Made by a program: the position numbers and the translations under genes. From assembly GCF_900564145.1 (NCBI RefSeq), contig NZ_UOOB01000001.1, positions 4,032,754 to 4,096,753 on the forward strand: a stretch of 64,000 nt of DNA, given 5' to 3'. This document shows, piece after piece, positions 1-64,000 of this stretch. The notes below the pieces were generated by a model. It was not told the DNA's origin and searched no databases. It saw nothing but the letters and a program-made list of their open reading frames with translations. Every line of letters starts with the position of its first letter. Positions within the stretch are counted from its first letter, which is position 1. Source of the stretch: Comamonas sp. lk. GTDB lineage: Bacteria; Pseudomonadota; Gammaproteobacteria; Burkholderiales; Burkholderiaceae_C.

Positions 1-201
1 GGCATAGGTCTTAAGCACCACGTTCATGTAGCGCGAGGCGCCCAGCACCTGATTAGTCCGCCCCTCTTTCGGCAGTTGGGCACGGATATGAAAGAAGCTG
101 GGTTGGCCCGGCTTGGAAAGGCGAGCCATCTCCGCGCGCCATTCGGCGGCGCTATGGACGATCGGTGCGAAGCTTTGGGACTGGGGGGTGGTGATGCTCA
201 T
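1..201 (-). CDS. Truncated N-terminal part of a possible cupin-type protein
   Basis: The frame starts at an ATG (complement of 199-201) and runs off the left edge, so only about 67 residues are visible. They include FFHIRAQLPKEGRTN followed by a stretch ending MNVVLKTYA. That pattern resembles the first beta strands of small single-domain cupins found near organic-acid catabolic genes, but the metal-binding histidines that would prove it lie outside the window. The start is 24 nt downstream of the stop of the Bug gene on the same strand, with an AAGG Shine-Dalgarno-like run, so the two are probably co-transcribed. The cupin assignment is a memory-based guess; the reading frame itself is well supported. 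Confidence 0.45.
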   Translation of the reverse strand, partial: MSITTPQSQSFAPIVHSAAEWRAEMARLSKPGQPSFFHIRAQLPKEGRTNQVLGASRYMNVVLKTYA

Positions 202-225
202 GGTGAAATACCTTCGTGGTGAGAT

Positions 226-1203
226 TCAATCGATCCTGATGCCGGCTTCCGCGATGACCGGACGCCAGCGCGCCGCTTCCGAGGCCATAAAACTTCGCAG
301 CGCCTGTGGCGAGCTGACGTCCGCCATCAGGCCAGCGCCCAGGAGCTTTTCCTGTACGTCCTTCGAGGCAAGGGCCTGCATCAGCGCCTGGTTAAGCTTT
401 TCCACCACGGCGGCCGGAGTTCCCTTTGGCGCCAGCAACGCCATCCATACATCGATATCGGGCAGCTTGATACCCACATCGGACATAGACGGCACGGCCG
501 GCAGCGAGGGGATGGGTTTTGCGCTCAGACGAGCCAACGGCTTTAACGTGCCCTTCGCGAAATGGGGCATGGCCGTCGTGATTCCGTCGATAGTAAAGGT
601 GATGTCCTTGGAAAGTAGGCCTTGGGTTGTCCCAGCACTGCCCTTGTAGGACGCAGAAACCACATCCTTTCCTAGCACGCGCTTGAGGAGTTCACCAGAA
701 AGCTGGGATGTGAAAGTTCCAAAACCGTAGCTAATTGCAGTGGGGTCAGCCTTGGTTCGTGACAGCAGCACTTGCATTGAATCAGGCCCTGCCTGATTGG
801 TCATAACGACCAACGGCGTGGTGGCTACTTTGCCTATTGGCTCGAAGTCCTTGATGGGATCGTAGGGCAGCTTGGAGTAGAGATACTGATTCATCACCAG
901 CGTATTGTCGATAGCCATCAGCAGCGTATATCCATCTGGCACTGCCTTCGCAACGACGTCAGCGCCGATGATGGTATTTGCGCCTGGCTTGTTGTCAACG
1001 ACGATCGGCTGGCGCACCAATTCACCCATACGCTGCCCAACGACGCGGGCCAGCAAATCAGTAGGACCGCCAGCCGGGAAAGGTACAACCATCCTGATAG
1101 GCCGACTTGGAAAATCACGCGAAGCTTGTGCCTGCGCTTGTAGCGGAACAGAGCTCCACACTAACGATAAGGCTAGGGCCGCTGCGGCCTGGGAGGTCAT
1201 CAT
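226..1203 (-). CDS. Bug/TctC-family periplasmic solute-binding protein
   Basis: A 325-residue protein of the tripartite tricarboxylate transporter receptor (Bug) family, which binds carboxylates in the periplasm. A signal peptide (MMTSQAAAALALSLVWSS, ending around AQAQA) is followed by the family hallmarks RMVVPFPAGGPTDLLAR, a VDNKPGANTIIGADVVAK segment and a C-terminal ARWRPVIAEAGI. The ATG at 1203 was chosen because it opens directly on the signal peptide and has GGAG about 7 nt upstream; the frame extends further upstream without a plausible start. No TctA or TctB membrane subunit lies nearby, so it is an orphan receptor. The ligand cannot be told from sequence. Confidence 0.9.
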   Translation of the reverse strand: MMTSQAAAALALSLVWSSVPLQAQAQASRDFPSRPIRMVVPFPAGGPTDLLARVVGQRMGELVRQPIVVDNKPGANTIIGADVVAKAVPDGYTLLMAIDNTLVMNQYLYSKLPYDPIKDFEPIGKVATTPLVVMTNQAGPDSMQVLLSRTKADPTAISYGFGTFTSQLSGELLKRVLGKDVVSASYKGSAGTTQGLLSKDITFTIDGITTAMPHFAKGTLKPLARLSAKPIPSLPAVPSMSDVGIKLPDIDVWMALLAPKGTPAAVVEKLNQALMQALASKDVQEKLLGAGLMADVSSPQALRSFMASEAARWRPVIAEAGIRID

Positions 1204-1766
1204 GGAGAGTCTCCTATACGGTTGTCGATATCCGCAACAACGAACTGCGGATATTTGTTTAGTAGTCAATTCTGGTCGGGTGCCACACGCCCGGCAATGT
1301 GGCAGTGGCAATTCGCTGTATCGAAAAAAGGAATCTGCCATCCGCTCCATGCACTAACTCCCATGACACCCAGCGCACTGCCGCACAGCACGTCTCACAC
1401 TAAGTTAGAGACATACAGACCCATTTGATGTTGAGGTTGAAGACCGCCCCAACCTTGCCACCCCTAGACGAATCGAAATGCAAAATCAGTGCGACGTGAA
1501 GTCATCACAGCGTCCCACTGATCACATCAGGAATGCACCGCGCAAAGGCGTTGTCCCCTTCTTGCAAGGACAACGCCTGCTCGCACATGGTGCTGAAAAC
1601 GTTCCGCTGTGTTCCGGTCGTCAGGATCGCTCAGGCTAAATACATCACCTCATCCACTGCGAGCTTTTCGGCCTAGCGTGCTACCCTGTTGGCGTTATTG
1701 GCCAACGCTTCTAGAAGTTCACGACAGACTGTGACTTTTTGTGTAACCGCCTCAGCGCTATCATCT
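1204..1766. other. Non-coding gap with an 11-bp inverted repeat
   Basis: No convincing gene lies between the Bug start and the IS3 relic. The Bug promoter should be near 1210-1420. A perfect inverted repeat (AGGCGTTGTCC at 1546-1556 and GGACAACGCCT at 1568-1578, 11-nt loop) is present without a following T-run, so it is not an obvious intrinsic terminator. Confidence 0.5.
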
Positions 1767-1818
1767 TGGACTGCCCTAGGCAGGCAGACATACTCGGCCA
1801 CTCTTTGGTGGACTGCTT

Positions 1819-2612
1819 CTATTCAGGTAGGCAAATCCCAGCCACAAGTCCGGTGCGCTCAAACGCCTCAGGGCTGATTCCACCCAGATGGCTATGGCGG
1901 CATGACCGGTTGTAGATCACCTCGATATAGTCGAATACATCGGCCCAGGTTTTGTCCCGGGTCTTGTAAATACGCTCGCGGACGCGCTCCTTCTTCAGGC
2001 TGCTGAAGAAAGACTCCACGACGGCGTTGTCCCAGCAGTTGCCACGGCGACTCATGCTGGACGCTAGGCCATGGGCTCGGCAGAAACGCTTGAAGTCATC
2101 GCTGCTGTACTGGGCGGATTCAACCGGTCGTCGCAACACCGGGTTTCCTTTGCTTCACCAGACGTGCGTACTGCGCCAGCAGGAGCTAGCCACCACAGAC
2201 CCAAGATGCACGGTGATATCAGTGACGCACGCTTTGTCTGGGGCATCCTCGGTGAACTGCCAATGCAAGTGGTTGGAGGCAATGATGGAAGGCTGGCCTG
2301 GAATGTGCCAGGAGTCTTGTAGCCCCATATCGCTTTGGTCTTTTGCTTGCGCATGATGCGGGCAACGAGATGCTTACCGCAGCGCTCCACGGCCTCGCGC
2401 AGATCCGCAAACGCACGGATAGCACCGTAGACTCCGTGGCCGGGCGTAAGTGAATGGCGGATCAGCTTGAGCAAGCGTCTGTCGTCATGTTCGTGAATTG
2501 AGGCCAGATCGTGTAGCCACGCATAGACCCCTGCACGAGGCACTCGCAGCAATCTGCACATCAAGCTAATGGCATGTTGGCTGCGGTGCTCGTTGATGAA
2601 GTGGTACTTCAC
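1819..2612 (-). pseudogene. IS3-family transposase orfB, frameshifted with internal deletion
   Basis: The N-terminal part (start near 2612) has the IS3 orfB features YHFINEHRSQHAISLMCRLL and HGVYGAIRAF, and then leaves frame after GYKTP. The next frame continues IPGQPSIIASN and VTDIT, where the first catalytic Asp lies, and then about 50 residues of the expected core are missing. The frame ending at 1819 resumes with YSSDDFKRFC and SMSRRGNCWDNAVVESFF (the catalytic Glu region) and reaches the normal end. At least two frame changes plus the deletion make it non-functional. Confidence 0.85.
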
Positions 2613-2646
2613 CCGGGCTCCCTGGCCAAGTACCGCACGGCTTTTT

Positions 2647-2892
2647 TCAGATATCCCGTTCTTCTTTGATGCGTCGCATCTGACTGCGCAAACGCAGGAT
2701 CTCGCTCTTGGCTTCGAGCAGCTCTTTGGACTGCTGCTCGCTCGTGGCTGGGGATAAGGGCCTGACCCATTTATGCAAGGTATGCGTAGGCACGCCTAAA
2801 CGGACTGCGACTTTAGCCACCGAGAGTCCCTTCTCAGCGACTTGCTTGACCGCTTCTTCCTTGAATTCCGGCGTAAACATCTGCGCACTCAT
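2647..2892 (-). CDS. IS3-family transposase orfA
   Basis: An 81-residue helix-turn-helix protein beginning MSAQMFTPEFKEEAVKQVAE, typical of IS3 orfA, with a C-terminal leucine-rich coiled segment (SKELLEAKSEILRLRSQM). It looks intact. Its TGA stop overlaps an A6G run (complement of 2641-2647), the usual slippage signal by which IS3 elements make the OrfAB fusion by -1 frameshifting. Because orfB is broken, this product can no longer contribute to a complete transposase. Confidence 0.8.
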   Translation of the reverse strand: MSAQMFTPEFKEEAVKQVAEKGLSVAKVAVRLGVPTHTLHKWVRPLSPATSEQQSKELLEAKSEILRLRSQMRRIKEERDI

Positions 2893-3078
2893 GGACTACC
2901 TCCTATGCTCAAAAGATAGAAAGGGTTCTCTCTCTGCCTAGGGGCAGTCCAATTGGTAAGTGCTTAAAAAGTACCGAATTTCTCCGACACAAAGCCTCTG
3001 GAACAGCTATTCCACCGCTACCGTCTGTTACACGCCGCAAAGCATTGAAAGAATGCAAGGTTGCTCTACGAGCCGCCC

Positions 3079-4203
3079 TCAGAAGTTGTGCCGTACCCCC
3101 ATGTAGATATTGCGTGAGCTTCCATTCGTCGAGCCAACTAACGTTGCTGGAGCTTGTGCAGTTCCAGTGCCTAGCACGTACTGCGATCCGTTCTGGTTGG
3201 TAATCCGAGCGGCACCGAAGTAGAGACGCGTTCGCTTAGACAAGTCATAGTCACCACCAAAGGCAATCCAATTAGCATTGCGATTGCCGGTCGAAGCGGT
3301 GTAGTCGGAGCGGTCGTTAACTCGAGTGAATTGGGCAATGGCGGTGAACAACCCAAATGGCACGCGCACACCGACGTTGGTCAACCTGAATTCGCTTGTG
3401 GAAGTTCCTGGCAGTCGAGCGATGGCACCAGTGCAGGTGCTACAGGAGTTCTTCTCAACCGTCGTGCCGAGGAAAAACCTAGCGAAGCGGGCATCATAGG
3501 ATCCCCCCAGCACCATTGCCGAGACCTTACCCGAGCCGGCGTTGTCCGCCCCCTCCTGCCACTGGAAGCCAGCATTGAGGTCGAAGCTACCAGCCTGATA
3601 ACGACCAGATACGCCGTAACCGCGACCGATCGTCGCGGACTTCTCACCAAAGGAATACTGCCCGCGTATTTCAAGCCCCCCCCAGCGCGGAGACACATAA
3701 TTGATGGCGTTATCTTGGCGAGCCGCTACCCCCATCGGCAATACCTGTCGCTGCGTCGTTGAGCTGATGTTTCGGGTGAGCGACAGCAGCCCACCCGCTC
3801 CCTCCCAGATGAAGGCGTCCACATTACTCTGGACCAAATAGTAGGGCGTAGGAGCGCGCCCCATCTGCACAGTACCGAGCCTTGTATCGCTGAGGCCAAC
3901 CGATGCTTCCCGCCCGAATGCACGTCCGCCTTGGGCCAAGGTACCTTCATCGAGGTTAAGGCCTTGCTCTAGGCGAAAAACGGCTGAGAGCCCTCCTCCC
4001 AAGTTCTCTACACCTCGGAAGCCTAGGTTACTACCAGCGCTGCCGCCCGAATACAGGCGATTGATGCTGGAACCGTTCGAGCGAGGGGCATCCACACCAG
4101 AGTCCATGCGCCCATAAATGGTCACACTTCCTTGTGCGTTCGCTGCTCCGCAAACGTTGAGCAACACCGCGCATGCCACAGCATGTTTGGTCAGTCCGAT
4201 CAT
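3079..4203 (-). CDS. Gram-negative porin, general diffusion type
   Basis: A 374-residue outer-membrane beta-barrel of the Burkholderiales/Neisseriales porin family. It has a signal peptide (MIGLTKHAVACAVLLN, cleaved after AANA), then QGSVTIYGRMDSGVD, alternating amphipathic strands throughout, GGLSAVFRLEQGL, and the terminal aromatic of such porins (YMGVRHNF). The start at 4203 was chosen because AAGGAG lies 6 nt upstream; the frame is open further but without a better site. It probably lets small aromatic or carboxylic acids enter the periplasm, where the Bug proteins act. Its promoter region carries two copies of a GCCATCTAA-type motif shared with other promoters in the window (see the findings). 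Confidence 0.9.
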   Translation of the reverse strand: MIGLTKHAVACAVLLNVCGAANAQGSVTIYGRMDSGVDAPRSNGSSINRLYSGGSAGSNLGFRGVENLGGGLSAVFRLEQGLNLDEGTLAQGGRAFGREASVGLSDTRLGTVQMGRAPTPYYLVQSNVDAFIWEGAGGLLSLTRNISSTTQRQVLPMGVAARQDNAINYVSPRWGGLEIRGQYSFGEKSATIGRGYGVSGRYQAGSFDLNAGFQWQEGADNAGSGKVSAMVLGGSYDARFARFFLGTTVEKNSCSTCTGAIARLPGTSTSEFRLTNVGVRVPFGLFTAIAQFTRVNDRSDYTASTGNRNANWIAFGGDYDLSKRTRLYFGAARITNQNGSQYVLGTGTAQAPATLVGSTNGSSRNIYMGVRHNF

Positions 4204-4925
4204 TGATGTCTCCTTCATTTTTTTTGGGGCCTTTTGCCCCAACTCCTGTTCCTCACAATGCACTTGAATCTTCATGGGCAGTCCCAAGCACAGTCTTCCA
4301 GCGTCCACATCCTCAGATGAATCTCAAATTCAACATGGCTCCTCTGGCTTGCGAAGTATAGGTAGCCATCTAACAATTTAGATAGCCATCTAAGTAAATT
4401 TCCTAGGTTCAAAATTCCCGACTGTGGCTGAGGTGCCACGCTTTATCTGCGAGGCGTCGCAGGCAAACAAGCAACGCTCGAGAAGTGTCCCCCAATTCAT
4501 CCCAAACAACCCGGATTGATTAAGTGATCAATGCCATCTGAGCACTAGGTATCACCAGTTCGGCAAGCACAGTGTGTGCAGACAGGCCGCGCTCGGTAAC
4601 CGCGCCGTAATTGATTTATCGATTTCATGAGGCAGTGCACCTTCTGCGCTTCACAAAGCAATTTATTTGTGCCCACCCTGGCTGTGAACCGGAACGTGCT
4701 ACATCGAATTGAAGATTACGTCGTAGAACCTTTTCGTCGCACACAGCACGAAGGTACTACTCAGCCGAGAGCAACGTAGCTGGAGGAGCCATTTAACGAA
4801 AGACTCCTTCTCCCTTCGCCACCGCCCTTAGGTTGAGGGAGCATTCAAGCTTGATGGCAGTCAACAGACTTCCTAGCATTTGAATCCCCAGAGAGCACGT
4901 TTAGTTGCCCGATATTGGAGACACC
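4204..4925. promoter_or_regulatory. Divergent promoter region with two GCCATCTAA motifs
   Basis: This gap of about 720 nt separates the minus-strand porin from the plus-strand Bug gene, and no gene was recognised in it. Two tandem motif copies sit at 4365-4380 (GCCATCTAACAATTTA) and 4385-4400 (GCCATCTAAGTAAATT). Between them, TTAGATAGCCATCTAA at 4378-4393 is a nearly perfect palindrome. Such 16-bp palindromes are typical of MarR-type operators, and a MarR gene lies at 13325-13870. The link is inferred. Confidence 0.55.
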
Positions 4926-5915
4926 ATGAAAAACTCAAGCCTAACCCGGCGGTCGCTATGTGTGACCTCAGCCTTGGTCATCGCCTTCCTGGGCCATACG
5001 GCCGTTGCACAAGAGAACTATCCGGCAAAACCGGTCACACTTGTCGTCCCCTTCACCCCAGCAGGTAGCAACGACGTTATCGCCCGAGTAGTCGGGCAGC
5101 GGCTTAGCCAAATTTGGCATCAGCCGGTCATCGTGGACAACAAGCCCGGCGCAGCAGGAAGTATCGGCACCGACCAAGTGGCCAAAGCCTCTGCTGACGG
5201 CTACAAGCTACTAATAACCAACAACAACACGATGTCGATCAACCCGATGCTGCTGCCGAACACTCCGTACGCTGTTGCACGCGATTTCGCCCAAGTGACG
5301 CAATTGGGCACAGTACCCGTGGTGCTGGTCGTGAATTCAAATTTGAAGGTTACCACTGTGAAGGAGCTAGTCGCTCTCGCAAAAATCAGCCCCGGGAAAC
5401 TTTCGTATGCATCGTCGGGCTCAGGCAGTCCGCAGCATCTCTCGGCAGAGCTTTTCAAGTCCATGACAGGCACTGATATAGCCCACATTCCCTACAAAGG
5501 CGCAGCCCCCGCCATCACGGACATGCTAGCTGGACAGGTTGACCTTCAGTTCGGTGCCATCAACTCGCTGCTGCCACACATTCGCAGCGGTAAGCTTCGA
5601 GCGCTTGCCGTAGGTGGGACCCGGCGCGCCAGCCTGCTACCCAATGTCCCAACAATGGCAGAAGTAGGCCTACCCCAGTACGACAGCGAAATCTGGCTAG
5701 GCCTGGCAGCTCCAACAGGCACCCCCTCCGCAGTGATCAAGCGTATCAACGCCGATGTCTCCAGAGTTCTGGAGGAGTCGGGCGTTAAAGAAAAGCTAGC
5801 GGAGCAAGGTATTGAAGCGCGATCCTCGACACCGCAAGAAATGACCCAACTTGTCGAAAGAGATACCGCGCGCTGGGCCAGCGTCATTAAGGGCGCAGGC
5901 ATCAAAGCCGATTAA
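4926..5915 (+). CDS. Bug/TctC-family periplasmic solute-binding protein
   Basis: A 329-residue Bug receptor with an arginine-containing signal peptide (MKNSSLTRRSLCVTSALVI, ending near AVAQ), YPAKPVTLVVPFTPAGSN, VDNKPGAAGSIGTDQVAK, a SYASSGSGSPQHLSAELF ligand-pocket segment and the ARWASVIKGAGI ending. The ATG at 4926 has GGAG 5 nt upstream and was preferred to an upstream in-frame ATG. The gene is 13 nt before the ThDP decarboxylase, and the aldehyde dehydrogenase follows with an overlap, so the three form one operon. It presumably delivers the 2-oxo- or hydroxy-acid substrate of that pathway. Confidence 0.9.
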   Translation: MKNSSLTRRSLCVTSALVIAFLGHTAVAQENYPAKPVTLVVPFTPAGSNDVIARVVGQRLSQIWHQPVIVDNKPGAAGSIGTDQVAKASADGYKLLITNNNTMSINPMLLPNTPYAVARDFAQVTQLGTVPVVLVVNSNLKVTTVKELVALAKISPGKLSYASSGSGSPQHLSAELFKSMTGTDIAHIPYKGAAPAITDMLAGQVDLQFGAINSLLPHIRSGKLRALAVGGTRRASLLPNVPTMAEVGLPQYDSEIWLGLAAPTGTPSAVIKRINADVSRVLEESGVKEKLAEQGIEARSSTPQEMTQLVERDTARWASVIKGAGIKAD

Positions 5916-5928
5916 ACGGAGCAACCAA

Positions 5929-7737
5929 ATGAATTCAATGCAACCCGTCCCGCTGCGTCGAGACATTCCACTCCCTGGCAATGATACCGACAGTCTGTGG
6001 GCTAGCGATGCGATCGCAGAGATGATCCGCGCGCTTGATATCCCCTATGTCCTACTAAACCCCGGATCAAGCTTTCGCGGTCTGCACGACAGCTTGGTCA
6101 ACCACCTGGGCAATATCAACCCCCAAATGCTGGTTGTGCTTCATGAGGAGCATGCCGTTGCTATCGCCCACGGCTATGCAAAGGTAACAGGAAAGCCCCT
6201 GGCTGCCATTGTCCACAGTAATGTCGGACTGATGCACGCTTCTATGGCGATCTTTAATGCCTGGGTAGACCGCGTGCCGGTGATGGTTCTCGGCGCAACG
6301 GGCCCAGTCGATGCCGCAAAACGCCGCCCTTGGATCGACTGGATGCATACCGCGCAGGACCAAGGTGCGTTGGTACGCGCCTTCACCAAATGGGATGCGC
6401 AGCCCGCTTCCGTTGTTGCCTCTTATGAAGCGCTGCTCCGAGCCAAACAGATTGCACTGACTGCACCGTCCGGTCCAACCTACGTCTGTTTTGATGTTTC
6501 CTTACAAGAGACGAGAATCGACGCGATCCCGCCATTACCCAACGTCTCGCGATACGAGGTTGCCTCACCCGCTGTACCGGGCAAGGAAGATCTGGAGAAA
6601 GCCGCAGAACTACTTTCCTCGGCAACTCGGCCCGTCATTCTCATGGGACGCGTATCTCGCTCGAGCGAAAGCTGGCGCCATCGCATCCAACTGGCCGAGA
6701 AGCTAAATGCGGAGGTCCTCACTGACCTGCGCGCTGGTGCGTCCTTTCCTACGGACCATGAACTTCACGCCGCCGTGCCAGGTGTCTTTCTCTCACCCGA
6801 GGCGGCAACTACGCTGCGCGCCGCGGACGTCGTCCTTAGTCTTGATTGGTACGACTTGAATGGAACACTCCAACAGGCATGGCGCGGTGAGTCTGTGAGC
6901 GCCAAAGTGATCCAGGTCTCACTCGACCACTACAGCCATCGCGGCTGGAGCATGGACCATCAAGGCCTCCCGCCGGTCGACGTATTTATGCCAGTTGAAC
7001 CGGACGTCGCCGTTCCTCTCCTATCCGCCGCATGCAATCGCCGCTCGGTCGCCACTCGCCCCTCGAAGACGGTAGCCGCCAAGCTGCCGGCGCTGCAGGA
7101 CGGCACAATCAGTATTGCGATGGTCGCGGATGCCCTGCGCCGCGCAGCAGGCGAGCAGCCCGTGACGCTGATTCGCGTGCCACTGGGATGGAGTGGAGAG
7201 ATGGGCCACTTTCGCGATCCTCTGGACTACCTAGGCATGGACGGCGGTGCAGGTATTGGCTCAGGACCGGGTATGGCCGTAGGTGCTGCACTGGCACTTC
7301 GCGATACCGATCGTCTCCCCGTACTGATGACAGGTGATGGCGATTACTTGATGGGCCTGACGGCACTATGGACAGCGGCCAATGCCGGCATTCCGCTGCT
7401 CACTGTTGTATGCAACAACTGTTCTTTTTTCAACGACGAACTGCATCAGGAGCGTGTGGCACGCGACCGTGACCGACCAGTGCAAAATCGCTGGATCGGG
7501 CAGCGAATCGGAGACCCGGATCCGGATCTAGCTGCACTCGCGCGCGGACTGGGGCTACAAGGCTTTGGGCCGACTACCAACCCGGCCATGCTTGACGAGA
7601 TACTAGCTCGCGCCGTAGCAGCGGTTCGGGCTGGCTCAACCGTTGTCGTCGACGTACGGGTCACTCCAGGATACAGCGCTGCAATGACCTCCGGCATGAC
7701 CCGTTCGCATGAAGATCATGAAGGAAGCCAAGCATGA
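5929..7737 (+). CDS. ThDP-dependent decarboxylase, benzoylformate decarboxylase/acetolactate synthase superfamily
   Basis: A 602-residue three-domain thiamine-diphosphate enzyme. The N-terminal domain has NPGSSFRGLHD, the conserved ThDP-activating Glu in LHEEHAVAIAHGYAKVTG (about residue 73) and VHSNVGLMHASMAIFNAW, which resembles benzoylformate decarboxylase more than pyruvate decarboxylase. The C-terminal domain has the ThDP/Mg motif GDGDYLMG (about residue 468) followed by NN in VCNNCSFFND (about 495). The start at 5929 lies just after an ACGGAG run following the Bug stop. The enzyme probably decarboxylates a 2-oxoacid to the aldehyde oxidised by the next gene, which overlaps it by 4 nt (ATGA). 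At about 600 residues it is longer than typical benzoylformate decarboxylases (about 530). The substrate is unknown. Confidence 0.85.
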   Translation: MNSMQPVPLRRDIPLPGNDTDSLWASDAIAEMIRALDIPYVLLNPGSSFRGLHDSLVNHLGNINPQMLVVLHEEHAVAIAHGYAKVTGKPLAAIVHSNVGLMHASMAIFNAWVDRVPVMVLGATGPVDAAKRRPWIDWMHTAQDQGALVRAFTKWDAQPASVVASYEALLRAKQIALTAPSGPTYVCFDVSLQETRIDAIPPLPNVSRYEVASPAVPGKEDLEKAAELLSSATRPVILMGRVSRSSESWRHRIQLAEKLNAEVLTDLRAGASFPTDHELHAAVPGVFLSPEAATTLRAADVVLSLDWYDLNGTLQQAWRGESVSAKVIQVSLDHYSHRGWSMDHQGLPPVDVFMPVEPDVAVPLLSAACNRRSVATRPSKTVAAKLPALQDGTISIAMVADALRRAAGEQPVTLIRVPLGWSGEMGHFRDPLDYLGMDGGAGIGSGPGMAVGAALALRDTDRLPVLMTGDGDYLMGLTALWTAANAGIPLLTVVCNNCSFFNDELHQERVARDRDRPVQNRWIGQRIGDPDPDLAALARGLGLQGFGPTTNPAMLDEILARAVAAVRAGSTVVVDVRVTPGYSAAMTSGMTRSHEDHEGSQA

Positions 7738-9236
7738 CGAAGATACCAATCTCCCTGCAGGAAAGCGGCGACCTGACCCCGTACATCCAGAGCACTTTAC
7801 CGCGTTCAAGCGGTCATTTCTGGGCGGGACGTTGGCATGAAGGTGGGAGCGACACAATTGCGACCTTCAACCCATCGACCGGTGACCTTCTGGCCGATAT
7901 CCCCTGCGCATCCCAGGCAGAAGTGAACGCGGCGGTCGCCTCAGCCAAGTCCGCGTTCCCGACATGGGCCGAAACGCCTCCGTTGCAGCGTGGCGCGCTA
8001 TTACGCGAGGCCGCACGCCGCGTACGACTGCATTCACGGGAGCTAGCGCTGCTAGACGCCGCCAACTGTGGTAATCCCGTGCACGCCATGCAGATGGATG
8101 CGGAGATCGCTGCCACCCAACTGGACTATTTCTCGGGACTAGTGCTTGAGATCAAGGGCGAAACCATTCCGACCGCGAATGGCTCGCTGAACTACACGCT
8201 CAGGGAGCCCCTCGGCCCTGTGGCACGCATCTTCCCCTTCAACCATCCGTTCATGTTCGCTGCCGGGAAGATCGCGGCACCTCTCGCAGCAGGCAACACC
8301 GTCATTCTCAAACCGCCAGAGCAAGCCCCTCTCTCGACCATTCGATTGCTGGAAATTCTCGAGGACCTGTTTCCTCCCGGGGTACTGAACTGCGTCACCG
8401 GCGGGCGCGAAACGGGCGCCGCGCTCTCTGCACATACAGATGTTGCCGCTGTCGCATTAATTGGAAGTGTTGGCGCGGGCAAGGCTGTACTGAGGTCTGC
8501 TGCGGACACGATGAAGCACACCTTGCTTGAGCTCGGCGGCAAGAACGCAATGGTCATCTATCCCGACGCCGAACTGGACCGCGCCGTGGAAGGTGCCGTG
8601 CGAGGTATGAACTTCACATGGTGTGGGCAGTCCTGTGGCTCTACCAGTCGCCTATACGTACACCGATCTATCCACGACACATTTATGCAGCGTGTAGTGG
8701 CGGAACTCGCGAAGAAGCACCGGCCCGGTATCGCCACGCATTCGGACACGACCATGGGAGCGATGGCGAGCCGCGCTCAGTACGAGCGTGCCCTGCACTA
8801 CATTCGTGCAGGCATCGAGGACGGAGCCACGCTCTTGACGGGCGGCTGCCCGGCACGCGAAGCGCATCTGCAAGCCGGTCTGTTTATCGAACCGACCATA
8901 TTCACAGGCGTACTCCCCGATATGCGGATCGCGCGCGAGGAAATCTTCGGTCCTGTGCTCTCGGTCTTCTCTTGGGAAGACGAGAACCAAATGTTCGCCG
9001 ATGTCAATGCCGTCGAACTAGGCCTTACGGCCTCGGTGTGGACCACGAGCCTCAACACCGGCTTGCGCGCCGCCAAACGTATTCAGGCCGGATATGTATG
9101 GGTCAACGAATGCTCAGCACATATTCCTGGCGCGCCGTTCGGCGGCTACAAGCAGTCCGGCGTCGGTAGGGAGGAATCCAAGGAGGAACTACTGGAGTTC
9201 ACGCAGGTCAAGAACGTCAACGTGAGGCTCGACTAG
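7734..9236 (+). CDS. NAD(P)-dependent aldehyde dehydrogenase
   Basis: A 500-residue member of the aldehyde dehydrogenase superfamily, full length. Visible motifs are FNHPFMFAAGKIAAPLAAGN, LKPPEQAPLS, the Rossmann segment GSVGAGKAVL, the general-base Glu in LLELGGKNAM (about residue 266), the nucleophilic Cys in WCGQSCGSTSR (about residue 301), EEIFGPVLSVF and the C-terminal GAPFGGYKQSGVGREE. It overlaps the ThDP enzyme by ATGA, so translation is coupled. It likely oxidises the decarboxylation product to a carboxylic acid, as in mandelate/benzoylformate routes. Its TAG stop lies inside CTAG, the target site of the IS5-family element that follows, so the insertion left the protein intact. Confidence 0.92.
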   Translation: MTKIPISLQESGDLTPYIQSTLPRSSGHFWAGRWHEGGSDTIATFNPSTGDLLADIPCASQAEVNAAVASAKSAFPTWAETPPLQRGALLREAARRVRLHSRELALLDAANCGNPVHAMQMDAEIAATQLDYFSGLVLEIKGETIPTANGSLNYTLREPLGPVARIFPFNHPFMFAAGKIAAPLAAGNTVILKPPEQAPLSTIRLLEILEDLFPPGVLNCVTGGRETGAALSAHTDVAAVALIGSVGAGKAVLRSAADTMKHTLLELGGKNAMVIYPDAELDRAVEGAVRGMNFTWCGQSCGSTSRLYVHRSIHDTFMQRVVAELAKKHRPGIATHSDTTMGAMASRAQYERALHYIRAGIEDGATLLTGGCPAREAHLQAGLFIEPTIFTGVLPDMRIAREEIFGPVLSVFSWEDENQMFADVNAVELGLTASVWTTSLNTGLRAAKRIQAGYVWVNECSAHIPGAPFGGYKQSGVGREESKEELLEFTQVKNVNVRLD

Positions 9237-9249
9237 GGCGTGTTGAGAT

Positions 9250-9636
9250 TTAACGTGAATTGATCACAGCCGATACCAACGTGATGACAGCAGCGAAGCT
9301 GCTGTCTGTCTTGTCGCAGCGCATTGCAATACGTTTGAACTCCTTGAGCTTGCAAAAGAAGTTCTCGATCAGGTGCCGCCACTTGTAGACCTCTATATCA
9401 ATCTGCAAGGGCGCTCGCCGATTGGACTTATGTGCAATCACCACTTGGAAGCCCTGTGCCAGCAAGCGTTGCTCCAGCCAGTCTGCGTCAAATGCTTTAT
9501 CGGCCAGCAATGCCAGCAGATCTATGCCTTCAAGCAGTTGCTCTACACCTTGAAGATCATGTCGTTGGCCTGGCCGCAAAACAAATCGGATCAAGTTCCC
9601 AAGGGTATCTGTCAGCGCCAAGATCTTGGTGGTCAA
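9250..9636 (-). CDS. IS427-group transposase, C-terminal frame (orfB)
   Basis: A 128-residue frame with the C-terminal half of an IS5-family DDE transposase: LTTKILALTDTLGN, LLADKAFDADWL (second catalytic Asp) and WRHLIENFFCKLKEFKRIA with the YREK-like Glu region. It needs to be joined to the upstream frame. Between the two frames each has its stop within a few bases (TAG in both), so the shift window is very narrow. Confidence 0.8.
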   Translation of the reverse strand: MTTKILALTDTLGNLIRFVLRPGQRHDLQGVEQLLEGIDLLALLADKAFDADWLEQRLLAQGFQVVIAHKSNRRAPLQIDIEVYKWRHLIENFFCKLKEFKRIAMRCDKTDSSFAAVITLVSAVINSR

Positions 9637-9653
9637 ACCACCTCGACTGCGAC

Positions 9654-9998
9654 CTATGGCCTAGCCCGCAGACCCTCTTTTGCACCATTACCATGCCGGT
9701 GCACTCGCACCATCGTTGCATCCAACATCACGTATTCCATGTGCGGTTGATCGCTGACTGCATCAAACAGCTTTTGAAAAACATCAGCTTTGACCCAGTC
9801 GCGAAACCGCTTCAAGACGGTGCTCCACTTACCAAACTCGGGTGGCAAATCTCGCCAAGGGCTACCTGTTCGTGTAATCCAAAGCACTGCTTCCAAGAAG
9901 AGTCGATTGTTGGAGCCACTGCGTCCTCGGTCTCCAACCTTCCCCAAACACAATGGACTCATACGAGTCCATTGTCCATCTCTCAAAACATATCGCAT
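9654..9998 (-). CDS. IS427-group transposase, N-terminal frame (orfA)
   Basis: The N-terminal half of the IS5-family transposase, with the DUF4096-like region LFLEAVLWITRTGSPWRDLP and the first catalytic Asp in YVMLDATMVRVHRHG. The first ATG is at 9998; the frame also opens upstream through a TTG near 10040. It ends GAKEGLRARP, just before the second frame. Related elements make the full enzyme by ribosomal frameshifting at this junction. Whether the narrow window here still allows it cannot be judged by eye. Confidence 0.75.
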   Translation of the reverse strand: MRYVLRDGQWTRMSPLCLGKVGDRGRSGSNNRLFLEAVLWITRTGSPWRDLPPEFGKWSTVLKRFRDWVKADVFQKLFDAVSDQPHMEYVMLDATMVRVHRHGNGAKEGLRARP

Positions 9999-10053
9999 CA
10001 CCGCGATGATTGTCACGTAGCCACGGAGATAAAGGATCAAATCTCAACAAATC

Positions 10054-10744
10054 CTGGTACTCTGACAATCGGAGGTTCTTCCATACTGGCATTAGTATGG
10101 ACGCTATATTAGCTGCAGTCGCCTGTAACAGCGCTTTCCAAGCCAGTGCAAGCCCCAAGGCGCTGTGTGAGTATGCATCAGCTTCGTGACCGAACCTTCA
10201 GCCTACTATGAGATATTGAGGCCAGTTGCGAAGACCGGCAAGCCACCCATAGTACTGATCCACGGCGGAGCGCGTACCGGTTCCAGCTACATGGCGACAG
10301 CCAGCGGTCGCCCAAGATGAATACCTTTTTTCTCAGTCTAGGACAACCAGATGGGGCGGCCTGACTGTGCTGGCACCGGTCGCAACAGCGCCCCGCACTA
10401 CATCCTGTCGGCGAGACGGCTGTGCAAGGCCTTAGAAAAATGCTAGACCCAGCAAGAAGCTCGTTGACTGCAGCATGCGCTTCGCACTCGACTACATGTA
10501 TAGCTAACTAGCCAGCCTTACTACCTGGTTGTTGCTCAAGCGGGTGATTTTTGAAAACAGCGCACTCCACATGACCCATCGGGTTACCCGGGTAAGCAAG
10601 GATCTATGCCAGTATCCTATCCACACGAGCACCTGGGTTGTTAATTTCCACGCAAAACTGGCCCCCAGGAGGTTCGGATAAGAGTTTGGACTGGTGTTAT
10701 GCGGCTAGGCCTAGTTTGTGCCAGTATTTCACAGGACTTGTCGT
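10054..10744. other. Debris between two insertion sequences
   Basis: There is no intact gene. The stretch holds the alpha/beta-hydrolase relic at 10180-10320, flanked on both sides by stop-rich sequence with no open frame longer than about 75 codons that resembles a protein. It looks like catabolic DNA eroded by the neighbouring insertions. Confidence 0.5.
10180..10320 (+). pseudogene. Relic of an alpha/beta-hydrolase gene
   Basis: A 46-codon open stretch reads SFVTEPSAYYEILRPVAKTG, then PPIVLIHGGARTGSSYMAT, ending SGRPR and a TGA. The IVLIHGG segment with preceding beta-strand residues is the oxyanion-hole region (HGG) of alpha/beta-fold hydrolases, and the tyrosine/serine-rich part after it also fits. 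There is no start codon in context, and downstream sequence is frameshifted and riddled with stops. It is a non-functional fragment, possibly of an esterase that once belonged to the catabolic cluster. Confidence 0.5.
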
Positions 10745-11684
10745 TCAGTCCCACAGAGAGATGGTGCGGATGAAGTCTAAAGCGGCTTGGGTCTTTTCCC
10801 ATGCCTCGCACATCGGCCGGAATGGTGTCTTCCACCTGAGCGCCTTCAAGTGCTTGCCGAAGTTGTAGCTTTGAACGAAGGTCTGGACATGCTCCCGTCG
10901 TTGCTCCAGTCCCTCGTACTCGTACGCCTTGATCGTGGATTCCCTGAAGGTCCGGTTCATGCGTTCGACCATGCCGTTCGTCCACGGGTGATACGGCTTG
11001 GTATGCGTTTTCGCGACGCCATTGAACTTGCAGATGCGCTCGAAGATGTGACCGATGCATGTGTCGGTGACACCGCCTCTGAAGCATTCTTGTCCCGTAA
11101 AGGCCATGCCGTTTTCCGTCAGAAGGGAATGCATGCGGTACAGGAAGGCCCCAAGCACCTGTCGAAGGAACTTTGCTGCATTGGCTTTCGTGGCCCTGTC
11201 AAAGAACGCGGAATGCGTGAATTTGTGACGCGGTCTATGACGACGAACGTGTGCTGTTTGGTGCGGGAGACCTTCATTTCGGCGCTGTCGATGGGCACGA
11301 AGCCCAGCGTCGCTTCTTCAAACTTTCCGTGCCTTTGTGACACCTGCGTTATGGGCTGTCAACTGATTCCGTGACGCTGCAGGCATCGATGCAAGGCGCT
11401 ACGGCTGAGCTTGGATGCTGTCCCATGAGATCGTCCAGCGACAGATGCCCTTGCTTGCGCAATGCAATTGCCAAGTGTTCTTACTCTTGGGAAAGATGCT
11501 GGCTTGCTCTGTCCCGAGGCCCCATGGGCTCATCGAGAACCGAGGTGCGTGCACGCCACTTGGCCACGGTCTTGGGGTTGATGCCGTAGAACTTGGCCAA
11601 GAACCGATGGGAGCCGGTCGCTAGCTGGAGTTCTGCGCGGATACGCGGCGTCGTGCGGGCGCTACCATGCAGGCGGATTGCCAT
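10745..11684 (-). pseudogene. Degenerate IS481-family transposase
   Basis: Three successive minus-strand frames together spell an IS481 transposase. The N-terminal frame (11684 to 11481) has a good RBS (GGAG, 8 nt) and the helix-turn-helix GSHRFLAKFYGINPKTVAKW. A middle frame (about 11343 to 11119) has GFVPIDSAEMKVSRTKQHTF, the first catalytic Asp region. The last frame (11158 to 10745) has LTENGMAFTG, KPYHPWTNGMVERMNRTF with the catalytic Glu, and SYNFGKHLKALRWKTPF. At least two frameshifts make it inactive. Clear terminal repeats and target duplication were not resolved. Confidence 0.85.
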
Positions 11685-11801
11685 AGTGCTTTCTCCTGTT
11701 CCAGGCTGAAGAATGCACCATGACTTCCTGGGACCGTACATCTAAGCGACAGAAGACGACGCGAGCGAGGCAGCAATACGTGCGTCAGGGCCTTATCACG
11801 C

Positions 11802-13085
11802 TCATGGTTGAGGGACATAACGGGCGCGCGGACGCCACAGGCCAGTCGCGCCGCGCTGCTCCTGTACGTGCGCCGCCCAGCCAGCCATGCGCGCCACTAA
11901 AAAGAGAACCGCAGCCGACCACACGGGCAGCCGAAGCCCGCGCACCAGACAGACAAGTCCGAACTCATGCCTGGGATGGTCTGCGAGGTTTTCCTGCGCC
12001 CAAGCGACGAAATCGAACACCTGTCTCATGTCGAAAGAGTCGTCAGCCAAGTCGGCGGCGATGGCAAGTAAGTGCCTCGCGCGCGGGTCGCCCCCCTTGT
12101 AGAGAGGATGCGTGAACCCCGGTATCTGCTGCCCGCTTTGGTGAAGGCGAATGGCCTTTTCACGCAACGCAACCGCCGTCGGTCTTGCCGTCAGAAAGCG
12201 GTCAACGATCGCATAGTGCCCGGCGATCTCGGTCCCGGAGCTAGCGCAGATGCCCGCGGAAATACAGTCGAACAGGTTTGCCCCACCCGATGCCGCGGCC
12301 CGAACAGCCAGGGTGCCTGGCGGCAGCTCATGGTCTGCAAGGAGCACCAGCAGCGCGTTCACCGCGCGGCTCCGCTCGAGCGTGGCCTCGCATCCGAAGG
12401 AGCGAATGAGCGTCGACGCGATCAGTTCCGAACGCTCCGGCAGCGTCAGCGCGTGTACGGGGCTGACACAGCCTAGCGCTTGCGCAATGGCAGAGATCAG
12501 CAGATGCGGCTCTTGCACCACGCCACCAACACGACCGCCGCTGCCCGACAGCTTGCGGGTACGTCCCAGCTCAAGGGCCAGCATTGCGATCGCCCCATAC
12601 ACTGTGTGCGGGTCGGTGCCGTGCAAAATCCGCAAGCCAGCTTCCCGAGCGCGAGCCAACTCCCGCGGAGGGATTATCCAAGCGCCAATTCTGGCAACGT
12701 CGAGCGGAGCGCCCCATAGCAACTCGCAAACGCGCTCGAATGGAACACCCTGGCGCGCGAGGTCACTAGCCAGATAGCCTCGGTATGCTGGGCCAGCCTC
12801 GGTGATTTCTGTTATTCCGCTGCTAATGATGGGCTGCCCATGGTCCATCGCGCCAGCTGCCGCAGCAGCATGGCCTGCACGGGCCGCCGCACGCGCAATG
12901 ACCCGCTCAACGTCCGCTCGGCTGTATAGGTGCGCTTTGGTCCCGGGCTGAGGCACACTACGAATTGCCCCTCTGCTCACATATGCGTAGAGCGTCTGTG
13001 GTCGAACGCCCAGGAGGGCAAGACTAGCCTTCGCATCAAGGAAGTCAGGGTGTCGAGAGGACGTGGAGTCAGAGCCTGTGATCAT
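11802..13085 (-). CDS. Helix-turn-helix/citrate-synthase-fold fusion, probable regulator
   Basis: A 427-residue protein. Residues about 15-65 form a MerR/excisionase-like winged helix (LLGVRPQTLYAYVSRG, then LYSRADVERV). The rest is a citrate-synthase fold recognisable by YRGYLASDL, the GFTHPLYKGGDPRA loop and ARMAGWAAHVQEQ. Of the three catalytic residues only the second His (GFTHPLY) is kept: the SGPLHGGA His position reads SGTEI, and the NVDFY Asp position reads HEFGL. It therefore probably senses a CoA ester or carboxylate instead of condensing acetyl-CoA. The start is the ATG at 13085; a TTG 33 nt upstream is less likely. A GCCATCTAATAATTTT motif sits about 80 nt upstream. A second fusion lies at 25385-26686. 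Confidence 0.75.
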   Translation of the reverse strand: MITGSDSTSSRHPDFLDAKASLALLGVRPQTLYAYVSRGAIRSVPQPGTKAHLYSRADVERVIARAAARAGHAAAAAGAMDHGQPIISSGITEITEAGPAYRGYLASDLARQGVPFERVCELLWGAPLDVARIGAWIIPPRELARAREAGLRILHGTDPHTVYGAIAMLALELGRTRKLSGSGGRVGGVVQEPHLLISAIAQALGCVSPVHALTLPERSELIASTLIRSFGCEATLERSRAVNALLVLLADHELPPGTLAVRAAASGGANLFDCISAGICASSGTEIAGHYAIVDRFLTARPTAVALREKAIRLHQSGQQIPGFTHPLYKGGDPRARHLLAIAADLADDSFDMRQVFDFVAWAQENLADHPRHEFGLVCLVRGLRLPVWSAAVLFLVARMAGWAAHVQEQRGATGLWRPRARYVPQP

Positions 13086-13163
13086 GGGGTCCCACGCAAT
13101 CCAGACCTGCAATGGCAAGGGATTCCATAAAGCGTGCCATATCTACATGGCTCATATTTATTA

Positions 13164-13179
13164 GCCATCTAATAATTTT
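13164..13179 (+). promoter_or_regulatory. GCCATCTAA-type operator-like motif
   Basis: GCCATCTAATAATTTT lies in the promoter of the helix-turn-helix/citrate-synthase gene, about 80 nt before its start. TATTAGCCATCTAATA around it is an imperfect palindrome. It matches the motif in front of the porin, of the hemerythrin/phthalate genes and at 27662-27680. Confidence 0.5.
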
Positions 13180-13324
13180 ACACGACAGATGGAATCTACC
13201 GCAGAGAGCGAGCTTAGCCAACTGCCGCATGGGACATGGCATTTAGCCTATCTACAAAGATTCTCAAAAGCGTCTTGCTCTATGCGGGTCAGCGCCTAGG
13301 CATGAGGGCTAGCGCCTCCACGGG

Positions 13325-13870
13325 TTAAGGCTTTGGGGAACCTTGGACAGCCGCTCTCCTCGTGTCATCTTGGATACACTCGTCATTCGCAAGATTCTCA
13401 ATAATCTTCAATAGCGAGCGCCGCACGATCCCGACATGCGCATCCGACAGAGACTTAACCGCCAGTGCGTTAACCTCCTCGGCCATAGGCACAAGCTTTG
13501 CCTTGAGGCGCTTGCCTGCAGGCGTAAGGAATACGTACATGCTTTTACGATTGTCGGGCCGGTGCCTTCGCACGACATATCCTAACTCTTCCATGGCTTT
13601 CAGTGCAATGGCCGTCGTGGGCGCCATCACTCCTGCCTCAACGCTCAGCTCCGCCTGGGTGAGTCCATCCCTTTCCCAGAGGATCCGCAGAAAAGTCCAA
13701 TGGCCGAGCTGAACATCGTAGCGCGCGAGACGATTCTGCAGTGACCGAAGAAATGCGCGCGTCGCGTCTTTAACCAAGTGAGCCAAGCGATCGTCAGGAA
13801 CGCCCTCATGCCAGTGCTGCAGGATTCGGCTCGCCATCTCTGCTGATTCTGTCCTTGCTTTCTTAGCCAA
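13325..13870 (-). CDS. MarR-family transcriptional regulator
   Basis: A 181-residue regulator with the MarR winged helix: YDVQLGHWTFLRILWERDGL, TQAELSVEAGVMAPTTAIAL as the recognition helix region, and the beta-wing VVRRHRPDNRKSMYVFLTPAG. The start is taken as the TTG at 13870 because GAGGG lies 7 nt upstream; the first in-frame ATG (13837) would cut the N-terminal helix. MarR proteins are dimers that usually bind 16-20 bp palindromes and let go on binding phenolic or carboxylic ligands. It sits between the helix-turn-helix/citrate-synthase gene and the LysR gene, all on the minus strand, and is a candidate for the TTAG/CTAA palindromes in this window. Confidence 0.88.
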   Translation of the reverse strand: MAKKARTESAEMASRILQHWHEGVPDDRLAHLVKDATRAFLRSLQNRLARYDVQLGHWTFLRILWERDGLTQAELSVEAGVMAPTTAIALKAMEELGYVVRRHRPDNRKSMYVFLTPAGKRLKAKLVPMAEEVNALAVKSLSDAHVGIVRRSLLKIIENLANDECIQDDTRRAAVQGSPKP

Positions 13871-14294
13871 TGTTCATCCCTCAATGCATACTAACAGACA
13901 CTTTGCCTGATTTATTCCCCGCAACACAGGCAACGAGCGACTACGTCTACACGAGCCGACAGGTACAAACAAGGGGGAGAAGAATGAAAAGGTACGAAAC
14001 CAGGCCAAGCGAGCTTAGCAAATATAGCACTCCGCATTCCTTAGTTCCGAACTCCACCACTGCAGAAACAGAACACGCAGCAATACGGCACCACTGGCAA
14101 AATTGAAAGTACACCTGAGCGGCAGTACCGTAAGCCGCCGACTGTAGGATAACCGCCCCAAAATGACATACAGCAGTCAGCAGGATCAGGCTACTCTGTA
14201 TCTTAAATCTCTGAGGAGGGCGTTTTGCAAGAACGTACAAGGTGCCCGCCAAGCGCAAGCCTTGTGCATTGCACCGGCACACATATGCCCTAGG
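13871..14294. other. Intergenic region between LysR and MarR genes
   Basis: This stretch of about 420 nt contains no gene I can support. A 111-codon minus-strand frame (13947-14282) is somewhat hydrophobic but has no RBS and no recognisable family. The MarR promoter should be in the part next to 13870. Confidence 0.4.
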
Positions 14295-15209
14295 CTAGCA
14301 CCGCCTTTGCAGAGTATCCCTCACTAGCGTACGCAGCCAACGATGCGCCGGATCCTGATGGTGGCGCCTGTGCCATATCTGAATTATTTCCACGCTCGGC
14401 GACGCGAACGGCAGCGGGATGGCCGTTATACCTTCCTTGCCGTCAAACGCACTGGCCAGATCCATCGGAATAATGGCTGTCAGCTCGGTTTGCGGAATGA
14501 TGGTCAACAGGCCAAGATAATGGGGAACCGTGGCCACCACATTCCGCTGCACGCCCATTGCAGCCATAGCCTTCTCAATGACCTCCTGGCTACGGCCTTC
14601 TGTTCTGACCGCAATGTGCTCCGCGGCTTGGAACGAAGCGATATCCATCTCGCCGCGCGCGGCGAGCTCCCTGTCGCCCGTGATGCACAGAAATCCGCTA
14701 TTGCGCAACAACCTCTGCTGAAAAACACCTCCACTAGTGATATCGGGAAAGTACCCAACGGCAAGATCGACACCTCCTGATTCCAGACCTACCTTGAGCT
14801 TTTCCACGATAGGGGACACCGTTCTCAGGCGAACACCTGGAGCCTGCTTGCGTACAGCATTGATCAGCAGCGGCAAATAGCAAGTTTCGCCGACATCTGT
14901 CATGCAGATCGTGAATATGCGCGAGGAAGTACGCAAGTCCAACGCCACCTTGGAAAAAATATGCTGGCGGGCGAGTTCGAGGGCTTGCCGGATCGGCTCA
15001 GCGACCTCCTGCGCCCTTAGCGTAGGCTGCATCTCGTTCTTAACACGCACGAACATTGGATCGTCGAAAGCCTTACGCATCTTCGACAGCGCGTGGCTCA
15101 TAGAAGGTTGACTCAGGTGCAATTGCTCGCCAGCCTTAGACACACTGCGGGTTTCCATGAGCGCTTCGAAGACAATTAGCAGATTCAAGTCCTCTTGAGA
15201 AGGCGTCAT
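14295..15209 (-). CDS. LysR-family transcriptional regulator
   Basis: A 304-residue LysR-type regulator of normal length. The N-terminal winged helix reads LNLLIVFEALMETRSVSKAGE then LHLSQPSMSHALSKMRKAF, followed by a substrate-binding domain (FTICMTDVGETCYLPLLI, GGVDLAVGYFPDI). The ATG at 15209 starts directly at the helix-turn-helix; the frame continues upstream but those residues are not LysR-like. It lies 265 nt downstream of the phthalate dihydrodiol dehydrogenase on the same strand, where a LysR activator of the phthalate operon would be expected, although it is not divergent from the operon. Pairing with phthalate or a pathway intermediate is an inference from position. Confidence 0.88.
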   Translation of the reverse strand: MTPSQEDLNLLIVFEALMETRSVSKAGEQLHLSQPSMSHALSKMRKAFDDPMFVRVKNEMQPTLRAQEVAEPIRQALELARQHIFSKVALDLRTSSRIFTICMTDVGETCYLPLLINAVRKQAPGVRLRTVSPIVEKLKVGLESGGVDLAVGYFPDITSGGVFQQRLLRNSGFLCITGDRELAARGEMDIASFQAAEHIAVRTEGRSQEVIEKAMAAMGVQRNVVATVPHYLGLLTIIPQTELTAIIPMDLASAFDGKEGITAIPLPFASPSVEIIQIWHRRHHQDPAHRWLRTLVRDTLQRRC

Positions 15210-15474
15210 TTTGTCCACGCTATGCAATAAGTCTATAGTTTGAAAAGTTGTTGGAGTTCCAGCCTTAGCCAAGCACCTTACATGCACTGCATCCGGAATC
15301 ATGCATGCGCATAAGGCCACTGCAAAATGAGGCCAGACACAAGGTACTGTCGTCAGACCAAAGGAGACTCTTATAACACTGACGTCTTGCTCGCCTGTGG
15401 CCATCGCAGAGGAGAGGCCACATAGGGTGGAGCTTCCGACCACTCTGTCCGCACCTTTCTCTTACGCAAGCACT

Positions 15475-16653
15475 TCAGCGCGGCAGTTCCACGTCTTTAC
15501 CCGAGCCGGCCGAGTCGAGCAACGCTAGACATACCTCAAGCGTAGCGCGCGCCCATTCGCCATCATGCAGCGGCTTGATCTCGTTAACCACAGCGTGGTA
15601 CAACTCATCAATAACCTCGAAACGGGGCACCACCGGCCGCTGCAACGACCGCCGCTCCTTGGCGAGGTCTGCGTACACGCAGACACTGTCCGGTAACGGG
15701 CGTATGTCTCCGCGCTCGCACGACACCACTATCGGGCCAAAATGTTGGTGCCAGATAGGCTGCGCATCCATTGCGGCAGCCACATATCCAGGACCTCCAT
15801 AGGTAGCAGCAGCCTTGAGGTTCGCCTCCTCCTGTGCTGAGCCCACGGTAGCCAGCTTGCGGCGGGCGGCGCCATATGCCTCAGGAGACTTGTCACCGCC
15901 CATCTCGCCAATCCAGTCGCACCACTCGTCGGAGTCGAAGTGCCCGTAGCCGTTATAGGAGATGCTGGCGAACGCGCCCCCCTCGAACCACAGCAGCGCC
16001 GAATAGGCACCCTGGGTAGGACGCATAGGATCCCAGTCACCCGTGATGGCTCGAACCCTCCTGACCCGAGTGCCAACCAGCAAGCGCACAATGTCGACTT
16101 GGTGAGCAGCCTGACTGAACACCACGCCACCGCCCTCTTCAGTGCGCAGTTCCTCGGGACGACGCGGTCGGTAGAGAAAGTCGGTGTAATTCAACGCGTG
16201 GACCATACGCACGGGCCCCAGCTCCCCGCTCTGCACGATCTCTCGAGCGCTCAGGTAGGGTGTGTCAAAGCTGTGACAATGACCGACGATCAGGTGTACC
16301 CCTGCATCACGGCAGTGCTGGATCATCTCGTCGCAGTCGCCAAGGGACAGCGCCATCGGTTTTTCCACAAGAACATGCTTGCCGTGACGTGCTGCAATGC
16401 GTGCCTGCTGCGCATGAAATTGGTGTGGGCTGGCGATATAGATAGCCTCTACATCCGGATTAGATGCCAGGCCTTCAATGTCCGGGTACACCGGAGCACG
16501 GAAGTCGCTCGCAAATTGAGCCCGCGCCGATTCGCGCGGATCGCAAGCAGCCACCAGCTTTATCCGCGGGTCCTGCTGGAGTGTCGGCAACATAAGCGTG
16601 AAGGCGCGCCCGAGTCCGGCGACACCCAGTCGAAGTTGGTGGCCGGCGTTCAC
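15475..16653 (-). CDS. ophB: Phthalate 4,5-cis-dihydrodiol dehydrogenase, Gfo/Idh/MocA family
   Basis: A 392-residue NAD-dependent oxidoreductase. The Rossmann motif is [14 protein letters not shown] near the N-terminus, and the family EKP motif appears in [20 protein letters not shown]. The C-terminal domain has [19 protein letters not shown]. The start is GTG at 16653, overlapping the reductase stop by four bases (GTGA), so translation is coupled. It would oxidise 4,5-dihydro-4,5-dihydroxyphthalate to 4,5-dihydroxyphthalate, the substrate of the decarboxylase in the same operon. The assignment rests on the family (known phthalate dihydrodiol dehydrogenases are Gfo/Idh/MocA proteins) and on the operon partners. 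It is the last gene of the five-gene operon. Confidence 0.82.
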
Positions 16654-17621
16654 AGGTCGATCACCAATTCGTCTGACTTAGCCCGAGAGACGCAGATCAT
16701 GATTTGCTTGTCCATCTCCTCGGGCAGCAATACCATGTCTCGATGATCAGCCTCGCCACTAAGTAGATTCGTGCGGCAGGTGCCGCAAGTACCGCTCTCG
16801 CAAGACGCCGCTGCATTACAGCCATGCTCACGAAGCACAGACAGAATCGACTTGCCGACTGGTACCTCAAACGCCGCGCCGGAGTTGGCCAGTTTTACCA
16901 TGAAAGGCTTGTCGTCTGGCCGCACTCCTCCGCCTTCGTTAAAGCTCTCGAAATGTACGTTGGTCGGCGACCAGTGCCCAGTCATGTCGCGCACAGCTTC
17001 CATCAGCGGGCGGGGGCCACAACAGTATACGTGGGCGGAATTAGGCTTTTCAAGCTCGGGCCACAGGTCGAAGACGCGCTCAGCGTCCCCGTGACTGTGG
17101 TGGATCCGCACTCGCCCCTTGAGTTCGGGGGCTCCAAGCTCTTCACGGAAGGCTGTGTTTTCGGGAAAGCGCGTCAGATAGATTAGCTTCCACGGCGCAG
17201 GCGGCAACTCACCGAACGAACGGATCATGGAAAGGATCGGCGTGATGCCAATACCCCCGGCGATAAAAAGGTAGCGCTTGGCGTTATCCACCAGCGGAAA
17301 TGCGTTGGAAGGAAGCGATGTAGGCAGCGTGTCGCCTTCCTGCAGTTGCTCATGCATTGAAAGTGAACCGCCCTGCCCTTCGGGGTCGCGCTTGACGGCA
17401 ATAACATAGCGCTTTCGCTCTGTCGGGTCATTGCAGAGCGAATATTTTCGCAGCATGCCGTTAGGGGCTTGCACCTTTACATGCGAGCCGGGAGTGAAGG
17501 GGGGTAGATCGCTGCCATCGTCATGCACCAACTCAAAGCTGCGGATATCCAGCGCCAAGTCGATGATGCGAGACACCCTCAACGGCATCTGCGTATCGGA
17601 GTGAGTATGCGTAGAAGACAT
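16650..17621 (-). CDS. ophA1: Phthalate 4,5-dioxygenase reductase component
   Basis: A 323-residue class IA dioxygenase reductase with domains in the order FMN-NAD-[2Fe-2S]. The flavin site is RKYSLCND, the NAD-binding site is [16 protein letters not shown] and [11 protein letters not shown], and the C-terminal plant-type ferredoxin domain shows [20 protein letters not shown] plus the distal Cys in MICVSRA. It passes electrons from NADH to the Rieske oxygenase encoded upstream in the operon. AGAGAG lies upstream of the ATG at 17621. The Bug gene ends 13 nt upstream, and the dehydrogenase overlaps downstream. The same architecture occurs in vanillate and related demethylase reductases, so the substrate comes from the neighbours. 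Confidence 0.85.
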
Positions 17622-17634
17622 TGTGAAATCTCTC

Positions 17635-18612
17635 TTATTCGGCCTTGAGTTGGGCCCGCTTAGCCGCGTCTGTCACCTGCGTCTTCTCGGCACGTAGTGC
17701 CTGCCTCAATTGCTCCACCGAGCCGCCTACTGGGTCAACACCGGCAGTGCGAAGCTGTTCAATGACTTCGGGCATCTTCACAATCTTGTCAATCTCGGCA
17801 TTTATGCGGCTAACCACTGCTTCAGGTGTATCCTTCTTTCCTAGAACCGCAACCGTAAAGGCAAAGTCAAAGCCAGGAATCTTTTCGGCCAGCGCTGGCA
17901 TTTGCGGCACTAGAAGGGACCGCGCTGAGGAATTAGTGGCCAGAAGCCGAGCTTGACCTGATTTGACAAACCCCATGAGCGATGGTGGCGAAGCGAAAAC
18001 CATGTCAACCTGCCCCCCGATCATCGCAGGCACCGAGTTGGCGCTTCCCTTAAAAGGGACGTGTGTCATCGTGAGGCCTAAGCTAGCATTCATGGCCTCT
18101 GCCGTGAGGTGGTGGATGCTGCCTGTGCCTGCTGAGCCATAGTTAAGCTCTCCCGGCTTGGCCTTCGCCAGCGCGATGAGTTCCTCCAGCGTCTTCGCCT
18201 TAACCTTCGCATTGACAGCAAGGAACAGCGGAGCCTTGCCGACGAGCGAAATCGGGACAAAATCGCGACCAGCGTCGTAGCTAATCTTCTTTGTTAGCAG
18301 CGGCGTAATCGACAGCATTGGTCCATCGGTCACCAGCAGCGTGTAACCATCTGCCGGCGCCTGCAGTATCGCTGATGCCGCCACCGCGCCACCGGCGCCG
18401 GGCCGATTATCGACGTAGACCGGCTGCCCCAAAACATCGCCCAAAGGGCGAGAGAGGATACGAGCCACTGTGTCAGGAAGACCACCCGCAGAATAGGGAA
18501 CTATCAACTTGATAGCGCGGGTCGGGTAGTTTTGAGCGTACGCGTTGGAGCTAAATGCAAAGGGAGCCAGAAAGGCCATCCCAAGCAACTTGATTAGGGT
18601 TTTGCGTCTCAT
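17635..18612 (-). CDS. Bug/TctC-family binding protein in the phthalate operon
   Basis: A 325-residue Bug receptor with a signal peptide (MRRKTLIKLLGMAFLAPFA, ending SNAYAQ) and YPTRAIKLIVPYSAGGLPD, VDNRPGAGGAVAASAILQ and LNYGSAGTGSIHHLTAEAM. The ATG at 18612 was chosen (GGAG 8 nt upstream); a GTG 15 nt earlier is less likely. It lies inside the phthalate operon between the decarboxylase and the reductase, so it likely captures phthalate or a close relative in the periplasm. No permease gene is in this operon. It is analogous in position and role to tphC for terephthalate, which needs membrane subunits encoded elsewhere. Confidence 0.88.
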   Translation of the reverse strand: MRRKTLIKLLGMAFLAPFAFSSNAYAQNYPTRAIKLIVPYSAGGLPDTVARILSRPLGDVLGQPVYVDNRPGAGGAVAASAILQAPADGYTLLVTDGPMLSITPLLTKKISYDAGRDFVPISLVGKAPLFLAVNAKVKAKTLEELIALAKAKPGELNYGSAGTGSIHHLTAEAMNASLGLTMTHVPFKGSANSVPAMIGGQVDMVFASPPSLMGFVKSGQARLLATNSSARSLLVPQMPALAEKIPGFDFAFTVAVLGKKDTPEAVVSRINAEIDKIVKMPEVIEQLRTAGVDPVGGSVEQLRQALRAEKTQVTDAAKRAQLKAE

Positions 18613-18643
18613 GGGGCTTGTCTCCACTTATGTTCTTTTGGAT

Positions 18644-19633
18644 TTAGATGCTGTAGCTCTCATAGGTTGCGGGATGGAACAGCTCACTAACTGGAACCAG
18701 TCTGGATGACAGGCCTTGCTCGTAGTGACTACGAACGAAGGTCTCCAGGGTCCTACTTGCCGGCGCCACACCATAGGACCAGAAATCCTCACCCATAGCC
18801 ACGCGTGCAGCGTGCAGTTGCTCTTCAACGAATGGAAGCGTGACCTTGGTGGCCGAGGTATCGGAAAGAAGCTCCAAAGCCACAGCCTTGGACTGGGTGA
18901 AAGCCTTCACAATCGCAGCTGCCAGCCAAGGGTGCTTGGCCGCCAGATCTTTTTTAATTGCCGCCACATGCATGATCGGAAAGACGCCTGTACGACGGTA
19001 ATAGTCCTTGGCTACCGCAGTCGGATCGTCGAAGAGCCAGCCAATATTTGGGTTGGCCAGCGCTGCCCGACTGGGTGGACGGGGGGCCATAAAAGCGTCG
19101 ATCTCTCCTGAATCGAGCATTTGCGAAATCGTTGCCCCCTCGGGAGCCTGTTCAATACGGATATCAGCTGGAAGCTGCAGTTTGACTTTCTCAGGGCGAC
19201 CGGGCGTCTCAATGCCTCCGCGTACCCAGGTCACATCGGAGGGACTGACTCCGAAATCGTCTTGCAAGACCGCTCGTGCCCATACATTAGCGGTAAGTTG
19301 ATACTCAGGTACACCAATGCGCTTGCCCTTCAGGTCAGAAGGCTCCCTAATACGGTCCTTGCGGACGTAGATTGATGTGTGCCGAAAAGCCCGCGACAGA
19401 AAGACCGGCAGCGCGATATAGGGACACTCACCGCGCGAGTGTTTCACCAAGTAGCTGGAGAAAGAAAGCTCGGTGACGTCGAAGTCAATGCTACGCATCG
19501 CTCGGAAGAACATCTCCTCGGGATTGAGGAGCATATACACTGGGTCGACGCCATCTATTTGCACACGGCCATCGAACAATGCTCGAGTACGGTCGTAGTC
19601 GCCCATCGCGACGGAAAGTTGGAGTTTACTCAT
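18644..19633 (-). CDS. ophC: 4,5-dihydroxyphthalate decarboxylase
   Basis: A 329-residue protein of the family that includes Pht5/OphC, with a periplasmic-binding-protein-like fold but no signal peptide. Recognisable segments are LSVAMGDYDRTRALFDG at the N-terminus, FDVTELSFSSYLVKHSRGE, DLKGKRIGVPEYQLTANVWA and FMAPRPPSRAALANPNIGW. It would convert 4,5-dihydroxyphthalate to protocatechuate. It starts 4 nt after the oxygenase stop, so the two are translationally linked. Its presence argues for ortho-phthalate over isophthalate as substrate, because isophthalate operons of Comamonas lack a separate decarboxylase. Confidence 0.85.
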   Translation of the reverse strand: MSKLQLSVAMGDYDRTRALFDGRVQIDGVDPVYMLLNPEEMFFRAMRSIDFDVTELSFSSYLVKHSRGECPYIALPVFLSRAFRHTSIYVRKDRIREPSDLKGKRIGVPEYQLTANVWARAVLQDDFGVSPSDVTWVRGGIETPGRPEKVKLQLPADIRIEQAPEGATISQMLDSGEIDAFMAPRPPSRAALANPNIGWLFDDPTAVAKDYYRRTGVFPIMHVAAIKKDLAAKHPWLAAAIVKAFTQSKAVALELLSDTSATKVTLPFVEEQLHAARVAMGEDFWSYGVAPASRTLETFVRSHYEQGLSSRLVPVSELFHPATYESYSI

Positions 19634-19637
19634 GGGA

Positions 19638-20957
19638 TCAGGACTTCACGGAATAGGAGGGTTCGAACTCGGGGCGATCCTGGCCATCCAGCCAGACATA
19701 GTGAGCGTCGTATGTGCGCCAGTCGGTCGTCTTTGGGACGATGGCTTGGAAGGAACAGACTGTTGGCGTCGCCGCTTCGACCCCCGTCCCGATGGCAGGT
19801 GCCCCTTGCTCGAAGGCCTTCACCGCGTCGAGCATCTGCTTGCGAAATTCCACGATAGCCAGATCGCTTGCGCCCAGGCGGTCATGGGTACGGTCGGCGA
19901 TGGGCCCCATAGTCAGCCACATCGCGACATCTTGGTTAGGGAAACCAGTGATGCCAGTGAAGTTACCGGCCTTCATAGCGTTACGGTCCTGCCAGAATTT
20001 GTTTGCTTCATTGCGCAAGGGACGGTAGTTTTGATCCAGGTCGACCCCCACCGTCTGACGCAAAAACTTGCGCCAGGTTTCAGTCTCCGGCGTTTGCGAC
20101 GGATGGCCCCACGCGATGAAATAGAACGCCGTGTTTGTGTCATCCATCGGCACGTTGATGTTGGCCACGTTATAGAGGTTGTTTGGCGGGATCAGCGCAG
20201 TAGCCGGGGCCACGAAAACCGTGGAGCGCACGTAATCGTTCTCCGCAGCATTCGAGAGCGGCCGGCGCAACGCGGCATAGCGAAAACCGTAACCGGTACG
20301 CTGCACCTGCATGCGCGGAGCCTTGTCGGTCGAGGGACGCAACCAAGTCTTGTCGGTAGCCTTCGCGCCATCGACCCGAGCCGGCACCATATCTGAAGAA
20401 TGGAGACTGGAGCTATGGGCTGAGTCGATAGCGCCTTCGAGAATCTGCGCCCAGTTGCACGGCAGTAGCACCTTCGCGATGCTCACCCGCGTGTCGGCCG
20501 TCGGCGCCCATGCCGGCGGCAGGAATTCAGGCATGGTTTCCTTCGGTCCCATGTAAGCCCACACCATACCGGCCCACTCTTGGGTCGGATACGCGGTGTG
20601 CTTAACCTTGTCAACCATGCCGCTGGCTGCTGGCTCGGACGCCATCTCCAGCACGTTGCCATCGACATCCATCTTCCAGCCGTGGTAGAGGCAGCGCAGA
20701 CCTCCCTCCTCGTTGCGACCGTACACCAACGAGGCTCGGCGGTGAGGGCAATACTCGTCCATGACACCGACGCGGCCCTCACTGTCGCGAAAGACCACCA
20801 GATCCTCGCCGAACGCACGCGCTTTCACTGGCGTTCCGTCAGGCTCGCCCACCTCCTCCACTAGGCAGATGGGCGTCCAATGCCGACGCATGAGACGCCC
20901 CATCGGTGCGTCTCCTTCAACGCGACAAAGCAGTTCGTTTTCTTCGTGGGTCATCAT
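19638..20957 (-). CDS. ophA2: Phthalate 4,5-dioxygenase, Rieske oxygenase component
   Basis: A 439-residue Rieske non-haem iron oxygenase of the phthalate dioxygenase type (alpha subunit only). The Rieske [2Fe-2S] ligands are in CPHRRASLVYGRNEEGG then LRCLYHGWKMD, and the mononuclear iron site is in EGAIDSAHSSSLHSSD. It adds O2 across carbons 4 and 5 of phthalate using electrons from the reductase in the same operon. There are two adjacent ATGs (20957 and 20954) with GGAGAG about 9 nt upstream; either may be used. The bacteriohemerythrin gene begins just upstream on the same strand and may share the promoter. Confidence 0.87.
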   Translation of the reverse strand: MMTHEENELLCRVEGDAPMGRLMRRHWTPICLVEEVGEPDGTPVKARAFGEDLVVFRDSEGRVGVMDEYCPHRRASLVYGRNEEGGLRCLYHGWKMDVDGNVLEMASEPAASGMVDKVKHTAYPTQEWAGMVWAYMGPKETMPEFLPPAWAPTADTRVSIAKVLLPCNWAQILEGAIDSAHSSSLHSSDMVPARVDGAKATDKTWLRPSTDKAPRMQVQRTGYGFRYAALRRPLSNAAENDYVRSTVFVAPATALIPPNNLYNVANINVPMDDTNTAFYFIAWGHPSQTPETETWRKFLRQTVGVDLDQNYRPLRNEANKFWQDRNAMKAGNFTGITGFPNQDVAMWLTMGPIADRTHDRLGASDLAIVEFRKQMLDAVKAFEQGAPAIGTGVEAATPTVCSFQAIVPKTTDWRTYDAHYVWLDGQDRPEFEPSYSVKS

Positions 20958-20993
20958 GATGTGTTCTCTCCAGGAGTGATTAAAGGTATCGAA

Positions 20994-21482
20994 CTAGGTC
21001 GCCAAGGCAGTCTCAGATTGGCGCCCCTTGCGCAGCACTATCGGTTTAGCGCCGTGCTGCAGCTTGCAAAGCCAATGAGAAAGGGCCGAGTCGAGGTGCT
21101 GAACATGGGCTGGAAACCAAGCAGCCAACTCGTCCGCCAACCGATATGCAACGCTGACTTCGCCGGTGCAATCCATACGCCGGAGCACACCTCGAAGCGT
21201 TGAAAGCACGGCATCGTGCTCACGAATGTGACAGTCGCGTGGAGGAAATTGCGTAGCGAGCATCAACTCATTCTCAGCCTCAAAGTGCGATGTCGCATGC
21301 GTAAGCACTGCTTCAAGCGTTTGCGCCATATCGGAAGCGCTGGCACGCTGCATGCGTTCGATTAGCCAAGCGAGCCGCTCGTGCTCATCATCGACTGCCG
21401 CGAGTCCTAGCAATAGCGCCTCTGACCAGAGCGGCGGTGATGACTCAATAGGCATCTGAATAGTCAAAGCAGACATCGACAT
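20994..21482 (-). CDS. Bacteriohemerythrin-like O2-binding protein
   Basis: A 162-residue single-domain hemerythrin. The di-iron ligands are visible in order: LAAVDDEHERLAWLI, HATSHFEAENELM, DCHIREHDAVL and HVQHLDSALSHW. Such proteins bind O2 reversibly at a non-haem di-iron centre. The gene precedes the phthalate dioxygenase genes by 36 nt on the same strand, so it is probably the first gene of that operon; O2 delivery or buffering for the oxygenase is an attractive but unproven role. The start is uncertain: ATGs at 21482, 21476 and 21455 all lack a strong RBS. The TTAG/CTAA motif at 21506-21521 lies immediately upstream. Confidence 0.8.
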   Translation of the reverse strand: MSMSALTIQMPIESSPPLWSEALLLGLAAVDDEHERLAWLIERMQRASASDMAQTLEAVLTHATSHFEAENELMLATQFPPRDCHIREHDAVLSTLRGVLRRMDCTGEVSVAYRLADELAAWFPAHVQHLDSALSHWLCKLQHGAKPIVLRKGRQSETALAT

Positions 21483-21505
21483 ACACAGCCGGCAATTTTT
21501 TATTA

Positions 21506-21600
21506 GACACCTAACAATTCTAACAATGCAAGCTCGTCTCGGCAATGAATTTCACCCCGGGGTTTCCCTAAAATTATTTGTCAACTAACAATTAGTCATT
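21506..21600. promoter_or_regulatory. Promoter of the hemerythrin/phthalate genes with two TTAG/CTAA motifs
   Basis: GACACCTAACAATTCT at 21506-21521 is preceded by TTA, giving TTAGACACCTAA. CAACTAACAATTAGTC lies at 21582-21597 and includes the inverted element CTAACAATTAG. Both resemble the motif in front of the porin and the first helix-turn-helix/citrate-synthase gene. They are placed to control transcription of the minus-strand operon. Confidence 0.5.
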
Positions 21601-21639
21601 CCGCCTTTACACGGAACTACGGGACTCAATCAATGACGG

Positions 21640-22480
21640 CGCAAAAAGATGGCTGGCTGCGAATCGCCAAGCGGTTATTTGCAGATTTGAGCCGGGACAC
21701 CGAAGCGACGTTGGCGATGCCGCTGTGCGGCCGTGGCAGTTGTAGTGGTGCTGCCAGTTCGCCAGGGCACGAGCCACTCAGCAGAGTTCTGGTACGTCAG
21801 GCCATAGGCCCACTCACTTAGCTCTGACTGGATGGACCGCTCGGCCTCGCCATTGGTCTATGGCCGGTGCGATCTGATGAGCTTTTGCCGCACGTCCAAA
21901 GCCTCGCAGGCAGCCGCAAACACCTTCCACCGGAAAGCTGCACTGCTGTCAGTCAGCAGGCATTTGATGCACGCGTGGTCAACGATCGCCACAAACAATG
22001 TCTCCCGGCCTGTACCCTCGACCGAGTCTCGCCGGCCGCCAGTCACTTGATGGGTGGGTCTGACGATGCTCCAGAGCATCCTGGTGTCGATGTGCAGCAT
22101 GTCACCAGAATCCTTGTCCTCGCAGCGCATAACGGACTCGGCAGGCCCCTGAGGCGAGAGAGGCCAGCACGGCCCCATGTGCGCGCAAACCTAGCACAGA
22201 GCAACGCAAGGTGGCAAGAACCACGGAGATGTACTTCCAAAGTGCCATTGCGCGATAGATCCGGCGGGTGCACGAGATGAGACAGTGGGATACCTTCCTG
22301 CCGGCAGCCCACCTGCAAAGCAGGCGTGCAGGATTGGTACGTCAAGCGCTGAAAGTACCGGGCCGAGAACACCAGCTTCAATGAGTTCACGAACAGCCTG
22401 AGTACGATGGTCAAGGCCCAGGTGCGCGTCGGGTAGCGCGGTGTTGCACGCAGGAGGCCAGGCCATGGTCTCCTACGGCC
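21640..22480 (-). pseudogene. Degenerate IS481-family transposase
   Basis: The minus strand carries recognisable pieces of an IS481 transposase. The frame ending at 21858 has GDMLHIDTRMLWSIVRPTHQ then VTGGRRDSVEG, the characteristic segment around the first catalytic Asp. Further on, past an in-frame stop, the sequence reads TNGEAERSIQSELSEWAYG, the catalytic Glu region. The N-terminal part (about 22200-22480) is scrambled. Several stops and frameshifts make it inactive. No terminal repeats or target duplication could be defined, so the limits given are approximate. Confidence 0.75.
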
Positions 22481-22558
22481 CGGCGCGCCCACAGGGGACA
22501 CCAAGCCATGTGGTCGTGCCCGGCTCAGTCCTCGCTTAGAAGACGGCCAGCCTGGAGG

Positions 22559-23761
22559 TCAGAGCTTATCGAGGCGCACCGAGCGGTCGGCGAGCATATC
22601 TGCCGACGGGCACGCGCCCTGCTTGAGCCAACGCTTGGCCACCTTGATGTCCCGCGGTGCATTCACCGAGATCACGCTGCGCAGTCGGCCATCCGAGATC
22701 TGGAACATGGAGAACGCGCCCTCCTCTGCAGACCCGCGCAGGGTGCCCTCCAGGTCGTTGGACGGAGTGCCGAGGACCTGCAAATTCAGGTTGTACTGGT
22801 CGGACCAGAACCACGGGATCTCGTCATATGCCCCGTTCCCGCCGGCGATCGCCTTGCCCACGGCGATCGCCTGGTTCTGGGCGTTGGCCCACGACTCGAA
22901 GCGCAGACGGCAGCCCGCCCAGGAATTGGGCTGATTCGCCACGTCGCCGGCCGCATAGATGTCGGGGTCGGAGGTCCGACCGGACTGGTCTACGACAATG
23001 CCGTCCCGGACCTCGAGCCCACAGGCTTCGGCCAAGCTGGTGTCCAGGACCAGCCCGATCCCGACCACGACCGCATCGAACTCCTGCGACTCGCCGGGCA
23101 GTTGCACGGCCAGAGCGCGCTGGAGTCCCACAGAAAACGATGTGATTGTTGTCGACAGGCGGACCTCGACGCCCTCCTGGCGGTGCTTTTCGAGCAGGAA
23201 CTCCGAGAATCGGGGGGGAAGCGACCGCGCGCACAGGCGCGGCCCGGCCTCCAGCAGCATAACGTTGACCTGCTTCTTCCTCGCCGTTGCCGCGATCTCC
23301 AGCCCGATCCATCCGCCCCCGATGACCAGCAGCCGGTTGCCGGGAACCAGGTGCCTGGCGATGGCCCGGGAATCCTCGATCGTGCGCAGGGCATGGACGC
23401 TGGGCAGGTCCGCGCCGGGACACGACAGCTGCCGAGGGCGCCCGCCGGTGGCCAGCACGAGCTTGTCGTAGTGGACCAGCGAGCCATCCGCGCACCGGAC
23501 CAGGTGGCCGGCGCGGTCGATGCCGACGGCCTCGACGCCAGGCCGGAAGTCCACGCGCAGCGCCTCGCACTGCTGTGCGGTGAGAAGCACGGGAGGGTGC
23601 TCCTGCGCTCCGCTGAGTACCCCCTTGGACAGCGGGGGGCGCTCGTACGGCGCATGCGGCTCGCGGCCCAGAAGGAGGATCCCTCCCTCATGCCCTCCCT
23701 CGCGCAGCGACCGGGCAACCCAAGCGCCGGCCTGGCCGGCTCCTATGATGACGACATCCAT
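22559..23761 (-). CDS. FAD-dependent ferredoxin reductase of a Rieske oxygenase system
   Basis: A 400-residue pyridine-nucleotide-disulphide-type oxidoreductase. It has the FAD GxGxxA motif (VVIIGAGQAGAWVARSL), the NAD-binding motif (LLVIGGGWIGLEIAATA), PYERPPLSKGVL and the second FAD motif DPDIYAAGDVANQ. It resembles the BphA4/ThcD type of ferredoxin reductase, which transfers electrons from NADH to a Rieske ferredoxin; the ferredoxin gene ends about 20 nt upstream. The ATG at 23761 (GGGA 8 nt upstream) was preferred over one 18 nt earlier. Together with the next two genes it makes a three-component oxygenase without a beta subunit. Confidence 0.87.
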   Translation of the reverse strand: MDVVIIGAGQAGAWVARSLREGGHEGGILLLGREPHAPYERPPLSKGVLSGAQEHPPVLLTAQQCEALRVDFRPGVEAVGIDRAGHLVRCADGSLVHYDKLVLATGGRPRQLSCPGADLPSVHALRTIEDSRAIARHLVPGNRLLVIGGGWIGLEIAATARKKQVNVMLLEAGPRLCARSLPPRFSEFLLEKHRQEGVEVRLSTTITSFSVGLQRALAVQLPGESQEFDAVVVGIGLVLDTSLAEACGLEVRDGIVVDQSGRTSDPDIYAAGDVANQPNSWAGCRLRFESWANAQNQAIAVGKAIAGGNGAYDEIPWFWSDQYNLNLQVLGTPSNDLEGTLRGSAEEGAFSMFQISDGRLRSVISVNAPRDIKVAKRWLKQGACPSADMLADRSVRLDKL

Positions 23762-23782
23762 GACTGTTTCCCGTTGCATCGC

Positions 23783-24103
23783 TCAGTGGACCGGCCGCAG
23801 GAAGATCACCCCCTGCTCGACCTTGACCGGATAGCAGTGCAGCGGCACGGTGCATGGGGCGCCCACCGCACGGCCACTCCTGATGTCGAACGTACCCTCG
23901 TGCAGCGGACACTCGATGAGACAGGAGTCAACCACCATGCCCAGCGACAGGTCCGCGTCTCCGTGCGTGCACGTGCCGTCCGTGGCGAAGATGTCCCCGC
24001 CGAGGTTGTAAAGGCACACTCGCTTGCCGTCGAACTCCACCGAATGCGTGTCGTCTTCGTCGATATCGGAGACGTTGCCGACCTTGATCCATTCATCTTC
24101 CAT
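23783..24103 (-). CDS. Rieske-type [2Fe-2S] ferredoxin component
   Basis: A 106-residue soluble Rieske ferredoxin. The cluster ligands lie in CTHGDADLSLGMVVD and CPLHEGTFDIRSG (CxH and CxxH). It would shuttle electrons from the flavoprotein reductase downstream to the oxygenase alpha subunit upstream. The ATG at 24103 with GGGAG 5 nt upstream was chosen; another ATG 12 nt earlier, also with an AGGA-like run, is possible. It sits about 25 nt after the alpha-subunit stop in an operon. Confidence 0.88.
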   Translation of the reverse strand: MEDEWIKVGNVSDIDEDDTHSVEFDGKRVCLYNLGGDIFATDGTCTHGDADLSLGMVVDSCLIECPLHEGTFDIRSGRAVGAPCTVPLHCYPVKVEQGVIFLRPVH

Positions 24104-24128
24104 AATGACTCCCATTTGTTCCTGTGCC

Positions 24129-25274
24129 TTACGCCGCCTCGGACGTCATCACGTCGATGTAGTGATTCTCCATGTGGTACAGAGCCTCCTCCAGCGGAGA
24201 CATCGGACCGGGCTTGAAGAACTCCGAACCTGCGCTGTTCTGCATGCCCTCCACCATCACGGCATCCTCGGCGATGATTTGGCGCACGAAGCCGACATAT
24301 TTCTCCATCTCCTCGTCGTAGTTCGGGATCGAGAAGGCGCCTTCGGGGAACAGCAGGTAGCAGATGACCCGGGTCTCGGTGGGGGAGATCGGCCAGATGT
24401 GCCACATGCGAACGCTGTCGGCGCGCATCGACAGGTTCAGGTTGGGATAGATACCCGCCTTGCAGGCAATGCCACTGGGCTTGTCCTGCGCCCAGGGCAG
24501 GGTCGGGAAGACCTGATCACCGGACGTCGAGTGGGGCCGGGCCTCGTACTGGGTATGCCATCCGCCGTTTCCCAGGAGATTGAAGCGCACCTGCTCGCCC
24601 TTGACGAAGCCGCCGAAGGTTCCCTTGTGGATGACGCCGACGTGGTAGATGTCGATCAAGTTCTCGACCAGGAATTTCCAATTGCACTTGACGTCGATCT
24701 CGACCTTCTGGGCAAGCCTGCAATGGTCGGTCTGGAACCACCACAGCGGCTGCTCGAACGGTGCGATGTAGTCCTCGAAGGACATCGGCTCATCGCTGAA
24801 GTTCACGAAAATCCAGCCGCGCCAGACCTTGACGTGCAACTGCCGCAGGCTGCAGTTCTTCAGTTCAACCTCCGAGGCCTTCATGCCGGGTGCGACAACC
24901 AGCTTGCCGCTCACGTCATACAGCCACGCGTGGTAGGGGCAGCTGAATTCCTTCGCATTGCCGCGGCCGACGGCGATCTCCACGCCCCGGTGCAGGCACT
25001 GGTTCATGTAGGCCACGACCTGATCGGGCGCCGGACGGGACACAACGATCGATTCCTTCATCACCTGGAAGGTGTAGTAGTCGCCAACATTGGGGATCTC
25101 TTCGACGCGCCCCACAGAAAGCCAGTACTTCATAAAGATCTGCTGCTTTTCCATGTCGTAGATCTCGGGCGAGCTGTACACCTCGCCCGGCAGGTGACGT
25201 GCACTGAGCAATTTCTTGCGAGTTTCCTTGAACTTGGGGCGCAGGTCCAGGAGCTGTTGTTCGGCTACTTGCAT
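24129..25274 (-). CDS. Rieske oxygenase alpha subunit of unknown substrate
   Basis: A 381-residue aromatic-ring-hydroxylating oxygenase large subunit. Rieske ligands: CLHRGVEIAVGRGNAKEF then SCPYHAWLYD. The mononuclear iron ligands are in ENLIDIYHVGVIHKGTFG (Asp-x2-His-x4-His), and the third ligand is probably an acidic residue in the C-terminal third. It is the first gene of an operon with the ferredoxin and ferredoxin reductase; no beta subunit gene is present, so a homomeric alpha oxygenase is expected. The start at 25274 has AAGGA 8 nt upstream. It diverges from the second helix-turn-helix/citrate-synthase gene, the likely regulator. The substrate is unknown; benzoate-, anthranilate- or salicylate-like compounds are possible. 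Confidence 0.85.
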   Translation of the reverse strand: MQVAEQQLLDLRPKFKETRKKLLSARHLPGEVYSSPEIYDMEKQQIFMKYWLSVGRVEEIPNVGDYYTFQVMKESIVVSRPAPDQVVAYMNQCLHRGVEIAVGRGNAKEFSCPYHAWLYDVSGKLVVAPGMKASEVELKNCSLRQLHVKVWRGWIFVNFSDEPMSFEDYIAPFEQPLWWFQTDHCRLAQKVEIDVKCNWKFLVENLIDIYHVGVIHKGTFGGFVKGEQVRFNLLGNGGWHTQYEARPHSTSGDQVFPTLPWAQDKPSGIACKAGIYPNLNLSMRADSVRMWHIWPISPTETRVICYLLFPEGAFSIPNYDEEMEKYVGFVRQIIAEDAVMVEGMQNSAGSEFFKPGPMSPLEEALYHMENHYIDVMTSEAA

Positions 25275-25325
25275 CGTGGTCATCCTTTCAGAAATGCGTT
25301 GATCGTGCGCAGCGGATACTAGACA

Positions 25326-25365
25326 ATACATTGATTAATGTATAGATCGATATGAGAATCGATAT
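25326..25365. promoter_or_regulatory. Divergent promoter with palindromic operator candidates
   Basis: Between the Rieske alpha gene and the helix-turn-helix/citrate-synthase gene lie ATACATTGATTAATGTAT (25326-25343, perfect 7-bp arms around GATT) and a direct repeat of ATCGATAT (25346-25353 and 25358-25365). The position, within 110 nt of both starts, suits a regulator controlling both genes. The helix-turn-helix fusion is the natural candidate. Confidence 0.55.
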
Positions 25366-25384
25366 ATTCTATCGGGAGAACCCT

Positions 25385-26686
25385 ATGCCCTTGAATAATC
25401 CCTCTGAGAGCGCACGTCCTCAGCGCCAGATCAACGACGTCGACTACGTCGGCAGCGCCGAAGCCATGTCGATCCTGGGCGTGCGGCGCGAAACGCTGTA
25501 CACCTACGTCAGCCGCGGACTCATCAAGACGATGCAGCGCCCGGGCGTGAAGGCCAAGCTATACCGCAAGGCCGATGTCGAAAAACTCAGGAGCCGGGCC
25601 GTTGCCCGCTCGGGCGGGCCCCAGGTCGCACACTCCCTTCGCTATGGCGAGCCGATCGCGCAGACATGGATCAGCGAGATCACCGCCCACGGCCCGCGCT
25701 ACCGGGGGGTGCTCGCGCGCGACCTGGTGCGCGACGGCCGGTCGTTCGAATTCGCCAGCGAGCTCATCTGGACGGGACTGCCGCGCACACGGGACATCGC
25801 ATGGCCCCCCCTGCAGGACACCCGCCAAGCGGAATCCCTGGTCAATCTGGCCTTGCATTCGGCAGAGCACGTCACGCCGCTCAAGCTCCTGTCGATGCTG
25901 ACGACCTCGCTGTCGGCATTCGAGCGGGCCGAGGACGACATGCAGACGGCCGGCTTCGCAGCCTGCCGGAGGCTGTTGCAGACGCTGGCCGGCACCGCGG
26001 GCGTCTTCGGTCCCAGGGCTCAGTTTTCAGCGCCCCGAGACGGAGAGTTCATGGCGCAGTGCGTAGCCCGCGGGCTGGGCCTGGGCGACAGGCCCGATGC
26101 TGTGCGGGCCATCGATGCAGCGCTTGTGATGTCCGCCGAGCACGAACTGTCGGCCCCGACGTTCGCCACGCGGATCTGCGCCTCGACGGGAGCGGATCTG
26201 CATGCCTGCGTCGCGGCCGCGATGCTGACCCAGTCGGGGTCGATGCAGGTCGGGGGGGCCGTCGAGGTGGAGGCGCTCATCGATGCCCTGCCCTTCGGAC
26301 TGGAACCGGAAGACGCCCTGCCGCTGGCGGCGGCCTCGGGCTTCAAGAGCAACGAACTGCCCTGCTTCGGACACCCTCTGTACGACGGCGAGGATCCGCG
26401 CTCGGCAGTGCTCCTCGACTTCATCGGACGCCTGGACACGCATGGACCGGACACGCCGAGGGTACAGGCACTGGTGGCCGGTGCACGGCAGGCAGGGCAG
26501 CATCCGAACGTGTTCGCCGCCCTCGTGATCCTGTGCAAGGCGATCGGTCTACCCAACGGAAGTGGCGCGATGCTCCACACCTTGGCGCGCACCAGCGGCT
26601 GGATCGCCCATGCGATGGAGCAGCGCCTGACCGGGGCCATGCTGCGCCCGAGGGCCAAATACATGGGTCAACACCACCCTCGGTGA
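25385..26686 (+). CDS. Helix-turn-helix/citrate-synthase-fold fusion, probable regulator of the divergent oxygenase
   Basis: A 433-residue paralogue of the fusion at 11802-13085. Residues about 20-75 are a MerR/excisionase-like helix-turn-helix (SILGVRRETLYTYVSRGLI, then LYRKADVEKL). The rest has citrate-synthase landmarks YRGVLARDL, CFGHPLYDGEDPRS and ARTSGWIAHAMEQ, with the final RPRAKYMG. As in the first copy, the catalytic His of the SGPLHGGA motif is replaced (SGSMQVGGA), and the catalytic Asp of NVDFY is Phe (NVFAALV). Only the second His remains, so citrate formation is unlikely. The ATG at 25385 has GGGAGAA 4 nt upstream. It is divergent from the three-component Rieske oxygenase. Confidence 0.78.
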   Translation: MPLNNPSESARPQRQINDVDYVGSAEAMSILGVRRETLYTYVSRGLIKTMQRPGVKAKLYRKADVEKLRSRAVARSGGPQVAHSLRYGEPIAQTWISEITAHGPRYRGVLARDLVRDGRSFEFASELIWTGLPRTRDIAWPPLQDTRQAESLVNLALHSAEHVTPLKLLSMLTTSLSAFERAEDDMQTAGFAACRRLLQTLAGTAGVFGPRAQFSAPRDGEFMAQCVARGLGLGDRPDAVRAIDAALVMSAEHELSAPTFATRICASTGADLHACVAAAMLTQSGSMQVGGAVEVEALIDALPFGLEPEDALPLAAASGFKSNELPCFGHPLYDGEDPRSAVLLDFIGRLDTHGPDTPRVQALVAGARQAGQHPNVFAALVILCKAIGLPNGSGAMLHTLARTSGWIAHAMEQRLTGAMLRPRAKYMGQHHPR

Positions 26687-26901
26687 GGCCGCGCGCGCCA
26701 GGCCCCCTGCGACCGGGGCAGGACCGGCAGGGAACGCCATGACCGGTGGCGCCCCAGGGTTCGCCAGGCGTGTGCGCTAACTGACCAGAGGTCGCAAGGC
26801 CCTGCTCAATGCACACCGAGCGAAGCCCAGTGCCAGCACGGCCTGCTACCGCGTCAAGCGCAAACCGGCAAGCACGCGGTGAGCGCGAGGCCCCTGCGCC
26901 G

Positions 26902-27186
26902 TCACTCCCGCATCACCAGCGCTGCCGTGGCCCTGCGGACCAGGGGCAATGCAAAGAGCAGGGTCGGAAAGGCAATCATCCACGACAGCGCCCATGCGCT
27001 CAGCCAGATGTAGAAAAAGCCAGGAGTCAGGCCGATGCTGCGCAGCGTCGTGACGGCCGACACGATAAACGTCATCAAGACCGACAGCAGCAGCGGCATC
27101 ACCAAGGCCGCGTAAGTGGCGGGGAGTTTGGCGAAGCCAAAGACCGTGCGGGATTGGCATGTTGGAGAAGGAGTTTCGTTCTTCAT
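26902..27186 (-). CDS. DUF2798-type small membrane protein
   Basis: A 94-residue protein with two predicted transmembrane helices (ALVMPLLLSVLMTFIVSAV and WALSWMIAFPTLLFALPLV) and the DUF2798 pattern around FAKLPATYAALVMP. The function of the family is unknown. The ATG at 27186 is 12 nt inside a frame opened by TTG. The gene sits alone, between the helix-turn-helix/citrate-synthase gene (same-side end) and a frame of doubtful reality upstream with which it might share a promoter. Confidence 0.7.
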   Translation of the reverse strand: MKNETPSPTCQSRTVFGFAKLPATYAALVMPLLLSVLMTFIVSAVTTLRSIGLTPGFFYIWLSAWALSWMIAFPTLLFALPLVRRATAALVMRE

Positions 27187-27620
27187 GGGTAGATCCAAAA
27201 TGTGTGTTGAGCCCCGCGGTCGGGGCTGCCGAGGATGCCGTCCAGGCGGCCATGGAAGCGAGCGCGCCCACCAGGATTAACGGCACGCCGGCCCATGCCC
27301 TCGGATACCAGTTGTCGATGGAGTCTGGTGCCGTGCAGGACCCGCCAGTGGCGGGCGCAAACGACAGAGGAGCCTACCTCCGGCCTCTTCGCCGCATTGC
27401 CCTTCTGTCGAAGGGTCTCCACCGAAATCACAGCGCGCACGCCGGACAAGCACCCATCGCTTTTTGCCAGGGTATTCCTTGTCATCCACGTGACGTCAAT
27501 CAGGCTGGGAGCGCTCCTCCCGAAATCGCCTTCCTGAACGGCTGGGCAGTCCCGGAAGAAGGAGCGATAGGTGTTGCTCCGCAGTTGATGCGCCAGATCA
27601 GGCTCTTCCTTCGTCGACAT
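27183..27620 (-). CDS. Uncertain 145-codon frame with a strong RBS
   Basis: The ATG at 27620 is preceded by GAAGGAG at an ideal distance, and a GCTATCTAACAATAATTTA motif (minus strand, 27680-27662) lies just upstream, so something is probably transcribed here. The first 70 residues (starting MSTKEEPDLAHQLRSNTYR) look protein-like. From about residue 75 the composition becomes arginine/histidine-rich and unlike a folded protein, while another frame (about 27190-27375, with LILVGALASMAAWTASSAA) looks better. A frameshifted gene is likely. No family is recognised. Confidence 0.3.
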   Translation of the reverse strand: MSTKEEPDLAHQLRSNTYRSFFRDCPAVQEGDFGRSAPSLIDVTWMTRNTLAKSDGCLSGVRAVISVETLRQKGNAAKRPEVGSSVVCARHWRVLHGTRLHRQLVSEGMGRRAVNPGGRARFHGRLDGILGSPDRGAQHTFWIYP

Positions 27621-27661
27621 GGGCTCTCCTTCGTTTGGTTAGCAACTCTGCGTCGCAATGT

Positions 27662-27680
27662 TAAATTATTGTTAGATAGC
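27662..27680 (-). promoter_or_regulatory. GCTATCTAACAATAATTTA motif
   Basis: The minus-strand copy of the promoter motif also seen at 4365-4400, 13164-13179 and 21506-21521. On the plus strand, TTAGATAGCAAACTAA (27672-27687) forms the imperfect palindrome. It lies about 50 nt upstream of the RBS-bearing frame starting at 27620. Confidence 0.45.
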
Positions 27681-27739
27681 AAACTAAAATTATCCGTCAT
27701 ATAAGCTCTACGTCATATGATTTCCGGCCGTTACATCGC

Positions 27740-27886
27740 GAGCACCTCGACGACTTCATCAGCGTCTACAACTTCGCGCGCAGGCTCAGGACTCTGCAGG
27801 GCTTGGCACTCTGCGAATTCATCTGCAGACAGTGTGAGCGGCTCAGGATTGATCCGATCCATCCAATGCCGGCACTGAACACCTAG
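27740..27886 (+). pseudogene. 3' remnant of an IS481-family transposase
   Basis: Forty-eight codons ending in TAG read EHLDDFISVYNFARRLRTLQ, then GLALCEFICRQ, and finish IDPIHPMPALNT. This is the characteristic C-terminus of one IS481 transposase subgroup. No upstream part is present, so it is a truncated scar. Its stop codon lies in the CTAG into which the IS427-type copy inserted. Confidence 0.75.
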
Positions 27887-27899
27887 GGCGTGTTGAGAT

Positions 27900-28286
27900 T
27901 TAACGTGAATTGATCACAGCCGATACCAACGTGATGACAGCAGCGAAGCTGCTGTCTGTCTTGTCGCAGCGCATTGCAATACGTTTGAACTCCTTGAGCT
28001 TGCAAAAGAAGTTCTCGATCAGGTGCCGCCACTTGTAGACCTCTATATCAATCTGCAAGGGCGCTCGCCGATTGGACTTATGTGCAATCACCACTTGGAA
28101 GCCCTGTGCCAGCAAGCGTTGCTCCAGCCAGTCTGCGTCAAATGCTTTATCGGCCAGCAATGCCAGCAGATCTATGCCTTCAAGCAGTTGCTCTACACCT
28201 TGAAGATCATGTCGTTGGCCTGGCCGCAAAACAAATCGGATCAAGTTCCCAAGGGTATCTGTCAGCGCCAAGATCTTGGTGGTCAA
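27900..28286 (-). CDS. IS427-group transposase, C-terminal frame (orfB), copy 2
   Basis: Identical in protein sequence to the frame at 9250-9636: it carries the second catalytic Asp (LLADKAFDADWL) and the Glu region of the IS5-family transposase. It depends on frameshifting from orfA for a full enzyme. Confidence 0.8.
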   Translation of the reverse strand: MTTKILALTDTLGNLIRFVLRPGQRHDLQGVEQLLEGIDLLALLADKAFDADWLEQRLLAQGFQVVIAHKSNRRAPLQIDIEVYKWRHLIENFFCKLKEFKRIAMRCDKTDSSFAAVITLVSAVINSR

Positions 28287-28303
28287 ACCACCTCGACTGC
28301 GAC

Positions 28304-28648
28304 CTATGGCCTAGCCCGCAGACCCTCTTTTGCACCATTACCATGCCGGTGCACTCGCACCATCGTTGCATCCAACATCACGTATTCCATGTGCGGTTGA
28401 TCGCTGACTGCATCAAACAGCTTTTGAAAAACATCAGCTTTGACCCAGTCGCGAAACCGCTTCAAGACGGTGCTCCACTTACCAAACTCGGGTGGCAAAT
28501 CTCGCCAAGGGCTACCTGTTCGTGTAATCCAAAGCACTGCTTCCAAGAAGAGTCGATTGTTGGAGCCACTGCGTCCTCGGTCTCCAACCTTCCCCAAACA
28601 CAATGGACTCATACGAGTCCATTGTCCATCTCTCAAAACATATCGCAT
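28304..28648 (-). CDS. IS427-group transposase, N-terminal frame (orfA), copy 2
   Basis: Identical in protein sequence to the frame at 9654-9998, with the first catalytic Asp in YVMLDATMVRVHRHG. The first ATG is at 28648. The single base difference from copy 1 (28674) lies upstream of this start. Confidence 0.75.
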   Translation of the reverse strand: MRYVLRDGQWTRMSPLCLGKVGDRGRSGSNNRLFLEAVLWITRTGSPWRDLPPEFGKWSTVLKRFRDWVKADVFQKLFDAVSDQPHMEYVMLDATMVRVHRHGNGAKEGLRARP

Positions 28649-28703
28649 CACCGCGATGATTGTCACGTAGCCGCGGAGATAAAGGATCAAATCTCAACAA
28701 ATC

Positions 28704-29594
28704 CTAGTCGAACACGAGCTTCGCAACCACTCCACGCAGCCATTGGTTCGCCGGGTCCCTGTGTGCGCGCCGATGCCAGAACTGCCGCACATCAGCTGCA
28801 GGAATCTTCAGTGGAACCGGAAGGATCTGTACACCCCTGACGTTACGCGCCGCGTTGCGCGGCACGGTGACCACTAGGTTGGACCGCTCGACGACGTCCG
28901 CCGCGACATGGTAGTGGGTCACGCGCAGGATGACCTTGCGCTTGGCACGCATCTTTGACAGGGCACGCTCCACCAAGTCATCCGCATGGCCCGTCGCCAC
29001 GGCCACGTGCTGGGCCTGCAGAAACTGTTGCAGCGTGAAGTCGCTACGGATCGACGGATGCCGCTTGCGCACGAGGCAGCAATAGGGATCACCAAACAGG
29101 CGCTGCTGGTAGAAGCCCGACTTCAGAAAGGCAAGATTGCCGATCGCGAGGTCCGCCTCGCCGCTCTGCAGCAGCTGCAAATACTCTTCATTGGGTCGTC
29201 GCAGCGACTCGATGCGCACATGGGGCGCTTCTCGCAGCACCTCCGATATCAGCCGTGGCAGAACAATGGCCTCCCCCGCGTCGGACATGAGGATTTTGAA
29301 CGTCCGTTCCGACTCCCGCGGGTCGAATCCGTGCGGTCTCTCCAGCGTCTGCTGAAGGATCGCCAGCGCCCGGCGAACCGGACCGATGAGTTCTTCGGCT
29401 AGTGCCGTCGGCTCCATCCCCCCCGTCGTCCGCACGAACAGCGTATCGGAGCAGGCCTTACGCAGGCGCAGCAGCGCATTGCTCATGGCCGGCTGCGACA
29501 GGCCCGCAGTGATCGCCGCCCGCGACACATTGCGTTCCGCATAGATGGCGGCGAAGACCCTCAGCAGGTTCAGATCGAAGGTTTTGATATTCAT
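28704..29594 (-). CDS. LysR-family transcriptional regulator
   Basis: A 296-residue LysR regulator: N-terminal helix-turn-helix FDLNLLRVFAAIYAERNVSR then LSQPAMSNALLRLRKA, followed by a co-inducer domain (FKILMSDAGEAIVLPRLI, GEADLAIGNLAFLKSGFYQQ). It is transcribed divergently from the FAD hydroxylase at 29687, the classical LysR arrangement, with a 92-nt intergenic region that includes the near-palindrome CTAATATCGATTAG. It probably activates the hydroxylase-Bug operon in response to the aromatic substrate. Its TAG stop is contributed by the CTAG target duplication of the adjacent IS. Confidence 0.9.
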   Translation of the reverse strand: MNIKTFDLNLLRVFAAIYAERNVSRAAITAGLSQPAMSNALLRLRKACSDTLFVRTTGGMEPTALAEELIGPVRRALAILQQTLERPHGFDPRESERTFKILMSDAGEAIVLPRLISEVLREAPHVRIESLRRPNEEYLQLLQSGEADLAIGNLAFLKSGFYQQRLFGDPYCCLVRKRHPSIRSDFTLQQFLQAQHVAVATGHADDLVERALSKMRAKRKVILRVTHYHVAADVVERSNLVVTVPRNAARNVRGVQILPVPLKIPAADVRQFWHRRAHRDPANQWLRGVVAKLVFD

Positions 29595-29686
29595 ATCCTG
29601 AATTTTATTTCTCTCTAATATCGATTAGACATGGTTGGTGTAGGCAGTGATCATTTCCCCACCGAAGCAAGAAAGGAAGAGAACCG

Positions 29687-31303
29687 ATGGGGACAGAGAT
29701 CAAGACACCCGTGCTGATTGTGGGTGGAGGCCCGGTGGGCCTGTCGGCGGCAATCGAACTGGGGTGGCGGGGGATCGAGTCGATCCTTGTGGACGAAGGC
29801 GACGGGACAATCGAACACCCGCGCACCGGCCTCATCGCGGTGCGCACGATGGAGTTGTTCCGGCGCTGGGGGCTGTCGCAGCGCGTGCGCGAATGCGGCT
29901 TCCCGGAGGACTATGACCTCTCGATGTTCTTTTGCACGTCGCTCAATGGCCTGCTGCTCGACCAGGAAAAGTATCCGAGCATGCGCGACGCACCAACGCC
30001 GCCCGAGACACCCGAGAAGAAGCAGCGCTGCCCACAGTTGTGGCTGCAGCCCATCCTCACCGACGCGGCACGCTCCGAGCCAAAGACCCAATTGCTCTTC
30101 AAGCACCGCTTCGTTTCGCTGCTGCAGGACGACCAAGGCGTCACGGCGGTCGTCACCAACCTGAACACAGGCGAGCCCTTCACCATCCGCGCGCAGTATC
30201 TACTCGGCTGTGATGGCGCCACCAGCCAGGTGCGTGAACAGGTAGGCATTAAGATGGAAGGCAGACTGCTCAGCTACTCCGTGAACGTCCTGATCCGCGC
30301 GCCGGGCCTGGTCGACAAGCACAAGCTGGGCCCAGCCGAGCGCTACCTCTTTGTGGGCCCGGAGGGAACCTGGGGCAATCTGACCGTCGTCGACGGGAAC
30401 GAGATCTGGCGCCTGACGGTGCTGGGCTCGGAAGAGAAGATGGATCTGAAGAACTTCGATCCCGCAGCCTGGGTTCGGCGCGCGATCGGCCGCGACGACG
30501 TGGAGTTCGAGGTGGACTCCGCCATCCCGTGGCGGCGCAGCGAAATGCTCGCAGATCGCTACTATCAGGGCCGTGTCGTGCTCGTGGGAGACTCCGCCCA
30601 CACCATGTCGCCGACCGGTGGCATGGGCATGAACACCGGAGCGCAGGAGGTGATGGACATCGGCTGGAAGCTCGAGGGCCTCATCAACGGCTGGGGCGGC
30701 CCTGCCCTGCTGCGCAGCTACGAGTTGGAACGCCGGCCGATCGCGAAGCGCAACATCGACTTCTCCACGCAGAACTTCAGGGCATGGCGGGACACGCCCA
30801 GCCCGGCGGCCGTCTGCGACGCGACCCCCGAGGGCGAGAAGGTTCGCAAGGACCTCGGCAAGCGCCTGCGCGAATCGACACGCGTGGAATGGGAGTCGCT
30901 AGGCCTGCAGATTGGCCATCGCTACGAGGGCTCGCCGATCTGCGTTCCTGATGGCACACCACCGCCCCCGGACGAATACTCGACGTATATCCCGACGACA
31001 CGCCCCGGGTCTCGCGCACCGCATGTCTGGCTAAGCGATGGCCGATCGACGCTCGACCTGTTCGGCGATGGGTTCGTGCTCATGTGCCTCGACCGCAAGC
31101 TGGATGCGGATGCGCACGCGCTTGCCAATGCCTTCGCCGCCAAGAGAGTTCCCTTCCGGATCGAGTTCATCGCTCAGGCCGACGTGGCGGCGGCATACGA
31201 GCGCCCCCTGGTCCTGGTTCGGCCCGACGGGCATGTCGCATGGCGTGGCACCCGCGTGGAACTCCCGGGCCAGGTGGTAGACACGGTCCGAGGCGCCGCA
31301 TAG
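29687..31303 (+). CDS. FAD-dependent aromatic monooxygenase (hydroxylase)
   Basis: A 538-residue group A flavoprotein monooxygenase. The N-terminal FAD dinucleotide-binding motif is VLIVGGGPVGLSAAIELGWR, DG appears in LLGCDGATSQVREQ, and the second FAD motif GD is in VVLVGDSAHTMSPTGGMGMN. A C-terminal thioredoxin-like extension follows, as in phenol and 3-(3-hydroxyphenyl)propionate hydroxylases (TfdB/MhpA group). It would insert one oxygen atom into a phenolic ring using NAD(P)H. AAGGAAGAG precedes the ATG. The gene is divergent from the LysR gene and is followed 38 nt later by a Bug gene, so the module takes up and hydroxylates an aromatic acid. The substrate is unknown. Confidence 0.87.
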   Translation: MGTEIKTPVLIVGGGPVGLSAAIELGWRGIESILVDEGDGTIEHPRTGLIAVRTMELFRRWGLSQRVRECGFPEDYDLSMFFCTSLNGLLLDQEKYPSMRDAPTPPETPEKKQRCPQLWLQPILTDAARSEPKTQLLFKHRFVSLLQDDQGVTAVVTNLNTGEPFTIRAQYLLGCDGATSQVREQVGIKMEGRLLSYSVNVLIRAPGLVDKHKLGPAERYLFVGPEGTWGNLTVVDGNEIWRLTVLGSEEKMDLKNFDPAAWVRRAIGRDDVEFEVDSAIPWRRSEMLADRYYQGRVVLVGDSAHTMSPTGGMGMNTGAQEVMDIGWKLEGLINGWGGPALLRSYELERRPIAKRNIDFSTQNFRAWRDTPSPAAVCDATPEGEKVRKDLGKRLRESTRVEWESLGLQIGHRYEGSPICVPDGTPPPPDEYSTYIPTTRPGSRAPHVWLSDGRSTLDLFGDGFVLMCLDRKLDADAHALANAFAAKRVPFRIEFIAQADVAAAYERPLVLVRPDGHVAWRGTRVELPGQVVDTVRGAA

Positions 31304-31341
31304 AGCAGCCCCCACCTCACAAACCCAAAAGAGACAAACCG

Positions 31342-32331
31342 ATGAAGACTAAACTGCCTAGCAGCGCGTTCAAGGCGGTGGCAACTGCCCTCCTGGGCTC
31401 ATGCATCGCACTAGGCGCGCACGCCAACGGCTATCCGAGCAAACCCATCACGCTTGTCGTCCCCTTCCCCCCCGGGGGAAGCAACGACGCCCTGGCACGC
31501 ACGGTAGGCCAGAAGCTCAGCGAGTACTGGAAGCAGCCCGTTCTCGTGGACAACCGGCCCGGTGCTGGCGGCAACATAGGCACCAAGCACGTGGCGAAGG
31601 CCGTACCCGACGGCTACACCCTGCTTGTCGTCGCCAACAATTTTGTCACCAACCCGTTCCTCTATCCAGACGGGCGCGCAGGCTACGACCCGGTCAAGGA
31701 ATTCGTCCCCGTCACCCAGCTGGGCCGTGTACCGTTCGTACTGGTCGTCAATCCAGGCGTTGCCGCCAAATCCACCCAGGAACTGATCGCCCTGGCCAAG
31801 GCCCAGCCCGGCAAGCTGTCCTATGGCTCCGCCGGCATCGGCACCCCGCACCATCTGACGGGCGAGCTCTTCAAGAGCCTGGCCGGCATCGACATGGTGC
31901 ACGTGCCGTACCGCGGCGCCCAGCCCGTGGTCACCGACCTCATCGGGGGTCAGATCCAGGTCCTCTTCGGCGTCGCGAATTCGGTGCTGCCCCACATCAA
32001 GACCGGTGCCTTGCGGCCGCTCGCGGTGACGGGCGAGCAGCCCCTGTTCTATCTTCCGAACGTCCCGACTGTCGCCAGCGCCGGCTTCAAGGGCTTTCGA
32101 AGCGAGGTCTGGATAGCTCTGGTCGCACCGGCGGGCACGCCCGCCGACGTAGTGGCCAAGATCGAGGAAGCGGCGGGCCGGGCTCTGCGCGATCCTTCCG
32201 TCAAGGCGACGCTGGAAGCCCAAGGGCTAGAACCAGCCCCCTCGACCCCGACGGCCCTCAAGGCCTTGATGCAGGAAGACACGGCACGCTGGTCCAAGGT
32301 CATCAAGGATACCGGCGCAAGAGCCGAGTGA
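31342..32331 (+). CDS. Bug/TctC-family periplasmic solute-binding protein
   Basis: A 329-residue Bug receptor. Signal peptide MKTKLPSSAFKAVATALLGS, cleaved near AHANG. The family motifs are [56 protein letters not shown] and the ARWSKVIKDTGARAE ending. The ATG at 31342 follows a GAGA run; the frame opens upstream inside the hydroxylase gene in another phase. It is probably co-transcribed with the hydroxylase and provides its substrate. It most resembles the Bug protein at 4926-5915, by eye. Confidence 0.9.
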   Translation: MKTKLPSSAFKAVATALLGSCIALGAHANGYPSKPITLVVPFPPGGSNDALARTVGQKLSEYWKQPVLVDNRPGAGGNIGTKHVAKAVPDGYTLLVVANNFVTNPFLYPDGRAGYDPVKEFVPVTQLGRVPFVLVVNPGVAAKSTQELIALAKAQPGKLSYGSAGIGTPHHLTGELFKSLAGIDMVHVPYRGAQPVVTDLIGGQIQVLFGVANSVLPHIKTGALRPLAVTGEQPLFYLPNVPTVASAGFKGFRSEVWIALVAPAGTPADVVAKIEEAAGRALRDPSVKATLEAQGLEPAPSTPTALKALMQEDTARWSKVIKDTGARAE

Positions 32332-32357
32332 TCCGAGCCGGTGAAGACTGTGACTGA

Positions 32358-33231
32358 GAGCCGCTAATCTCACTTCCCTTTGAGATCAGCCAGAAGCATT
32401 TATGCTTCTGGCCCTCAGGCAAGACAACCCGTTAGCAAAGAACTGTGGCGACAGTTGTAGCCCCTGATCCCAGCCTTCACGCCTTCCGTCAAAGGTGGCG
32501 CACGTAAGCTTCACCGTGAGTGATGAAGCAGCGCTCAGTGGCATTCTGTTCGTGCTGCAAACCGGCATCCCATGGGAAGACTTGCCTCAGTCCTTGGGTT
32601 ACGGCAGTGGTATGACCTGCTGGCGGTGCTTGCGTGACTGGAATACCAATGGCGTCTGGCAGCGTTTGCACCAAGCCTTGCTGGTGCGTCTGCGCGAGCA
32701 TGACCAGATTGATTGGAACCGAGCAAGCATAGCTGGCTCCACGGTGCCAAGCCCCCGGGGGGCCAGGAAACGGGCCCCAACCCCACGGACAGAGGCAAGC
32801 TTGGCACCAAGCGCCACCTCGTCGTAGATGCTAGAGGCATCCCACTGTTGATCCTCGTCAGTGGTGCCAACAGGCATGACTCCATGATGTTCGAGAAGTG
32901 GATGGATGCGATTCCTGCCATTACGGGCTTGCCGGGGCGGGCACGCAAGCGGCCGGAGAAGCTGCATGCGGACAAAGGCTACGACTACAAGCGCTGCCGT
33001 GCCTATCTCAGACGACGAGGCATTGCCAGCCGGATTGCCAGGCGAGGTGTCGAGAGCAGCGAAAAGCTAGGCAAGCATCGCTGGGTTGTAGAGCGCACAC
33101 ATGGCTGGTTTGCAGGTTTTGGCAAGCTACACATCCGCTTTGAAAGGCGGCTGGATATCCACGAAGCGTTGCTGAAACTGGCCGCTACGATCAACTGTGC
33201 TCGCTTCATGGATCGGTGGTGTTAGCCGCTC
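32358..33231 (+). mobile_element. IS5-family element, IS1031-like group, decayed (874 bp)
   Basis: Bounded by GAGCCGCTAA (32358) and, inverted, GAGCGGCTAA (33231), and flanked by the 3-bp duplication TGA (32355-32357 and 33232-33234), the TNA type expected for the IS1031 group. The left end contains the perfect inverted repeat GCCAGAAGCAT/ATGCTTCTGGC near 32389-32412. The transposase inside is broken (see next feature). Confidence 0.8.
32430..33225 (+). pseudogene. IS5-family (IS1031-like) transposase, broken
   Basis: The N-terminal region contains LAKELWRQL interrupted by a TAG where these proteins continue PLIPAFTPS, and then a frame change. A second frame (32495-32827) has SGILFVLQTGIPWEDLPQSL and the DWNRASI segment. 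The final frame (from about 32750) continues GQETGPNPTDRGKLGTKRHL, DKGYDYKRCRAYL and KHRWVVERTHGWFAGF with the catalytic Glu. The switch between the last two frames is at a C5G6 run (32753-32763), where a -1 slip would restore the family sequence, so that part may be programmed. The early stop is a true lesion. Confidence 0.75.
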
Positions 33232-33234
33232 TGA

Positions 33235-33534
33235 ATAGAACCCAGGCTCTCCGAAGCGACAGATCGGTTGAATCTATTAGGGAACCTCTGCATACATCCG
33301 TCGATACAATGAGCGACGGATCAAAATCTCGAAGGAAGCAAGGAGCCCCGTCTAGTCCAGCATATCCTCGAGATCGCTGTATAACCCGTCCAATTTTTAG
33401 GTCACATCCCCACCTTGAGCTAGCTAATCAGGATCAGCATAAATCGCAAATATAACATCTGACGATTTCCTCTCAATTACTGGATGGATGAAAAACACCT
33501 ATTTCAGAAATTTAAATAAAATTAGGTTAATTAA
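33235..33534. other. Intergenic transition to AT-rich DNA
   Basis: No gene was recognised. Composition changes here from the GC-rich catabolic region to clearly AT-rich sequence, and the left border of the island probably lies in this stretch or at the IS5 element. A short inverted pair CGTCG/CGACG occurs around 33301-33316. Confidence 0.4.
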
Positions 33535-34530
33535 TTGGCAACTATAAGACATCGATCAATAGAAGTTATTAATGACTTTGACTCCAGTAAATCTAACTAC
33601 GAGCCATCAAATTTCGTTTCGGTTTTCGATATCAAAAAACCGATATCATTTAAATCCCTCGCAAAGAAATATATTGAAATACATTCCATCTCGGATCAAG
33701 AAGCAGTTTTTAAGAAATTTATTTATTACTATTTTATTTGGAAATTATCCACAGAAATTCTTCTCCATATGGAAGAAACCCGGGAGTCAACGGTCAAAAA
33801 ATGGTGGGGCACAACAAATGAAAATACCAATCCTTTTAAGACAAAATGCATATTAAACAAAGCAAATTTTGCATATGAAAAAAATCTGCTTACCACCAAG
33901 CATCATTTATCACTCAAATCAACCTACTTCAGCTTATTGTTTTTATGCGTAAAAATAGAGCGCTTATGGACTATGAATATCACAATCAGCGATGAATATT
34001 TCACAAAATTTATAAAAAACGAAATTCCTCATGATAAAAATATTTCTGAGGACTTAAAAAACTCTACAGGATATCTTTTTAGAAGACTCCTAATCACTTC
34101 CAAAAAATTACTCGAATTATCAGCTCAGAAAAAAGGCATCCCAATAGATGAGCACATAAGAAGGCAAAGATCATCCAAAGCGGGCGCTGCAAGAAATAAT
34201 GGAAGGCAAGAGTTGATCAATGAATTCAAAAAGTTATTTACTCAAATTGAATTGAATTTAAATACACCACTTAAAGACACCAACAAAAGCAACCTAAAAA
34301 ATGGAAAAATCAAAAATTTTAAAAATCTCTATGATTGCTTCTACCTAGAATTTATTCAGATAATAAGAGAATATCAAAAATCTGCTAAGCAAAATAATAA
34401 AAACTATGGATTAACACTTCAAGCAGATAATCTCGATACTAAATTTAAAGATTGGTCAAAAAGGGATGAAGATTTCAGAGTATTAATTGATAAAATATAC
34501 AACTCTGATATGCCAAACAAAAAAAAATAG
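33535..34530 (+). CDS. AT-rich ORFan of unknown function, 331 residues
   Basis: A long open frame in DNA far richer in A and T than anything else in the window; Lys, Asn and Ile dominate the product. The start is taken as a TTG at 33535 with AGG 8 nt upstream (MATIRHRSIEVINDFDSSKS). The first internal ATG in this frame (about 33770) would remove roughly 80 residues. There is no signal peptide or membrane helix apart from a short hydrophobic patch (STYFSLLFLCVKIERLW). A basic centre (HIRRQRSSKAGAARNNGRQ) could touch nucleic acid. I recognise no family. It converges on the DUF3987 gene and shares a bidirectional terminator with it. Base use says it was acquired recently. Confidence 0.6.
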   Translation: MATIRHRSIEVINDFDSSKSNYEPSNFVSVFDIKKPISFKSLAKKYIEIHSISDQEAVFKKFIYYYFIWKLSTEILLHMEETRESTVKKWWGTTNENTNPFKTKCILNKANFAYEKNLLTTKHHLSLKSTYFSLLFLCVKIERLWTMNITISDEYFTKFIKNEIPHDKNISEDLKNSTGYLFRRLLITSKKLLELSAQKKGIPIDEHIRRQRSSKAGAARNNGRQELINEFKKLFTQIELNLNTPLKDTNKSNLKNGKIKNFKNLYDCFYLEFIQIIREYQKSAKQNNKNYGLTLQADNLDTKFKDWSKRDEDFRVLIDKIYNSDMPNKKK

Positions 34531-34550
34531 CGCCCCGTGGTAGGGCGCTA
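34521..34550. terminator. Intrinsic terminator, bidirectional
   Basis: TAGCGCCC (34528-34535) and GGGCGCTA (34543-34550) form an 8-bp GC-rich stem. A run of seven A residues precedes it, so for the minus-strand DUF3987 gene the hairpin is followed by a T-run. It also contains the stop codon of the plus-strand ORFan. Confidence 0.8.
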
Positions 34551-34565
34551 TAAACATATCAAATA

Positions 34566-35897
34566 TTAAAATTTACCCGATAAATTATTGGCAATTGTTG
34601 TGTTTTTTGGATTCATAGCTGCGATTGATGCGGCCGTCAAAACTACATTCTTGCGCGTGTTCATCGGATAAAAACCAACCTTGCCTTCAAGCTCCAGTTG
34701 GTCAAGCGCCATGTCAAGTTGATCGGCTTTACGCAGACTCAGCGGTGCACTACGGATTAACGTGTTGCGAGGCGTCGCAGTGGCGTTGTACTTGACTGCA
34801 CGGCGCATCAGATAGTCATAGAGCGTCCGTGCCAATTCTTGCTGCAACGCCTCCTGAGGAAGCTTTCCGAAGCCCGCCCGGGCTTGCACCAGATGCCATT
34901 GGACGATGTCAATCGCAGCCTCCATCGACGTACGTTCGATCATCTCCTGCGGGGCTGTAAACCACTGCAACACACCAGCCAAACGCAGTGCCTGCTCCCC
35001 GGCTCTGCGTACAAACGGACGAATGCTGTTCCATACCCCATCCTGCAGCAGCATTTCCCATTCCTCAAGAGCCTGTTTCCACAATTGTTCAGCATCAGCG
35101 ACAAGCCGCATCTTGCTGCGGGGCTTGCCATGCATGAAGATCACCTTGTAGTCCTGCATCAGCGCTTTGGTGCGCTCATGAAATTCGTGGCTATGGAGAT
35201 TCATGCTGCACGGCGGTGGAGGAACCGACAAAGGCATTGAAGCAAACGACATAAGCATGCGCGGCAAAAGCCCCGACTCGATCAAATAAGCGCCTTTGTC
35301 ACCTTTCATCATGCGACTGAAGGTCAAGTCCTGGACCAGCATGCAAAGCGCACCACGTGTATCAGCCACATAGGTGAATCCACGGGTACGGTTGAGATCG
35401 CGAATGTCTGCACCATCGTAACGTTTGCACAGTGAAGGCACGACCAGGTTGCGGGTCAATATGCTCCCTTCATCCAAGGCATAGAACAAGGACTTGGCCC
35501 CCTTGGCGTAAACATCGACCACGCCTTTTTCCGTTGCCTCCTCCAGCAAAAAGGGGTGCGCGCCCCAGTCACGAAAGCTCATCTCCGGATCAGGATAGCC
35601 CTCCATGCCCCGCTCGAACTCCTCCATGCCACGACAGGCCAGTTTCAGCACCGTGGACTTGCGATCACCAGACAAAGCGACGACGCCGGTGAACAGACTG
35701 GTGGGCATGTCAGTGCCGAACGGGGTCAGGACATCTGCCACGCCTTGCACTGCCGCCGAGGCCACACTCACGGCCACAGGGCCGACCAAGGCATCGTTGG
35801 CCTGGGTCGCATGCATCACGCAGTAGACGAAATCGCGCATCATCGGCGGCAAGGATTCCGTCGGATAAAGCAGCTGACCTTCTTTCAAAACACTCAT
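34566..35897 (-). CDS. DUF3987-type protein of mobile elements
   Basis: A 443-residue cytoplasmic protein resembling the DUF3987 (YfjI-like) family, found in prophages and integrative elements and related to primase/helicase-associated ATPase domains. A Walker-A-like segment is GVVALSGDRKSTVLK (GxxxxxKST), with an acidic FYALDEGSIL as a possible Walker B and FTYVADTRGALCMLVQDLTF following. The start at 35897 is supported by GGGAGAGAAG upstream and overlaps the stop of the preceding gene (ATGA), so both are made together. It probably assists replication or maintenance of the element together with the YagK/YfjJ-like protein. Confidence 0.65.
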   Translation of the reverse strand: MSVLKEGQLLYPTESLPPMMRDFVYCVMHATQANDALVGPVAVSVASAAVQGVADVLTPFGTDMPTSLFTGVVALSGDRKSTVLKLACRGMEEFERGMEGYPDPEMSFRDWGAHPFLLEEATEKGVVDVYAKGAKSLFYALDEGSILTRNLVVPSLCKRYDGADIRDLNRTRGFTYVADTRGALCMLVQDLTFSRMMKGDKGAYLIESGLLPRMLMSFASMPLSVPPPPCSMNLHSHEFHERTKALMQDYKVIFMHGKPRSKMRLVADAEQLWKQALEEWEMLLQDGVWNSIRPFVRRAGEQALRLAGVLQWFTAPQEMIERTSMEAAIDIVQWHLVQARAGFGKLPQEALQQELARTLYDYLMRRAVKYNATATPRNTLIRSAPLSLRKADQLDMALDQLELEGKVGFYPMNTRKNVVLTAASIAAMNPKNTTIANNLSGKF

Positions 35898-37108
35898 TTC
35901 TTCTCTCCCTTCACCTTGCGACCACCTTGAGGGCCGCGCACCTGCTTGATATCTGCCTCTGTCATCGTTTTGCTTCTCTGGGGGCCACGTTTCTTGCACG
36001 ATTCATTGCGAAGCTGATTGCCTCCGAAGCTGTGCATATTTCCCGGCATACGCAACTTGAGGAAGTAATCCACCTTGGTCAGATAGTCGGCATAGACACC
36101 TACGATTTCCCACAGCTGCGGATCGTGATAATCAATCACGCGCAATATGGGCTCACCTTTAGACTGGATGGCGTTGACGTTCCAGATGTAGGATTTCTCG
36201 TTATCAATTACAGTTTTCCACATCTCCGCTATGGCACGAGCTGCCCTGATGCGATACTGATGCTTGGAACCATTCAAGCCAATCATCCAGTGCAGATGCA
36301 GGCCACGTTGGGCACCAAACTCGATCTTCCAAAAGTAAAAAGCCAGATCCGATCCATAGCGTTTCTTGAGAAGTTTAAGCATGGCATCGCGATGCTCGAT
36401 CACATCCATTAATTTATTCTCGAAATCTTCTTGATCTTTAAATCTTGCGCGTAAGTCAGGGATTGAATGGAGTAGCCCCCAATCCAGACGAATCAGTAGG
36501 ATCTTTGAAAATTTCTTCCACGCTTTACGGGTGACCTTCATCACCTGGCCGTAGCGCTTTGTAGCGTTTGTGCGATAGTTTTTTACAGCATCACGCATCC
36601 CTTTGTTCAAAAGCATTTTGCGCAATGCAAGTGCCAACTCATTGAATGCAGATTGAGCCAACTGCAACTCGCAATCGTTCAATGTCAGAAACTCCTGCAT
36701 TCCCATTCCTAGCAAGACACAGTTCTCAGTACCTCCATCCTGAGAGCCTTTATTCAAAAGAAAGGCGCACGTAGTCTCGATGATTCCTGCAACCATCGGA
36801 TTAATATCAAGGCAGCTCCAAACTCCTACATCCTTTTCTTGCAGAAGCTGTGTGCCAACCTCATCCACCAAGGTGATAAGTGCACCAGCAAACTTCGGTA
36901 TATATTTTGATTTTTTCAGCTTGTGATCATTACTCCCAAAAGGGTCCTTGTAGTTGTGCTTGATGAGATGCTGAATCAACTCATCAAGGGCACGCCTCAT
37001 TCCGGGACCTTCAAAGCCAGGAAGATGATTTTCATCATCATCTTTCGCGTATTCCAGCAGAATGTTCTTATGCACAACGGAGTTATGCATGACGTAGTGT
37101 GACTTCAT
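35894..37108 (-). CDS. YagK/YfjJ-like (inovirus Gp2-type) replication protein
   Basis: A 404-residue basic protein. The region FYFWKIEFGAQRGLHLHWMI carries an HLH metal-binding motif like that of HUH-family rolling-circle initiators and matches the inovirus-type Gp2/YagK-YfjJ C-terminal domain. Tyrosines in WEIVGVYADYLTKVDYFL could be the nucleophile. The C-terminus is strongly basic (GPQRSKTMTEADIKQVRG, GGRKVKGEKK). It precedes the DUF3987 gene with a 4-nt overlap. The AlpA-type regulator lies upstream on the same strand. The three look like the replication/control block of a satellite-like or integrated element. Confidence 0.65.
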   Translation of the reverse strand: MKSHYVMHNSVVHKNILLEYAKDDDENHLPGFEGPGMRRALDELIQHLIKHNYKDPFGSNDHKLKKSKYIPKFAGALITLVDEVGTQLLQEKDVGVWSCLDINPMVAGIIETTCAFLLNKGSQDGGTENCVLLGMGMQEFLTLNDCELQLAQSAFNELALALRKMLLNKGMRDAVKNYRTNATKRYGQVMKVTRKAWKKFSKILLIRLDWGLLHSIPDLRARFKDQEDFENKLMDVIEHRDAMLKLLKKRYGSDLAFYFWKIEFGAQRGLHLHWMIGLNGSKHQYRIRAARAIAEMWKTVIDNEKSYIWNVNAIQSKGEPILRVIDYHDPQLWEIVGVYADYLTKVDYFLKLRMPGNMHSFGGNQLRNESCKKRGPQRSKTMTEADIKQVRGPQGGRKVKGEKK

Positions 37109-37233
37109 AGGTAATAATCTACTTAATGGATTTTCTCTTTCTCTTTGATATATTTCTCTTATATATCTTGGTTACTAAGAAACCGAGTTTATTGATTGAA
37201 TTTCGTTTATCCATCAGCGTTAAATATTCCGTA

Positions 37234-37260
37234 CTCCACGAAGGATTAACCTTCATGGAG
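37234..37260. terminator. Hairpin between the AlpA-type and replication genes
   Basis: CTCCACGAAGG (37234-37244) and CCTTCATGGAG (37250-37260) pair over 11 bp with one mismatch around an ATTAA loop. There is no T-run on either side, so it may act as a terminator, an mRNA element or a protein site in the leader of the replication gene. Confidence 0.4.
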
Positions 37261-37306
37261 GGGTAAATTCACACGTGAGTGGTTCCAGGTATTTAGTACC
37301 CCTAAA

Positions 37307-37873
37307 TCAGCAAGCTTGTTGCTTCTTCTTCAAGTGCTCGATGTAGTCATACACATCCGACAGCACCCATCCCACCGCCTTTGCGCCAAGGCGAATGGGC
37401 TTCGGAAACATGGGGTCGTAGTACTTGGATTTGGGATTGATGCGCAGATACACCGTGGAGCGAGAAATCCCTAGCGCCTTCAGAAGTTGACGCAGGCGGA
37501 GGATAGTGTTCAAACGCATGGCATCGCTGCCTACTGTCGCAACGGTCTGGACCGCTTCCTCATCGCAGAAAGGCGTACGAGAGACTTCTGCAGTCCGGGA
37601 GGCTTGGGAGTAAGCGAGCAAGGACATGCTCGCCTGAGATGCTTGTATAGGGTGGAAGCTGCGCTCCATCAGGCTCTTGGATTGAGGTGCGTAAGGAGTG
37701 TGGTTCATGGCAATCAGTTCGTGTTGAAGAGAACCGGATTGCAGCGGAACGACCAATTTCTTTCGAGCCGGTTGCTTGGCTACGAGAACAGACTCAAGCA
37801 TCCATCTTGACTTTTCAATTAATTCGCGATATCGATAAAAATCAACCATCGCGCCCACTTGCAACCTCGTCAT
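37307..37873 (-). CDS. AlpA-type helix-turn-helix regulator with N-terminal extension
   Basis: The last 70 residues are an AlpA/prophage-regulatory (excisionase-like) domain: LRLRQLLKALGISRSTVYLR, the recognition part, then DPMFPKPIRLGAKAVGWVLS and DVYDYIEHLKKKQ. Ahead of it is an unusual extension of about 115 residues with no known motif. The start is uncertain: 37873 has GCAGG 5 nt upstream and is preferred, but the frame is open to 38002. AlpA proteins control excision or early gene expression in mobile elements. It is upstream of the replication pair and divergent from the zinc-ribbon glycine-zipper gene, over a region dense in repeats. Confidence 0.65.
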   Translation of the reverse strand: MTRLQVGAMVDFYRYRELIEKSRWMLESVLVAKQPARKKLVVPLQSGSLQHELIAMNHTPYAPQSKSLMERSFHPIQASQASMSLLAYSQASRTAEVSRTPFCDEEAVQTVATVGSDAMRLNTILRLRQLLKALGISRSTVYLRINPKSKYYDPMFPKPIRLGAKAVGWVLSDVYDYIEHLKKKQQAC

Positions 37874-38005
37874 GCGAACCTGCGAAAGGTCGCCAACATT
37901 TAGTTCCCCCACATTGGAGAAATCGAGTGTTTCGGGCGCATGCGAAAGCTTCGCTTTTTGGCATGCGAAGCCGCATGTGATGCCAGGCTTGTGACACATC
38001 ACAAG
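37872..38005. repeat. Short repeats and palindrome in a divergent control region
   Basis: GCATGCGAA occurs at 37938-37946 and 37961-37969, with ATGCGAA at 37872-37878 and TGCGAA at 37881-37886. A perfect palindrome CTTGTGA/TCACAAG with a CACA centre lies at 37988-38005. The cluster sits upstream of the AlpA-type gene and of the divergent gene at 38198. It could be an operator set, an iteron-like origin or an attachment/excision site. Confidence 0.45.
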
Positions 38006-38197
38006 CTGCGTGATATCGAGACAAACGCCTCTTCGAGCTCTCCCAAAAAGCTGATTCTTTCAATCAACTTTTTTTCAACCACATATCACCGACCTGAGCA
38101 GACGCCGTTCTGCCGACCAGGTCATGGTGATGCGCCTGCCTCCCTCACGACAGGCGCTCCAGCACCTGGCTTCTTGTCTTTCTTCCAAGGAGCTTTG

Positions 38198-38569
38198 ATG
38201 CCTTTTTCCTCTATCCCTCCCACCTGCCCCCTGTGCCATAGCCCACGGGTCGTCTCCCGCAACTGGGCACGCAAGACCGCAGGCGCCATCGGCTGCGCCG
38301 CCGGTGCCACAGGCGGCTTTGTCGGCGCGCTGCGCGGTGCGCAGATTGGGATTGCCTCGGGCCTGATGACCGGCCCTGCGGGTTCGACCCTCGGTGGAAT
38401 TGCGGGTGCGGTTTTAGGCGGCCTGGCTGGCACAGCCATTGGCTGCGAAGTGGGCACGTCGGTGGGCAAAACGATTGATGCCCGCATGCTGGACAACTTC
38501 AAGTGCCTGGAATGCAGGCATGTATTTGCCCGCCAGGAATCGACCTCCGGCTATGCCGATTCCGATTGA
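38198..38569 (+). CDS. Glycine-zipper protein with flanking CxxC pairs
   Basis: A 123-residue protein. CPLC at residues 10-13 and CLEC near 103-106 can form a zinc ribbon from the two ends, and between them is a glycine-zipper stretch (GAIGCAAGATGGFVGALRG and TLGGIAGAVLGGLAGTAIG) likely to insert in or associate with membranes. AAGGAG 5 nt before the ATG fixes the start. It is the first gene of the plus-strand block with DUF932 and YqaJ. The function is unknown. Confidence 0.65.
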   Translation: MPFSSIPPTCPLCHSPRVVSRNWARKTAGAIGCAAGATGGFVGALRGAQIGIASGLMTGPAGSTLGGIAGAVLGGLAGTAIGCEVGTSVGKTIDARMLDNFKCLECRHVFARQESTSGYADSD

Positions 38570-38655
38570 GCGATTCACCCGGCTCAGTCCATTTTCCCTT
38601 TTATCCCTCATCTCCCCTTTTGGCTTTTCGCTTCTCTTACTGAAGGAGTTTTCTC

Positions 38656-39648
38656 ATGGCACATCTCATAGAAACCATGGCCTATGCCGGCCAGACCCCT
38701 TGGCATGAACTGGGCCATGCCCTGCCCGCTAAGCAAGGCATCGATGTCTGGGCGCAAGCGGCCGGCATGGATTGGCGTATCCAGGAGACGCCTGTGCGCT
38801 ATCTCGCAACCGATGGCAATTCGGGGCATTCTGGGCTGTCGGGCCTGTATGCCGAGCCCAAGGAGTTTCCCGAGCAGAAGGTGCTGTACCGCAGCGATAC
38901 GCAAGCACCGCTGTCGGTGGTGGGCAGCCGCTACCAGGTAGTGCAGCCCCGTGAGGTGCTGGAGTTCTACCGGGATCTAACCGAAGTCGCCGGATACGAA
39001 CTGGAAACCGCCGGCGTGCTCAAGGCCGGACGCAAGTTCTGGGCTCTGGCCCGTACGGGCAAGTCGGCAGCCCTCAAGGGCAAGGATGTGGTCAACGGCT
39101 ATTTGCTACTGGCCACCTCCTGCGATGGGACGCTGGCCACGGTGGCGATGCCGACGACGGTGCGGGTGGTGTGCAATAACACGCTGACCATTGCGCTGCG
39201 CGATGGCGTCGGAGCGGTCAAGGTGCCGCACAGCACGGCTTTCGATGCCCAGGCGGTCAAACGCCAGCTGGGCGTGGCCGTGGGCCAGTGGGACAGCTTC
39301 ATGTACCGCATGAAGACCCTGGCCGAGCGCAAGATCAAGACCCATGAGGCGATGAATTATTTCCTCAAGGTGATCTGCAACACGGACCAGCATTCCGATC
39401 CCACGGTAGGCCTGACCAATGAACGGGCCCTCAAGAAGGTGCAGATGCTCTATGAGGGCCACGGCCGGGGGGCTGAGATGCAGGCGGCCAAGGATACGGC
39501 CTGGGGCCTGCTGTGCGCTGTCACGGAGTTTGTGGACCATGAGAAGCAAGCTCGTAGCCAGGACAACCGCCTGGACAGTGCCTGGTTCGGCCAGGGCGCC
39601 GTGATCAAGCAGCGGGCTTTGGACCATGCGCTGCAACTGGTGGCCTGA
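38656..39648 (+). CDS. DUF932 phage/plasmid-like protein
   Basis: A 330-residue protein of the DUF932 family, common in phages, plasmids and integrative conjugative elements, often beside recombination nucleases. Typical parts are MAYAGQTPWHELGHALPA at the N-terminus, SVVGSRYQVVQPREVLEFY, RVVCNNTLTIAL, and the C-terminal AAKDTAWGLLCAVTEFVDH. GAAGGAG precedes the ATG. The molecular role is unknown; a DNA-metabolism or anti-host-defence role has been suspected from context. It is followed by an intrinsic terminator and then the YqaJ gene. Confidence 0.82.
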   Translation: MAHLIETMAYAGQTPWHELGHALPAKQGIDVWAQAAGMDWRIQETPVRYLATDGNSGHSGLSGLYAEPKEFPEQKVLYRSDTQAPLSVVGSRYQVVQPREVLEFYRDLTEVAGYELETAGVLKAGRKFWALARTGKSAALKGKDVVNGYLLLATSCDGTLATVAMPTTVRVVCNNTLTIALRDGVGAVKVPHSTAFDAQAVKRQLGVAVGQWDSFMYRMKTLAERKIKTHEAMNYFLKVICNTDQHSDPTVGLTNERALKKVQMLYEGHGRGAEMQAAKDTAWGLLCAVTEFVDHEKQARSQDNRLDSAWFGQGAVIKQRALDHALQLVA

Positions 39649-39738
39649 TCGTGCTTGATCGCTGGCTTTCTTGTCCGTCCTTGGACGGCACCCCTTTTTT
39701 CTTTCCATCCCTTTTTCCACCTCTCTTCTCACCACCAC

Positions 39739-39785
39739 AAGCCGCCTTTTGAGGCGGCTTTTTTATGCCCGCAATTTTTGCGGGC
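39739..39785 (+). terminator. Intrinsic terminator followed by a second hairpin
   Basis: AAGCCGCC/GGCGGCTT (39739-39746 and 39753-39760) is followed by a T-run to 39764, a strong Rho-independent terminator for DUF932. Directly after it GCCCGCAA/TTGCGGGC (39767-39774 and 39778-39785) forms a second stem ending next to the AAGGAG of the YqaJ gene, so it may also influence translation there. Confidence 0.8.
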
Positions 39786-39798
39786 CAAGGAGTTCTGT

Positions 39799-40863
39799 AT
39801 GTCTTTGCATTTGATGAGCCCTTCGGGGCCTGCTGCTCCTGCAGTTCGCTCTACCTCTGCTCCATCCCGCACTCCCCGCAAGGGTGCCGCCCTGCGCCTG
39901 GTGTCCACCAAGGACTTGGAGCGCGAGGACTGGCTGGAGGTGCGCCGCACCGGCATCGGCAGCTCGGATGCGGCAGCGGCCATCGGCCTCAACCCTTATC
40001 AGTCGCAGCTGGAGCTGTGGATGCAAAAGACCGGCAAGGGCGATCTCTTGCCCGCTGTCGATCCCACGGACGACACCAGCCCCATGTTCTGGGGGACTTT
40101 GCTGGAGCCCATCGTGGCGGCCCACTACACCAAGCGCACGGGCCGCAAGGTCCGGCGCGTGAATGCGGTGCTGCAGCATCCCGACTACCCTTGGATGCTG
40201 GCCAATGTGGACCGAGAAGTGATCGGAGCTCCCGATGTGCAGTTGCTGGAATGCAAGACCGCCGGCATCCATGGGGCTCGCCTGTGGCGCGATGGCGTGC
40301 CCGAGTATGTGCAGCTCCAGGTGATGCACCAGCTGGCCGTAACGGGCCAGCGTGCGGCCGATGTGGTGGTGCTGGTGGGCGGGCAGGAATTGCGCATCTT
40401 CCGCATCGAGCGGGATGAAGCGCTAATTGCACAACTGATTGTGCTGGAGAAGGAATTCTGGGATCTGGTCCAAAGCGGTACAGCACCGGCCGGCGACGGC
40501 TCGGACAGTGCCGAGCAGGCCTTGCGCTGCCTGTATCCCGGTGACAGCGGCGAGCAGGTGGATCTGAGCGAGGACGAGGAGCTCAACACTACCTTTGAAG
40601 AGTTGCTGCAGGCTCGCTGCGATCTGGACACTGCGCAAAAGCGGGAGGCCCGTTTGCGCCAGCGCATTCAGATGCACATGGGCGAAGCCAGCAAGGCCTT
40701 GTTCGCCTGCGGCGGCTCCGTCACCTGGAAGCGCAGCAAGGACGGGCAGGCCTTCAACAGCAGCCAGTTCGTGCAGGAGCACCCCACGCTGGCCCAGCGC
40801 TATCTGAGTCCACGGGCCGGGTCACGGCGGTTTTGTGTCTATGAGCCGGAAGCCGAGGCTTGA
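39799..40863 (+). CDS. YqaJ-family (lambda-exonuclease-like) recombination nuclease
   Basis: A 354-residue PD-(D/E)xK nuclease. The entry motif is RRTGIGSSDAAAAIGLNPYQ, then MFWGTLLEPIVAAHYTKRTG with the first acidic ligand, the Asp in WMLANVDREVIG and the catalytic ExK in QLLECKTAG, in the order seen in YqaJ/lambda Exo proteins. The C-terminal part is helical and charged. It would resect double-stranded DNA ends in single-strand-annealing recombination, usually with a RecT/Bet partner; no such partner was recognised nearby. AAGGAG 8 nt upstream fixes the ATG at 39799. Confidence 0.85.
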   Translation: MSLHLMSPSGPAAPAVRSTSAPSRTPRKGAALRLVSTKDLEREDWLEVRRTGIGSSDAAAAIGLNPYQSQLELWMQKTGKGDLLPAVDPTDDTSPMFWGTLLEPIVAAHYTKRTGRKVRRVNAVLQHPDYPWMLANVDREVIGAPDVQLLECKTAGIHGARLWRDGVPEYVQLQVMHQLAVTGQRAADVVVLVGGQELRIFRIERDEALIAQLIVLEKEFWDLVQSGTAPAGDGSDSAEQALRCLYPGDSGEQVDLSEDEELNTTFEELLQARCDLDTAQKREARLRQRIQMHMGEASKALFACGGSVTWKRSKDGQAFNSSQFVQEHPTLAQRYLSPRAGSRRFCVYEPEAEA

Positions 40864-41182
40864 GCCTCTGGGAAAGGTTCTCACTCCCTGGGTGGAGGTT
40901 AAACGCCGGCCTCTTCAAAGATCCGGCGCCAGACCTGCATCGGCAAGAACCGGACTCGGCGTCGCTTGAGCTCGCGCCTGAACAGGCGCCCCCTCTCAAT
41001 GAAGTTGATCCTGGGCTGCATCTCGATTTGATGAGTTTCCAACGCACCCAATCTAGCAGCAAAAAACGGGCGGTTTGTGACATCGCGGTCCGCCCAGGGA
41101 TCTCCCTCCTCTCCTTTCTTTACCACTTCCTTTTACCTATCCCTTCCCCGTCCTCCCGGGCCCAGCCCTGGAGGACTTTTTA
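40864..41182. other. Intergenic region without recognised gene
   Basis: This stretch of about 320 nt lies between the YqaJ gene and the directionality-factor-like gene. A 75-codon minus-strand frame (40899-41126) with a basic C-terminus (RRELKRRRVRFLPMQVW) is open but lacks a clear RBS, and I do not claim it. Confidence 0.35.
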
Positions 41183-42244
41183 TTGGAGCATTCCTTGATC
41201 AAAGGTTTGATGATCACGCCCCCGGTGATCGGCCGCATCGCCATCGGCAAGGTAGTGGAGCGTAATGGCAAGCGGCTGCCCGAGAAGGATGACGAATTCA
41301 CCATCACCACCCAGGTGCAGTCTCGTGGACAGTGGATCTTGCATCCGCTCGATGAAACACTGCGCCTGACAGCCGACAAAACGCACGGCGGCATAAAGGA
41401 AGGCACGAAGCCTCCCTTGTCTGAGGATAGTGAAGAAAGTGACAGCTGCCTGCAGCCCGTCATCCCGACCCAGCCCTCGCAACGCTCCGGCAAGCGTTCG
41501 CTCAAGGAAAAAATGGGCGTGGCCGCCGATGCTCAGCAGGCAACCGATCCCCAGACTCAGCCTGCAGCGACTACGAGCAATGCCACGGCAACCACTCCCA
41601 CCCGGCGAAAGCTGCGCAGCATCCCGGTGCGGGTGCTGTTCAATGATCCCGATCTGAATCTGCGCGCCCACTACACCCTGTTCGACCGCAGCACGGCCCG
41701 GCCTGTGTGCGTCGGCGATGGCGAGAGCTGCAAGCGGGTCACCAGCCAGGGGCTGGCCTCCCTTCCCTGCCCCGGGCCCGATGCCTGCGCCTTCGGTCAG
41801 GATGGCTGCAAGCCCTATGGGCGGCTGAATCTGGTCATTGGCGACAGTGACGAGCTGGGCAGCTTTGTGTTCCGGACCACGGGCTTCAACAGCATCCGCA
41901 CACTTACGGCTCGATTGCAGTACTTCGCTGCCGTGTCAGGCGGGAATCTGGCCGGTATGCCGCTGGAGCTCAAGCTGCGGGGCAAGTCCACGACGCAGTC
42001 ACATCGCTCGGCGATCTACTACGCGGATCTGGTGGTGCGCAGTGGATTGACGCTGAACGAGGCCATTGTGCAGGCCAAGGAGGTATCGGCACAACGCCAG
42101 GCGGCGGGGTTTGATCAGCAGGCTTTGGATGAGGCTGCAAGACAGGGCTATGCGAACGGCAGCTTTGAGGATTCGCCCGAGGAAGCGGAGGTCATTACCG
42201 AGGAATTCTTCCCTGAAGCACCCTCTGCCTCTATCACCAGCTAG
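41183..42244 (+). CDS. Recombination-directionality-factor-like (Gp3-type) protein
   Basis: A 353-residue protein resembling the family annotated as recombination directionality factor or 'hydrolase or metal-binding protein' in integrative elements. Pieces that fit are GLMITPPVIGRIAIGKVVER at the N-terminus, a Pro/Thr/Ala-rich linker (about residues 100-140) and a cysteine-bearing core (CVGDGESCKRV, LPCPGPDACAFGQDGCKPYG) that may bind zinc, then GFNSIRTLTARLQYF. The start is TTG at 41183, decided by GGAGG 8 nt upstream; the first ATG in frame would lose the opening residues. Such factors turn an integrase towards excision, yet no integrase was found here. Confidence 0.65.
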   Translation: MEHSLIKGLMITPPVIGRIAIGKVVERNGKRLPEKDDEFTITTQVQSRGQWILHPLDETLRLTADKTHGGIKEGTKPPLSEDSEESDSCLQPVIPTQPSQRSGKRSLKEKMGVAADAQQATDPQTQPAATTSNATATTPTRRKLRSIPVRVLFNDPDLNLRAHYTLFDRSTARPVCVGDGESCKRVTSQGLASLPCPGPDACAFGQDGCKPYGRLNLVIGDSDELGSFVFRTTGFNSIRTLTARLQYFAAVSGGNLAGMPLELKLRGKSTTQSHRSAIYYADLVVRSGLTLNEAIVQAKEVSAQRQAAGFDQQALDEAARQGYANGSFEDSPEEAEVITEEFFPEAPSASITS

Positions 42245-42283
42245 TTTGCTGTCACTTCCAAGCCGGCCAACTCGCAAGCACCA

Positions 42284-42616
42284 TTAGCGTAGGCGGCTGC
42301 GCTTGATCTCTGGTGGCTGTGCCGCATTGGCCCGACGATCGCCGGTCGGAGCCAGCGAGACATCACTCAGCGGCTCAAACAGCTCAGCCAACGTCACACC
42401 CAGCACATGACAGATGCTGGCCAAGGTTTCGATAGACGGATTGGCAACACCCCGCTCAATCGCGGAGATGTATGTCCTGTCAACCTGCGCCTCAAAGGCC
42501 AAGGTTTCCTGGGACTTGTCGGCTGCATGCCGACATTGCTTCACTCGCCGTCCCAAAGCAATGGAAATAGGCGCAGCCGAGGAAGCCGAAGAAGTGGCGG
42601 AGCGCTTGGTGGTCAT
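42284..42616 (-). CDS. XRE-family helix-turn-helix regulator
   Basis: A 110-residue Cro/CI-type DNA-binding protein. The helix-turn-helix is IALGRRVKQCRHAADKSQET then EAQVDRTYISAIERGVANPS, followed by TLASICHVLGVTLAELFEPL. The ATG at 42616 was taken because the longer frame opens only with TTG at 42646. It is convergent with the directionality-factor-like gene and divergent from the lipoprotein gene. It likely controls genes of the mobile element. Confidence 0.82.
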   Translation of the reverse strand: MTTKRSATSSASSAAPISIALGRRVKQCRHAADKSQETLAFEAQVDRTYISAIERGVANPSIETLASICHVLGVTLAELFEPLSDVSLAPTGDRRANAAQPPEIKRSRLR

Positions 42617-42945
42617 TGGCGGGCAGGATGCCCATTTGCAGACCAATTAACGACGCTATATAAACGTCAAATTTTGATGAATATAATCATCAGAACAAAA
42701 ATAAGAAGCCCATCAAAGCTTCAACTTCAACAAGGAAGGGTTGGCATCCATCCCTCTCTCCTTACTTTCCCATTCACCAGTCTCTGCGCCCTCGGCCAAA
42801 GCGAGCGACGGGTTACGAAGCCTGGTGCCCACGCCGTTTTTGAATGGAGATCCACCCAACCCGTCTATCCGTCCTTACTCCGCCCCATGGCCCGCCTCCA
42901 GCGGGCTTTCACATTCAAGACACATCCATAAAGAAGAGGGAAACC
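42617..42945. other. Divergent promoter region
   Basis: This gap of about 330 nt lies between the XRE gene and the lipoprotein gene. The part near 42655-42700 is AT-rich and is the likely XRE promoter. No further gene was seen. Confidence 0.4.
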
Positions 42946-44253
42946 ATGAAGAAGATTTCGAACCAAGGTATGGCTCAGTTGGCCCTGAGCGTTGTCACGG
43001 CCGCAGTGCTGACCGCCTGCGGCGGCGGTGGAGGCAGCAGCGAAGCGCCAGCATCCAACTCGGCCTCGGCCAGCGGCGTGGCGGCCGTGGGCTCGCCCAT
43101 TACGGGCGGTGCCGTGACGCTGAAGTGCGCTTCCGGTGCATCTGCCTCCGCCACGACTGGCACGGATGGCTCCTGGTCGGCCTCGCTCAAGGGCGGTGAC
43201 TTTCCTTGCGTGATCCGTGTTGCCGGCGGCCAGGCCAACGGCCAAGTCCTGACCACGCCTTTGCATTCCATGGTGGCTGCATCCGGCATGGCCAATATCA
43301 CGCCGCTGACCGATTTGATGGTCGGCATCGTGAGCGGCCAAAAGCCCGATGCCTGGTTCGACTCGGCCACCAATGGGAGTTTGAGCGGTGCGATCCATGC
43401 CAACGCCCTGGCAACCGCCCAGGACAAGCTCAAGGCGGTTCTGTCCAGCCTGCCGGGCAAGCCGTCCTTGCCGGCTGGCTTTGATCCGCTGACCAGCCAA
43501 TTCCAAGCGCAAAAGGGTGATGCGGGCGATGATTTGCTGGAGAGCTATGGCGCGGCCCTGACGTCTGCAGGTCTGACGCAGTCGGAAGCGGCTGGCAGCG
43601 TGTCGGCAGGCGAGGCTCTGACCCAAGCAGCCTTTGCCGGTACGGCTTTCACGACGCCCAACATGACCATGTTCCGTGCGGGTGCCGCCAAGACCAAGGC
43701 CGGCGATTTCGTTCTGTCGATGCCTGATCCCCAGCGCGGCCTGCTGACATCGAAGGCCTCCTTGGACATGGACGGCAATGTGACCCAGGTGGGTCTGCCC
43801 TTTGTGGCAGTGACCAGTCTGCTGGGAAATCGCATCGCGCAGTACTGCACGCCAGGCGCTGGCGCCTTTAGCTCCAGCCAGCACAGCCAGTACGCCTATC
43901 TGTCCGAGGACTGGGTGCCCGTCACCAATACCACCGAGCTGCACGGCAAGGTGTTCAATGAATACGAAGACTGCAACTCCACCGGCACGCTGGAATTCCG
44001 GGCCGACGACTCCGTGGTGTTCACCGAAAACGGTGGCGTTCCCGACGCCCCCAACTTCGGCTTCTCCAAGGCCTTGTCCGGCGAGGGTATGGAGGACGTT
44101 GCAGAAAACTCCATCACGCATGCCAAGGTCTACAAGATCACCTTGAACGGCAAGACGACCTATGCCTATGTCGGTGTCTCAACCCAGAAGGGACTGACCA
44201 CACCGGCCATCGACGGCAAGGCCAACTACGTGACCATGGGCATTTCGCAATAA
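42946..44253 (+). CDS. Secreted lipoprotein of unknown function
   Basis: A 435-residue lipoprotein. The signal peptide ends in the lipobox VLTAC, with Cys then a run of glycines (CGGGGGSS) as a flexible tether, so it is anchored in a membrane. The first 100 residues of the mature part (GSPITGGAVTLKCASGASAS, a bacterial Ig/carboxypeptidase-regulatory-like strand pattern) resemble beta-sandwich modules of surface lipoproteins. The remainder is unassigned. GAGGG 5 nt before the ATG fixes the start. It is followed by a hairpin at 44297-44327 and a second lipoprotein gene. Confidence 0.7.
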   Translation: MKKISNQGMAQLALSVVTAAVLTACGGGGGSSEAPASNSASASGVAAVGSPITGGAVTLKCASGASASATTGTDGSWSASLKGGDFPCVIRVAGGQANGQVLTTPLHSMVAASGMANITPLTDLMVGIVSGQKPDAWFDSATNGSLSGAIHANALATAQDKLKAVLSSLPGKPSLPAGFDPLTSQFQAQKGDAGDDLLESYGAALTSAGLTQSEAAGSVSAGEALTQAAFAGTAFTTPNMTMFRAGAAKTKAGDFVLSMPDPQRGLLTSKASLDMDGNVTQVGLPFVAVTSLLGNRIAQYCTPGAGAFSSSQHSQYAYLSEDWVPVTNTTELHGKVFNEYEDCNSTGTLEFRADDSVVFTENGGVPDAPNFGFSKALSGEGMEDVAENSITHAKVYKITLNGKTTYAYVGVSTQKGLTTPAIDGKANYVTMGISQ

Positions 44254-44296
44254 ACGTTGCCCAATCAACCTGCCTCTGCCGCCCAGCGGCCTCATC

Positions 44297-44327
44297 AAGC
44301 GATGCGTTCCATTGGAGCGCATCGCTT
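44297..44327 (+). terminator. Hairpin downstream of the first lipoprotein gene
   Basis: AAGCGATGCG (44297-44306) and CGCATCGCTT (44318-44327) form a perfect 10-bp stem with an 11-nt loop, followed by CTTGCTTTG. It is a moderate intrinsic terminator candidate. Confidence 0.6.
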
Positions 44328-44471
44328 CTTGCTTTGTAGATCCGAATCCCATGGGCGCAGCCATTGGCCCCGCTGCCCAACCATCCTGGCTCACAGCTCA
44401 CAGAGCCCAGCAGGCTTGGTACTGCCCTGCCTAGCCCTGCCCCACTTCACATTGACCGGAGACCTCTCTCG

Positions 44472-45242
44472 ATGAAAAAGCAACTCCTTCTTTGCACCGT
44501 CCTGGCCCTGGCTGGCTGCAGCTCTGCCCCCAGTGACAGTGATGTCGAAAAATTCCTGGAGCCCCAGTTCGCCGCCTGCGAAAACGTCAAGGTGACGCAT
44601 GTCAAGAAGACCAACGGCTATAAAGAAGATGGCCACTACCGTGTCGAGTTCACCTACGACATCGAGCTCAAGGACCCCGATACCTTGAAGCGCATGCGCC
44701 AGACCTACCAGGAGGAGCATGACCGGGTGAAAGCCTGGGAGGATGCCGGAAAGGCCGATCAACAGCAAATTGCAACGCTCAAGGATGAGATCCTGGCGTT
44801 ACGCAAGGAACACAACAGCAGCGCACCCCGCCGAGAGGACTTCAACTTCAACAATCCGCCGGGAATGGGCTTCCTGGAAGAGGACGCTTATCGGAAAACA
44901 CTGGTCCAGTGGGAAAACGAGCATCCGCTGCCGGACACCCTACGTCAGAAGATGCAGGCGCTCGATGCGATGGGGCAGGAAAGCCGGCAAAGGCAAGAGC
45001 ACAGCCAGCCCAAGAACACCATCTACAACCAGGTGACGGAAAGCGTCTGGTCCATGTACGTTGCAGGATGCCCGAATGGAGGCTCAGCGAAGCTGTTCTA
45101 TCCTGCGCTGCTTCAGATCCGCAACGAAGCTGCCAAGGCACAGGATGTACTGTACTGGCTACAAGAGCAGCAGCTTCAAATGAAGGGCAAGATCACCATG
45201 CGCAAGACTGAAAACGGCTGGCGAGCACTGAGCGCAGGATGA
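44472..45242 (+). CDS. Small charged lipoprotein of unknown function
   Basis: A 256-residue lipoprotein: MKKQLLLCTVLALAGCSS shows a short signal peptide with lipobox LAGC. The mature part is highly charged and largely helical (ADQQQIATLKDEILALRKEH), with a conserved-looking NTIYNQVTESVWSMYVAGCP near the end. No family is recognised. A decayed, partial second copy of this gene lies 15.5 kb away at 60299-60722, showing that this part of the island has been duplicated or re-acquired. Confidence 0.65.
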   Translation: MKKQLLLCTVLALAGCSSAPSDSDVEKFLEPQFAACENVKVTHVKKTNGYKEDGHYRVEFTYDIELKDPDTLKRMRQTYQEEHDRVKAWEDAGKADQQQIATLKDEILALRKEHNSSAPRREDFNFNNPPGMGFLEEDAYRKTLVQWENEHPLPDTLRQKMQALDAMGQESRQRQEHSQPKNTIYNQVTESVWSMYVAGCPNGGSAKLFYPALLQIRNEAAKAQDVLYWLQEQQLQMKGKITMRKTENGWRALSAG

Positions 45243-45370
45243 TTTTCCGTCAGCAATGACCCACCCAGCCTGGCGCCTTGTGCGCTGGGCAACCTATCTC
45301 ATGGCTTTGTTTTTTTCTCTGCAAACAGCTTGATTGCTTTTTACTCGAACAAACCAGACAGTGTAGAGGT

Positions 45371-48300
45371 TCAGGCTTGATCCGTACCTTCCAGGCATAG
45401 TGCGTCGACTCCATCATCGGTCAAAGACAGAACACCTCGAATCACAAAATCGCTCAGCAGCTTTGACACTTTCATATTGATCTTTAGCATGGGAAGGGGC
45501 TTGCCCTCAATACGCTCAAAGTATGCCTTCGCCTTTGGTGCATCGACAGTTTTGCGCAAATCGTCAAACCGGCCGTACTCATTCAGGGTTGCATCAGTGA
45601 CATGCGCGTCCATCAGTGCTGCGAGCTTGGCGGGGTCAACCCCCAATGCCGAAACAACAGCTTCAAACTCTCTATTCTTAGCCCGCGCCTTGTAGTCAAC
45701 GAGGTAGTCACGAAAGGTTCTCGCCGGGTCGATCTGCACATCGCCGCGTTGCATGTCATGCAGAAAAATCTCTGCAAACTTTTGGTCTTCCTGCGATAGC
45801 GATGTGAAAGAGCGGTGCAACTCCGCCAAGGTGGCCTCCTTCGCAGGTCCATCGTCACTCTGTAAGACCTTCAGGTACTTCGCAAAGCGCGAGTTCATGT
45901 AGTCGGCATCGATCTTTCCTGTATCAATCTCTGTAATATGAGTATCGATCTCAAACGGGAGGCTATCACCTCCGCCGCCGCCGCTCCCAGCGCTCAGTTC
46001 CTTGTAGCGCTGCAATAGTGCCAAGTATTGCTGATGGCTGATGGCAAGCTGAATGGCCAGTTTGAGCTCACCGTCAAACTCATAAACCGTTTGATCCCAA
46101 GTGAACCCCTGAATCCGTGCGGCTTCCAAAACAGCACTGAACTGGTTGAACTCCTTGGCGAAGGCCGCACGCGCAGCCAAGTCATCTGGTAGCTTCCCAA
46201 AATCCGTGACGCCTGCCGCACTGAAGATAGCGCTGATCTCGGCAAAGCTGGAGTTCATCCGCTCCAAGTTCCGTGGCAACTGGTCTGCAAAGAGGCCAAT
46301 CGGTTTGTCACCGGAATAGAGCTTCACCGCAGCCTCCACATTCCGTTTCATAGTGTGTGGCTTGCGGTAGTAGCGAATAGTGCCAAATGGCTTGTCTGGC
46401 CCAAACAAGCGGTTGGTGCGCGAAAAAGCCTGAATGATGTTCTCGTATTCCAGCAACTTATCGACATATAGAGTATTCACCCATTTCGAGTCAAAGCCAG
46501 TCAACATCTGGTTCACCACGATCAGCAGATCTAGTCGCTTACCCTGCCCAGCCTCAATCCGAATGTAAGGGGCCTTGTGGGCAAGACGAGCGGCCAGATC
46601 CTTTTTGAAGGCTGCGTGCGTTCCCAGGTCGAACTTTTGACCGTAGGCTGCGTTGTAGTCTTCGATGATCTCAACCAGGCCTTGTGTTTTAAGGACAGGA
46701 TCGCATCCACCGTCATCATCATTGATGTGCGGGTCAAACAACGCTGTGATCTTTAAGTCTGGGCATTTCACCTTCATCAGGCGATAGTAGGCAATGGCCT
46801 CTGGGATGCTACTGGTGGCAAAAATCGCGTGAAACTTTCCACCCTGGCTCAGCACCTCCCAGCTATCAGCGATGTCCTGCACCACGGCGTTACGGTGTAC
46901 ATCGAGGTCATACTGGGTATTAGGCAGGTAGTCCTCAATACCTTTTTGATACACACCAGCAGAGTCCCACTGCCCGGCCATGGGCATATCGTTCATGTAG
47001 CGGTTGAAGACTTTTTTCTTCGCAGCACTCGCCATCGCCTCAGTCACCGTCGCTGCCTTGGATTTTTCCAGTGCAACAGCTTGGCGCAGGTCACGGTCGC
47101 GGTAAGTCAGCACCTGATAGGGGTCAAAGCCAAGCACATTCTTGTCGCGGATACCGTCGGCAATGCTGTAGCGGTGCAACTCATCACCAAACACATCGGT
47201 GGTGGTGTTGTCCTTGCGAATGTTTTCTTTGTGGATGGGAGTGCCACTGAAACCGAAGAAGACTGCCCCCTGAAAACTCGCCTTGATGTCGATGAGCATG
47301 TCGCCAAAGGTGGAGCGGTGGCACTCGTCAACAATAAAGACAATGCGCTTGGCACGCATGGCGTCCAAGTCGTGACCTTTGAGCCCCTCTGCATCATCTG
47401 TGATCAGGCTCATCTTCTGAATAGACGAGACGATCAAGGTATCGGCTGGGTCTGTGCTCTTGAGCTTTTTTACCAACACGCCCGAGTGCTCGGTGGCCTG
47501 TACCTGGGTGCCGTCACCGGCGAAGTCCCTGTAGGCCTTCAAGGTCTGTGTACCCAGTTCAATGCGGTCCAGCAAGAACACAACCTTATCGGCATCCTTG
47601 GAGTTAGCAATAAGCTGCGCCGACTTGAAGCTCGTCATCGTCTTGCCCGAGCCCGTTGTATGCCAGATGTAGCCACCTAACCGATTCGGGTTCTTCCAGT
47701 CAGTCTTGGCCACCTTGTCTGAGATAGCCCGCGCGGCGAAATACTGATAGCTGCGCATCACCTTCAGCACACCGTCCGCCTCATCGGCCACGGTATAAAA
47801 ACCAATCAGCTGGTGCGCCATGGGGATGGAAAGCAGGCTGGAGGTGAAAGCCTTCCAATCGTTGATCGGCTCGTTGTTAAAGTCGGCCCAGTGAAAGGCA
47901 TAGTCCTTATTGAAAGCGTCTGCGGATTCTGGCCTGGCAAAGTACAGCGCTTCTTCGGGCTCCATCGCTACGTGGATTTGTACCAGCGAGAACAAGCCGC
48001 TAAAAATGCCTTCGCTCGCGTACTTCTTAATCTGGTTATAGGCCTGGATGACAGGCACACCACTCTTTTTCAACTCGATGTGGATGAGCGGCATGCCATT
48101 GATCAGCAGGAGCAGGTCGCCGCGCCGGTCATTGAGCAGCTCTGAGCCACGGGCATAGCGCGGCTGCTGTGCAATCTGGTAGCGGCTTTGCCCGGCGGCA
48201 ATCTCCTGCCGGTCGTAGATCTTCAGACTGACCTCTTTGCCAAGGTGCAATGTGTCTTCAGGGTTATCGCGGGTGATAGACACTGTCTTGCCATTGATGA

Positions 48301-48550
48301 AGCCATTGAGCTTGAGCGGCGTGCGTAGTGCTTTGATCTGCTCCATCACCTGCTGCATCTCGGTATCGGTCAGTGGCACCTCGTTGAGCCGGTCCTTGCT
48401 GCGGTTGTTCTCAAAGAGAATTTGCTTCCAGTTGTCCAGCAGGTCTGCCTCGCTCGGGCATTGGATGACCTCCTGCTCCCCCCAGCCCCGCAGACGCAAC
48501 TCGTGAATGACGGCCGCTTCAAACTCAGATTCTTTAGCAAATATTGTCAT
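45371..48550 (-). CDS. hsdR: Type I restriction enzyme, HsdR subunit
   Basis: A 1059-residue motor/nuclease subunit of normal length. The nuclease domain has LLLINGMPLIHIELKKSGVP (PD-ExK core). The translocase has Walker A HTTGSGKTMTSF (about residue 300), the DEAD-like VDECHRSTFGDM and helicase motifs TGFDSKWVNTLYVDK and QAFSRTNRLFG. It cuts unmodified DNA only when assembled with HsdM and HsdS. It is the third gene of the minus-strand hsdM-hsdS-hsdR order, similar to type IC systems. Since hsdM is split by an IS, the nuclease should be idle. Confidence 0.93.
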   Translation of the reverse strand: MTIFAKESEFEAAVIHELRLRGWGEQEVIQCPSEADLLDNWKQILFENNRSKDRLNEVPLTDTEMQQVMEQIKALRTPLKLNGFINGKTVSITRDNPEDTLHLGKEVSLKIYDRQEIAAGQSRYQIAQQPRYARGSELLNDRRGDLLLLINGMPLIHIELKKSGVPVIQAYNQIKKYASEGIFSGLFSLVQIHVAMEPEEALYFARPESADAFNKDYAFHWADFNNEPINDWKAFTSSLLSIPMAHQLIGFYTVADEADGVLKVMRSYQYFAARAISDKVAKTDWKNPNRLGGYIWHTTGSGKTMTSFKSAQLIANSKDADKVVFLLDRIELGTQTLKAYRDFAGDGTQVQATEHSGVLVKKLKSTDPADTLIVSSIQKMSLITDDAEGLKGHDLDAMRAKRIVFIVDECHRSTFGDMLIDIKASFQGAVFFGFSGTPIHKENIRKDNTTTDVFGDELHRYSIADGIRDKNVLGFDPYQVLTYRDRDLRQAVALEKSKAATVTEAMASAAKKKVFNRYMNDMPMAGQWDSAGVYQKGIEDYLPNTQYDLDVHRNAVVQDIADSWEVLSQGGKFHAIFATSSIPEAIAYYRLMKVKCPDLKITALFDPHINDDDGGCDPVLKTQGLVEIIEDYNAAYGQKFDLGTHAAFKKDLAARLAHKAPYIRIEAGQGKRLDLLIVVNQMLTGFDSKWVNTLYVDKLLEYENIIQAFSRTNRLFGPDKPFGTIRYYRKPHTMKRNVEAAVKLYSGDKPIGLFADQLPRNLERMNSSFAEISAIFSAAGVTDFGKLPDDLAARAAFAKEFNQFSAVLEAARIQGFTWDQTVYEFDGELKLAIQLAISHQQYLALLQRYKELSAGSGGGGGDSLPFEIDTHITEIDTGKIDADYMNSRFAKYLKVLQSDDGPAKEATLAELHRSFTSLSQEDQKFAEIFLHDMQRGDVQIDPARTFRDYLVDYKARAKNREFEAVVSALGVDPAKLAALMDAHVTDATLNEYGRFDDLRKTVDAPKAKAYFERIEGKPLPMLKINMKVSKLLSDFVIRGVLSLTDDGVDALCLEGTDQA

Positions 48551-48566
48551 TGTGATGAGCTAACGA

Positions 48567-49772
48567 TCAGACAAACATTTTTTCCAGGCAAGCGGATTTG
48601 ATTTGCTGGAGCTTTTTGATCTGGGTGGCGTGTTTGGCGATCAGCTCATCCTGGGTGCGGAAATAAGTGCCGATTTTTCTCTGTTCTTCAGGAGAAGGAA
48701 CCATTACGGATATTTCGGATAGAACATTGGCATTTATGGCGGGATAACTTGTTCCAGTGCAATGGTCCAACACCACTTTCACAAACTGATCGCGCTGCAT
48801 CAAGCCCAAAAGGAAGCTACCGTCGTTGTATGGGCGAATCTGCGCATAACCTGATGAAAATACGTAGTTCTTGGCAGCAAGAGTGAAAAGATGATTGTTT
48901 TTTTGATAAGGTCTTACCGTTTGAAAGAACAAGTCACCTTGGTGAGCTAGGCGTTGGGCACGAGAGGGAGCGGTTTCCCGTCTTTCAGTTCTATGCCCAA
49001 CTATTTCCGTACCAACGACTGATTCGAGATCGACATATTCGAAGACATCAGGAAGAGCCTCTTTGGGATTGAAGATTCCAGTACCGCCCAAACTTTTCTC
49101 TTCCCACTCATCTGAAAAACCATTGAACCGAATTTCCGGAGTGGTGGCCCCTGGTTGCGGAAACATCTTTTGAAGCATCGTCTTTTTCAGCACCGCTAGC
49201 TGGTTATGCTTGCGCTGGTGCAGCGAGATGAGCTGATCCAACTCCCGCAATAAGGCAGCGATACGCGCCTGTTCAGCGACGCCAGGAATCTTGACCGCTC
49301 TCTTCTTCCAGTCTTCTACATCAAAGAACAGCTTTTCAATGTCCACACCATAGGAGCTCAGAAAAAATTTCTGACGCATGGCTGGAAGGCCGGCGAGGAT
49401 GGTAAAGAATTCTGTCAAGAGCTTGTCGCTGTCAACAGCTGTCAAATATTCATTCGAAACGATGGCGCCATCCAGTGATGGAGGGGTGATGCCGGTTGCG
49501 CCATGTACCACCTGTCGCTTAGAAATAACGAAATCACCCGCATGAAGTTGCGCGTAATTCTTCACCAAAATCTCGCGCCCCAACAAATGACCGCGTGAGA
49601 CGATGCCCTCATTGCGTCGTTTGACGGTGATGAGTTCATACCGCTGCTGGTCCTCAAGAACGATGGGACGTCGCTTCTCAGCGACGACATCACCGATCTT
49701 CTCGTCCGCCCACTCAGCTTCGAATTCTTTGAAGCGAATTAGTGGCGCTTTACGCCCAGTCTGCCCCGTCAT
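48567..49772 (-). CDS. hsdS: Type I restriction-modification specificity subunit, HsdS
   Basis: A 401-residue DNA-recognition subunit with two target-recognition domains and two conserved helical spacers (EQARIAALLRELDQLISLHQ and EEQRKIGTYFRTQDELIAKH). Each half begins with the usual RFKEF/RFNGF segment (LIRFKEFEAEW and IRFNGFSDEWEE). The two domains together determine a bipartite recognition sequence that cannot be read from sequence. The hsdM stop (49774) lies directly upstream and hsdR starts 16 nt downstream of its end. Confidence 0.92.
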   Translation of the reverse strand: MTGQTGRKAPLIRFKEFEAEWADEKIGDVVAEKRRPIVLEDQQRYELITVKRRNEGIVSRGHLLGREILVKNYAQLHAGDFVISKRQVVHGATGITPPSLDGAIVSNEYLTAVDSDKLLTEFFTILAGLPAMRQKFFLSSYGVDIEKLFFDVEDWKKRAVKIPGVAEQARIAALLRELDQLISLHQRKHNQLAVLKKTMLQKMFPQPGATTPEIRFNGFSDEWEEKSLGGTGIFNPKEALPDVFEYVDLESVVGTEIVGHRTERRETAPSRAQRLAHQGDLFFQTVRPYQKNNHLFTLAAKNYVFSSGYAQIRPYNDGSFLLGLMQRDQFVKVVLDHCTGTSYPAINANVLSEISVMVPSPEEQRKIGTYFRTQDELIAKHATQIKKLQQIKSACLEKMFV

Positions 49773-51384
49773 CTCACTCCCCCACTAGCAGAGTTTTTAG
49801 CTCTGCAAGACCCTTGAGGTCGAACTCGTTGCCGCCCAACTCATCGAGCATGCCCGCCAAAGCGCTCTCGGCCTGCCGAATGTTTCGGGCGTTGTCTGCG
49901 CAAGTGATGCGGTATTTGTCCACCAGCGCTTCGAGCTTGCTGATCAGGCTATCCACCACCAAACCAGGCAGGCGGTGCAACTCATCCACCAACGGCGCAA
50001 TCCACTTTAGCTCCAACAGCACATTCACCTGCTCGTCGCTCAGCCCTTCAATCGTGGCTTTGGTCTTGAGGTGCAAAGCTGCCGCATCTTTTTTAATGGC
50101 GGCTTTCAATGTCTTCTCTTTGGCTAACAGCTCAGCCGCCTGAATGATTTTGGCTTCGTAAGATTCGGGATCAAAAGCACCTGCTGTTTTGGCCTCAGCC
50201 AGCAATTGCTTAGCCTCTTTGGCAGCAGGTACAGCAGCGAATTTATCGCCAGCATCATTGAAGGTGTCCTTGGCTTTGTCTTCTTCGCTAAAGCTTTCCA
50301 GCAGCTCATCCAGCTTCGCACTCACGTCGACCAAGCTAGATTCCTTTGCGCACAGGGCGTCCAGCTCGCTCTTGTGGTGCGTCTGCTGTACCAGCTCAAA
50401 GGGCAGTACGCGGCCTTTGTAGCCGTCTTGCACCTCAACGTCTTTGCCGTCTTTTTTCTTGGTGATGTAGTGGGGGTCTACGGTGCGAGCGGCATCCATA
50501 CCTTCAGTCTGGAAAATTTCCAGATCAACGGCGATGGGCTGCCAGTGGTCATCGAGTACTTGGTAGGCCTGGTACTTGTCGATCAGTGGCACCGTGCCGA
50601 CTTTGGTCAAGCGGCTGAACAACTCCTCACAGATCAGCGCCTCTTGCCTGGGCACCTGCAGAGTGAGCATATTGCCGACAAGCGCTTCTTGCAGCCAGGA
50701 GCTGAAGCCATCAAAGGCACTAGCAAAGGCCTGATTGAACTGTCTCACCTCGGTGTGCTGGCGCGTGCTATGGGCCAAATCAGCCACCTTGGGCTGCGCG
50801 TAAGGCGTGCCATCCAGTGTGAACAAGGCCGCACGCAAGTTGGGAAAGGCTTGCCACACATGAACCAGCGCATCCAGCTCGCTCAGCGGAATACCGCCAA
50901 ACATGGAGGCATACAAGTCCCAGCTTTCAGCGGGTTCCGAGGAGTCCACATAGCGCGGGATATTGAGGTTGTACTCGTTGGCCTCGCTTTGCAGTTCGGT
51001 CTTGGGCACAAGGCGGCTAAAGCCCGGCACGCTGGCGCGAGCGACCACCACATCGGAGATCTTCTTGATGTCACAAGCGCGCAGCCTGTTGTTTTTTCCC
51101 TCTTTGGCAAAGCCCTTGGAGGCATCGATAAACAGCACATCGCTGCTTTCGCGCTTTTGCCGCAGCACCAGAATCACCGTGGGGATACCTGTGCCAAAGA
51201 AGATGTTGGATGGCAGGCCGATGATGGTTTCGATATGGTCGTTTTCAATCAGGGCTTTGCGAATAGCGCCTTCTTCACCGCCACGGAACAGCACGCCATG
51301 AGGCAAGACAATGGCCATGATGCCGCCTGGCTTCAAGTGATATAGGTCGTGGAGCAAAAAAGCGTAATCGGCCTTGGACTTAGG

Positions 51385-52455
51385 TGTCAGGTCCCGGATG
51401 ATTGGCTGCTTAAAAACAAGCGCCCTTTGCTCCATGGTCGAGAGGTACTCCAAGCGGTTCTGGCAACATGGCAATCCTCTGCCAAGGAGCTGCTATGTTG
51501 ATTGCTCTGCACAAGAACGCCACTACTACGCCCGCCACCCGCTTGGCATTGCAGCAAGCCAGTGGTACTGATCGGGAGTTGGCCCAGCAATACGGCATTG
51601 GCTTGGACACAGTGCGCAAGTGGCGTCATCGCACTACGGTGCAGGATGCCAGTCATACGCCGCACCGATTGCAGACCACGCTCAATGCGGCACAGGAAGA
51701 ATTGGTGGTCTATCTGCGCAACCAACTGCTGCTGCCGCTCGATGACTTGCTGGCGGTAGTGCGGGAGTTCATTGAGCCTGCGATGAGCCGTTCTGCACTG
51801 GACCGATTGCTTCGCAGGCGAGGTCATTCCAGATTACCTGCACCACCCAAGCCAGACAGCGAGAGCAAACCCTTCAAAGCCTATGAGCCGGGCTACGTCC
51901 ATGTGGATGTGAAGTACCTGCCCCAGATGCAGGATGAGGACAAGCGCCGCTATGTGTTCGTGGCCATCGACAGAGCCACGCGCTGGGTGTTTATTGCCAT
52001 CAAACAGCACAAAACAGCAGCGTCAGCCAAATCCTTCCTGGACGCAGTACGCAAGGCAGCTGCGTTCAAGATCCGCACCATCCTCACAGACAATGGAAAA
52101 GAGTTCACGGACAGGCTGTTTGGAAGTCGTAGCCGACAAGCCACAGGCGAGCACGAGTTCGATCAGCTGTGCCAAGCACTTGGCATAGAACACCGCTTGA
52201 CCAAGCCCAAGACGCCACAAACCAATGGAATGGTCGAGCGCTTCAACGGTCGGCTCAGCCAGGTGCTGCGCTCACATCACTTCAACAGCGCCGAGGACTT
52301 GGACAAGACGCTGCACAGGTTTGTCTGGCTATACAACCACCACTTGCCACAAAAGGCATTGGGGCATGAAGCCCCAGTGCAAGCGCTCAAAAACTGGAAG
52401 ATGAAAGTGCCTGATTTATTCGTCAAGAACGTGCGCAATCATCCGGGACCTGACA
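51385..52455 (+). mobile_element. Intact IS481-family element (1071 bp) inside hsdM
   Basis: The ends are TGTCAGGTCCCGGATGATT at 51385 and its exact inverted partner AATCATCCGGGACCTGACA ending at 52455. The element is flanked by the 6-bp target duplication CTTAGG at 51379-51384 and 52456-52461. A single intact transposase lies inside. Perfect ends and duplication indicate a recent insertion. Confidence 0.95.
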
Positions 52456-52460
52456 CTTAG
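51495..52460 (+). CDS. IS481-family transposase
   Basis: A 321-residue DDE transposase. The helix-turn-helix part is SGTDRELAQQYGIGLDTVRK. The integrase core has the catalytic acids in YVHVDVKYLPQMQDEDKRRY, ILTDNGKEFTDRLFG and PQTNGMVERFNGRLSQVLRS. The ATG at 51495 has AAGGAG 5 nt upstream. The stop lies just beyond the IS right end, within the target duplication. It appears fully functional. Confidence 0.92.
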   Translation: MLIALHKNATTTPATRLALQQASGTDRELAQQYGIGLDTVRKWRHRTTVQDASHTPHRLQTTLNAAQEELVVYLRNQLLLPLDDLLAVVREFIEPAMSRSALDRLLRRRGHSRLPAPPKPDSESKPFKAYEPGYVHVDVKYLPQMQDEDKRRYVFVAIDRATRWVFIAIKQHKTAASAKSFLDAVRKAAAFKIRTILTDNGKEFTDRLFGSRSRQATGEHEFDQLCQALGIEHRLTKPKTPQTNGMVERFNGRLSQVLRSHHFNSAEDLDKTLHRFVWLYNHHLPQKALGHEAPVQALKNWKMKVPDLFVKNVRNHPGPDT

Positions 52461-53448
52461 GTGCCAAGCCAAAACGGGCATAGCGGGGATCGCTTTCCTT
52501 ATGCTGTGGGTCCCATTTTTGCGAATATGGGGGGTTTGAGACCACCGCATCCAGGTACAACGGGTTGTAGCTGTTGATGGGGTCTTGTTCATCAAAGTAA
52601 GGCCAGTCATCTTCCAGAGTGTCGGCATTGCGGGTAACAATGTTGCTGGGCAAAATGCCGCGCATGATGAGGTTCATGCGCGTGAGGTTGTAGGTATTCT
52701 CTTTGAGCTCCTGGGCGTAGTACTTGATATTGCCCTTGTCGCCCATCTGCTTGGCAATCGACTCACCAATGTTGAGCAGCAGTGAACCAGACCCACTGGT
52801 GGGGTCGTAGATCTGGATGGTCTCACGGTCCTTCAGATGGTGTGCAATAACTTCAGACATGAGAACCGACACTTCGTGCGGCGTGTAGAACTCACCGGCC
52901 TTTTTACCTGCATTAGCCGCAAACATGCTGATGAGGTACTCGTAGATGAAGCCGAGCACGTCATAGCCCTGCTTGCCATCCATGGGGATGTCTTTGATGA
53001 GCTGGAGAAGATCGCTGATCGCCTTAGTCTGCTTGCCCGCCGTGTCGCCCAATTTGCTCAGTCCGGTTTCCAGGGTCTTGAAGATGCCGTCAAACAGACG
53101 CTTGTGATTCGGGTGGATCAAGCGACTGAATGCCGACAGGGCATCACGCACATTCGAAACGTCGAAATCACCCTGGGCATCAATCCAGGTCGAGAACAGA
53201 TGCTGGTAGGCGATGAAGTAGCCAATGCTTTCTTGGACGTATTCCGTCGTCTCCTCGTCTTCTTCCGAGAGGGCCTGGATGTCTTCTGAGCTGGCCCCCT
53301 CGTCCTTCATGAAGCGCACCAGCTTGTCAGAGAGGTATTTGTAGAATATGAAGCCGAGGATATAGTCTTTGTATTCGTTGGCCTCGATCTTGGAGCGCAT
53401 CTGGTTGGCGGATTGCCAGATCTTGGCTGCGAGTTGTTGCTTGTTCAC

Positions 53449-53888
53449 GTTGTGTAATTTTTAGTGATTGATCGGTGCTGAGCGGGGTCTAATGGGCTCA
53501 CATCAGTACACTCAGACTCTGGGCACTAAAGCATTTTCAGACGACGCAGCCTTGACATGCTTTCGACCACATGATCCCGCATCCGCCCAACCTACAGTCT
53601 TAGGCTTTGGCAGTTCGGCCATTCTAAAAGCTGGTGTTGTTTGATCGGGGCTAGAAAAAATGCTTAGGCCACAGATACAAGAGAGGCAATGAAGGACCCA
53701 GTTCCAGGCGGGTACATCCGGCACATGGGCACGAGTAACGCAGGTACAAGACACAGCGTGAAAGTCCACATAAGCAGGGAGCCGAGAAGTCCAGAAGACC
53801 GGGGAACATCGTTCGCTGCGGCATCAAAGGCCCCTGAAAAAAAAGCTTTGCAGCCCATTCTTAGCGATAAATTTCAACGCACTTCACT
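53449..53888. other. Intergenic region upstream of hsdM
   Basis: About 440 nt without a recognised gene; the hsdM promoter should be within the first 100-150 nt upstream of 53448. Short frames present have no RBS or family resemblance. Confidence 0.4.
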
Positions 53889-54305
53889 TCAGTTTGCATC
53901 TTTCAGCAAAAGCGCTTTGCTATAGGCCGTGAAGTCTCCCAGATGCTTGGTGATAACGGCTTCCACAATTGGCAGCTGCAGCGCCTGGTAGTCGTGAACG
54001 GCAATATTTCTGAAGCCGACCATCTTCTGCAAACGCTCTGCGAGCGTCGCTTCAATCCAACCTGCTTGGGCTAGCAAGGAGAACACGTCACGCGAGCTTT
54101 GAGGAATGCCCAAACGCTCTCGTCGAATCAAGTGCTGCCCCATGTCCAACGCAGCTTCGCAAGCTCGTTGCACATTCAAGATGGCTGCGTCTTGACGGGT
54201 GTGATCAGATGCAAATGTCGCAGGCGACTTGTCGTACTCTTCCCGCGCCCGCATGACGCAGCGCTCTATGGTCGCCGCCTTGTTAATCAATACATCATCG
54301 ACCAT
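53889..54305 (-). CDS. hepT: HepT-like toxin of a MntA-HepT system
   Basis: A 138-residue helical protein of the DUF86/HepT (HEPN) family. The RNase-type HEPN motif Rx4H is present in GFRNIAVHDYQ (RNIAVH followed by DY, where the Tyr is the residue modified by MntA in known pairs). The ATG at 54305 overlaps the end of the antitoxin gene by about 11 nt, so the two are coupled. HepT is expected to cleave RNA unless adenylylated by MntA. Confidence 0.87.
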   Translation of the reverse strand: MVDDVLINKAATIERCVMRAREEYDKSPATFASDHTRQDAAILNVQRACEAALDMGQHLIRRERLGIPQSSRDVFSLLAQAGWIEATLAERLQKMVGFRNIAVHDYQALQLPIVEAVITKHLGDFTAYSKALLLKDAN

Positions 54306-54747
54306 ACACGGTCCCCGTCTTCTGAATGTCATCTAGCAAGCCTGCTCGCGCTTCATCTAAGGCGGTCTTCTGGCTCAGGATAAAGGATTCGTAGAGAGCT
54401 GCCTGTTCATCTCTGGCCCACAGTCGCTTGCCTGTTGTCACGATTCGGTACTGCATGACCGTCGAGGCAGAGCGCAGATCCAGCAAGTCAACATGACAGC
54501 CCACAATGCCAGCCAAACGACTGCTGAGATCCCAAAGGGCCTCTGCCCCCAGTGACTCATCAGACGTCAAAGCAACATCCAGATCACTTTCAGGCCCAGC
54601 CTCACCACTGACCTGGCTTCCGAATGCGTAGACAGCGGACAAGCCTGGGACGGCTTCCGTCAGCGCAAGGACAACCGCGGAAAAGTCTATGGTGCGCAGT
54701 GAAGACATGGTCAATTCAATAGAGGACATGGGTAAAAAAGTGCCCAT
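54295..54747 (-). CDS. mntA: MntA-like nucleotidyltransferase antitoxin
   Basis: A protein of up to 150 residues of the minimal nucleotidyltransferase family. The active-site pattern GSx10D is visible in YAFGSQVSGEAGPESDLDVA (GS...DLD). Start choice is unclear: 54747, 54729 and 54708 are all ATGs with weak RBSs. It precedes hepT, as in characterised MntA-HepT pairs, where MntA adenylylates the toxin Tyr. Position beside a restriction locus fits a defence island. Confidence 0.85.
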   Translation of the reverse strand: MGTFLPMSSIELTMSSLRTIDFSAVVLALTEAVPGLSAVYAFGSQVSGEAGPESDLDVALTSDESLGAEALWDLSSRLAGIVGCHVDLLDLRSASTVMQYRIVTTGKRLWARDEQAALYESFILSQKTALDEARAGLLDDIQKTGTVYGR

Positions 54748-54811
54748 GGCCTAGGAAGTATGCCAGTTGAAGAACCATGTGGTCCATGAATGGGGGAACG
54801 ATGCATCGCGT

Positions 54812-55975
54812 TCAGTTTGCACCACCTTTGGACCACGACCTCCTTCTGGGAAGCAGCCGCAAACGCATGAAATAAAGATCTTTTACGAAGACTTTATGCA
54901 CAAATTGGTGCAAGGCCTTCCAAGCGCTTGAGCTTTTTTCAGGCAGTGTCCACTCGCAGCCTTTCAAAACCCGCAGGCCAGGGGCTTGCATTGACCTGCT
55001 CCAATCTCCCTTCTGCATTCCCCATGGACCCAACATGAAATCCGCCCATAGCAACGAAATCTGAGAGCGCGGAGTAGCACGGCTGGCTAGAAGCTCCTTC
55101 ACCTCTGGCCCCAGCAGGATCAAAGTACAACGAGGCTCTCCCCGCTCTGTAGCCGAGAGCTTAATCAGATGGCCTTTGATTTCAGCGGAGCCCTGCTTTT
55201 TCAGATAAGCAACGAATGCGGCAGATTGCTTTAGCGCTTCTTGGAAGTTCTCTGGAAATTCGCACATCAGTTGATGCCGAGCGCGCTTTACTTCCTGACT
55301 CGCGGTCAAGTCATGGCCTCCAGAAGTATCAAGGCAAATTTCAAATGCAAAAGCTTCAAGCTGAGGGTAAGCGGCCCTCAGCTCATTCAAATAGCTCTGA
55401 ATAGATTGATCTGTGTGGTAAGCCTCGTCGTAGAGGCCTTTATTGCGTTTTCGCGCCTGAGGTTCGCGAAGCCTGCCAAGGGTCTCATCCAGACGACGCT
55501 GCAGTGCAACGACATCCGCCCTGGTAAAGCGGTGATTCTCTAAGTACAGTTCTGCGTTGGCGCCCTTTATGGCCTCAGCTTCCTGAGCGAGCAATTCCTG
55601 AAACAGAAAAAAGTGAGCGCTCTCAACAAAAGCCGCAGAGCGCAAAGGATCCCTCACATCACGAGCAAGCAGCTCCTGCTCAAACCTTGCGAGGTCCAAA
55701 CAAAGTAGCAAGCGCTCCCCAAGGGCACTGAGTTCCATCCTTTCGCGTGACTCGTTCCATCGGAAGTGAGGACCAGGGACGTTGACCGCCAACGACAGAT
55801 AGGTGTGCACTGCCACGCGCAGAACTTGCCAAGAGTAGGAGCTATACCACCCCATCCTCAAGGCCAACTCTTCACGCCGGGGAGATCTAAGCCCTCCATA
55901 CGAACGCGCAATTGGGCGAGTGAACACCAACCCTGCTTCTCGCTCCACCCGTTCAACCGCGTCTAAATAATCCAT
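54812..55975 (-). CDS. Hypothetical protein, 387 residues
   Basis: A long soluble, mostly helical protein with no recognised motif. It begins MDYLDAVERVEREAGLVF. The middle (ELYLENHRFTRADVVALQRR, LDETLGRLREPQARKRNKG) looks coiled, and the C-terminus is very basic (FMRLRLLPRRRSWSKGG), suggesting contact with nucleic acid. It is on the same strand as, and 64 nt upstream of, the mntA-hepT pair, so the three may be one operon. A role in the defence module or as a replication-type protein is possible; I cannot choose. Confidence 0.55.
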   Translation of the reverse strand: MDYLDAVERVEREAGLVFTRPIARSYGGLRSPRREELALRMGWYSSYSWQVLRVAVHTYLSLAVNVPGPHFRWNESRERMELSALGERLLLCLDLARFEQELLARDVRDPLRSAAFVESAHFFLFQELLAQEAEAIKGANAELYLENHRFTRADVVALQRRLDETLGRLREPQARKRNKGLYDEAYHTDQSIQSYLNELRAAYPQLEAFAFEICLDTSGGHDLTASQEVKRARHQLMCEFPENFQEALKQSAAFVAYLKKQGSAEIKGHLIKLSATERGEPRCTLILLGPEVKELLASRATPRSQISLLWADFMLGPWGMQKGDWSRSMQAPGLRVLKGCEWTLPEKSSSAWKALHQFVHKVFVKDLYFMRLRLLPRRRSWSKGGAN

Positions 55976-56135
55976 GTCTCCAAATGCCTTGTCACCAACT
56001 ACAAGAGCTCTTACCGTCGGGTAGAGCTACCAGCCTTATGTTTGAGCTTAAGGCACTCTGGCGCATGTAACATCAAAGACACTTACAGATACACAAGGGC
56101 TAACACCCTGCTCACGAGCTTTCAGAGAGACACCT

Positions 56136-56792
56136 ATGGAACAGACAGCATCACATTCCACCAGCACCCTGTTCACCAAAGCTGATGAACAACGATATCA
56201 AGAGCTAACAGGGCTCTACATCGATGGTAAGACTGATGCAGTTCAAGAAGCTGAGTTCCAGGAGTTGCGCCAAAAAAAGATTGCCGCACGCGCGAAACGA
56301 GAGCAGTGCATTGCGCAACTAATCAAAGACATCACAGAGCAAGGTATATCGTTTGCCGAGCTAACCAAAGCTGGCTTGAAGGTGCCGGCGATTACTGATC
56401 TGTATTCCGACAGCGAAATTCAGAAAGCCGCCAAAGCCTTTGATGTCACCCCTTCGTCAAAGGCTGCAAAGGCCGACCAGCCCAAAATGAGCGGCAAGAA
56501 ACGTGAAGTCAAAGGCTACATCAAGAGCATCAAAAATCCTGAAAAGATTGTGGATTGGAGAGCTGGTCCCCCGAAATTTTTAAAAGAAGAAGGCTGCTTG
56601 GATGCTTACTCGCAAGGTAAGCCTATCGACCAGTGGCTAGTTGCCCCCCAAAATGAGCAGAGCAAGATCAAGTTTCTTCATAAGCTAGCAACGAAGCAGA
56701 TGCACAAGCAAGAGCCCAATAAAGAGCAACTTGGCGACATCACTGCCGAAGCCTATATGAACCACTGTCGCGATAACGACTTAGCCGTCTAG
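56136..56792 (+). CDS. Hypothetical protein, 218 residues, lysine-rich
   Basis: A soluble, charged protein with an N-terminal helical segment (EFQELRQKKIAARAKREQCI), a Lys/Ala-rich linker (SSKAAKADQPKMSGKKREVK) and a C-terminal part with KNPEKIVDWRAGPPKFLKEE. The helix-linker-short-domain layout loosely resembles H-NS-like proteins, but the H-NS signature is absent. AGAGA lies upstream of the ATG. It is adjacent to a true H-NS-family gene (57126). The function is unknown. Confidence 0.5.
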   Translation: MEQTASHSTSTLFTKADEQRYQELTGLYIDGKTDAVQEAEFQELRQKKIAARAKREQCIAQLIKDITEQGISFAELTKAGLKVPAITDLYSDSEIQKAAKAFDVTPSSKAAKADQPKMSGKKREVKGYIKSIKNPEKIVDWRAGPPKFLKEEGCLDAYSQGKPIDQWLVAPQNEQSKIKFLHKLATKQMHKQEPNKEQLGDITAEAYMNHCRDNDLAV

Positions 56793-57125
56793 TTGCTATC
56801 GCGGTAGTGTGGTATTTCCAGATGGCTACATTAGGCTGATCAGAGACACTCGTGGCAGGATATCTGAGCGGCGGCTACCATCAAAACTGGTCATTGCAGG
56901 CTGACCGAGTTGATGTTGCAAAACCTGAGCTGCGGGGTGTTGTGTTCTTGAGTAAGTCTTCTTTCGTGCCACTGCATTTTTTCACTTGAAGCGCATCCAA
57001 TTAAGACAGAATGCGTGCGGTCACTTCAGATCGAACGCAAACCAACTGGATAGATGGCGTATCTCATGTATGAGTGCATCCTTTCAATGCCGGTTCAAAG
57101 CACTTACCTAGGACCTCTTCATCAA
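56793..57125. promoter_or_regulatory. Upstream region of the H-NS-type gene
   Basis: About 330 nt with no recognised gene. It should hold the promoter of the H-NS-family gene. No clear hairpin or operator was found. Confidence 0.35.
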
Positions 57126-57413
57126 ATGAGTACACATACATACAAGGAATTGCTGGCACAACGCGAGGCGCTTGAGCAGCAGATTGCGGCGACTCGCAAG
57201 GCCGAAGTCGCTGACGCGGTGCAAAGAATTCGAAGCATGGTTGAGGCATTCGGTCTCACGCAAGAGGATATCTTTCCAACCGCTAAACAAAAGCGTGAGA
57301 CGGGCTCAATCGCCCCGAAGTACCGAGACCCGGCGACCGGCCAAACCTGGACCGGCCGAGGAAAGCCTCCAAGCTGGATCAAAGACCAAGATCGCTCGCA
57401 ATTTGCGATCTAG
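57126..57413 (+). CDS. H-NS-family nucleoid-associated protein
   Basis: A 95-residue H-NS-type protein: an N-terminal coiled oligomerisation region (YKELLAQREALEQQIAATRK) and the C-terminal DNA-binding signature KYRDPATGQTWTGRGKPPSW with the TGRG hook. The ATG at 57126 was preferred to one 72 nt upstream because it starts at the coiled coil. Proteins of this family silence AT-rich foreign DNA, and an island-borne copy may modulate the island's own genes. A strong intrinsic terminator follows. Confidence 0.88.
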   Translation: MSTHTYKELLAQREALEQQIAATRKAEVADAVQRIRSMVEAFGLTQEDIFPTAKQKRETGSIAPKYRDPATGQTWTGRGKPPSWIKDQDRSQFAI

Positions 57414-57422
57414 GAGTCAAAT

Positions 57423-57449
57423 AAAAAGCGACCTTAAAGGTCGCTTTTT
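57423..57449 (+). terminator. Intrinsic terminator after the H-NS-type gene
   Basis: AAAAAGCGACCTT and AAGGTCGCTTTTT form a perfect 13-bp stem with a one-base centre (57423-57449) and a terminal T-run. Because the stem is flanked by A and T runs it can work in both directions. Confidence 0.88.
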
Positions 57450-57509
57450 ATTGCGCTGAGAGCAAGGGGATGCCGGCATCAGTGCCACAGTTGCAGGCCA
57501 TGCGATGAC

Positions 57510-57956
57510 TTATCCCTGCAATCTGGCTCGTGCTTCGCGTTTACCGATCTTGAGGACTAACCGGATACGTTCCATTTGCGTGGCGCGTGGTACGACTTTT
57601 CCGCTTTCCCACCGGCTGACCGACAGTGTGGACGCCTCCAGCAGAGTGGCCATGGCTTGCTGGGAAATTCCCAGTGTCTGACGCTTGGCCACCAGCATGT
57701 GTGCGTCGAATTGGAAGCGGCGTGACTGTGGTGATGGCTCATCGGAACCATGGTTGGCGACGTCACGGCCACCTGGTTGAAGCGCATTCTTCACGGTTCG
57801 CAACTCGGAAACCAGGTCCTTGAAACTCCTCTTGAGCGAGGCGATTTCAGCGCGCTGGGTAGCTACAGTCTTGCGCAGGCCTCCGAGCTCTCCTTTGATT
57901 TCCTTGCGCGCCATGCGCAAGACCTCAGTGCGGAATGCATCAGAAAAAGCAGTCAT
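57510..57956 (-). CDS. XRE-type DNA-binding protein with N-terminal coiled coil
   Basis: A 148-residue protein. The N-terminal half is coiled (RKTVATQRAEIASLKRSFKD), and the C-terminal half has a helix-turn-helix, KRQTLGISQQAMATLLEAST then LSVSRWESGKVVPRATQMER. The order (oligomerisation first, DNA-binding last) is the reverse of usual XRE repressors. The ATG at 57956 is preceded by GGAG 7 nt away. It is convergent with the H-NS gene and follows the HU gene on the same strand. Confidence 0.7.
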   Translation of the reverse strand: MTAFSDAFRTEVLRMARKEIKGELGGLRKTVATQRAEIASLKRSFKDLVSELRTVKNALQPGGRDVANHGSDEPSPQSRRFQFDAHMLVAKRQTLGISQQAMATLLEASTLSVSRWESGKVVPRATQMERIRLVLKIGKREARARLQG

Positions 57957-58045
57957 CGTTTCACTCCATCTAGTGAATGGTATGAAGCGTAGCCGCCTCA
58001 TTCAGGCGGTGCTATCTCTACACCTGAAGTGCCGAGGCAAAAGGC

Positions 58046-58357
58046 TTACTTCTTGGCCTTTTCCGCTTTGCGCTTGGCAGCCTTGGGATCCACCACGGCC
58101 TTGAATTTCGCGCCTGGCACAAATTTGGGCAAGGTTGCTGCGGGGATCTTGAGAGATTCGCCCGTGGATGGGTTCTTGCCTATACGTGCTGCGCGCTTGG
58201 CTTGTTTGAAGGTTCCGAAGCCGACCAACTGAACGACATCCCCCTTCTTCACTGCAGTCTGGACGGTCTCGATCAGCGTTTCCAGTACGGCATTCGCAGC
58301 GGTCTTGGATAGATTGTTTTTCGTAGCCAGGATTTCAACAAGTTCAGAGCGATTCAT
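58046..58357 (-). CDS. HU-family DNA-binding protein
   Basis: A 103-residue HU/IHF-type protein: MNRSELVEILATKNNLSKTA, VVQLVGFGTFKQAKRAARIG, GKNPSTGESLKIPAA and KFVPGAKFKAVV are canonical. It carries an extra lysine-rich tail (DPKAAKRKAEKAKK), seen in some Burkholderiales HU variants. The protein bends DNA and supports recombination and nucleoid structure. It is distinct from a core hup gene by position, within the island. Confidence 0.92.
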   Translation of the reverse strand: MNRSELVEILATKNNLSKTAANAVLETLIETVQTAVKKGDVVQLVGFGTFKQAKRAARIGKNPSTGESLKIPAATLPKFVPGAKFKAVVDPKAAKRKAEKAKK

Positions 58358-58479
58358 AGCCGAGTAGGAAATGATGGGTTGAGAAGTGAGCGTTATATCC
58401 TGATTAGAGTAGCAAACCTATCATTGACCGCTCGATGGACATTTGGCCAGATGAGCGTAGGCATCGGCCCCATACAGCA

Positions 58480-59649
58480 CTAGTCTGTGTACGTCGGCAG
58501 GGATGTCGTCGCTCTTGGTGGTTGTGTAAACGGTCCCGGGCCAGCCACAGCGGTGGGATCTGCCAGAGCGAATGCACAGTCGAAATACTTTTCAGCCTCC
58601 GACCAAGGAGCGCCTTCTTTCCAGAGAGTCAGGAACGCACGGCTGGCATCTACGACATTGGGGCTGATCTGCAGCGTCTGTAGGCCCAATGCCTTGAAGG
58701 TGTCTTCGTGGTCGTGCAGACTGCCTACCTGTCCCGCATAGCTGTAGAACTGGCTGATTTTCCCAGGCTGTGTAAAGCGCGGCATGTTTTCGCAGGCCGC
58801 ACCACTTTCCTGTTGCCGGCCCGCATGGGCCTGCGAGAAGCTGTCTTGCACCATGTGAAGAAGCGCCCCGATGGCCACTTTGTCCAAGTCTTTACGGACC
58901 TCGACAATACCTGTGGCCAGCAAATTGGTAGCAGTCATGTCACCCGGGAAATAGCCACCGAGCTCTTGCATATCCAAGGTCCGGATGAACCGATCGGTCG
59001 GCACTGCCTTGATCGCCACTCCCCACATGAACTGGGCCCACATTTTCATGCGCTGCAGCGTTTGTGCTGCGGCTTCACCATCGTGAGTAGCCATGGAGTG
59101 AAAAAACTGCAGGTCGCCGAAATGCGAACGGTAGAGCAGATAGTCTCCCGGTCCGAATGCCGGCTCGGCAGTCTTGCTCACCGAGCGTTGCTTGGCTGTT
59201 TTCTCCGCATCGGAGAATAGGCCTTGCCAGCATTTGGGTTGTGCCGTCGAGCGCAAGGTCACCTTCACATCGCAGCCTGCGACGCGTGGCGGGGACGATC
59301 GGTTCAGAGGAAATGGTGGGTCGTCGGGCCAGCGGATGCCATACAGCAGCACCTGGTGTTCACGCACTGCCTCTGTTGTGATGCATGTCCGCTCGGACCC
59401 TGCAAGCGCCTGGCAATCCAGAGCATTGAGCGTGATGGCCTCGTGCACAGGATTTTTGATGAGAGGTATGGCTGTGCCGACGAACCATTGACCTACGCCA
59501 TCCAGGATTTGATTGTTCCCAAGGCTGGTGAGCTTGCGATCGACGTCGCTAATGCGTGGCAAAACCTGAAACGCATGTCCTGAGATGGGCAGGAGGGCCG
59601 CAGTTATGATCGTGCGGGCAACGAGCGCTCTCAGGCGTTTTTTAGTCAT
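58480..59649 (-). CDS. Exported zinc-dependent phospholipase C/P1-nuclease-like protein
   Basis: A 389-residue protein with a signal peptide (MTKKRLRALVARTIITAALL, ending near GHAF). Candidate zinc ligands are in PVHEAITLNAL, GIRWPDDPPFPL, GDLQFFHSMATHD, GALLHMVQDSFSQAHAGR and SLHDHEDTFKAL; the HxxxQDSFSxxHA arrangement is like that in zinc-dependent phospholipases C and P1-type nucleases. The reaction is not established. GGAGGAG before the ATG at 59649 fixes the start, shorter than the open frame. It stands alone in the island. Confidence 0.55.
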   Translation of the reverse strand: MTKKRLRALVARTIITAALLPISGHAFQVLPRISDVDRKLTSLGNNQILDGVGQWFVGTAIPLIKNPVHEAITLNALDCQALAGSERTCITTEAVREHQVLLYGIRWPDDPPFPLNRSSPPRVAGCDVKVTLRSTAQPKCWQGLFSDAEKTAKQRSVSKTAEPAFGPGDYLLYRSHFGDLQFFHSMATHDGEAAAQTLQRMKMWAQFMWGVAIKAVPTDRFIRTLDMQELGGYFPGDMTATNLLATGIVEVRKDLDKVAIGALLHMVQDSFSQAHAGRQQESGAACENMPRFTQPGKISQFYSYAGQVGSLHDHEDTFKALGLQTLQISPNVVDASRAFLTLWKEGAPWSEAEKYFDCAFALADPTAVAGPGPFTQPPRATTSLPTYTD

Positions 59650-60298
59650 GGGTTGGCTCCTCCATCCAATCGGTTCTTCAGGCCGGCTCTCAACATGAGA
59701 GAAATTCGAAATGGATGGTAATTGCCCAAGAAAAAAAGAACAGTGGGGAATTTCACACTTCATTTAAGCCATGGCCCACGCTGCTTAAAGGATCGCTGAC
59801 TGGCAAAGAACGAAGAAGGTGTCCCCTTGCTACATAGGAGCCAATTCCCCACTGATGAAAATACAAACTCCAGATGCATGGACAGCGCATGCCCGCGACT
59901 GCTGACCACTTCATGAGAGGGCTAAGCCAACCTCGGTTGGTAGTCAACTTAAGGCTGATTACGGTCGGTCAACTTTGACATCTCAGTGACAGCTGCTGCC
60001 GATACCGGACATTGCTCATTAATCTGACCGGATGTTCACTGCGCCTCTCAATCCGGCCAGTCGATAAGCCGCTCGGCACCGCACAACGCGACGGCAGCTC
60101 ATACAAGTTGCGAACTGGCGAAGCCGCCCCTTGAGAGACAGCCTCCATCCTGATCTCGTTACCGCAAATCTGCCGGTCGGACAGATACGCAGCCACGATG
60201 CTTGCGATCGGCATTAGAAACATGACACGGGCGCCAGGGCCCATGCGCTCGCTCCTTCAGACGCACCGTGCGCCAATTGCCTTGAGCACGGGGGCGGT
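59650..60298. other. Intergenic region without recognised gene
   Basis: About 650 nt between the exported protein gene and the lipoprotein relic. No open frame with RBS or family resemblance was found. The phospholipase-like gene's promoter lies near 59660-59750. The rest is probably junction debris. Confidence 0.4.
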
Positions 60299-60722
60299 TG
60301 CCGGAAAGGCCGATCAGCAGCAAATCGCGACGCTCAAGAATGAGATCCTGGCTTTACGCAAGGAACACAACAGCGGCGCGCCCCACCGAGAGGACTTCAA
60401 CTTCAACAATCCGCGGGAATGAGTTTCCTGGAAGAGCACGCATATCGAAAATTACTGGCCCAGTGGGAAAACGAGCATCCGTTGCCGAGCAACCTGCGCC
60501 AGAAGATGCAGGTGCTCAATGCGATGGAACAGGAAGCACGACAAGAGCAAGAGCGCAACTATCCCAAGAACACCATCTACAACCAGGTGACGGAAAGCGT
60601 CTGGACCATGTACGTTGCAGGATGCCCGAATGGAGGCTCCGCGAAGCTGTTCTAACCTGCGCTGCTTCAAATCCGCAACGAAGCCGTCAAGGCACAGGAC
60701 GTCCTGTACTGGCTGCAAGAGC
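60299..60722 (+). pseudogene. Partial decayed copy of the lipoprotein gene at 44472-45242
   Basis: This stretch matches 44750-45168 closely. It starts within GKADQQQIATLKNEILALRK and ends after VLYWLQEL. A missing base in the CCGGG run near 60413 (CCGCGGG against CCGCCGGG) shifts the frame after FNFNNP. Further on a TAT codon has become TAA (CTGTTCTAA at 60647-60655). The signal peptide and first 90 residues are absent. It is a truncated duplicate. Confidence 0.9.
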
Positions 60723-60811
60723 TTTACATCAAGCTTGGCTTGCGTGTCAGAGCCACGATTCGCCTGATGAAATACCTTCGAGGTCTGCTTCCGGCCGGCA
60801 GGCAGGCGTGC

Positions 60812-60919
60812 TCACTGCATTTGACGCTTCGACATGCGCAAGCGTCCGACCTTGGCGCTGAATTCGACTTCTTTGAGGATGCCAGCGATCTGCGCTTCAC
60901 TAAATCTGGATTGTTTCAT
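60812..60919 (-). pseudogene. IS3-family (IS407-like) orfA N-terminal fragment
   Basis: Thirty-five codons reading MKQSRFSEAQIAGILKEVEF then SAKVGRLRMSKRQMQ and a stop match the start of IS407-group orfA proteins. The helix-turn-helix recognition part is missing. It lies about 250 nt from orfB pieces of an IS3-family element (61142-61720), which may or may not derive from the same insertion. Confidence 0.65.
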
Positions 60920-61141
60920 TCTGAGACTTCGTCAGGTGGATTCACTATTTCTGAGTGGAGCGACGTTTCCTGGAAGCCTCACATCTGCCCGAGCAATTCA
61001 CGTTGGCATGTGTTCTTGGTGGAGAGGTTGAGGCCCGATTTCCTTACTTATGAAACCTCTCCCTAGAGACGGGTAGCAACGGCGCCAAGTCTGCTATTCG
61101 AGGAAACCTTGAGGTCAGAGCGCACAACACTGAGAGTCTGT

Positions 61142-61720
61142 TCAAAGTTTTTTGAGCAATAGAACCAAGAAGGCCAAATGGAGAAACTGCAAGCTAGCAT
61201 TGAGCCACCGCTCGCAGCTCTTCCATATTCCACAGGACTTAAACGTTCCAGAGATACCTTGATACGTTTTTTCGTTGTACCAACGAATGCAAGTATCGAC
61301 AGCTTCGATGGACTTCCCAATCGTCGTTGATTGCCAATTGCCGGGATAAAACGGCTCCATTTTCAGCCTTCGAAGAAGCCTTCAGATGCAGCATTGTCTG
61401 GCGAGCACCCTTTGCGAGACATCGAGCGAACCAACTTTGCATCATGGACCCTCGAGAGCCAGCCTAGCCAGCGGTAGTGAGCTCCACGATCAGAGTGAAT
61501 CACAGGGCGGCTCTCGCTGCCTTGAACAGCATCAATGGCCGCATCCAGCATTGTGTTGAGGAGGTCTGCATTGGGATGAGCCCCCAACGACCAGCTCACC
61601 ACCAGCCCATCAAAGCAATCAATGATGGGCGACAAGTAAACCTTGCCAGCAAGAATCTGGAATTCAGTAATGTCGATGATTCATCTCAGCGGGTCCGCTT
61701 TGCATGTAAATCAACAGGAC
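61142..61720 (-). pseudogene. IS3-family transposase orfB fragment
   Basis: The C-terminal half of an IS3 orfB in at least three frames: ITEFQILAGKVYLSPIIDCF (first catalytic Asp region), PVIHSDRGAHYRWLGW (second Asp), SMSRKGCSPDNAASEGFF (Glu region) and, after a frameshift, GNWQSTTIGKSIEAVDTCIRW with YNEKT. The N-terminal half is absent. It abuts the end of tphR, which it leaves intact. Confidence 0.8.
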
Positions 61721-62475
61721 GGATATAGTTTTTTTTCCAATTCATTGCGAGCGCGCTTCAACGGCATCAAAAAGGTCTCTTTGAACTCGCTCATGCTGAG
61801 TCTCTCGGCCCTGACTGCAATGCTCATGGCGGCAATAGTGTTGCCTTGAGGGTCGCGCACCGGCGCTGCCATAGAGCGCACCCCCAGCTCCAGCTCTCCG
61901 TCGCTGCATGACCACCCTGATTGCCGGCAAGTTTCAAGCAGACCTAGCAGCTCCTCCAAGTCAGTCACCGTCTGAGGGGTCAGAGCCACCCGCTCGATCA
62001 TCTCTAGCCTTGCACGCGCCTCATGTTGAGGCAGTCCTGACAGCAGCGTCCGACCAATCGCAGAGCAGTACACCGGCAACCTAGATCCTATTCCTAGACC
62101 CGTGCTCAAGCTGCGCCGAGCGGTCGAACGCCCAATGATGATGGCATCGTCCTCCAACAAAGTACCAAGCGAAGCGGATTCTCTGGTGCGCTCCGACAGT
62201 GCATCCAGTAAAGGCTGAGCCAACGCAGGCATGGGGCGCGATGACAGAAATGAATAGGCGATCAGCAGTGACTTGGGCTGCATCCAAAACAGCTTTCCGT
62301 CACTCTCTAAATAGCCGAGCTGTACCAGTGTGCTGAGCGAACGTCTGGCTGATGCTGGCGTGGACTGCGTGAGCCTGGCCACCTCCGACAGCGTGAGCCG
62401 GGTATGCCGACGGTCAAAGCAAGTCAGTACGCCCAATCCCTTGCGCAGCGATTCCACAAAGTTCTTGTCCTGCAT
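61711..62475 (-). CDS. tphR: IclR-family regulator of the terephthalate operon
   Basis: A 254-residue IclR-type regulator: an N-terminal winged helix (LTLSEVARLTQSTPASARRS) and a ligand-binding domain with GRSTARRSLSTGLGIGSRLP. It is divergent from tphC, exactly as in Comamonas tphRCA2A3BA1 operons, where TphR activates transcription with terephthalate as inducer. The ATG at 62475 matches the expected start (MQDKNFVESL); the frame opens nine bases earlier only by TTG. A perfect palindrome at 62503-62523 lies between the two starts. Confidence 0.92.
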   Translation of the reverse strand: MQDKNFVESLRKGLGVLTCFDRRHTRLTLSEVARLTQSTPASARRSLSTLVQLGYLESDGKLFWMQPKSLLIAYSFLSSRPMPALAQPLLDALSERTRESASLGTLLEDDAIIIGRSTARRSLSTGLGIGSRLPVYCSAIGRTLLSGLPQHEARARLEMIERVALTPQTVTDLEELLGLLETCRQSGWSCSDGELELGVRSMAAPVRDPQGNTIAAMSIAVRAERLSMSEFKETFLMPLKRARNELEKKLYPSC

Positions 62476-62502
62476 AGCGATCAAATCAAGGTGTTTTCAA
62501 CA

Positions 62503-62523
62503 TTTTTGCGCATAGCGCAAAAA
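62503..62523. promoter_or_regulatory. Perfect palindrome in the tphR-tphC promoter
   Basis: The arms TTTTTGCGC (62503-62511) and GCGCAAAAA (62515-62523) flank a three-base ATA centre. It lies 28 nt upstream of tphR and 61 nt upstream of tphC, a suitable place for an IclR-type regulator acting on both. Confidence 0.7.
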
Positions 62524-62584
62524 CAGGTTTAACACAAAGTACGACATCCCCATACTGCAGTTCCCCACACAAGAAGGAGACAAG

Positions 62585-63553
62585 ATGCGCAACGCATCCA
62601 TTCGCAGACGCGAAGCATTGATCGGCATTGCCGCTGCGGTCGCTGCAACAGGTAGCCTGGCTCAGTCAAATCAACCTCTCAAGATTGTCGTGCCTTTCTC
62701 AGCCGGAGGTACCGCCGATGTACTGCCGCGCCTAGTAGCCGAAAAAATCCGCGCGGACTACGCAGGTGGCGTGATCATTGAAAACAAGCCCGGGGCCGGC
62801 GGAAACATCGGTGCCGATCTAGTGTTCCGGGCACAACCGGACGGAATGACAGTGCTGGCCTCCCCTCCGGGGCCCATCGCCATCAACCACAACCTCTATC
62901 AAAAGCTTAGCTTCGACCCTACTCGCTGGGTGCCAGTAACGATTTTGGCCACAGTGCCCAACGTCTTGGCCATCAACCCCAAGTTACCGACTAAGTCACT
63001 TGGCGAGTTCATTGCATACGCCAAAGCCAACCCCAAAAAAGTGACTGTGGCGACGCAAGGCGACGGCTCTACATCCCACCTGACTGCAGCCATGTTCATG
63101 CAGCTGACTGGTGTTGAGTTAACCGTCATTCCCTACAAGGGGACAGCCCCGGCACTGATCGACCTGATCGGCGGCAATGTGGATGTGTTTTTCGACAACA
63201 TCAGCTCATCGGCAACTTACCACCAAGCCGGCAAGGTGCGCATTCTGGCCATTGCCGACGAGCAGCGCTCTCAAATATTGCCCCAGGTCCCCACCTTCGC
63301 GGAGCAGCAATGGCCAGCCATGCAAGCAGTGACGTTCTTTTCTGTCGTCGCGCCCCCAGGCACGAGCTCAGAAATCGCTCAGAAGCTTCAGAAGCAGATG
63401 GCCCTGGCTCTGTCATCGAACGACATCCGCAAGCACTTTCAGGAACAGGGCGCCGTGCCCTGCGGCTGGGATCCCACCAAGACTGCTCAGTTCATCCGTC
63501 AGGAAACCGAGAAGTGGAAGAAGGTGCTGAAGGCCGCCAACGTCAAGCTCTAA
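62585..63553 (+). CDS. tphC: Terephthalate-binding Bug/TctC-type protein
   Basis: A 322-residue periplasmic binding protein. A twin-arginine-like start ([20 protein letters not shown]) is followed by [36 protein letters not shown] and the usual C-terminus ([12 protein letters not shown]). AAGGAG 5 nt before the ATG. TphC binds terephthalate and works with TctA/TctB membrane subunits encoded elsewhere in Comamonas. It is followed 14 nt later by tphA2 in the operon. Confidence 0.92.
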
Positions 63554-63567
63554 TCCCAGGAACCAAC

Positions 63568-64000
63568 ATGCAAGAATCCATCATCCAGTGGCATGGGGCC
63601 ACTAATACACGCGTGCCTTTCGGTATCTACACTGACACAGCCAATGCTGATCAAGAACAGCAGCGCATCTATCGCGGCGAGGTCTGGAACTACCTGTGCC
63701 TGGAATCTGAAATCCCCGAGGCTGGTGATTTCCGTACTACCTTTGCCGGTGAAACACCGATAGTTGTCGTACGGGATGCCGACCAGGAAATCTACGCCTT
63801 CGAGAACCGCTGCGCGCATCGCGGCGCTCTCATCGCTCTGGAGAAATCGGGACGTACGGATAGTTTCCAGTGCGTCTATCACGCCTGGAGCTACAACCGA
63901 CAGGGAGATCTGACCGGCGTTGCCTTCGAGAAAGGTGTCAAGGGCCAGGGTGGCATGCCGGCCTCATTCTGCAAAGAAGAGCATGGCCCGCGCAAGCTCC
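63568..64000 (+). CDS. tphA2: Terephthalate 1,2-dioxygenase large (Rieske) subunit, 5' part
   Basis: The first 144 codons of the terephthalate dioxygenase alpha subunit; the gene runs off the right edge. The Rieske ligands are in [17 protein letters not shown] (CxH) and [18 protein letters not shown] (CxxH). The opening [19 protein letters not shown] matches what I recall of Comamonas TphA2. The catalytic iron site and tphA3, tphB, tphA1 should follow beyond the window. AGGA 5 nt before the ATG. It adds O2 to terephthalate, leading to protocatechuate, which the phthalate operon also produces. Confidence 0.93.

Follow-up and report, generated by a model that had tools for sequence, protein, structure and literature searches.

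Two genes in the 64,000-nucleotide stretch of DNA analysed here (the window), from the pollutant-degrading bacterium Comamonas sp. lk, code for proteins, P0001 and P0002, in which a helix-turn-helix (HTH) precedes a citrate synthase domain that lacks its catalytic residues. We consider it about 85% probable that HTH-citrate synthases are one-component transcription factors, an explanation that includes a common operator, a single loss of catalysis, their target genes and a carboxylate-binding pocket as the switch. The citrate synthase homodimer would place two N-terminal HTH heads on the inverted repeat RTCAA-N2-TYGAT-N6/7-ATCRA, within the promoter common to the fusion gene and its divergent neighbour. 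In most sampled lineages, the synthase domain retains all catalytic residues and the neighbour is often a citrate synthase or CoA-transferase gene. One Burkholderiales clade lost His274 and Asp375 once, while retaining three carboxylate-binding arginines, and its genes adjoin operons for the catabolism of phthalate-type compounds and related carboxylates. A di- or tricarboxylate from the pathway is the most likely ligand of the emptied active site, and the spacing of the DNA-binding heads may change as the dimer moves from open to closed. P0001 and P0002 probably switch genes of aromatic-acid degradation on or off. The initial annotation had proposed such regulators of aromatic catabolism, and the operator, its held-out validation, the residue-base covariation, the divergent gene order and the phthalate-type clusters give this proposal strong computed support.

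The two proteins and their domains are as follows.

11802..13085, minus strand: P0002, HTH-pseudo-citrate synthase, 427 aa, with an Ala-type recognition helix (ORF, Pfam, alignment)
25385..26686, plus strand: P0001, HTH-pseudo-citrate synthase, 433 aa (ORF, Pfam, alignment)
25454..25588, plus strand: HTH_17-like domain of P0001, residues 24-68 (Pfam)
25652..26653, plus strand: citrate synthase domain of P0001, H274 replaced by Q and D375 by F (Pfam, alignment)

Both reading frames were verified as open; at 11802-13085 the minus strand codes for P0002 and stops interrupt the plus-strand reading. The start of P0001 was set at 25385, because the in-frame ATG at 25352 would put the operator within the gene. 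Pfam matched Citrate_synt (PF00285) over nearly the whole model, from position 6 to 357 of 357 in P0001 (E 9e-44, 150.4 bits) and from 5 to 357 in P0002 (E 8e-39, 134.2 bits), both above the cut-off of 27. HTH_17 (PF12728) scored 27.0 bits in P0001 (E 5e-6), at its gathering cut-off of 27, and 24.7 bits in P0002 (E 3e-5), under it. The MerR models scored lower than HTH_17 for both proteins, MerR_1 reaching 16.9 and 13.1 bits, respectively, below its cut-off of 21.6. The earlier description of an HTH joined to a full citrate synthase domain was borne out, the HTH being HTH_17-like rather than MerR. The recognition helix of P0001, ETLYTYVSRG, is of the Thr type. The NCBIfam citrate synthase cut-offs were missed by both proteins (best 122.5 versus 332 bits for P0001, 98.7 versus 421.3 for P0002), and up to an E-value of 1 the Pfam matches were to HTH and Citrate_synt families alone, with no shikimate-kinase-like domain. 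From Pfam and the alignment, both proteins are predicted to have the citrate synthase fold.

We aligned P0001 and P0002 with the gltA and prpC products of the same genome, using the pig numbering. His238, His320, Arg329, Arg401 and Arg421 are functional residues of citrate synthase, and the arginines bind oxaloacetate; all five are retained in both proteins, as had been suggested for the middle His and the terminal Arg. The position of H274 is occupied by Q in P0001 and I in P0002, and that of D375 by F and E, respectively. As the flanking motifs align without a shift, these residues are not displaced, and the loss of the catalytic His first read from the motifs is real. The replacement of the catalytic Asp stood as described for the Phe of P0001; the residue of P0002, which had been called unrelated, is a Glu. 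The CoA ester or oxaloacetate first proposed as the ligand is a candidate: the arginines that grip carboxylates are kept, but other pocket positions are changed.

A count of such fusions and their neighbours had been proposed, and in the first tree of 91 HTH-citrate synthase rows, 39 had lost both catalytic residues, 51 kept both and one (L076) kept the His but not the Asp. The 39 lost rows (two of which, L009 and L036, are identical) formed one clade with an SH-aLRT of 99, so that a single change on the tree accounts for them; the enlarged tree, for which six added rows were checked, again gave one change, with a support of 100. So far this clade has been found in Burkholderiales only, nested in a wider, catalytically complete HTH-citrate synthase family. 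Partial or stop-bearing sequences (L013, L017, L062) were left out of the trees, and L115, L117 and L118, which carried no annotation, were also left out. Of 299 genomes sampled from the phylum, 33, this one included, had full-length matches. The discovery scan started from degenerate members, and of 588 relatives the best 80 were retained, so the lost and kept shares in it are not population shares. P0001 and two orthologs gave dN/dS values of 0.13-0.21, and P0002 with its ortholog gave 0.10; the genes are under purifying selection and are not decaying. Complete HTH-citrate synthases share the operator and are the more widespread kind, so the catalytic loss seems to have come later, within one order, rather than being a defining feature of the class. 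An earlier reading had overlooked these complete proteins.

An unbiased search of the DNA beside HTH-citrate synthase genes gave the common operator RTCAA-N2-TYGAT-N6/7-ATCRA. Among 90 non-redundant upstream regions (95 less five redundant ones), the dyad TTGAT-N7-ATCAA occurred in 30 and ATCAA-N2-TTGAT in 24; the top count for any dyad across 30 shuffles was 4. Any of six dyads picked from the discovery list was present in 65/90 of these regions, and in 5/79 downstream, 4/710 other upstream and 1/119 other divergent regions. With a threshold of at least 13 of 15 on the long pattern, 12 of 15 held-out genes in one set and 26 of 27 (13 genera) in another had a site, and 14 of 709 control upstream regions did. 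The held-out count omits L128 (a copy of L033) and, from the phylum scan, G536, G546 and this genome's second copy (without a locus) as well as G257 (already in the order set). Lost-clade genes match less well: 29/40 discovery regions and 4/7 held-out genes reach 13, and the spacing in this clade is mostly 6, not 7. In the sister group, mostly Myxococcota, an exact TTGAT/TCGAT palindrome was seen in 2 of 15 rows, one of them ambiguous.

The recognition-helix residue was observed to track the operator base, Thr going with TCGAT and Ala or Ser with TTGAT in 46/46 scored rows, although two independent changes underlie this covariation, which do not suffice for significance when relatedness is taken into account. 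The table leaves out L010 (both site types), L112 (a mixed site) and rows that lack an exact site; the latter fit the rule less closely, with 21 for, 5 against and 10 ties with Ala, 2 for and 1 tie with Ser, and 3 for, 1 against and 2 ties with Thr. Four loci missed by the helix pattern (L110, L083, L100, L102) agree with the rule by eye. Among the held-out genes, L140 (Ser) has a mixed site, and L131 and L160 have Cys.

The operators were found by position only, and MarR, LysR or IclR regulators lie nearby in annotated plasmids and in the window. The repeats could be bound by some other regulator, or be promoter elements of a general kind, and merely adjoin these genes. We regard this as highly improbable, since the six dyads are so rare in other divergent regions of the same loci, the site accompanies HTH-citrate synthase genes of Pseudomonadota, a Ktedonobacter (Chloroflexota) and a Verrucomicrobiota, and its half-site base follows the HTH residue of the adjoining protein. 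The predicted recognition of the operator DNA by HTH-citrate synthases has strong computed support.

A divergent upstream neighbour was present for 27/30 lost and 43/46 kept genes, and for 240/725 other genes. Rieske or phthalate-type modules were near 21/35 lost versus 0/47 kept loci. For a canonical citrate synthase gene the numbers were 1/35 lost versus 25/47 kept, and in the kept loci this gene (25/47) or a CoA-transferase gene (7/47) was the divergent neighbour. This pairing in the complete loci, together with the gltA and prpC of this genome, would suit P0001 and P0002 being dead partner subunits of another citrate synthase, in a heteromer with a leftover HTH; the near absence of such a gene beside the lost clade, and the joint conservation and joint variation of HTH and operator, make this very hard to sustain.

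The pocket residues of the lost clade bear on two further alternatives. R329 and R401 are present in 39/39 lost proteins and R421 in 38/39, H238 in 32/39 and H320 in 29/39. The D375 position holds Glu in 26 and Ala in 10, with Phe in P0001; H274 has no consistent substitute, its position being taken by T (12), L (10), V (8), I (6), Q (2) or some other residue. The frequent Glu and the location in catabolic clusters could mean enzymes with a changed chemistry, for example, a lyase or condensing enzyme of an aromatic pathway that works without His274 and whose HTH is autoregulatory. The Phe and Ala at the same position, the lack of a common replacement for H274 and transcription that usually runs away from the neighbouring operon, not within it, make this improbable. 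Somewhat less improbable, though still unlikely, is that the proteins are regulators whose synthase domain is a dimerisation scaffold without an effector: both catalytic residues and several pocket positions are changed, and H320 is absent in 10/39, but the near-invariance of the three arginines is more than structure alone need demand. As H320 and H238 are only partly kept, different subclades may have different ligands, or none.

The gene order and matches in the window confirmed that P0001 is divergent from a Rieske operon and that P0002 follows the MarR and LysR genes of a phthalate operon. The genes and predicted sites are listed below.

4515..4532: putative operator of P0002, ATTGAT-N6-ATCAAT, between a porin gene and the TctC-TPP-Aldedh operon
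4926..5915, plus strand: TctC-type gene, first after the 4515 site; with matches to 29 proteins of the TctC neighbour cluster, at up to 54% identity
5851..7737, plus strand: TPP-dependent enzyme, true start probably downstream
7734..9236, plus strand: aldehyde dehydrogenase
13325..13870, minus strand: MarR-family regulator adjoining P0002
14295..15443, minus strand: LysR-family regulator
15475..16653, minus strand: Gfo/Idh/MocA oxidoreductase, phthalate operon
16650..17621, minus strand: PDR-type reductase
17635..18627, minus strand: TctC solute-binding protein; best solved match the periplasmic terephthalate-binding protein 8hka, E 1.2e-49
18644..19633, minus strand: 4,5-dihydroxyphthalate decarboxylase (9jp7, E 1.6e-172)
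19638..20957, minus strand: phthalate-dioxygenase-type Rieske protein, full-length match to 7fjl/7v25/7v28, 1038 bits
22559..23779, minus strand: FAD-dependent ferredoxin reductase of the Rieske oxygenase operon, 84% identical to its Acidovorax equivalent
23783..24115, minus strand: Rieske-type ferredoxin of the same operon, named by its Acidovorax equivalent
24129..25331, minus strand: Rieske ring-hydroxylating oxygenase, divergent from P0001; start possibly 25283 or 25274
25327..25342: second inverted repeat in the P0001 promoter, TACATT-GATT-AATGTA
25344..25365: predicted operator of P0001, AGATCGAT-N6-ATCGATAT, one mismatch to a perfect repeat, between the Rieske gene and P0001

The predicted P0001 operator falls inside the binding region proposed earlier, 25326-25365. 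Its counterparts are perfect 8-6-8 inverted repeats in Acidovorax (L109) and Paraburkholderia fungorum (L110) and have two mismatches in L006; the second repeat is perfect in the window and L006 and changed in L109 and L110. Judging from the position of the site, the most likely targets of P0001, acting through 25344-25365, are its own gene and the divergent Rieske oxygenase operon. The explanation fits P0002 less well: this gene and its neighbour are not divergent, and a site search of its upstream region gave no operator directly upstream. The site at 4515-4532 scores 12 of 15 on the long pattern, below 13; it is ∼7 kb past the 3′ end of P0002 and 8.5 kb away from the start, with IS remnants in between. 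The Acidovorax plasmid keeps its arms with an altered spacer, and the equivalent of the following gene is annotated there as TctC. At this site, judged by its position, P0002 most likely acts on the porin and TctC-TPP-Aldedh operons. The short palindrome has 10 matches in this genome, counting exact matches only, and just the two window sites fall in neither an rRNA operon nor a long open frame of another gene. We treated the other eight as chance or unrelated: four lie within long open frames, and four are identical rRNA-operon copies, three of them confirmed by Rfam and the fourth, at 1549293, assigned from its identical sequence and spacing only.

On the nature of the signal, we offer a tentative and rather doubtful proposal: complete members would read their own substrate or product and control citrate synthase and CoA-transferase genes, and the Burkholderiales branch, having given up catalysis, would read a citrate-like carboxylate of phthalate/protocatechuate breakdown, with the open-closed motion of the dimer as the switch. 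The ligand could be, for example, 4-carboxy-4-hydroxy-2-oxoadipate, which LigK-type aldolases split into pyruvate and oxaloacetate. LigK- and LigA-type genes are present in this genome. The Acidovorax plasmid carries orthologs of P0001 and P0002, and between the two lies a set of genes for protocatechuate 4,5-cleavage (ligK, ligA, an extradiol beta subunit, two amidohydrolases and Gfo/Idh).

Regulators with enzyme-derived sensor folds include MocR/GabR, ROK and DeoR/SorC; these use other enzyme folds and, to our knowledge, none uses citrate synthase. PutA-type trigger enzymes are active enzymes that also bind DNA, as the catalytically complete HTH-citrate synthases may be, though here an HTH_17-like head sits on citrate synthase and P0001 and P0002 are not expected to be active. 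With MerR/HTH_17 (excisionase-like) regulators the proteins share a similar HTH, but they carry citrate synthase at the C terminus in place of a MerR effector domain. With citrate and 2-methylcitrate synthases (PF00285; GltA, PrpC, M. tuberculosis CitA) they share the whole-model domain and the arginines; the clade of P0001 and P0002 differs by its DNA-binding domain and conserved operator and by lacking His274 and Asp375. CitA was rejected as a precedent because the PDB chains that we take to be this protein (373-380 residues) match the synthase part alone. The citrate synthase-like SCO5831 of Streptomyces was also set aside, no DNA-binding role being stated in the available passages of PMC9739823 and PMC7324645. 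Among the matches listed by a full-text search of the open-licence PMC literature, no HTH-citrate synthase regulator or citrate-synthase sensor was described.

The nearest parallels are BzdR and BoxR (PMC6449761), in which an HTH-XRE is fused to a shikimate-kinase-like domain; this enzyme fold is inactive and, in BzdR, senses benzoyl-CoA in the control of aromatic degradation (PMC3602430). P0001 and P0002 likewise combine an HTH with an enzyme fold that has lost its catalytic residues, but both the HTH family and the fold are different. The BzdR work tested, with synthetic chimeras, the idea that an enzyme becomes a regulator by gaining an HTH and then losing activity, and its fusion with a still-working enzyme was such a chimera (PMC3602430); HTH-citrate synthases that are catalytically complete by their residues are natural and share the operator of the degenerate ones. 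A family with both kinds of members therefore makes this idea testable on natural proteins.

Citrate synthase is the entry enzyme of the TCA cycle, and here it is a candidate sensor of transcription factors, enzyme-derived regulators being otherwise known. The 30 listed plasmid records, where annotated, name these proteins citrate synthase, citrate synthase family protein or citrate/2-methylcitrate synthase, and regulators may thus be hidden among metabolic enzymes. With the operator and the residue-base rule, sequence would suffice to predict regulons, among them those of bacteria that degrade phthalate and terephthalate.

Two proteins encoded in the window, P0001 and P0002, consist of an HTH_17-like helix-turn-helix (HTH) head followed by a complete citrate synthase domain, the kind of fusion that the initial annotation had described, and both correspond to real open reading frames:

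25385-26686, plus strand: P0001, open reading frame
11802-13085, minus strand: P0002, open reading frame

Citrate synthase residues are given in pig numbering; His274 and Asp375 are catalytic. From the alignment with the citrate synthase (GltA) and 2-methylcitrate synthase (PrpC) of the same genome, we observed that the first catalytic residue, His274, is replaced by Gln in P0001 and by Ile in P0002, in agreement with the loss proposed earlier. The catalytic Asp had been described as changed to Phe or an unrelated residue; the alignment places Phe at Asp375 in P0001, but Glu in P0002. The pocket residues His238, His320, Arg329, Arg401 and Arg421 are retained in both proteins. None of the curated NCBIfam citrate synthase models matched P0001 or P0002 at its cut-off. 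For P0001 and two orthologs dN/dS ranged from 0.13 to 0.21; the comparison of P0002 with its Acidovorax ortholog gave 0.10.

Relatives were collected by scanning a single genome for each species, with degenerate members (those lacking both His274 and Asp375) as seeds, and the best 80 of at least 588 relatives were used as loci, together with loci from 100 genomes of the host's family and from plasmids. A quick tree of 91 HTH-citrate synthases contained 39 proteins without both catalytic residues, 51 complete ones and one, L076 from Bradyrhizobium, with His274 but not Asp375. With the two trait columns removed, the 39 degenerate members grouped as a single clade (SH-aLRT 99) within the complete ones; in an equally quick enlarged tree with six more rows, all lost, and the trait columns included, one change still explained the label. 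All degenerate members whose family or genus is named fall in Burkholderiales, and complete members span Rhizobiales, Caulobacter, Burkholderiales, Myxococcota, a Ktedonobacter and a Verrucomicrobiota. Of the 15 Burkholderiales genes held out from the operator discovery set, 7 had lost both residues, 7 had kept both and one (L161) had lost His274 alone; the 27 held-out genes of other orders, from 13 genera, all had both residues. Within the degenerate clade (n = 39), Arg329 and Arg401 are invariant, Arg421 is kept in 38, His238 in 32 and His320 in 29, and the changed positions include, among others, the Asn following the DHE motif and the Phe that precedes Arg401 by four residues. Outside this group, L161 (G211:C23) has His274 changed to Glu with His238 to Asn, and L076 (Bradyrhizobium sp. 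NAS80.1) has Asp375 changed to His with His320 to Gln; these are perhaps independent steps toward pseudoenzymes. Two Burkholderiales genomes, G056 and G199, carry four HTH-citrate synthase paralogs apiece; a stop interrupts one of the G056 copies.

As the initial annotation stated, one of the two genes is divergent from a Rieske oxygenase operon; this gene is P0001, the operon also encodes a ferredoxin and a reductase, and the intervening region contains a predicted operator:

25344-25365: predicted P0001 operator, AGATCGAT-N6-ATCGATAT, intergenic between the Rieske gene and P0001

The perfect repeat AGATCGAT-N6-ATCGATCT is found in Acidovorax carolinensis, whose protein is 87 percent identical, and in Paraburkholderia fungorum (48 percent); in locus L006 the repeat has two mismatches. 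Because tuning was to be avoided, we counted every five-base dyad with a spacer of 0-20 across 90 non-redundant upstream regions, 40 of them from degenerate and 50 from complete members. TTGAT-N7-ATCAA occurred in 30 of the 90 and ATCAA-N2-TTGAT in 24, against a maximum of 4 for any dyad in dinucleotide shuffles (n = 30). At least one of six dyads chosen from this list was present in 65/90 discovery regions, compared with 5/79 downstream regions, 4/710 upstream regions of other genes at the same loci and 1/119 other divergent regions. The combined pattern, RTCAA-N2-TYGAT-N6/7-RTCRA, was scored out of 15 with a threshold of 13. This score was reached by 29/40 lost and 42/50 kept discovery regions, by 12/15 held-out genes of Burkholderiales and 26/27 of Pseudomonadota, and by 14/709 control upstream regions. 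The operator is weaker in the degenerate clade (4/7 held-out lost genes at score 13) and in a mostly Myxococcota sister group, where 2/15 rows, one of them ambiguous, have the exact palindrome. For exact 15-position sites in the discovery and order sets, the spacer was 7 in 31 and 6 in 4 complete members, and 7 in 5 and 6 in 13 degenerate ones.

The half-site also varies with the protein. Among rows having an exact site of one type, the recognition-helix position following TLY holds Ala or Ser with TTGAT (36 rows) and Thr with TCGAT (10 rows), with none discordant. The Fisher value (2.5e-10) does not take relatedness into account; on the tree, helix residue and base changed in step in two independent changes, which are too few for significance. 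L112, with a Thr helix, has one half-site of each kind, and rows without an exact site follow the same trend less clearly.

Of ten exact ATYGAT-N6/7-ATCRAT matches in the Comamonas genome, four lie in rRNA operons (three of the four confirmed by Rfam), another four fall inside long open frames and the remaining two are in promoters. Both promoter matches fall in the window, at 25346-25363 and at a second place:

4515-4532: putative second site, between a porin gene and a TctC-TPP-aldehyde dehydrogenase operon

The 16S-23S spacer, at 1501-1519 of the Comamonas loci L119, L120 and L122, contains ATTGATCAATCTGATCAAT, which fits the short operator pattern; this is probably a chance match, and such copies could titrate the regulator. 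The 4515-4532 site has a counterpart in the Acidovorax plasmid pACP3.2 with conserved arms and a changed spacer. We assign it provisionally to P0002, whose helix is of the Ala type, which pairs with TTGAT. No operator site was found in the upstream region of P0002 itself, and this gene is not divergent either; it is the last gene of the phthalate operon, consistent with the cluster proposed for it. The oxygenase of this operon matched PDB chains 7fjl/7v25/7v28, presumably the phthalate dioxygenase of Comamonas testosteroni KF1, across all 439 residues (1038 bits), and its decarboxylase matched 9jp7. On pACP3.2, genes for protocatechuate 4,5-cleavage lie between the orthologs of P0001 and P0002. 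This A. carolinensis plasmid has a third region resembling citrate synthase (L114:13976-15198), which is annotated as two overlapping pieces and is probably a broken copy. Two IS copies with matching translations (9250-10040, between the TPP-Aldedh genes and P0002, and 27900-28690) lie on either side of the catabolic island. Judged from translations, 45371-53448 resembles a type I restriction-modification gene set in which a transposase-like ORF (51468-52460) separates two pieces of the modification subunit.

A divergent upstream neighbour was present for 27/30 degenerate and 43/46 complete members, compared with 240/725 other genes. In complete loci this neighbour was a canonical citrate synthase gene in 25/47 and a class III CoA-transferase in 7 more; the former arrangement suggests that citrate synthase expression may be controlled by a citrate synthase relative. 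L057, L058, L065, L067, L077 and L080 are among the loci so arranged. Neighbours were counted from simple gene calls and clusters; the Pfam search covered the larger clusters, each through a single representative. By these counts TctC was present in 18 of the 35 degenerate loci, aldehyde dehydrogenase in 13, a 4,5-dihydroxyphthalate decarboxylase-like protein in 10 (best match in the window 84 percent), a TPP enzyme in 9 and a Rieske oxygenase in 8. Modules of the Rieske or aromatic-dicarboxylate type occurred in 21/35 degenerate versus 0/47 complete loci, and the catabolic genes of the window itself mostly belong to the same neighbour clusters.

Citrate synthase is described as a homodimer that closes when oxaloacetate binds (PMC4524684). 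Carrying two HTH heads, such a dimer would bind DNA at an inverted repeat, and its closure could alter the spacing of the heads. We put the probability that DNA is bound at the predicted operator at roughly 0.93. The degenerate domain is a putative carboxylate sensor, a reading that we favour somewhat, and a ring-cleavage tricarboxylate is a tentative, rather doubtful candidate for its ligand.

No description of an HTH-citrate synthase regulator appeared among the full-text literature matches listed, and the main text of a study comparing aromatic regulators across Betaproteobacteria has no mention of citrate synthase (PMC6449761). The closest precedent is BzdR, which, according to its authors, joins an HTH to a shikimate-kinase-like domain and senses benzoyl-CoA; they built a bifunctional enzyme-HTH chimera, which did not respond in vivo, and a catalytically inactive version, which did (PMC3602430). 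Whereas the two stages were made as chimeras in that work, nature seems to offer both in the HTH-citrate synthases, as complete and as degenerate fusions. We group these proteins with the enzyme-derived one-component regulators, as putative members.
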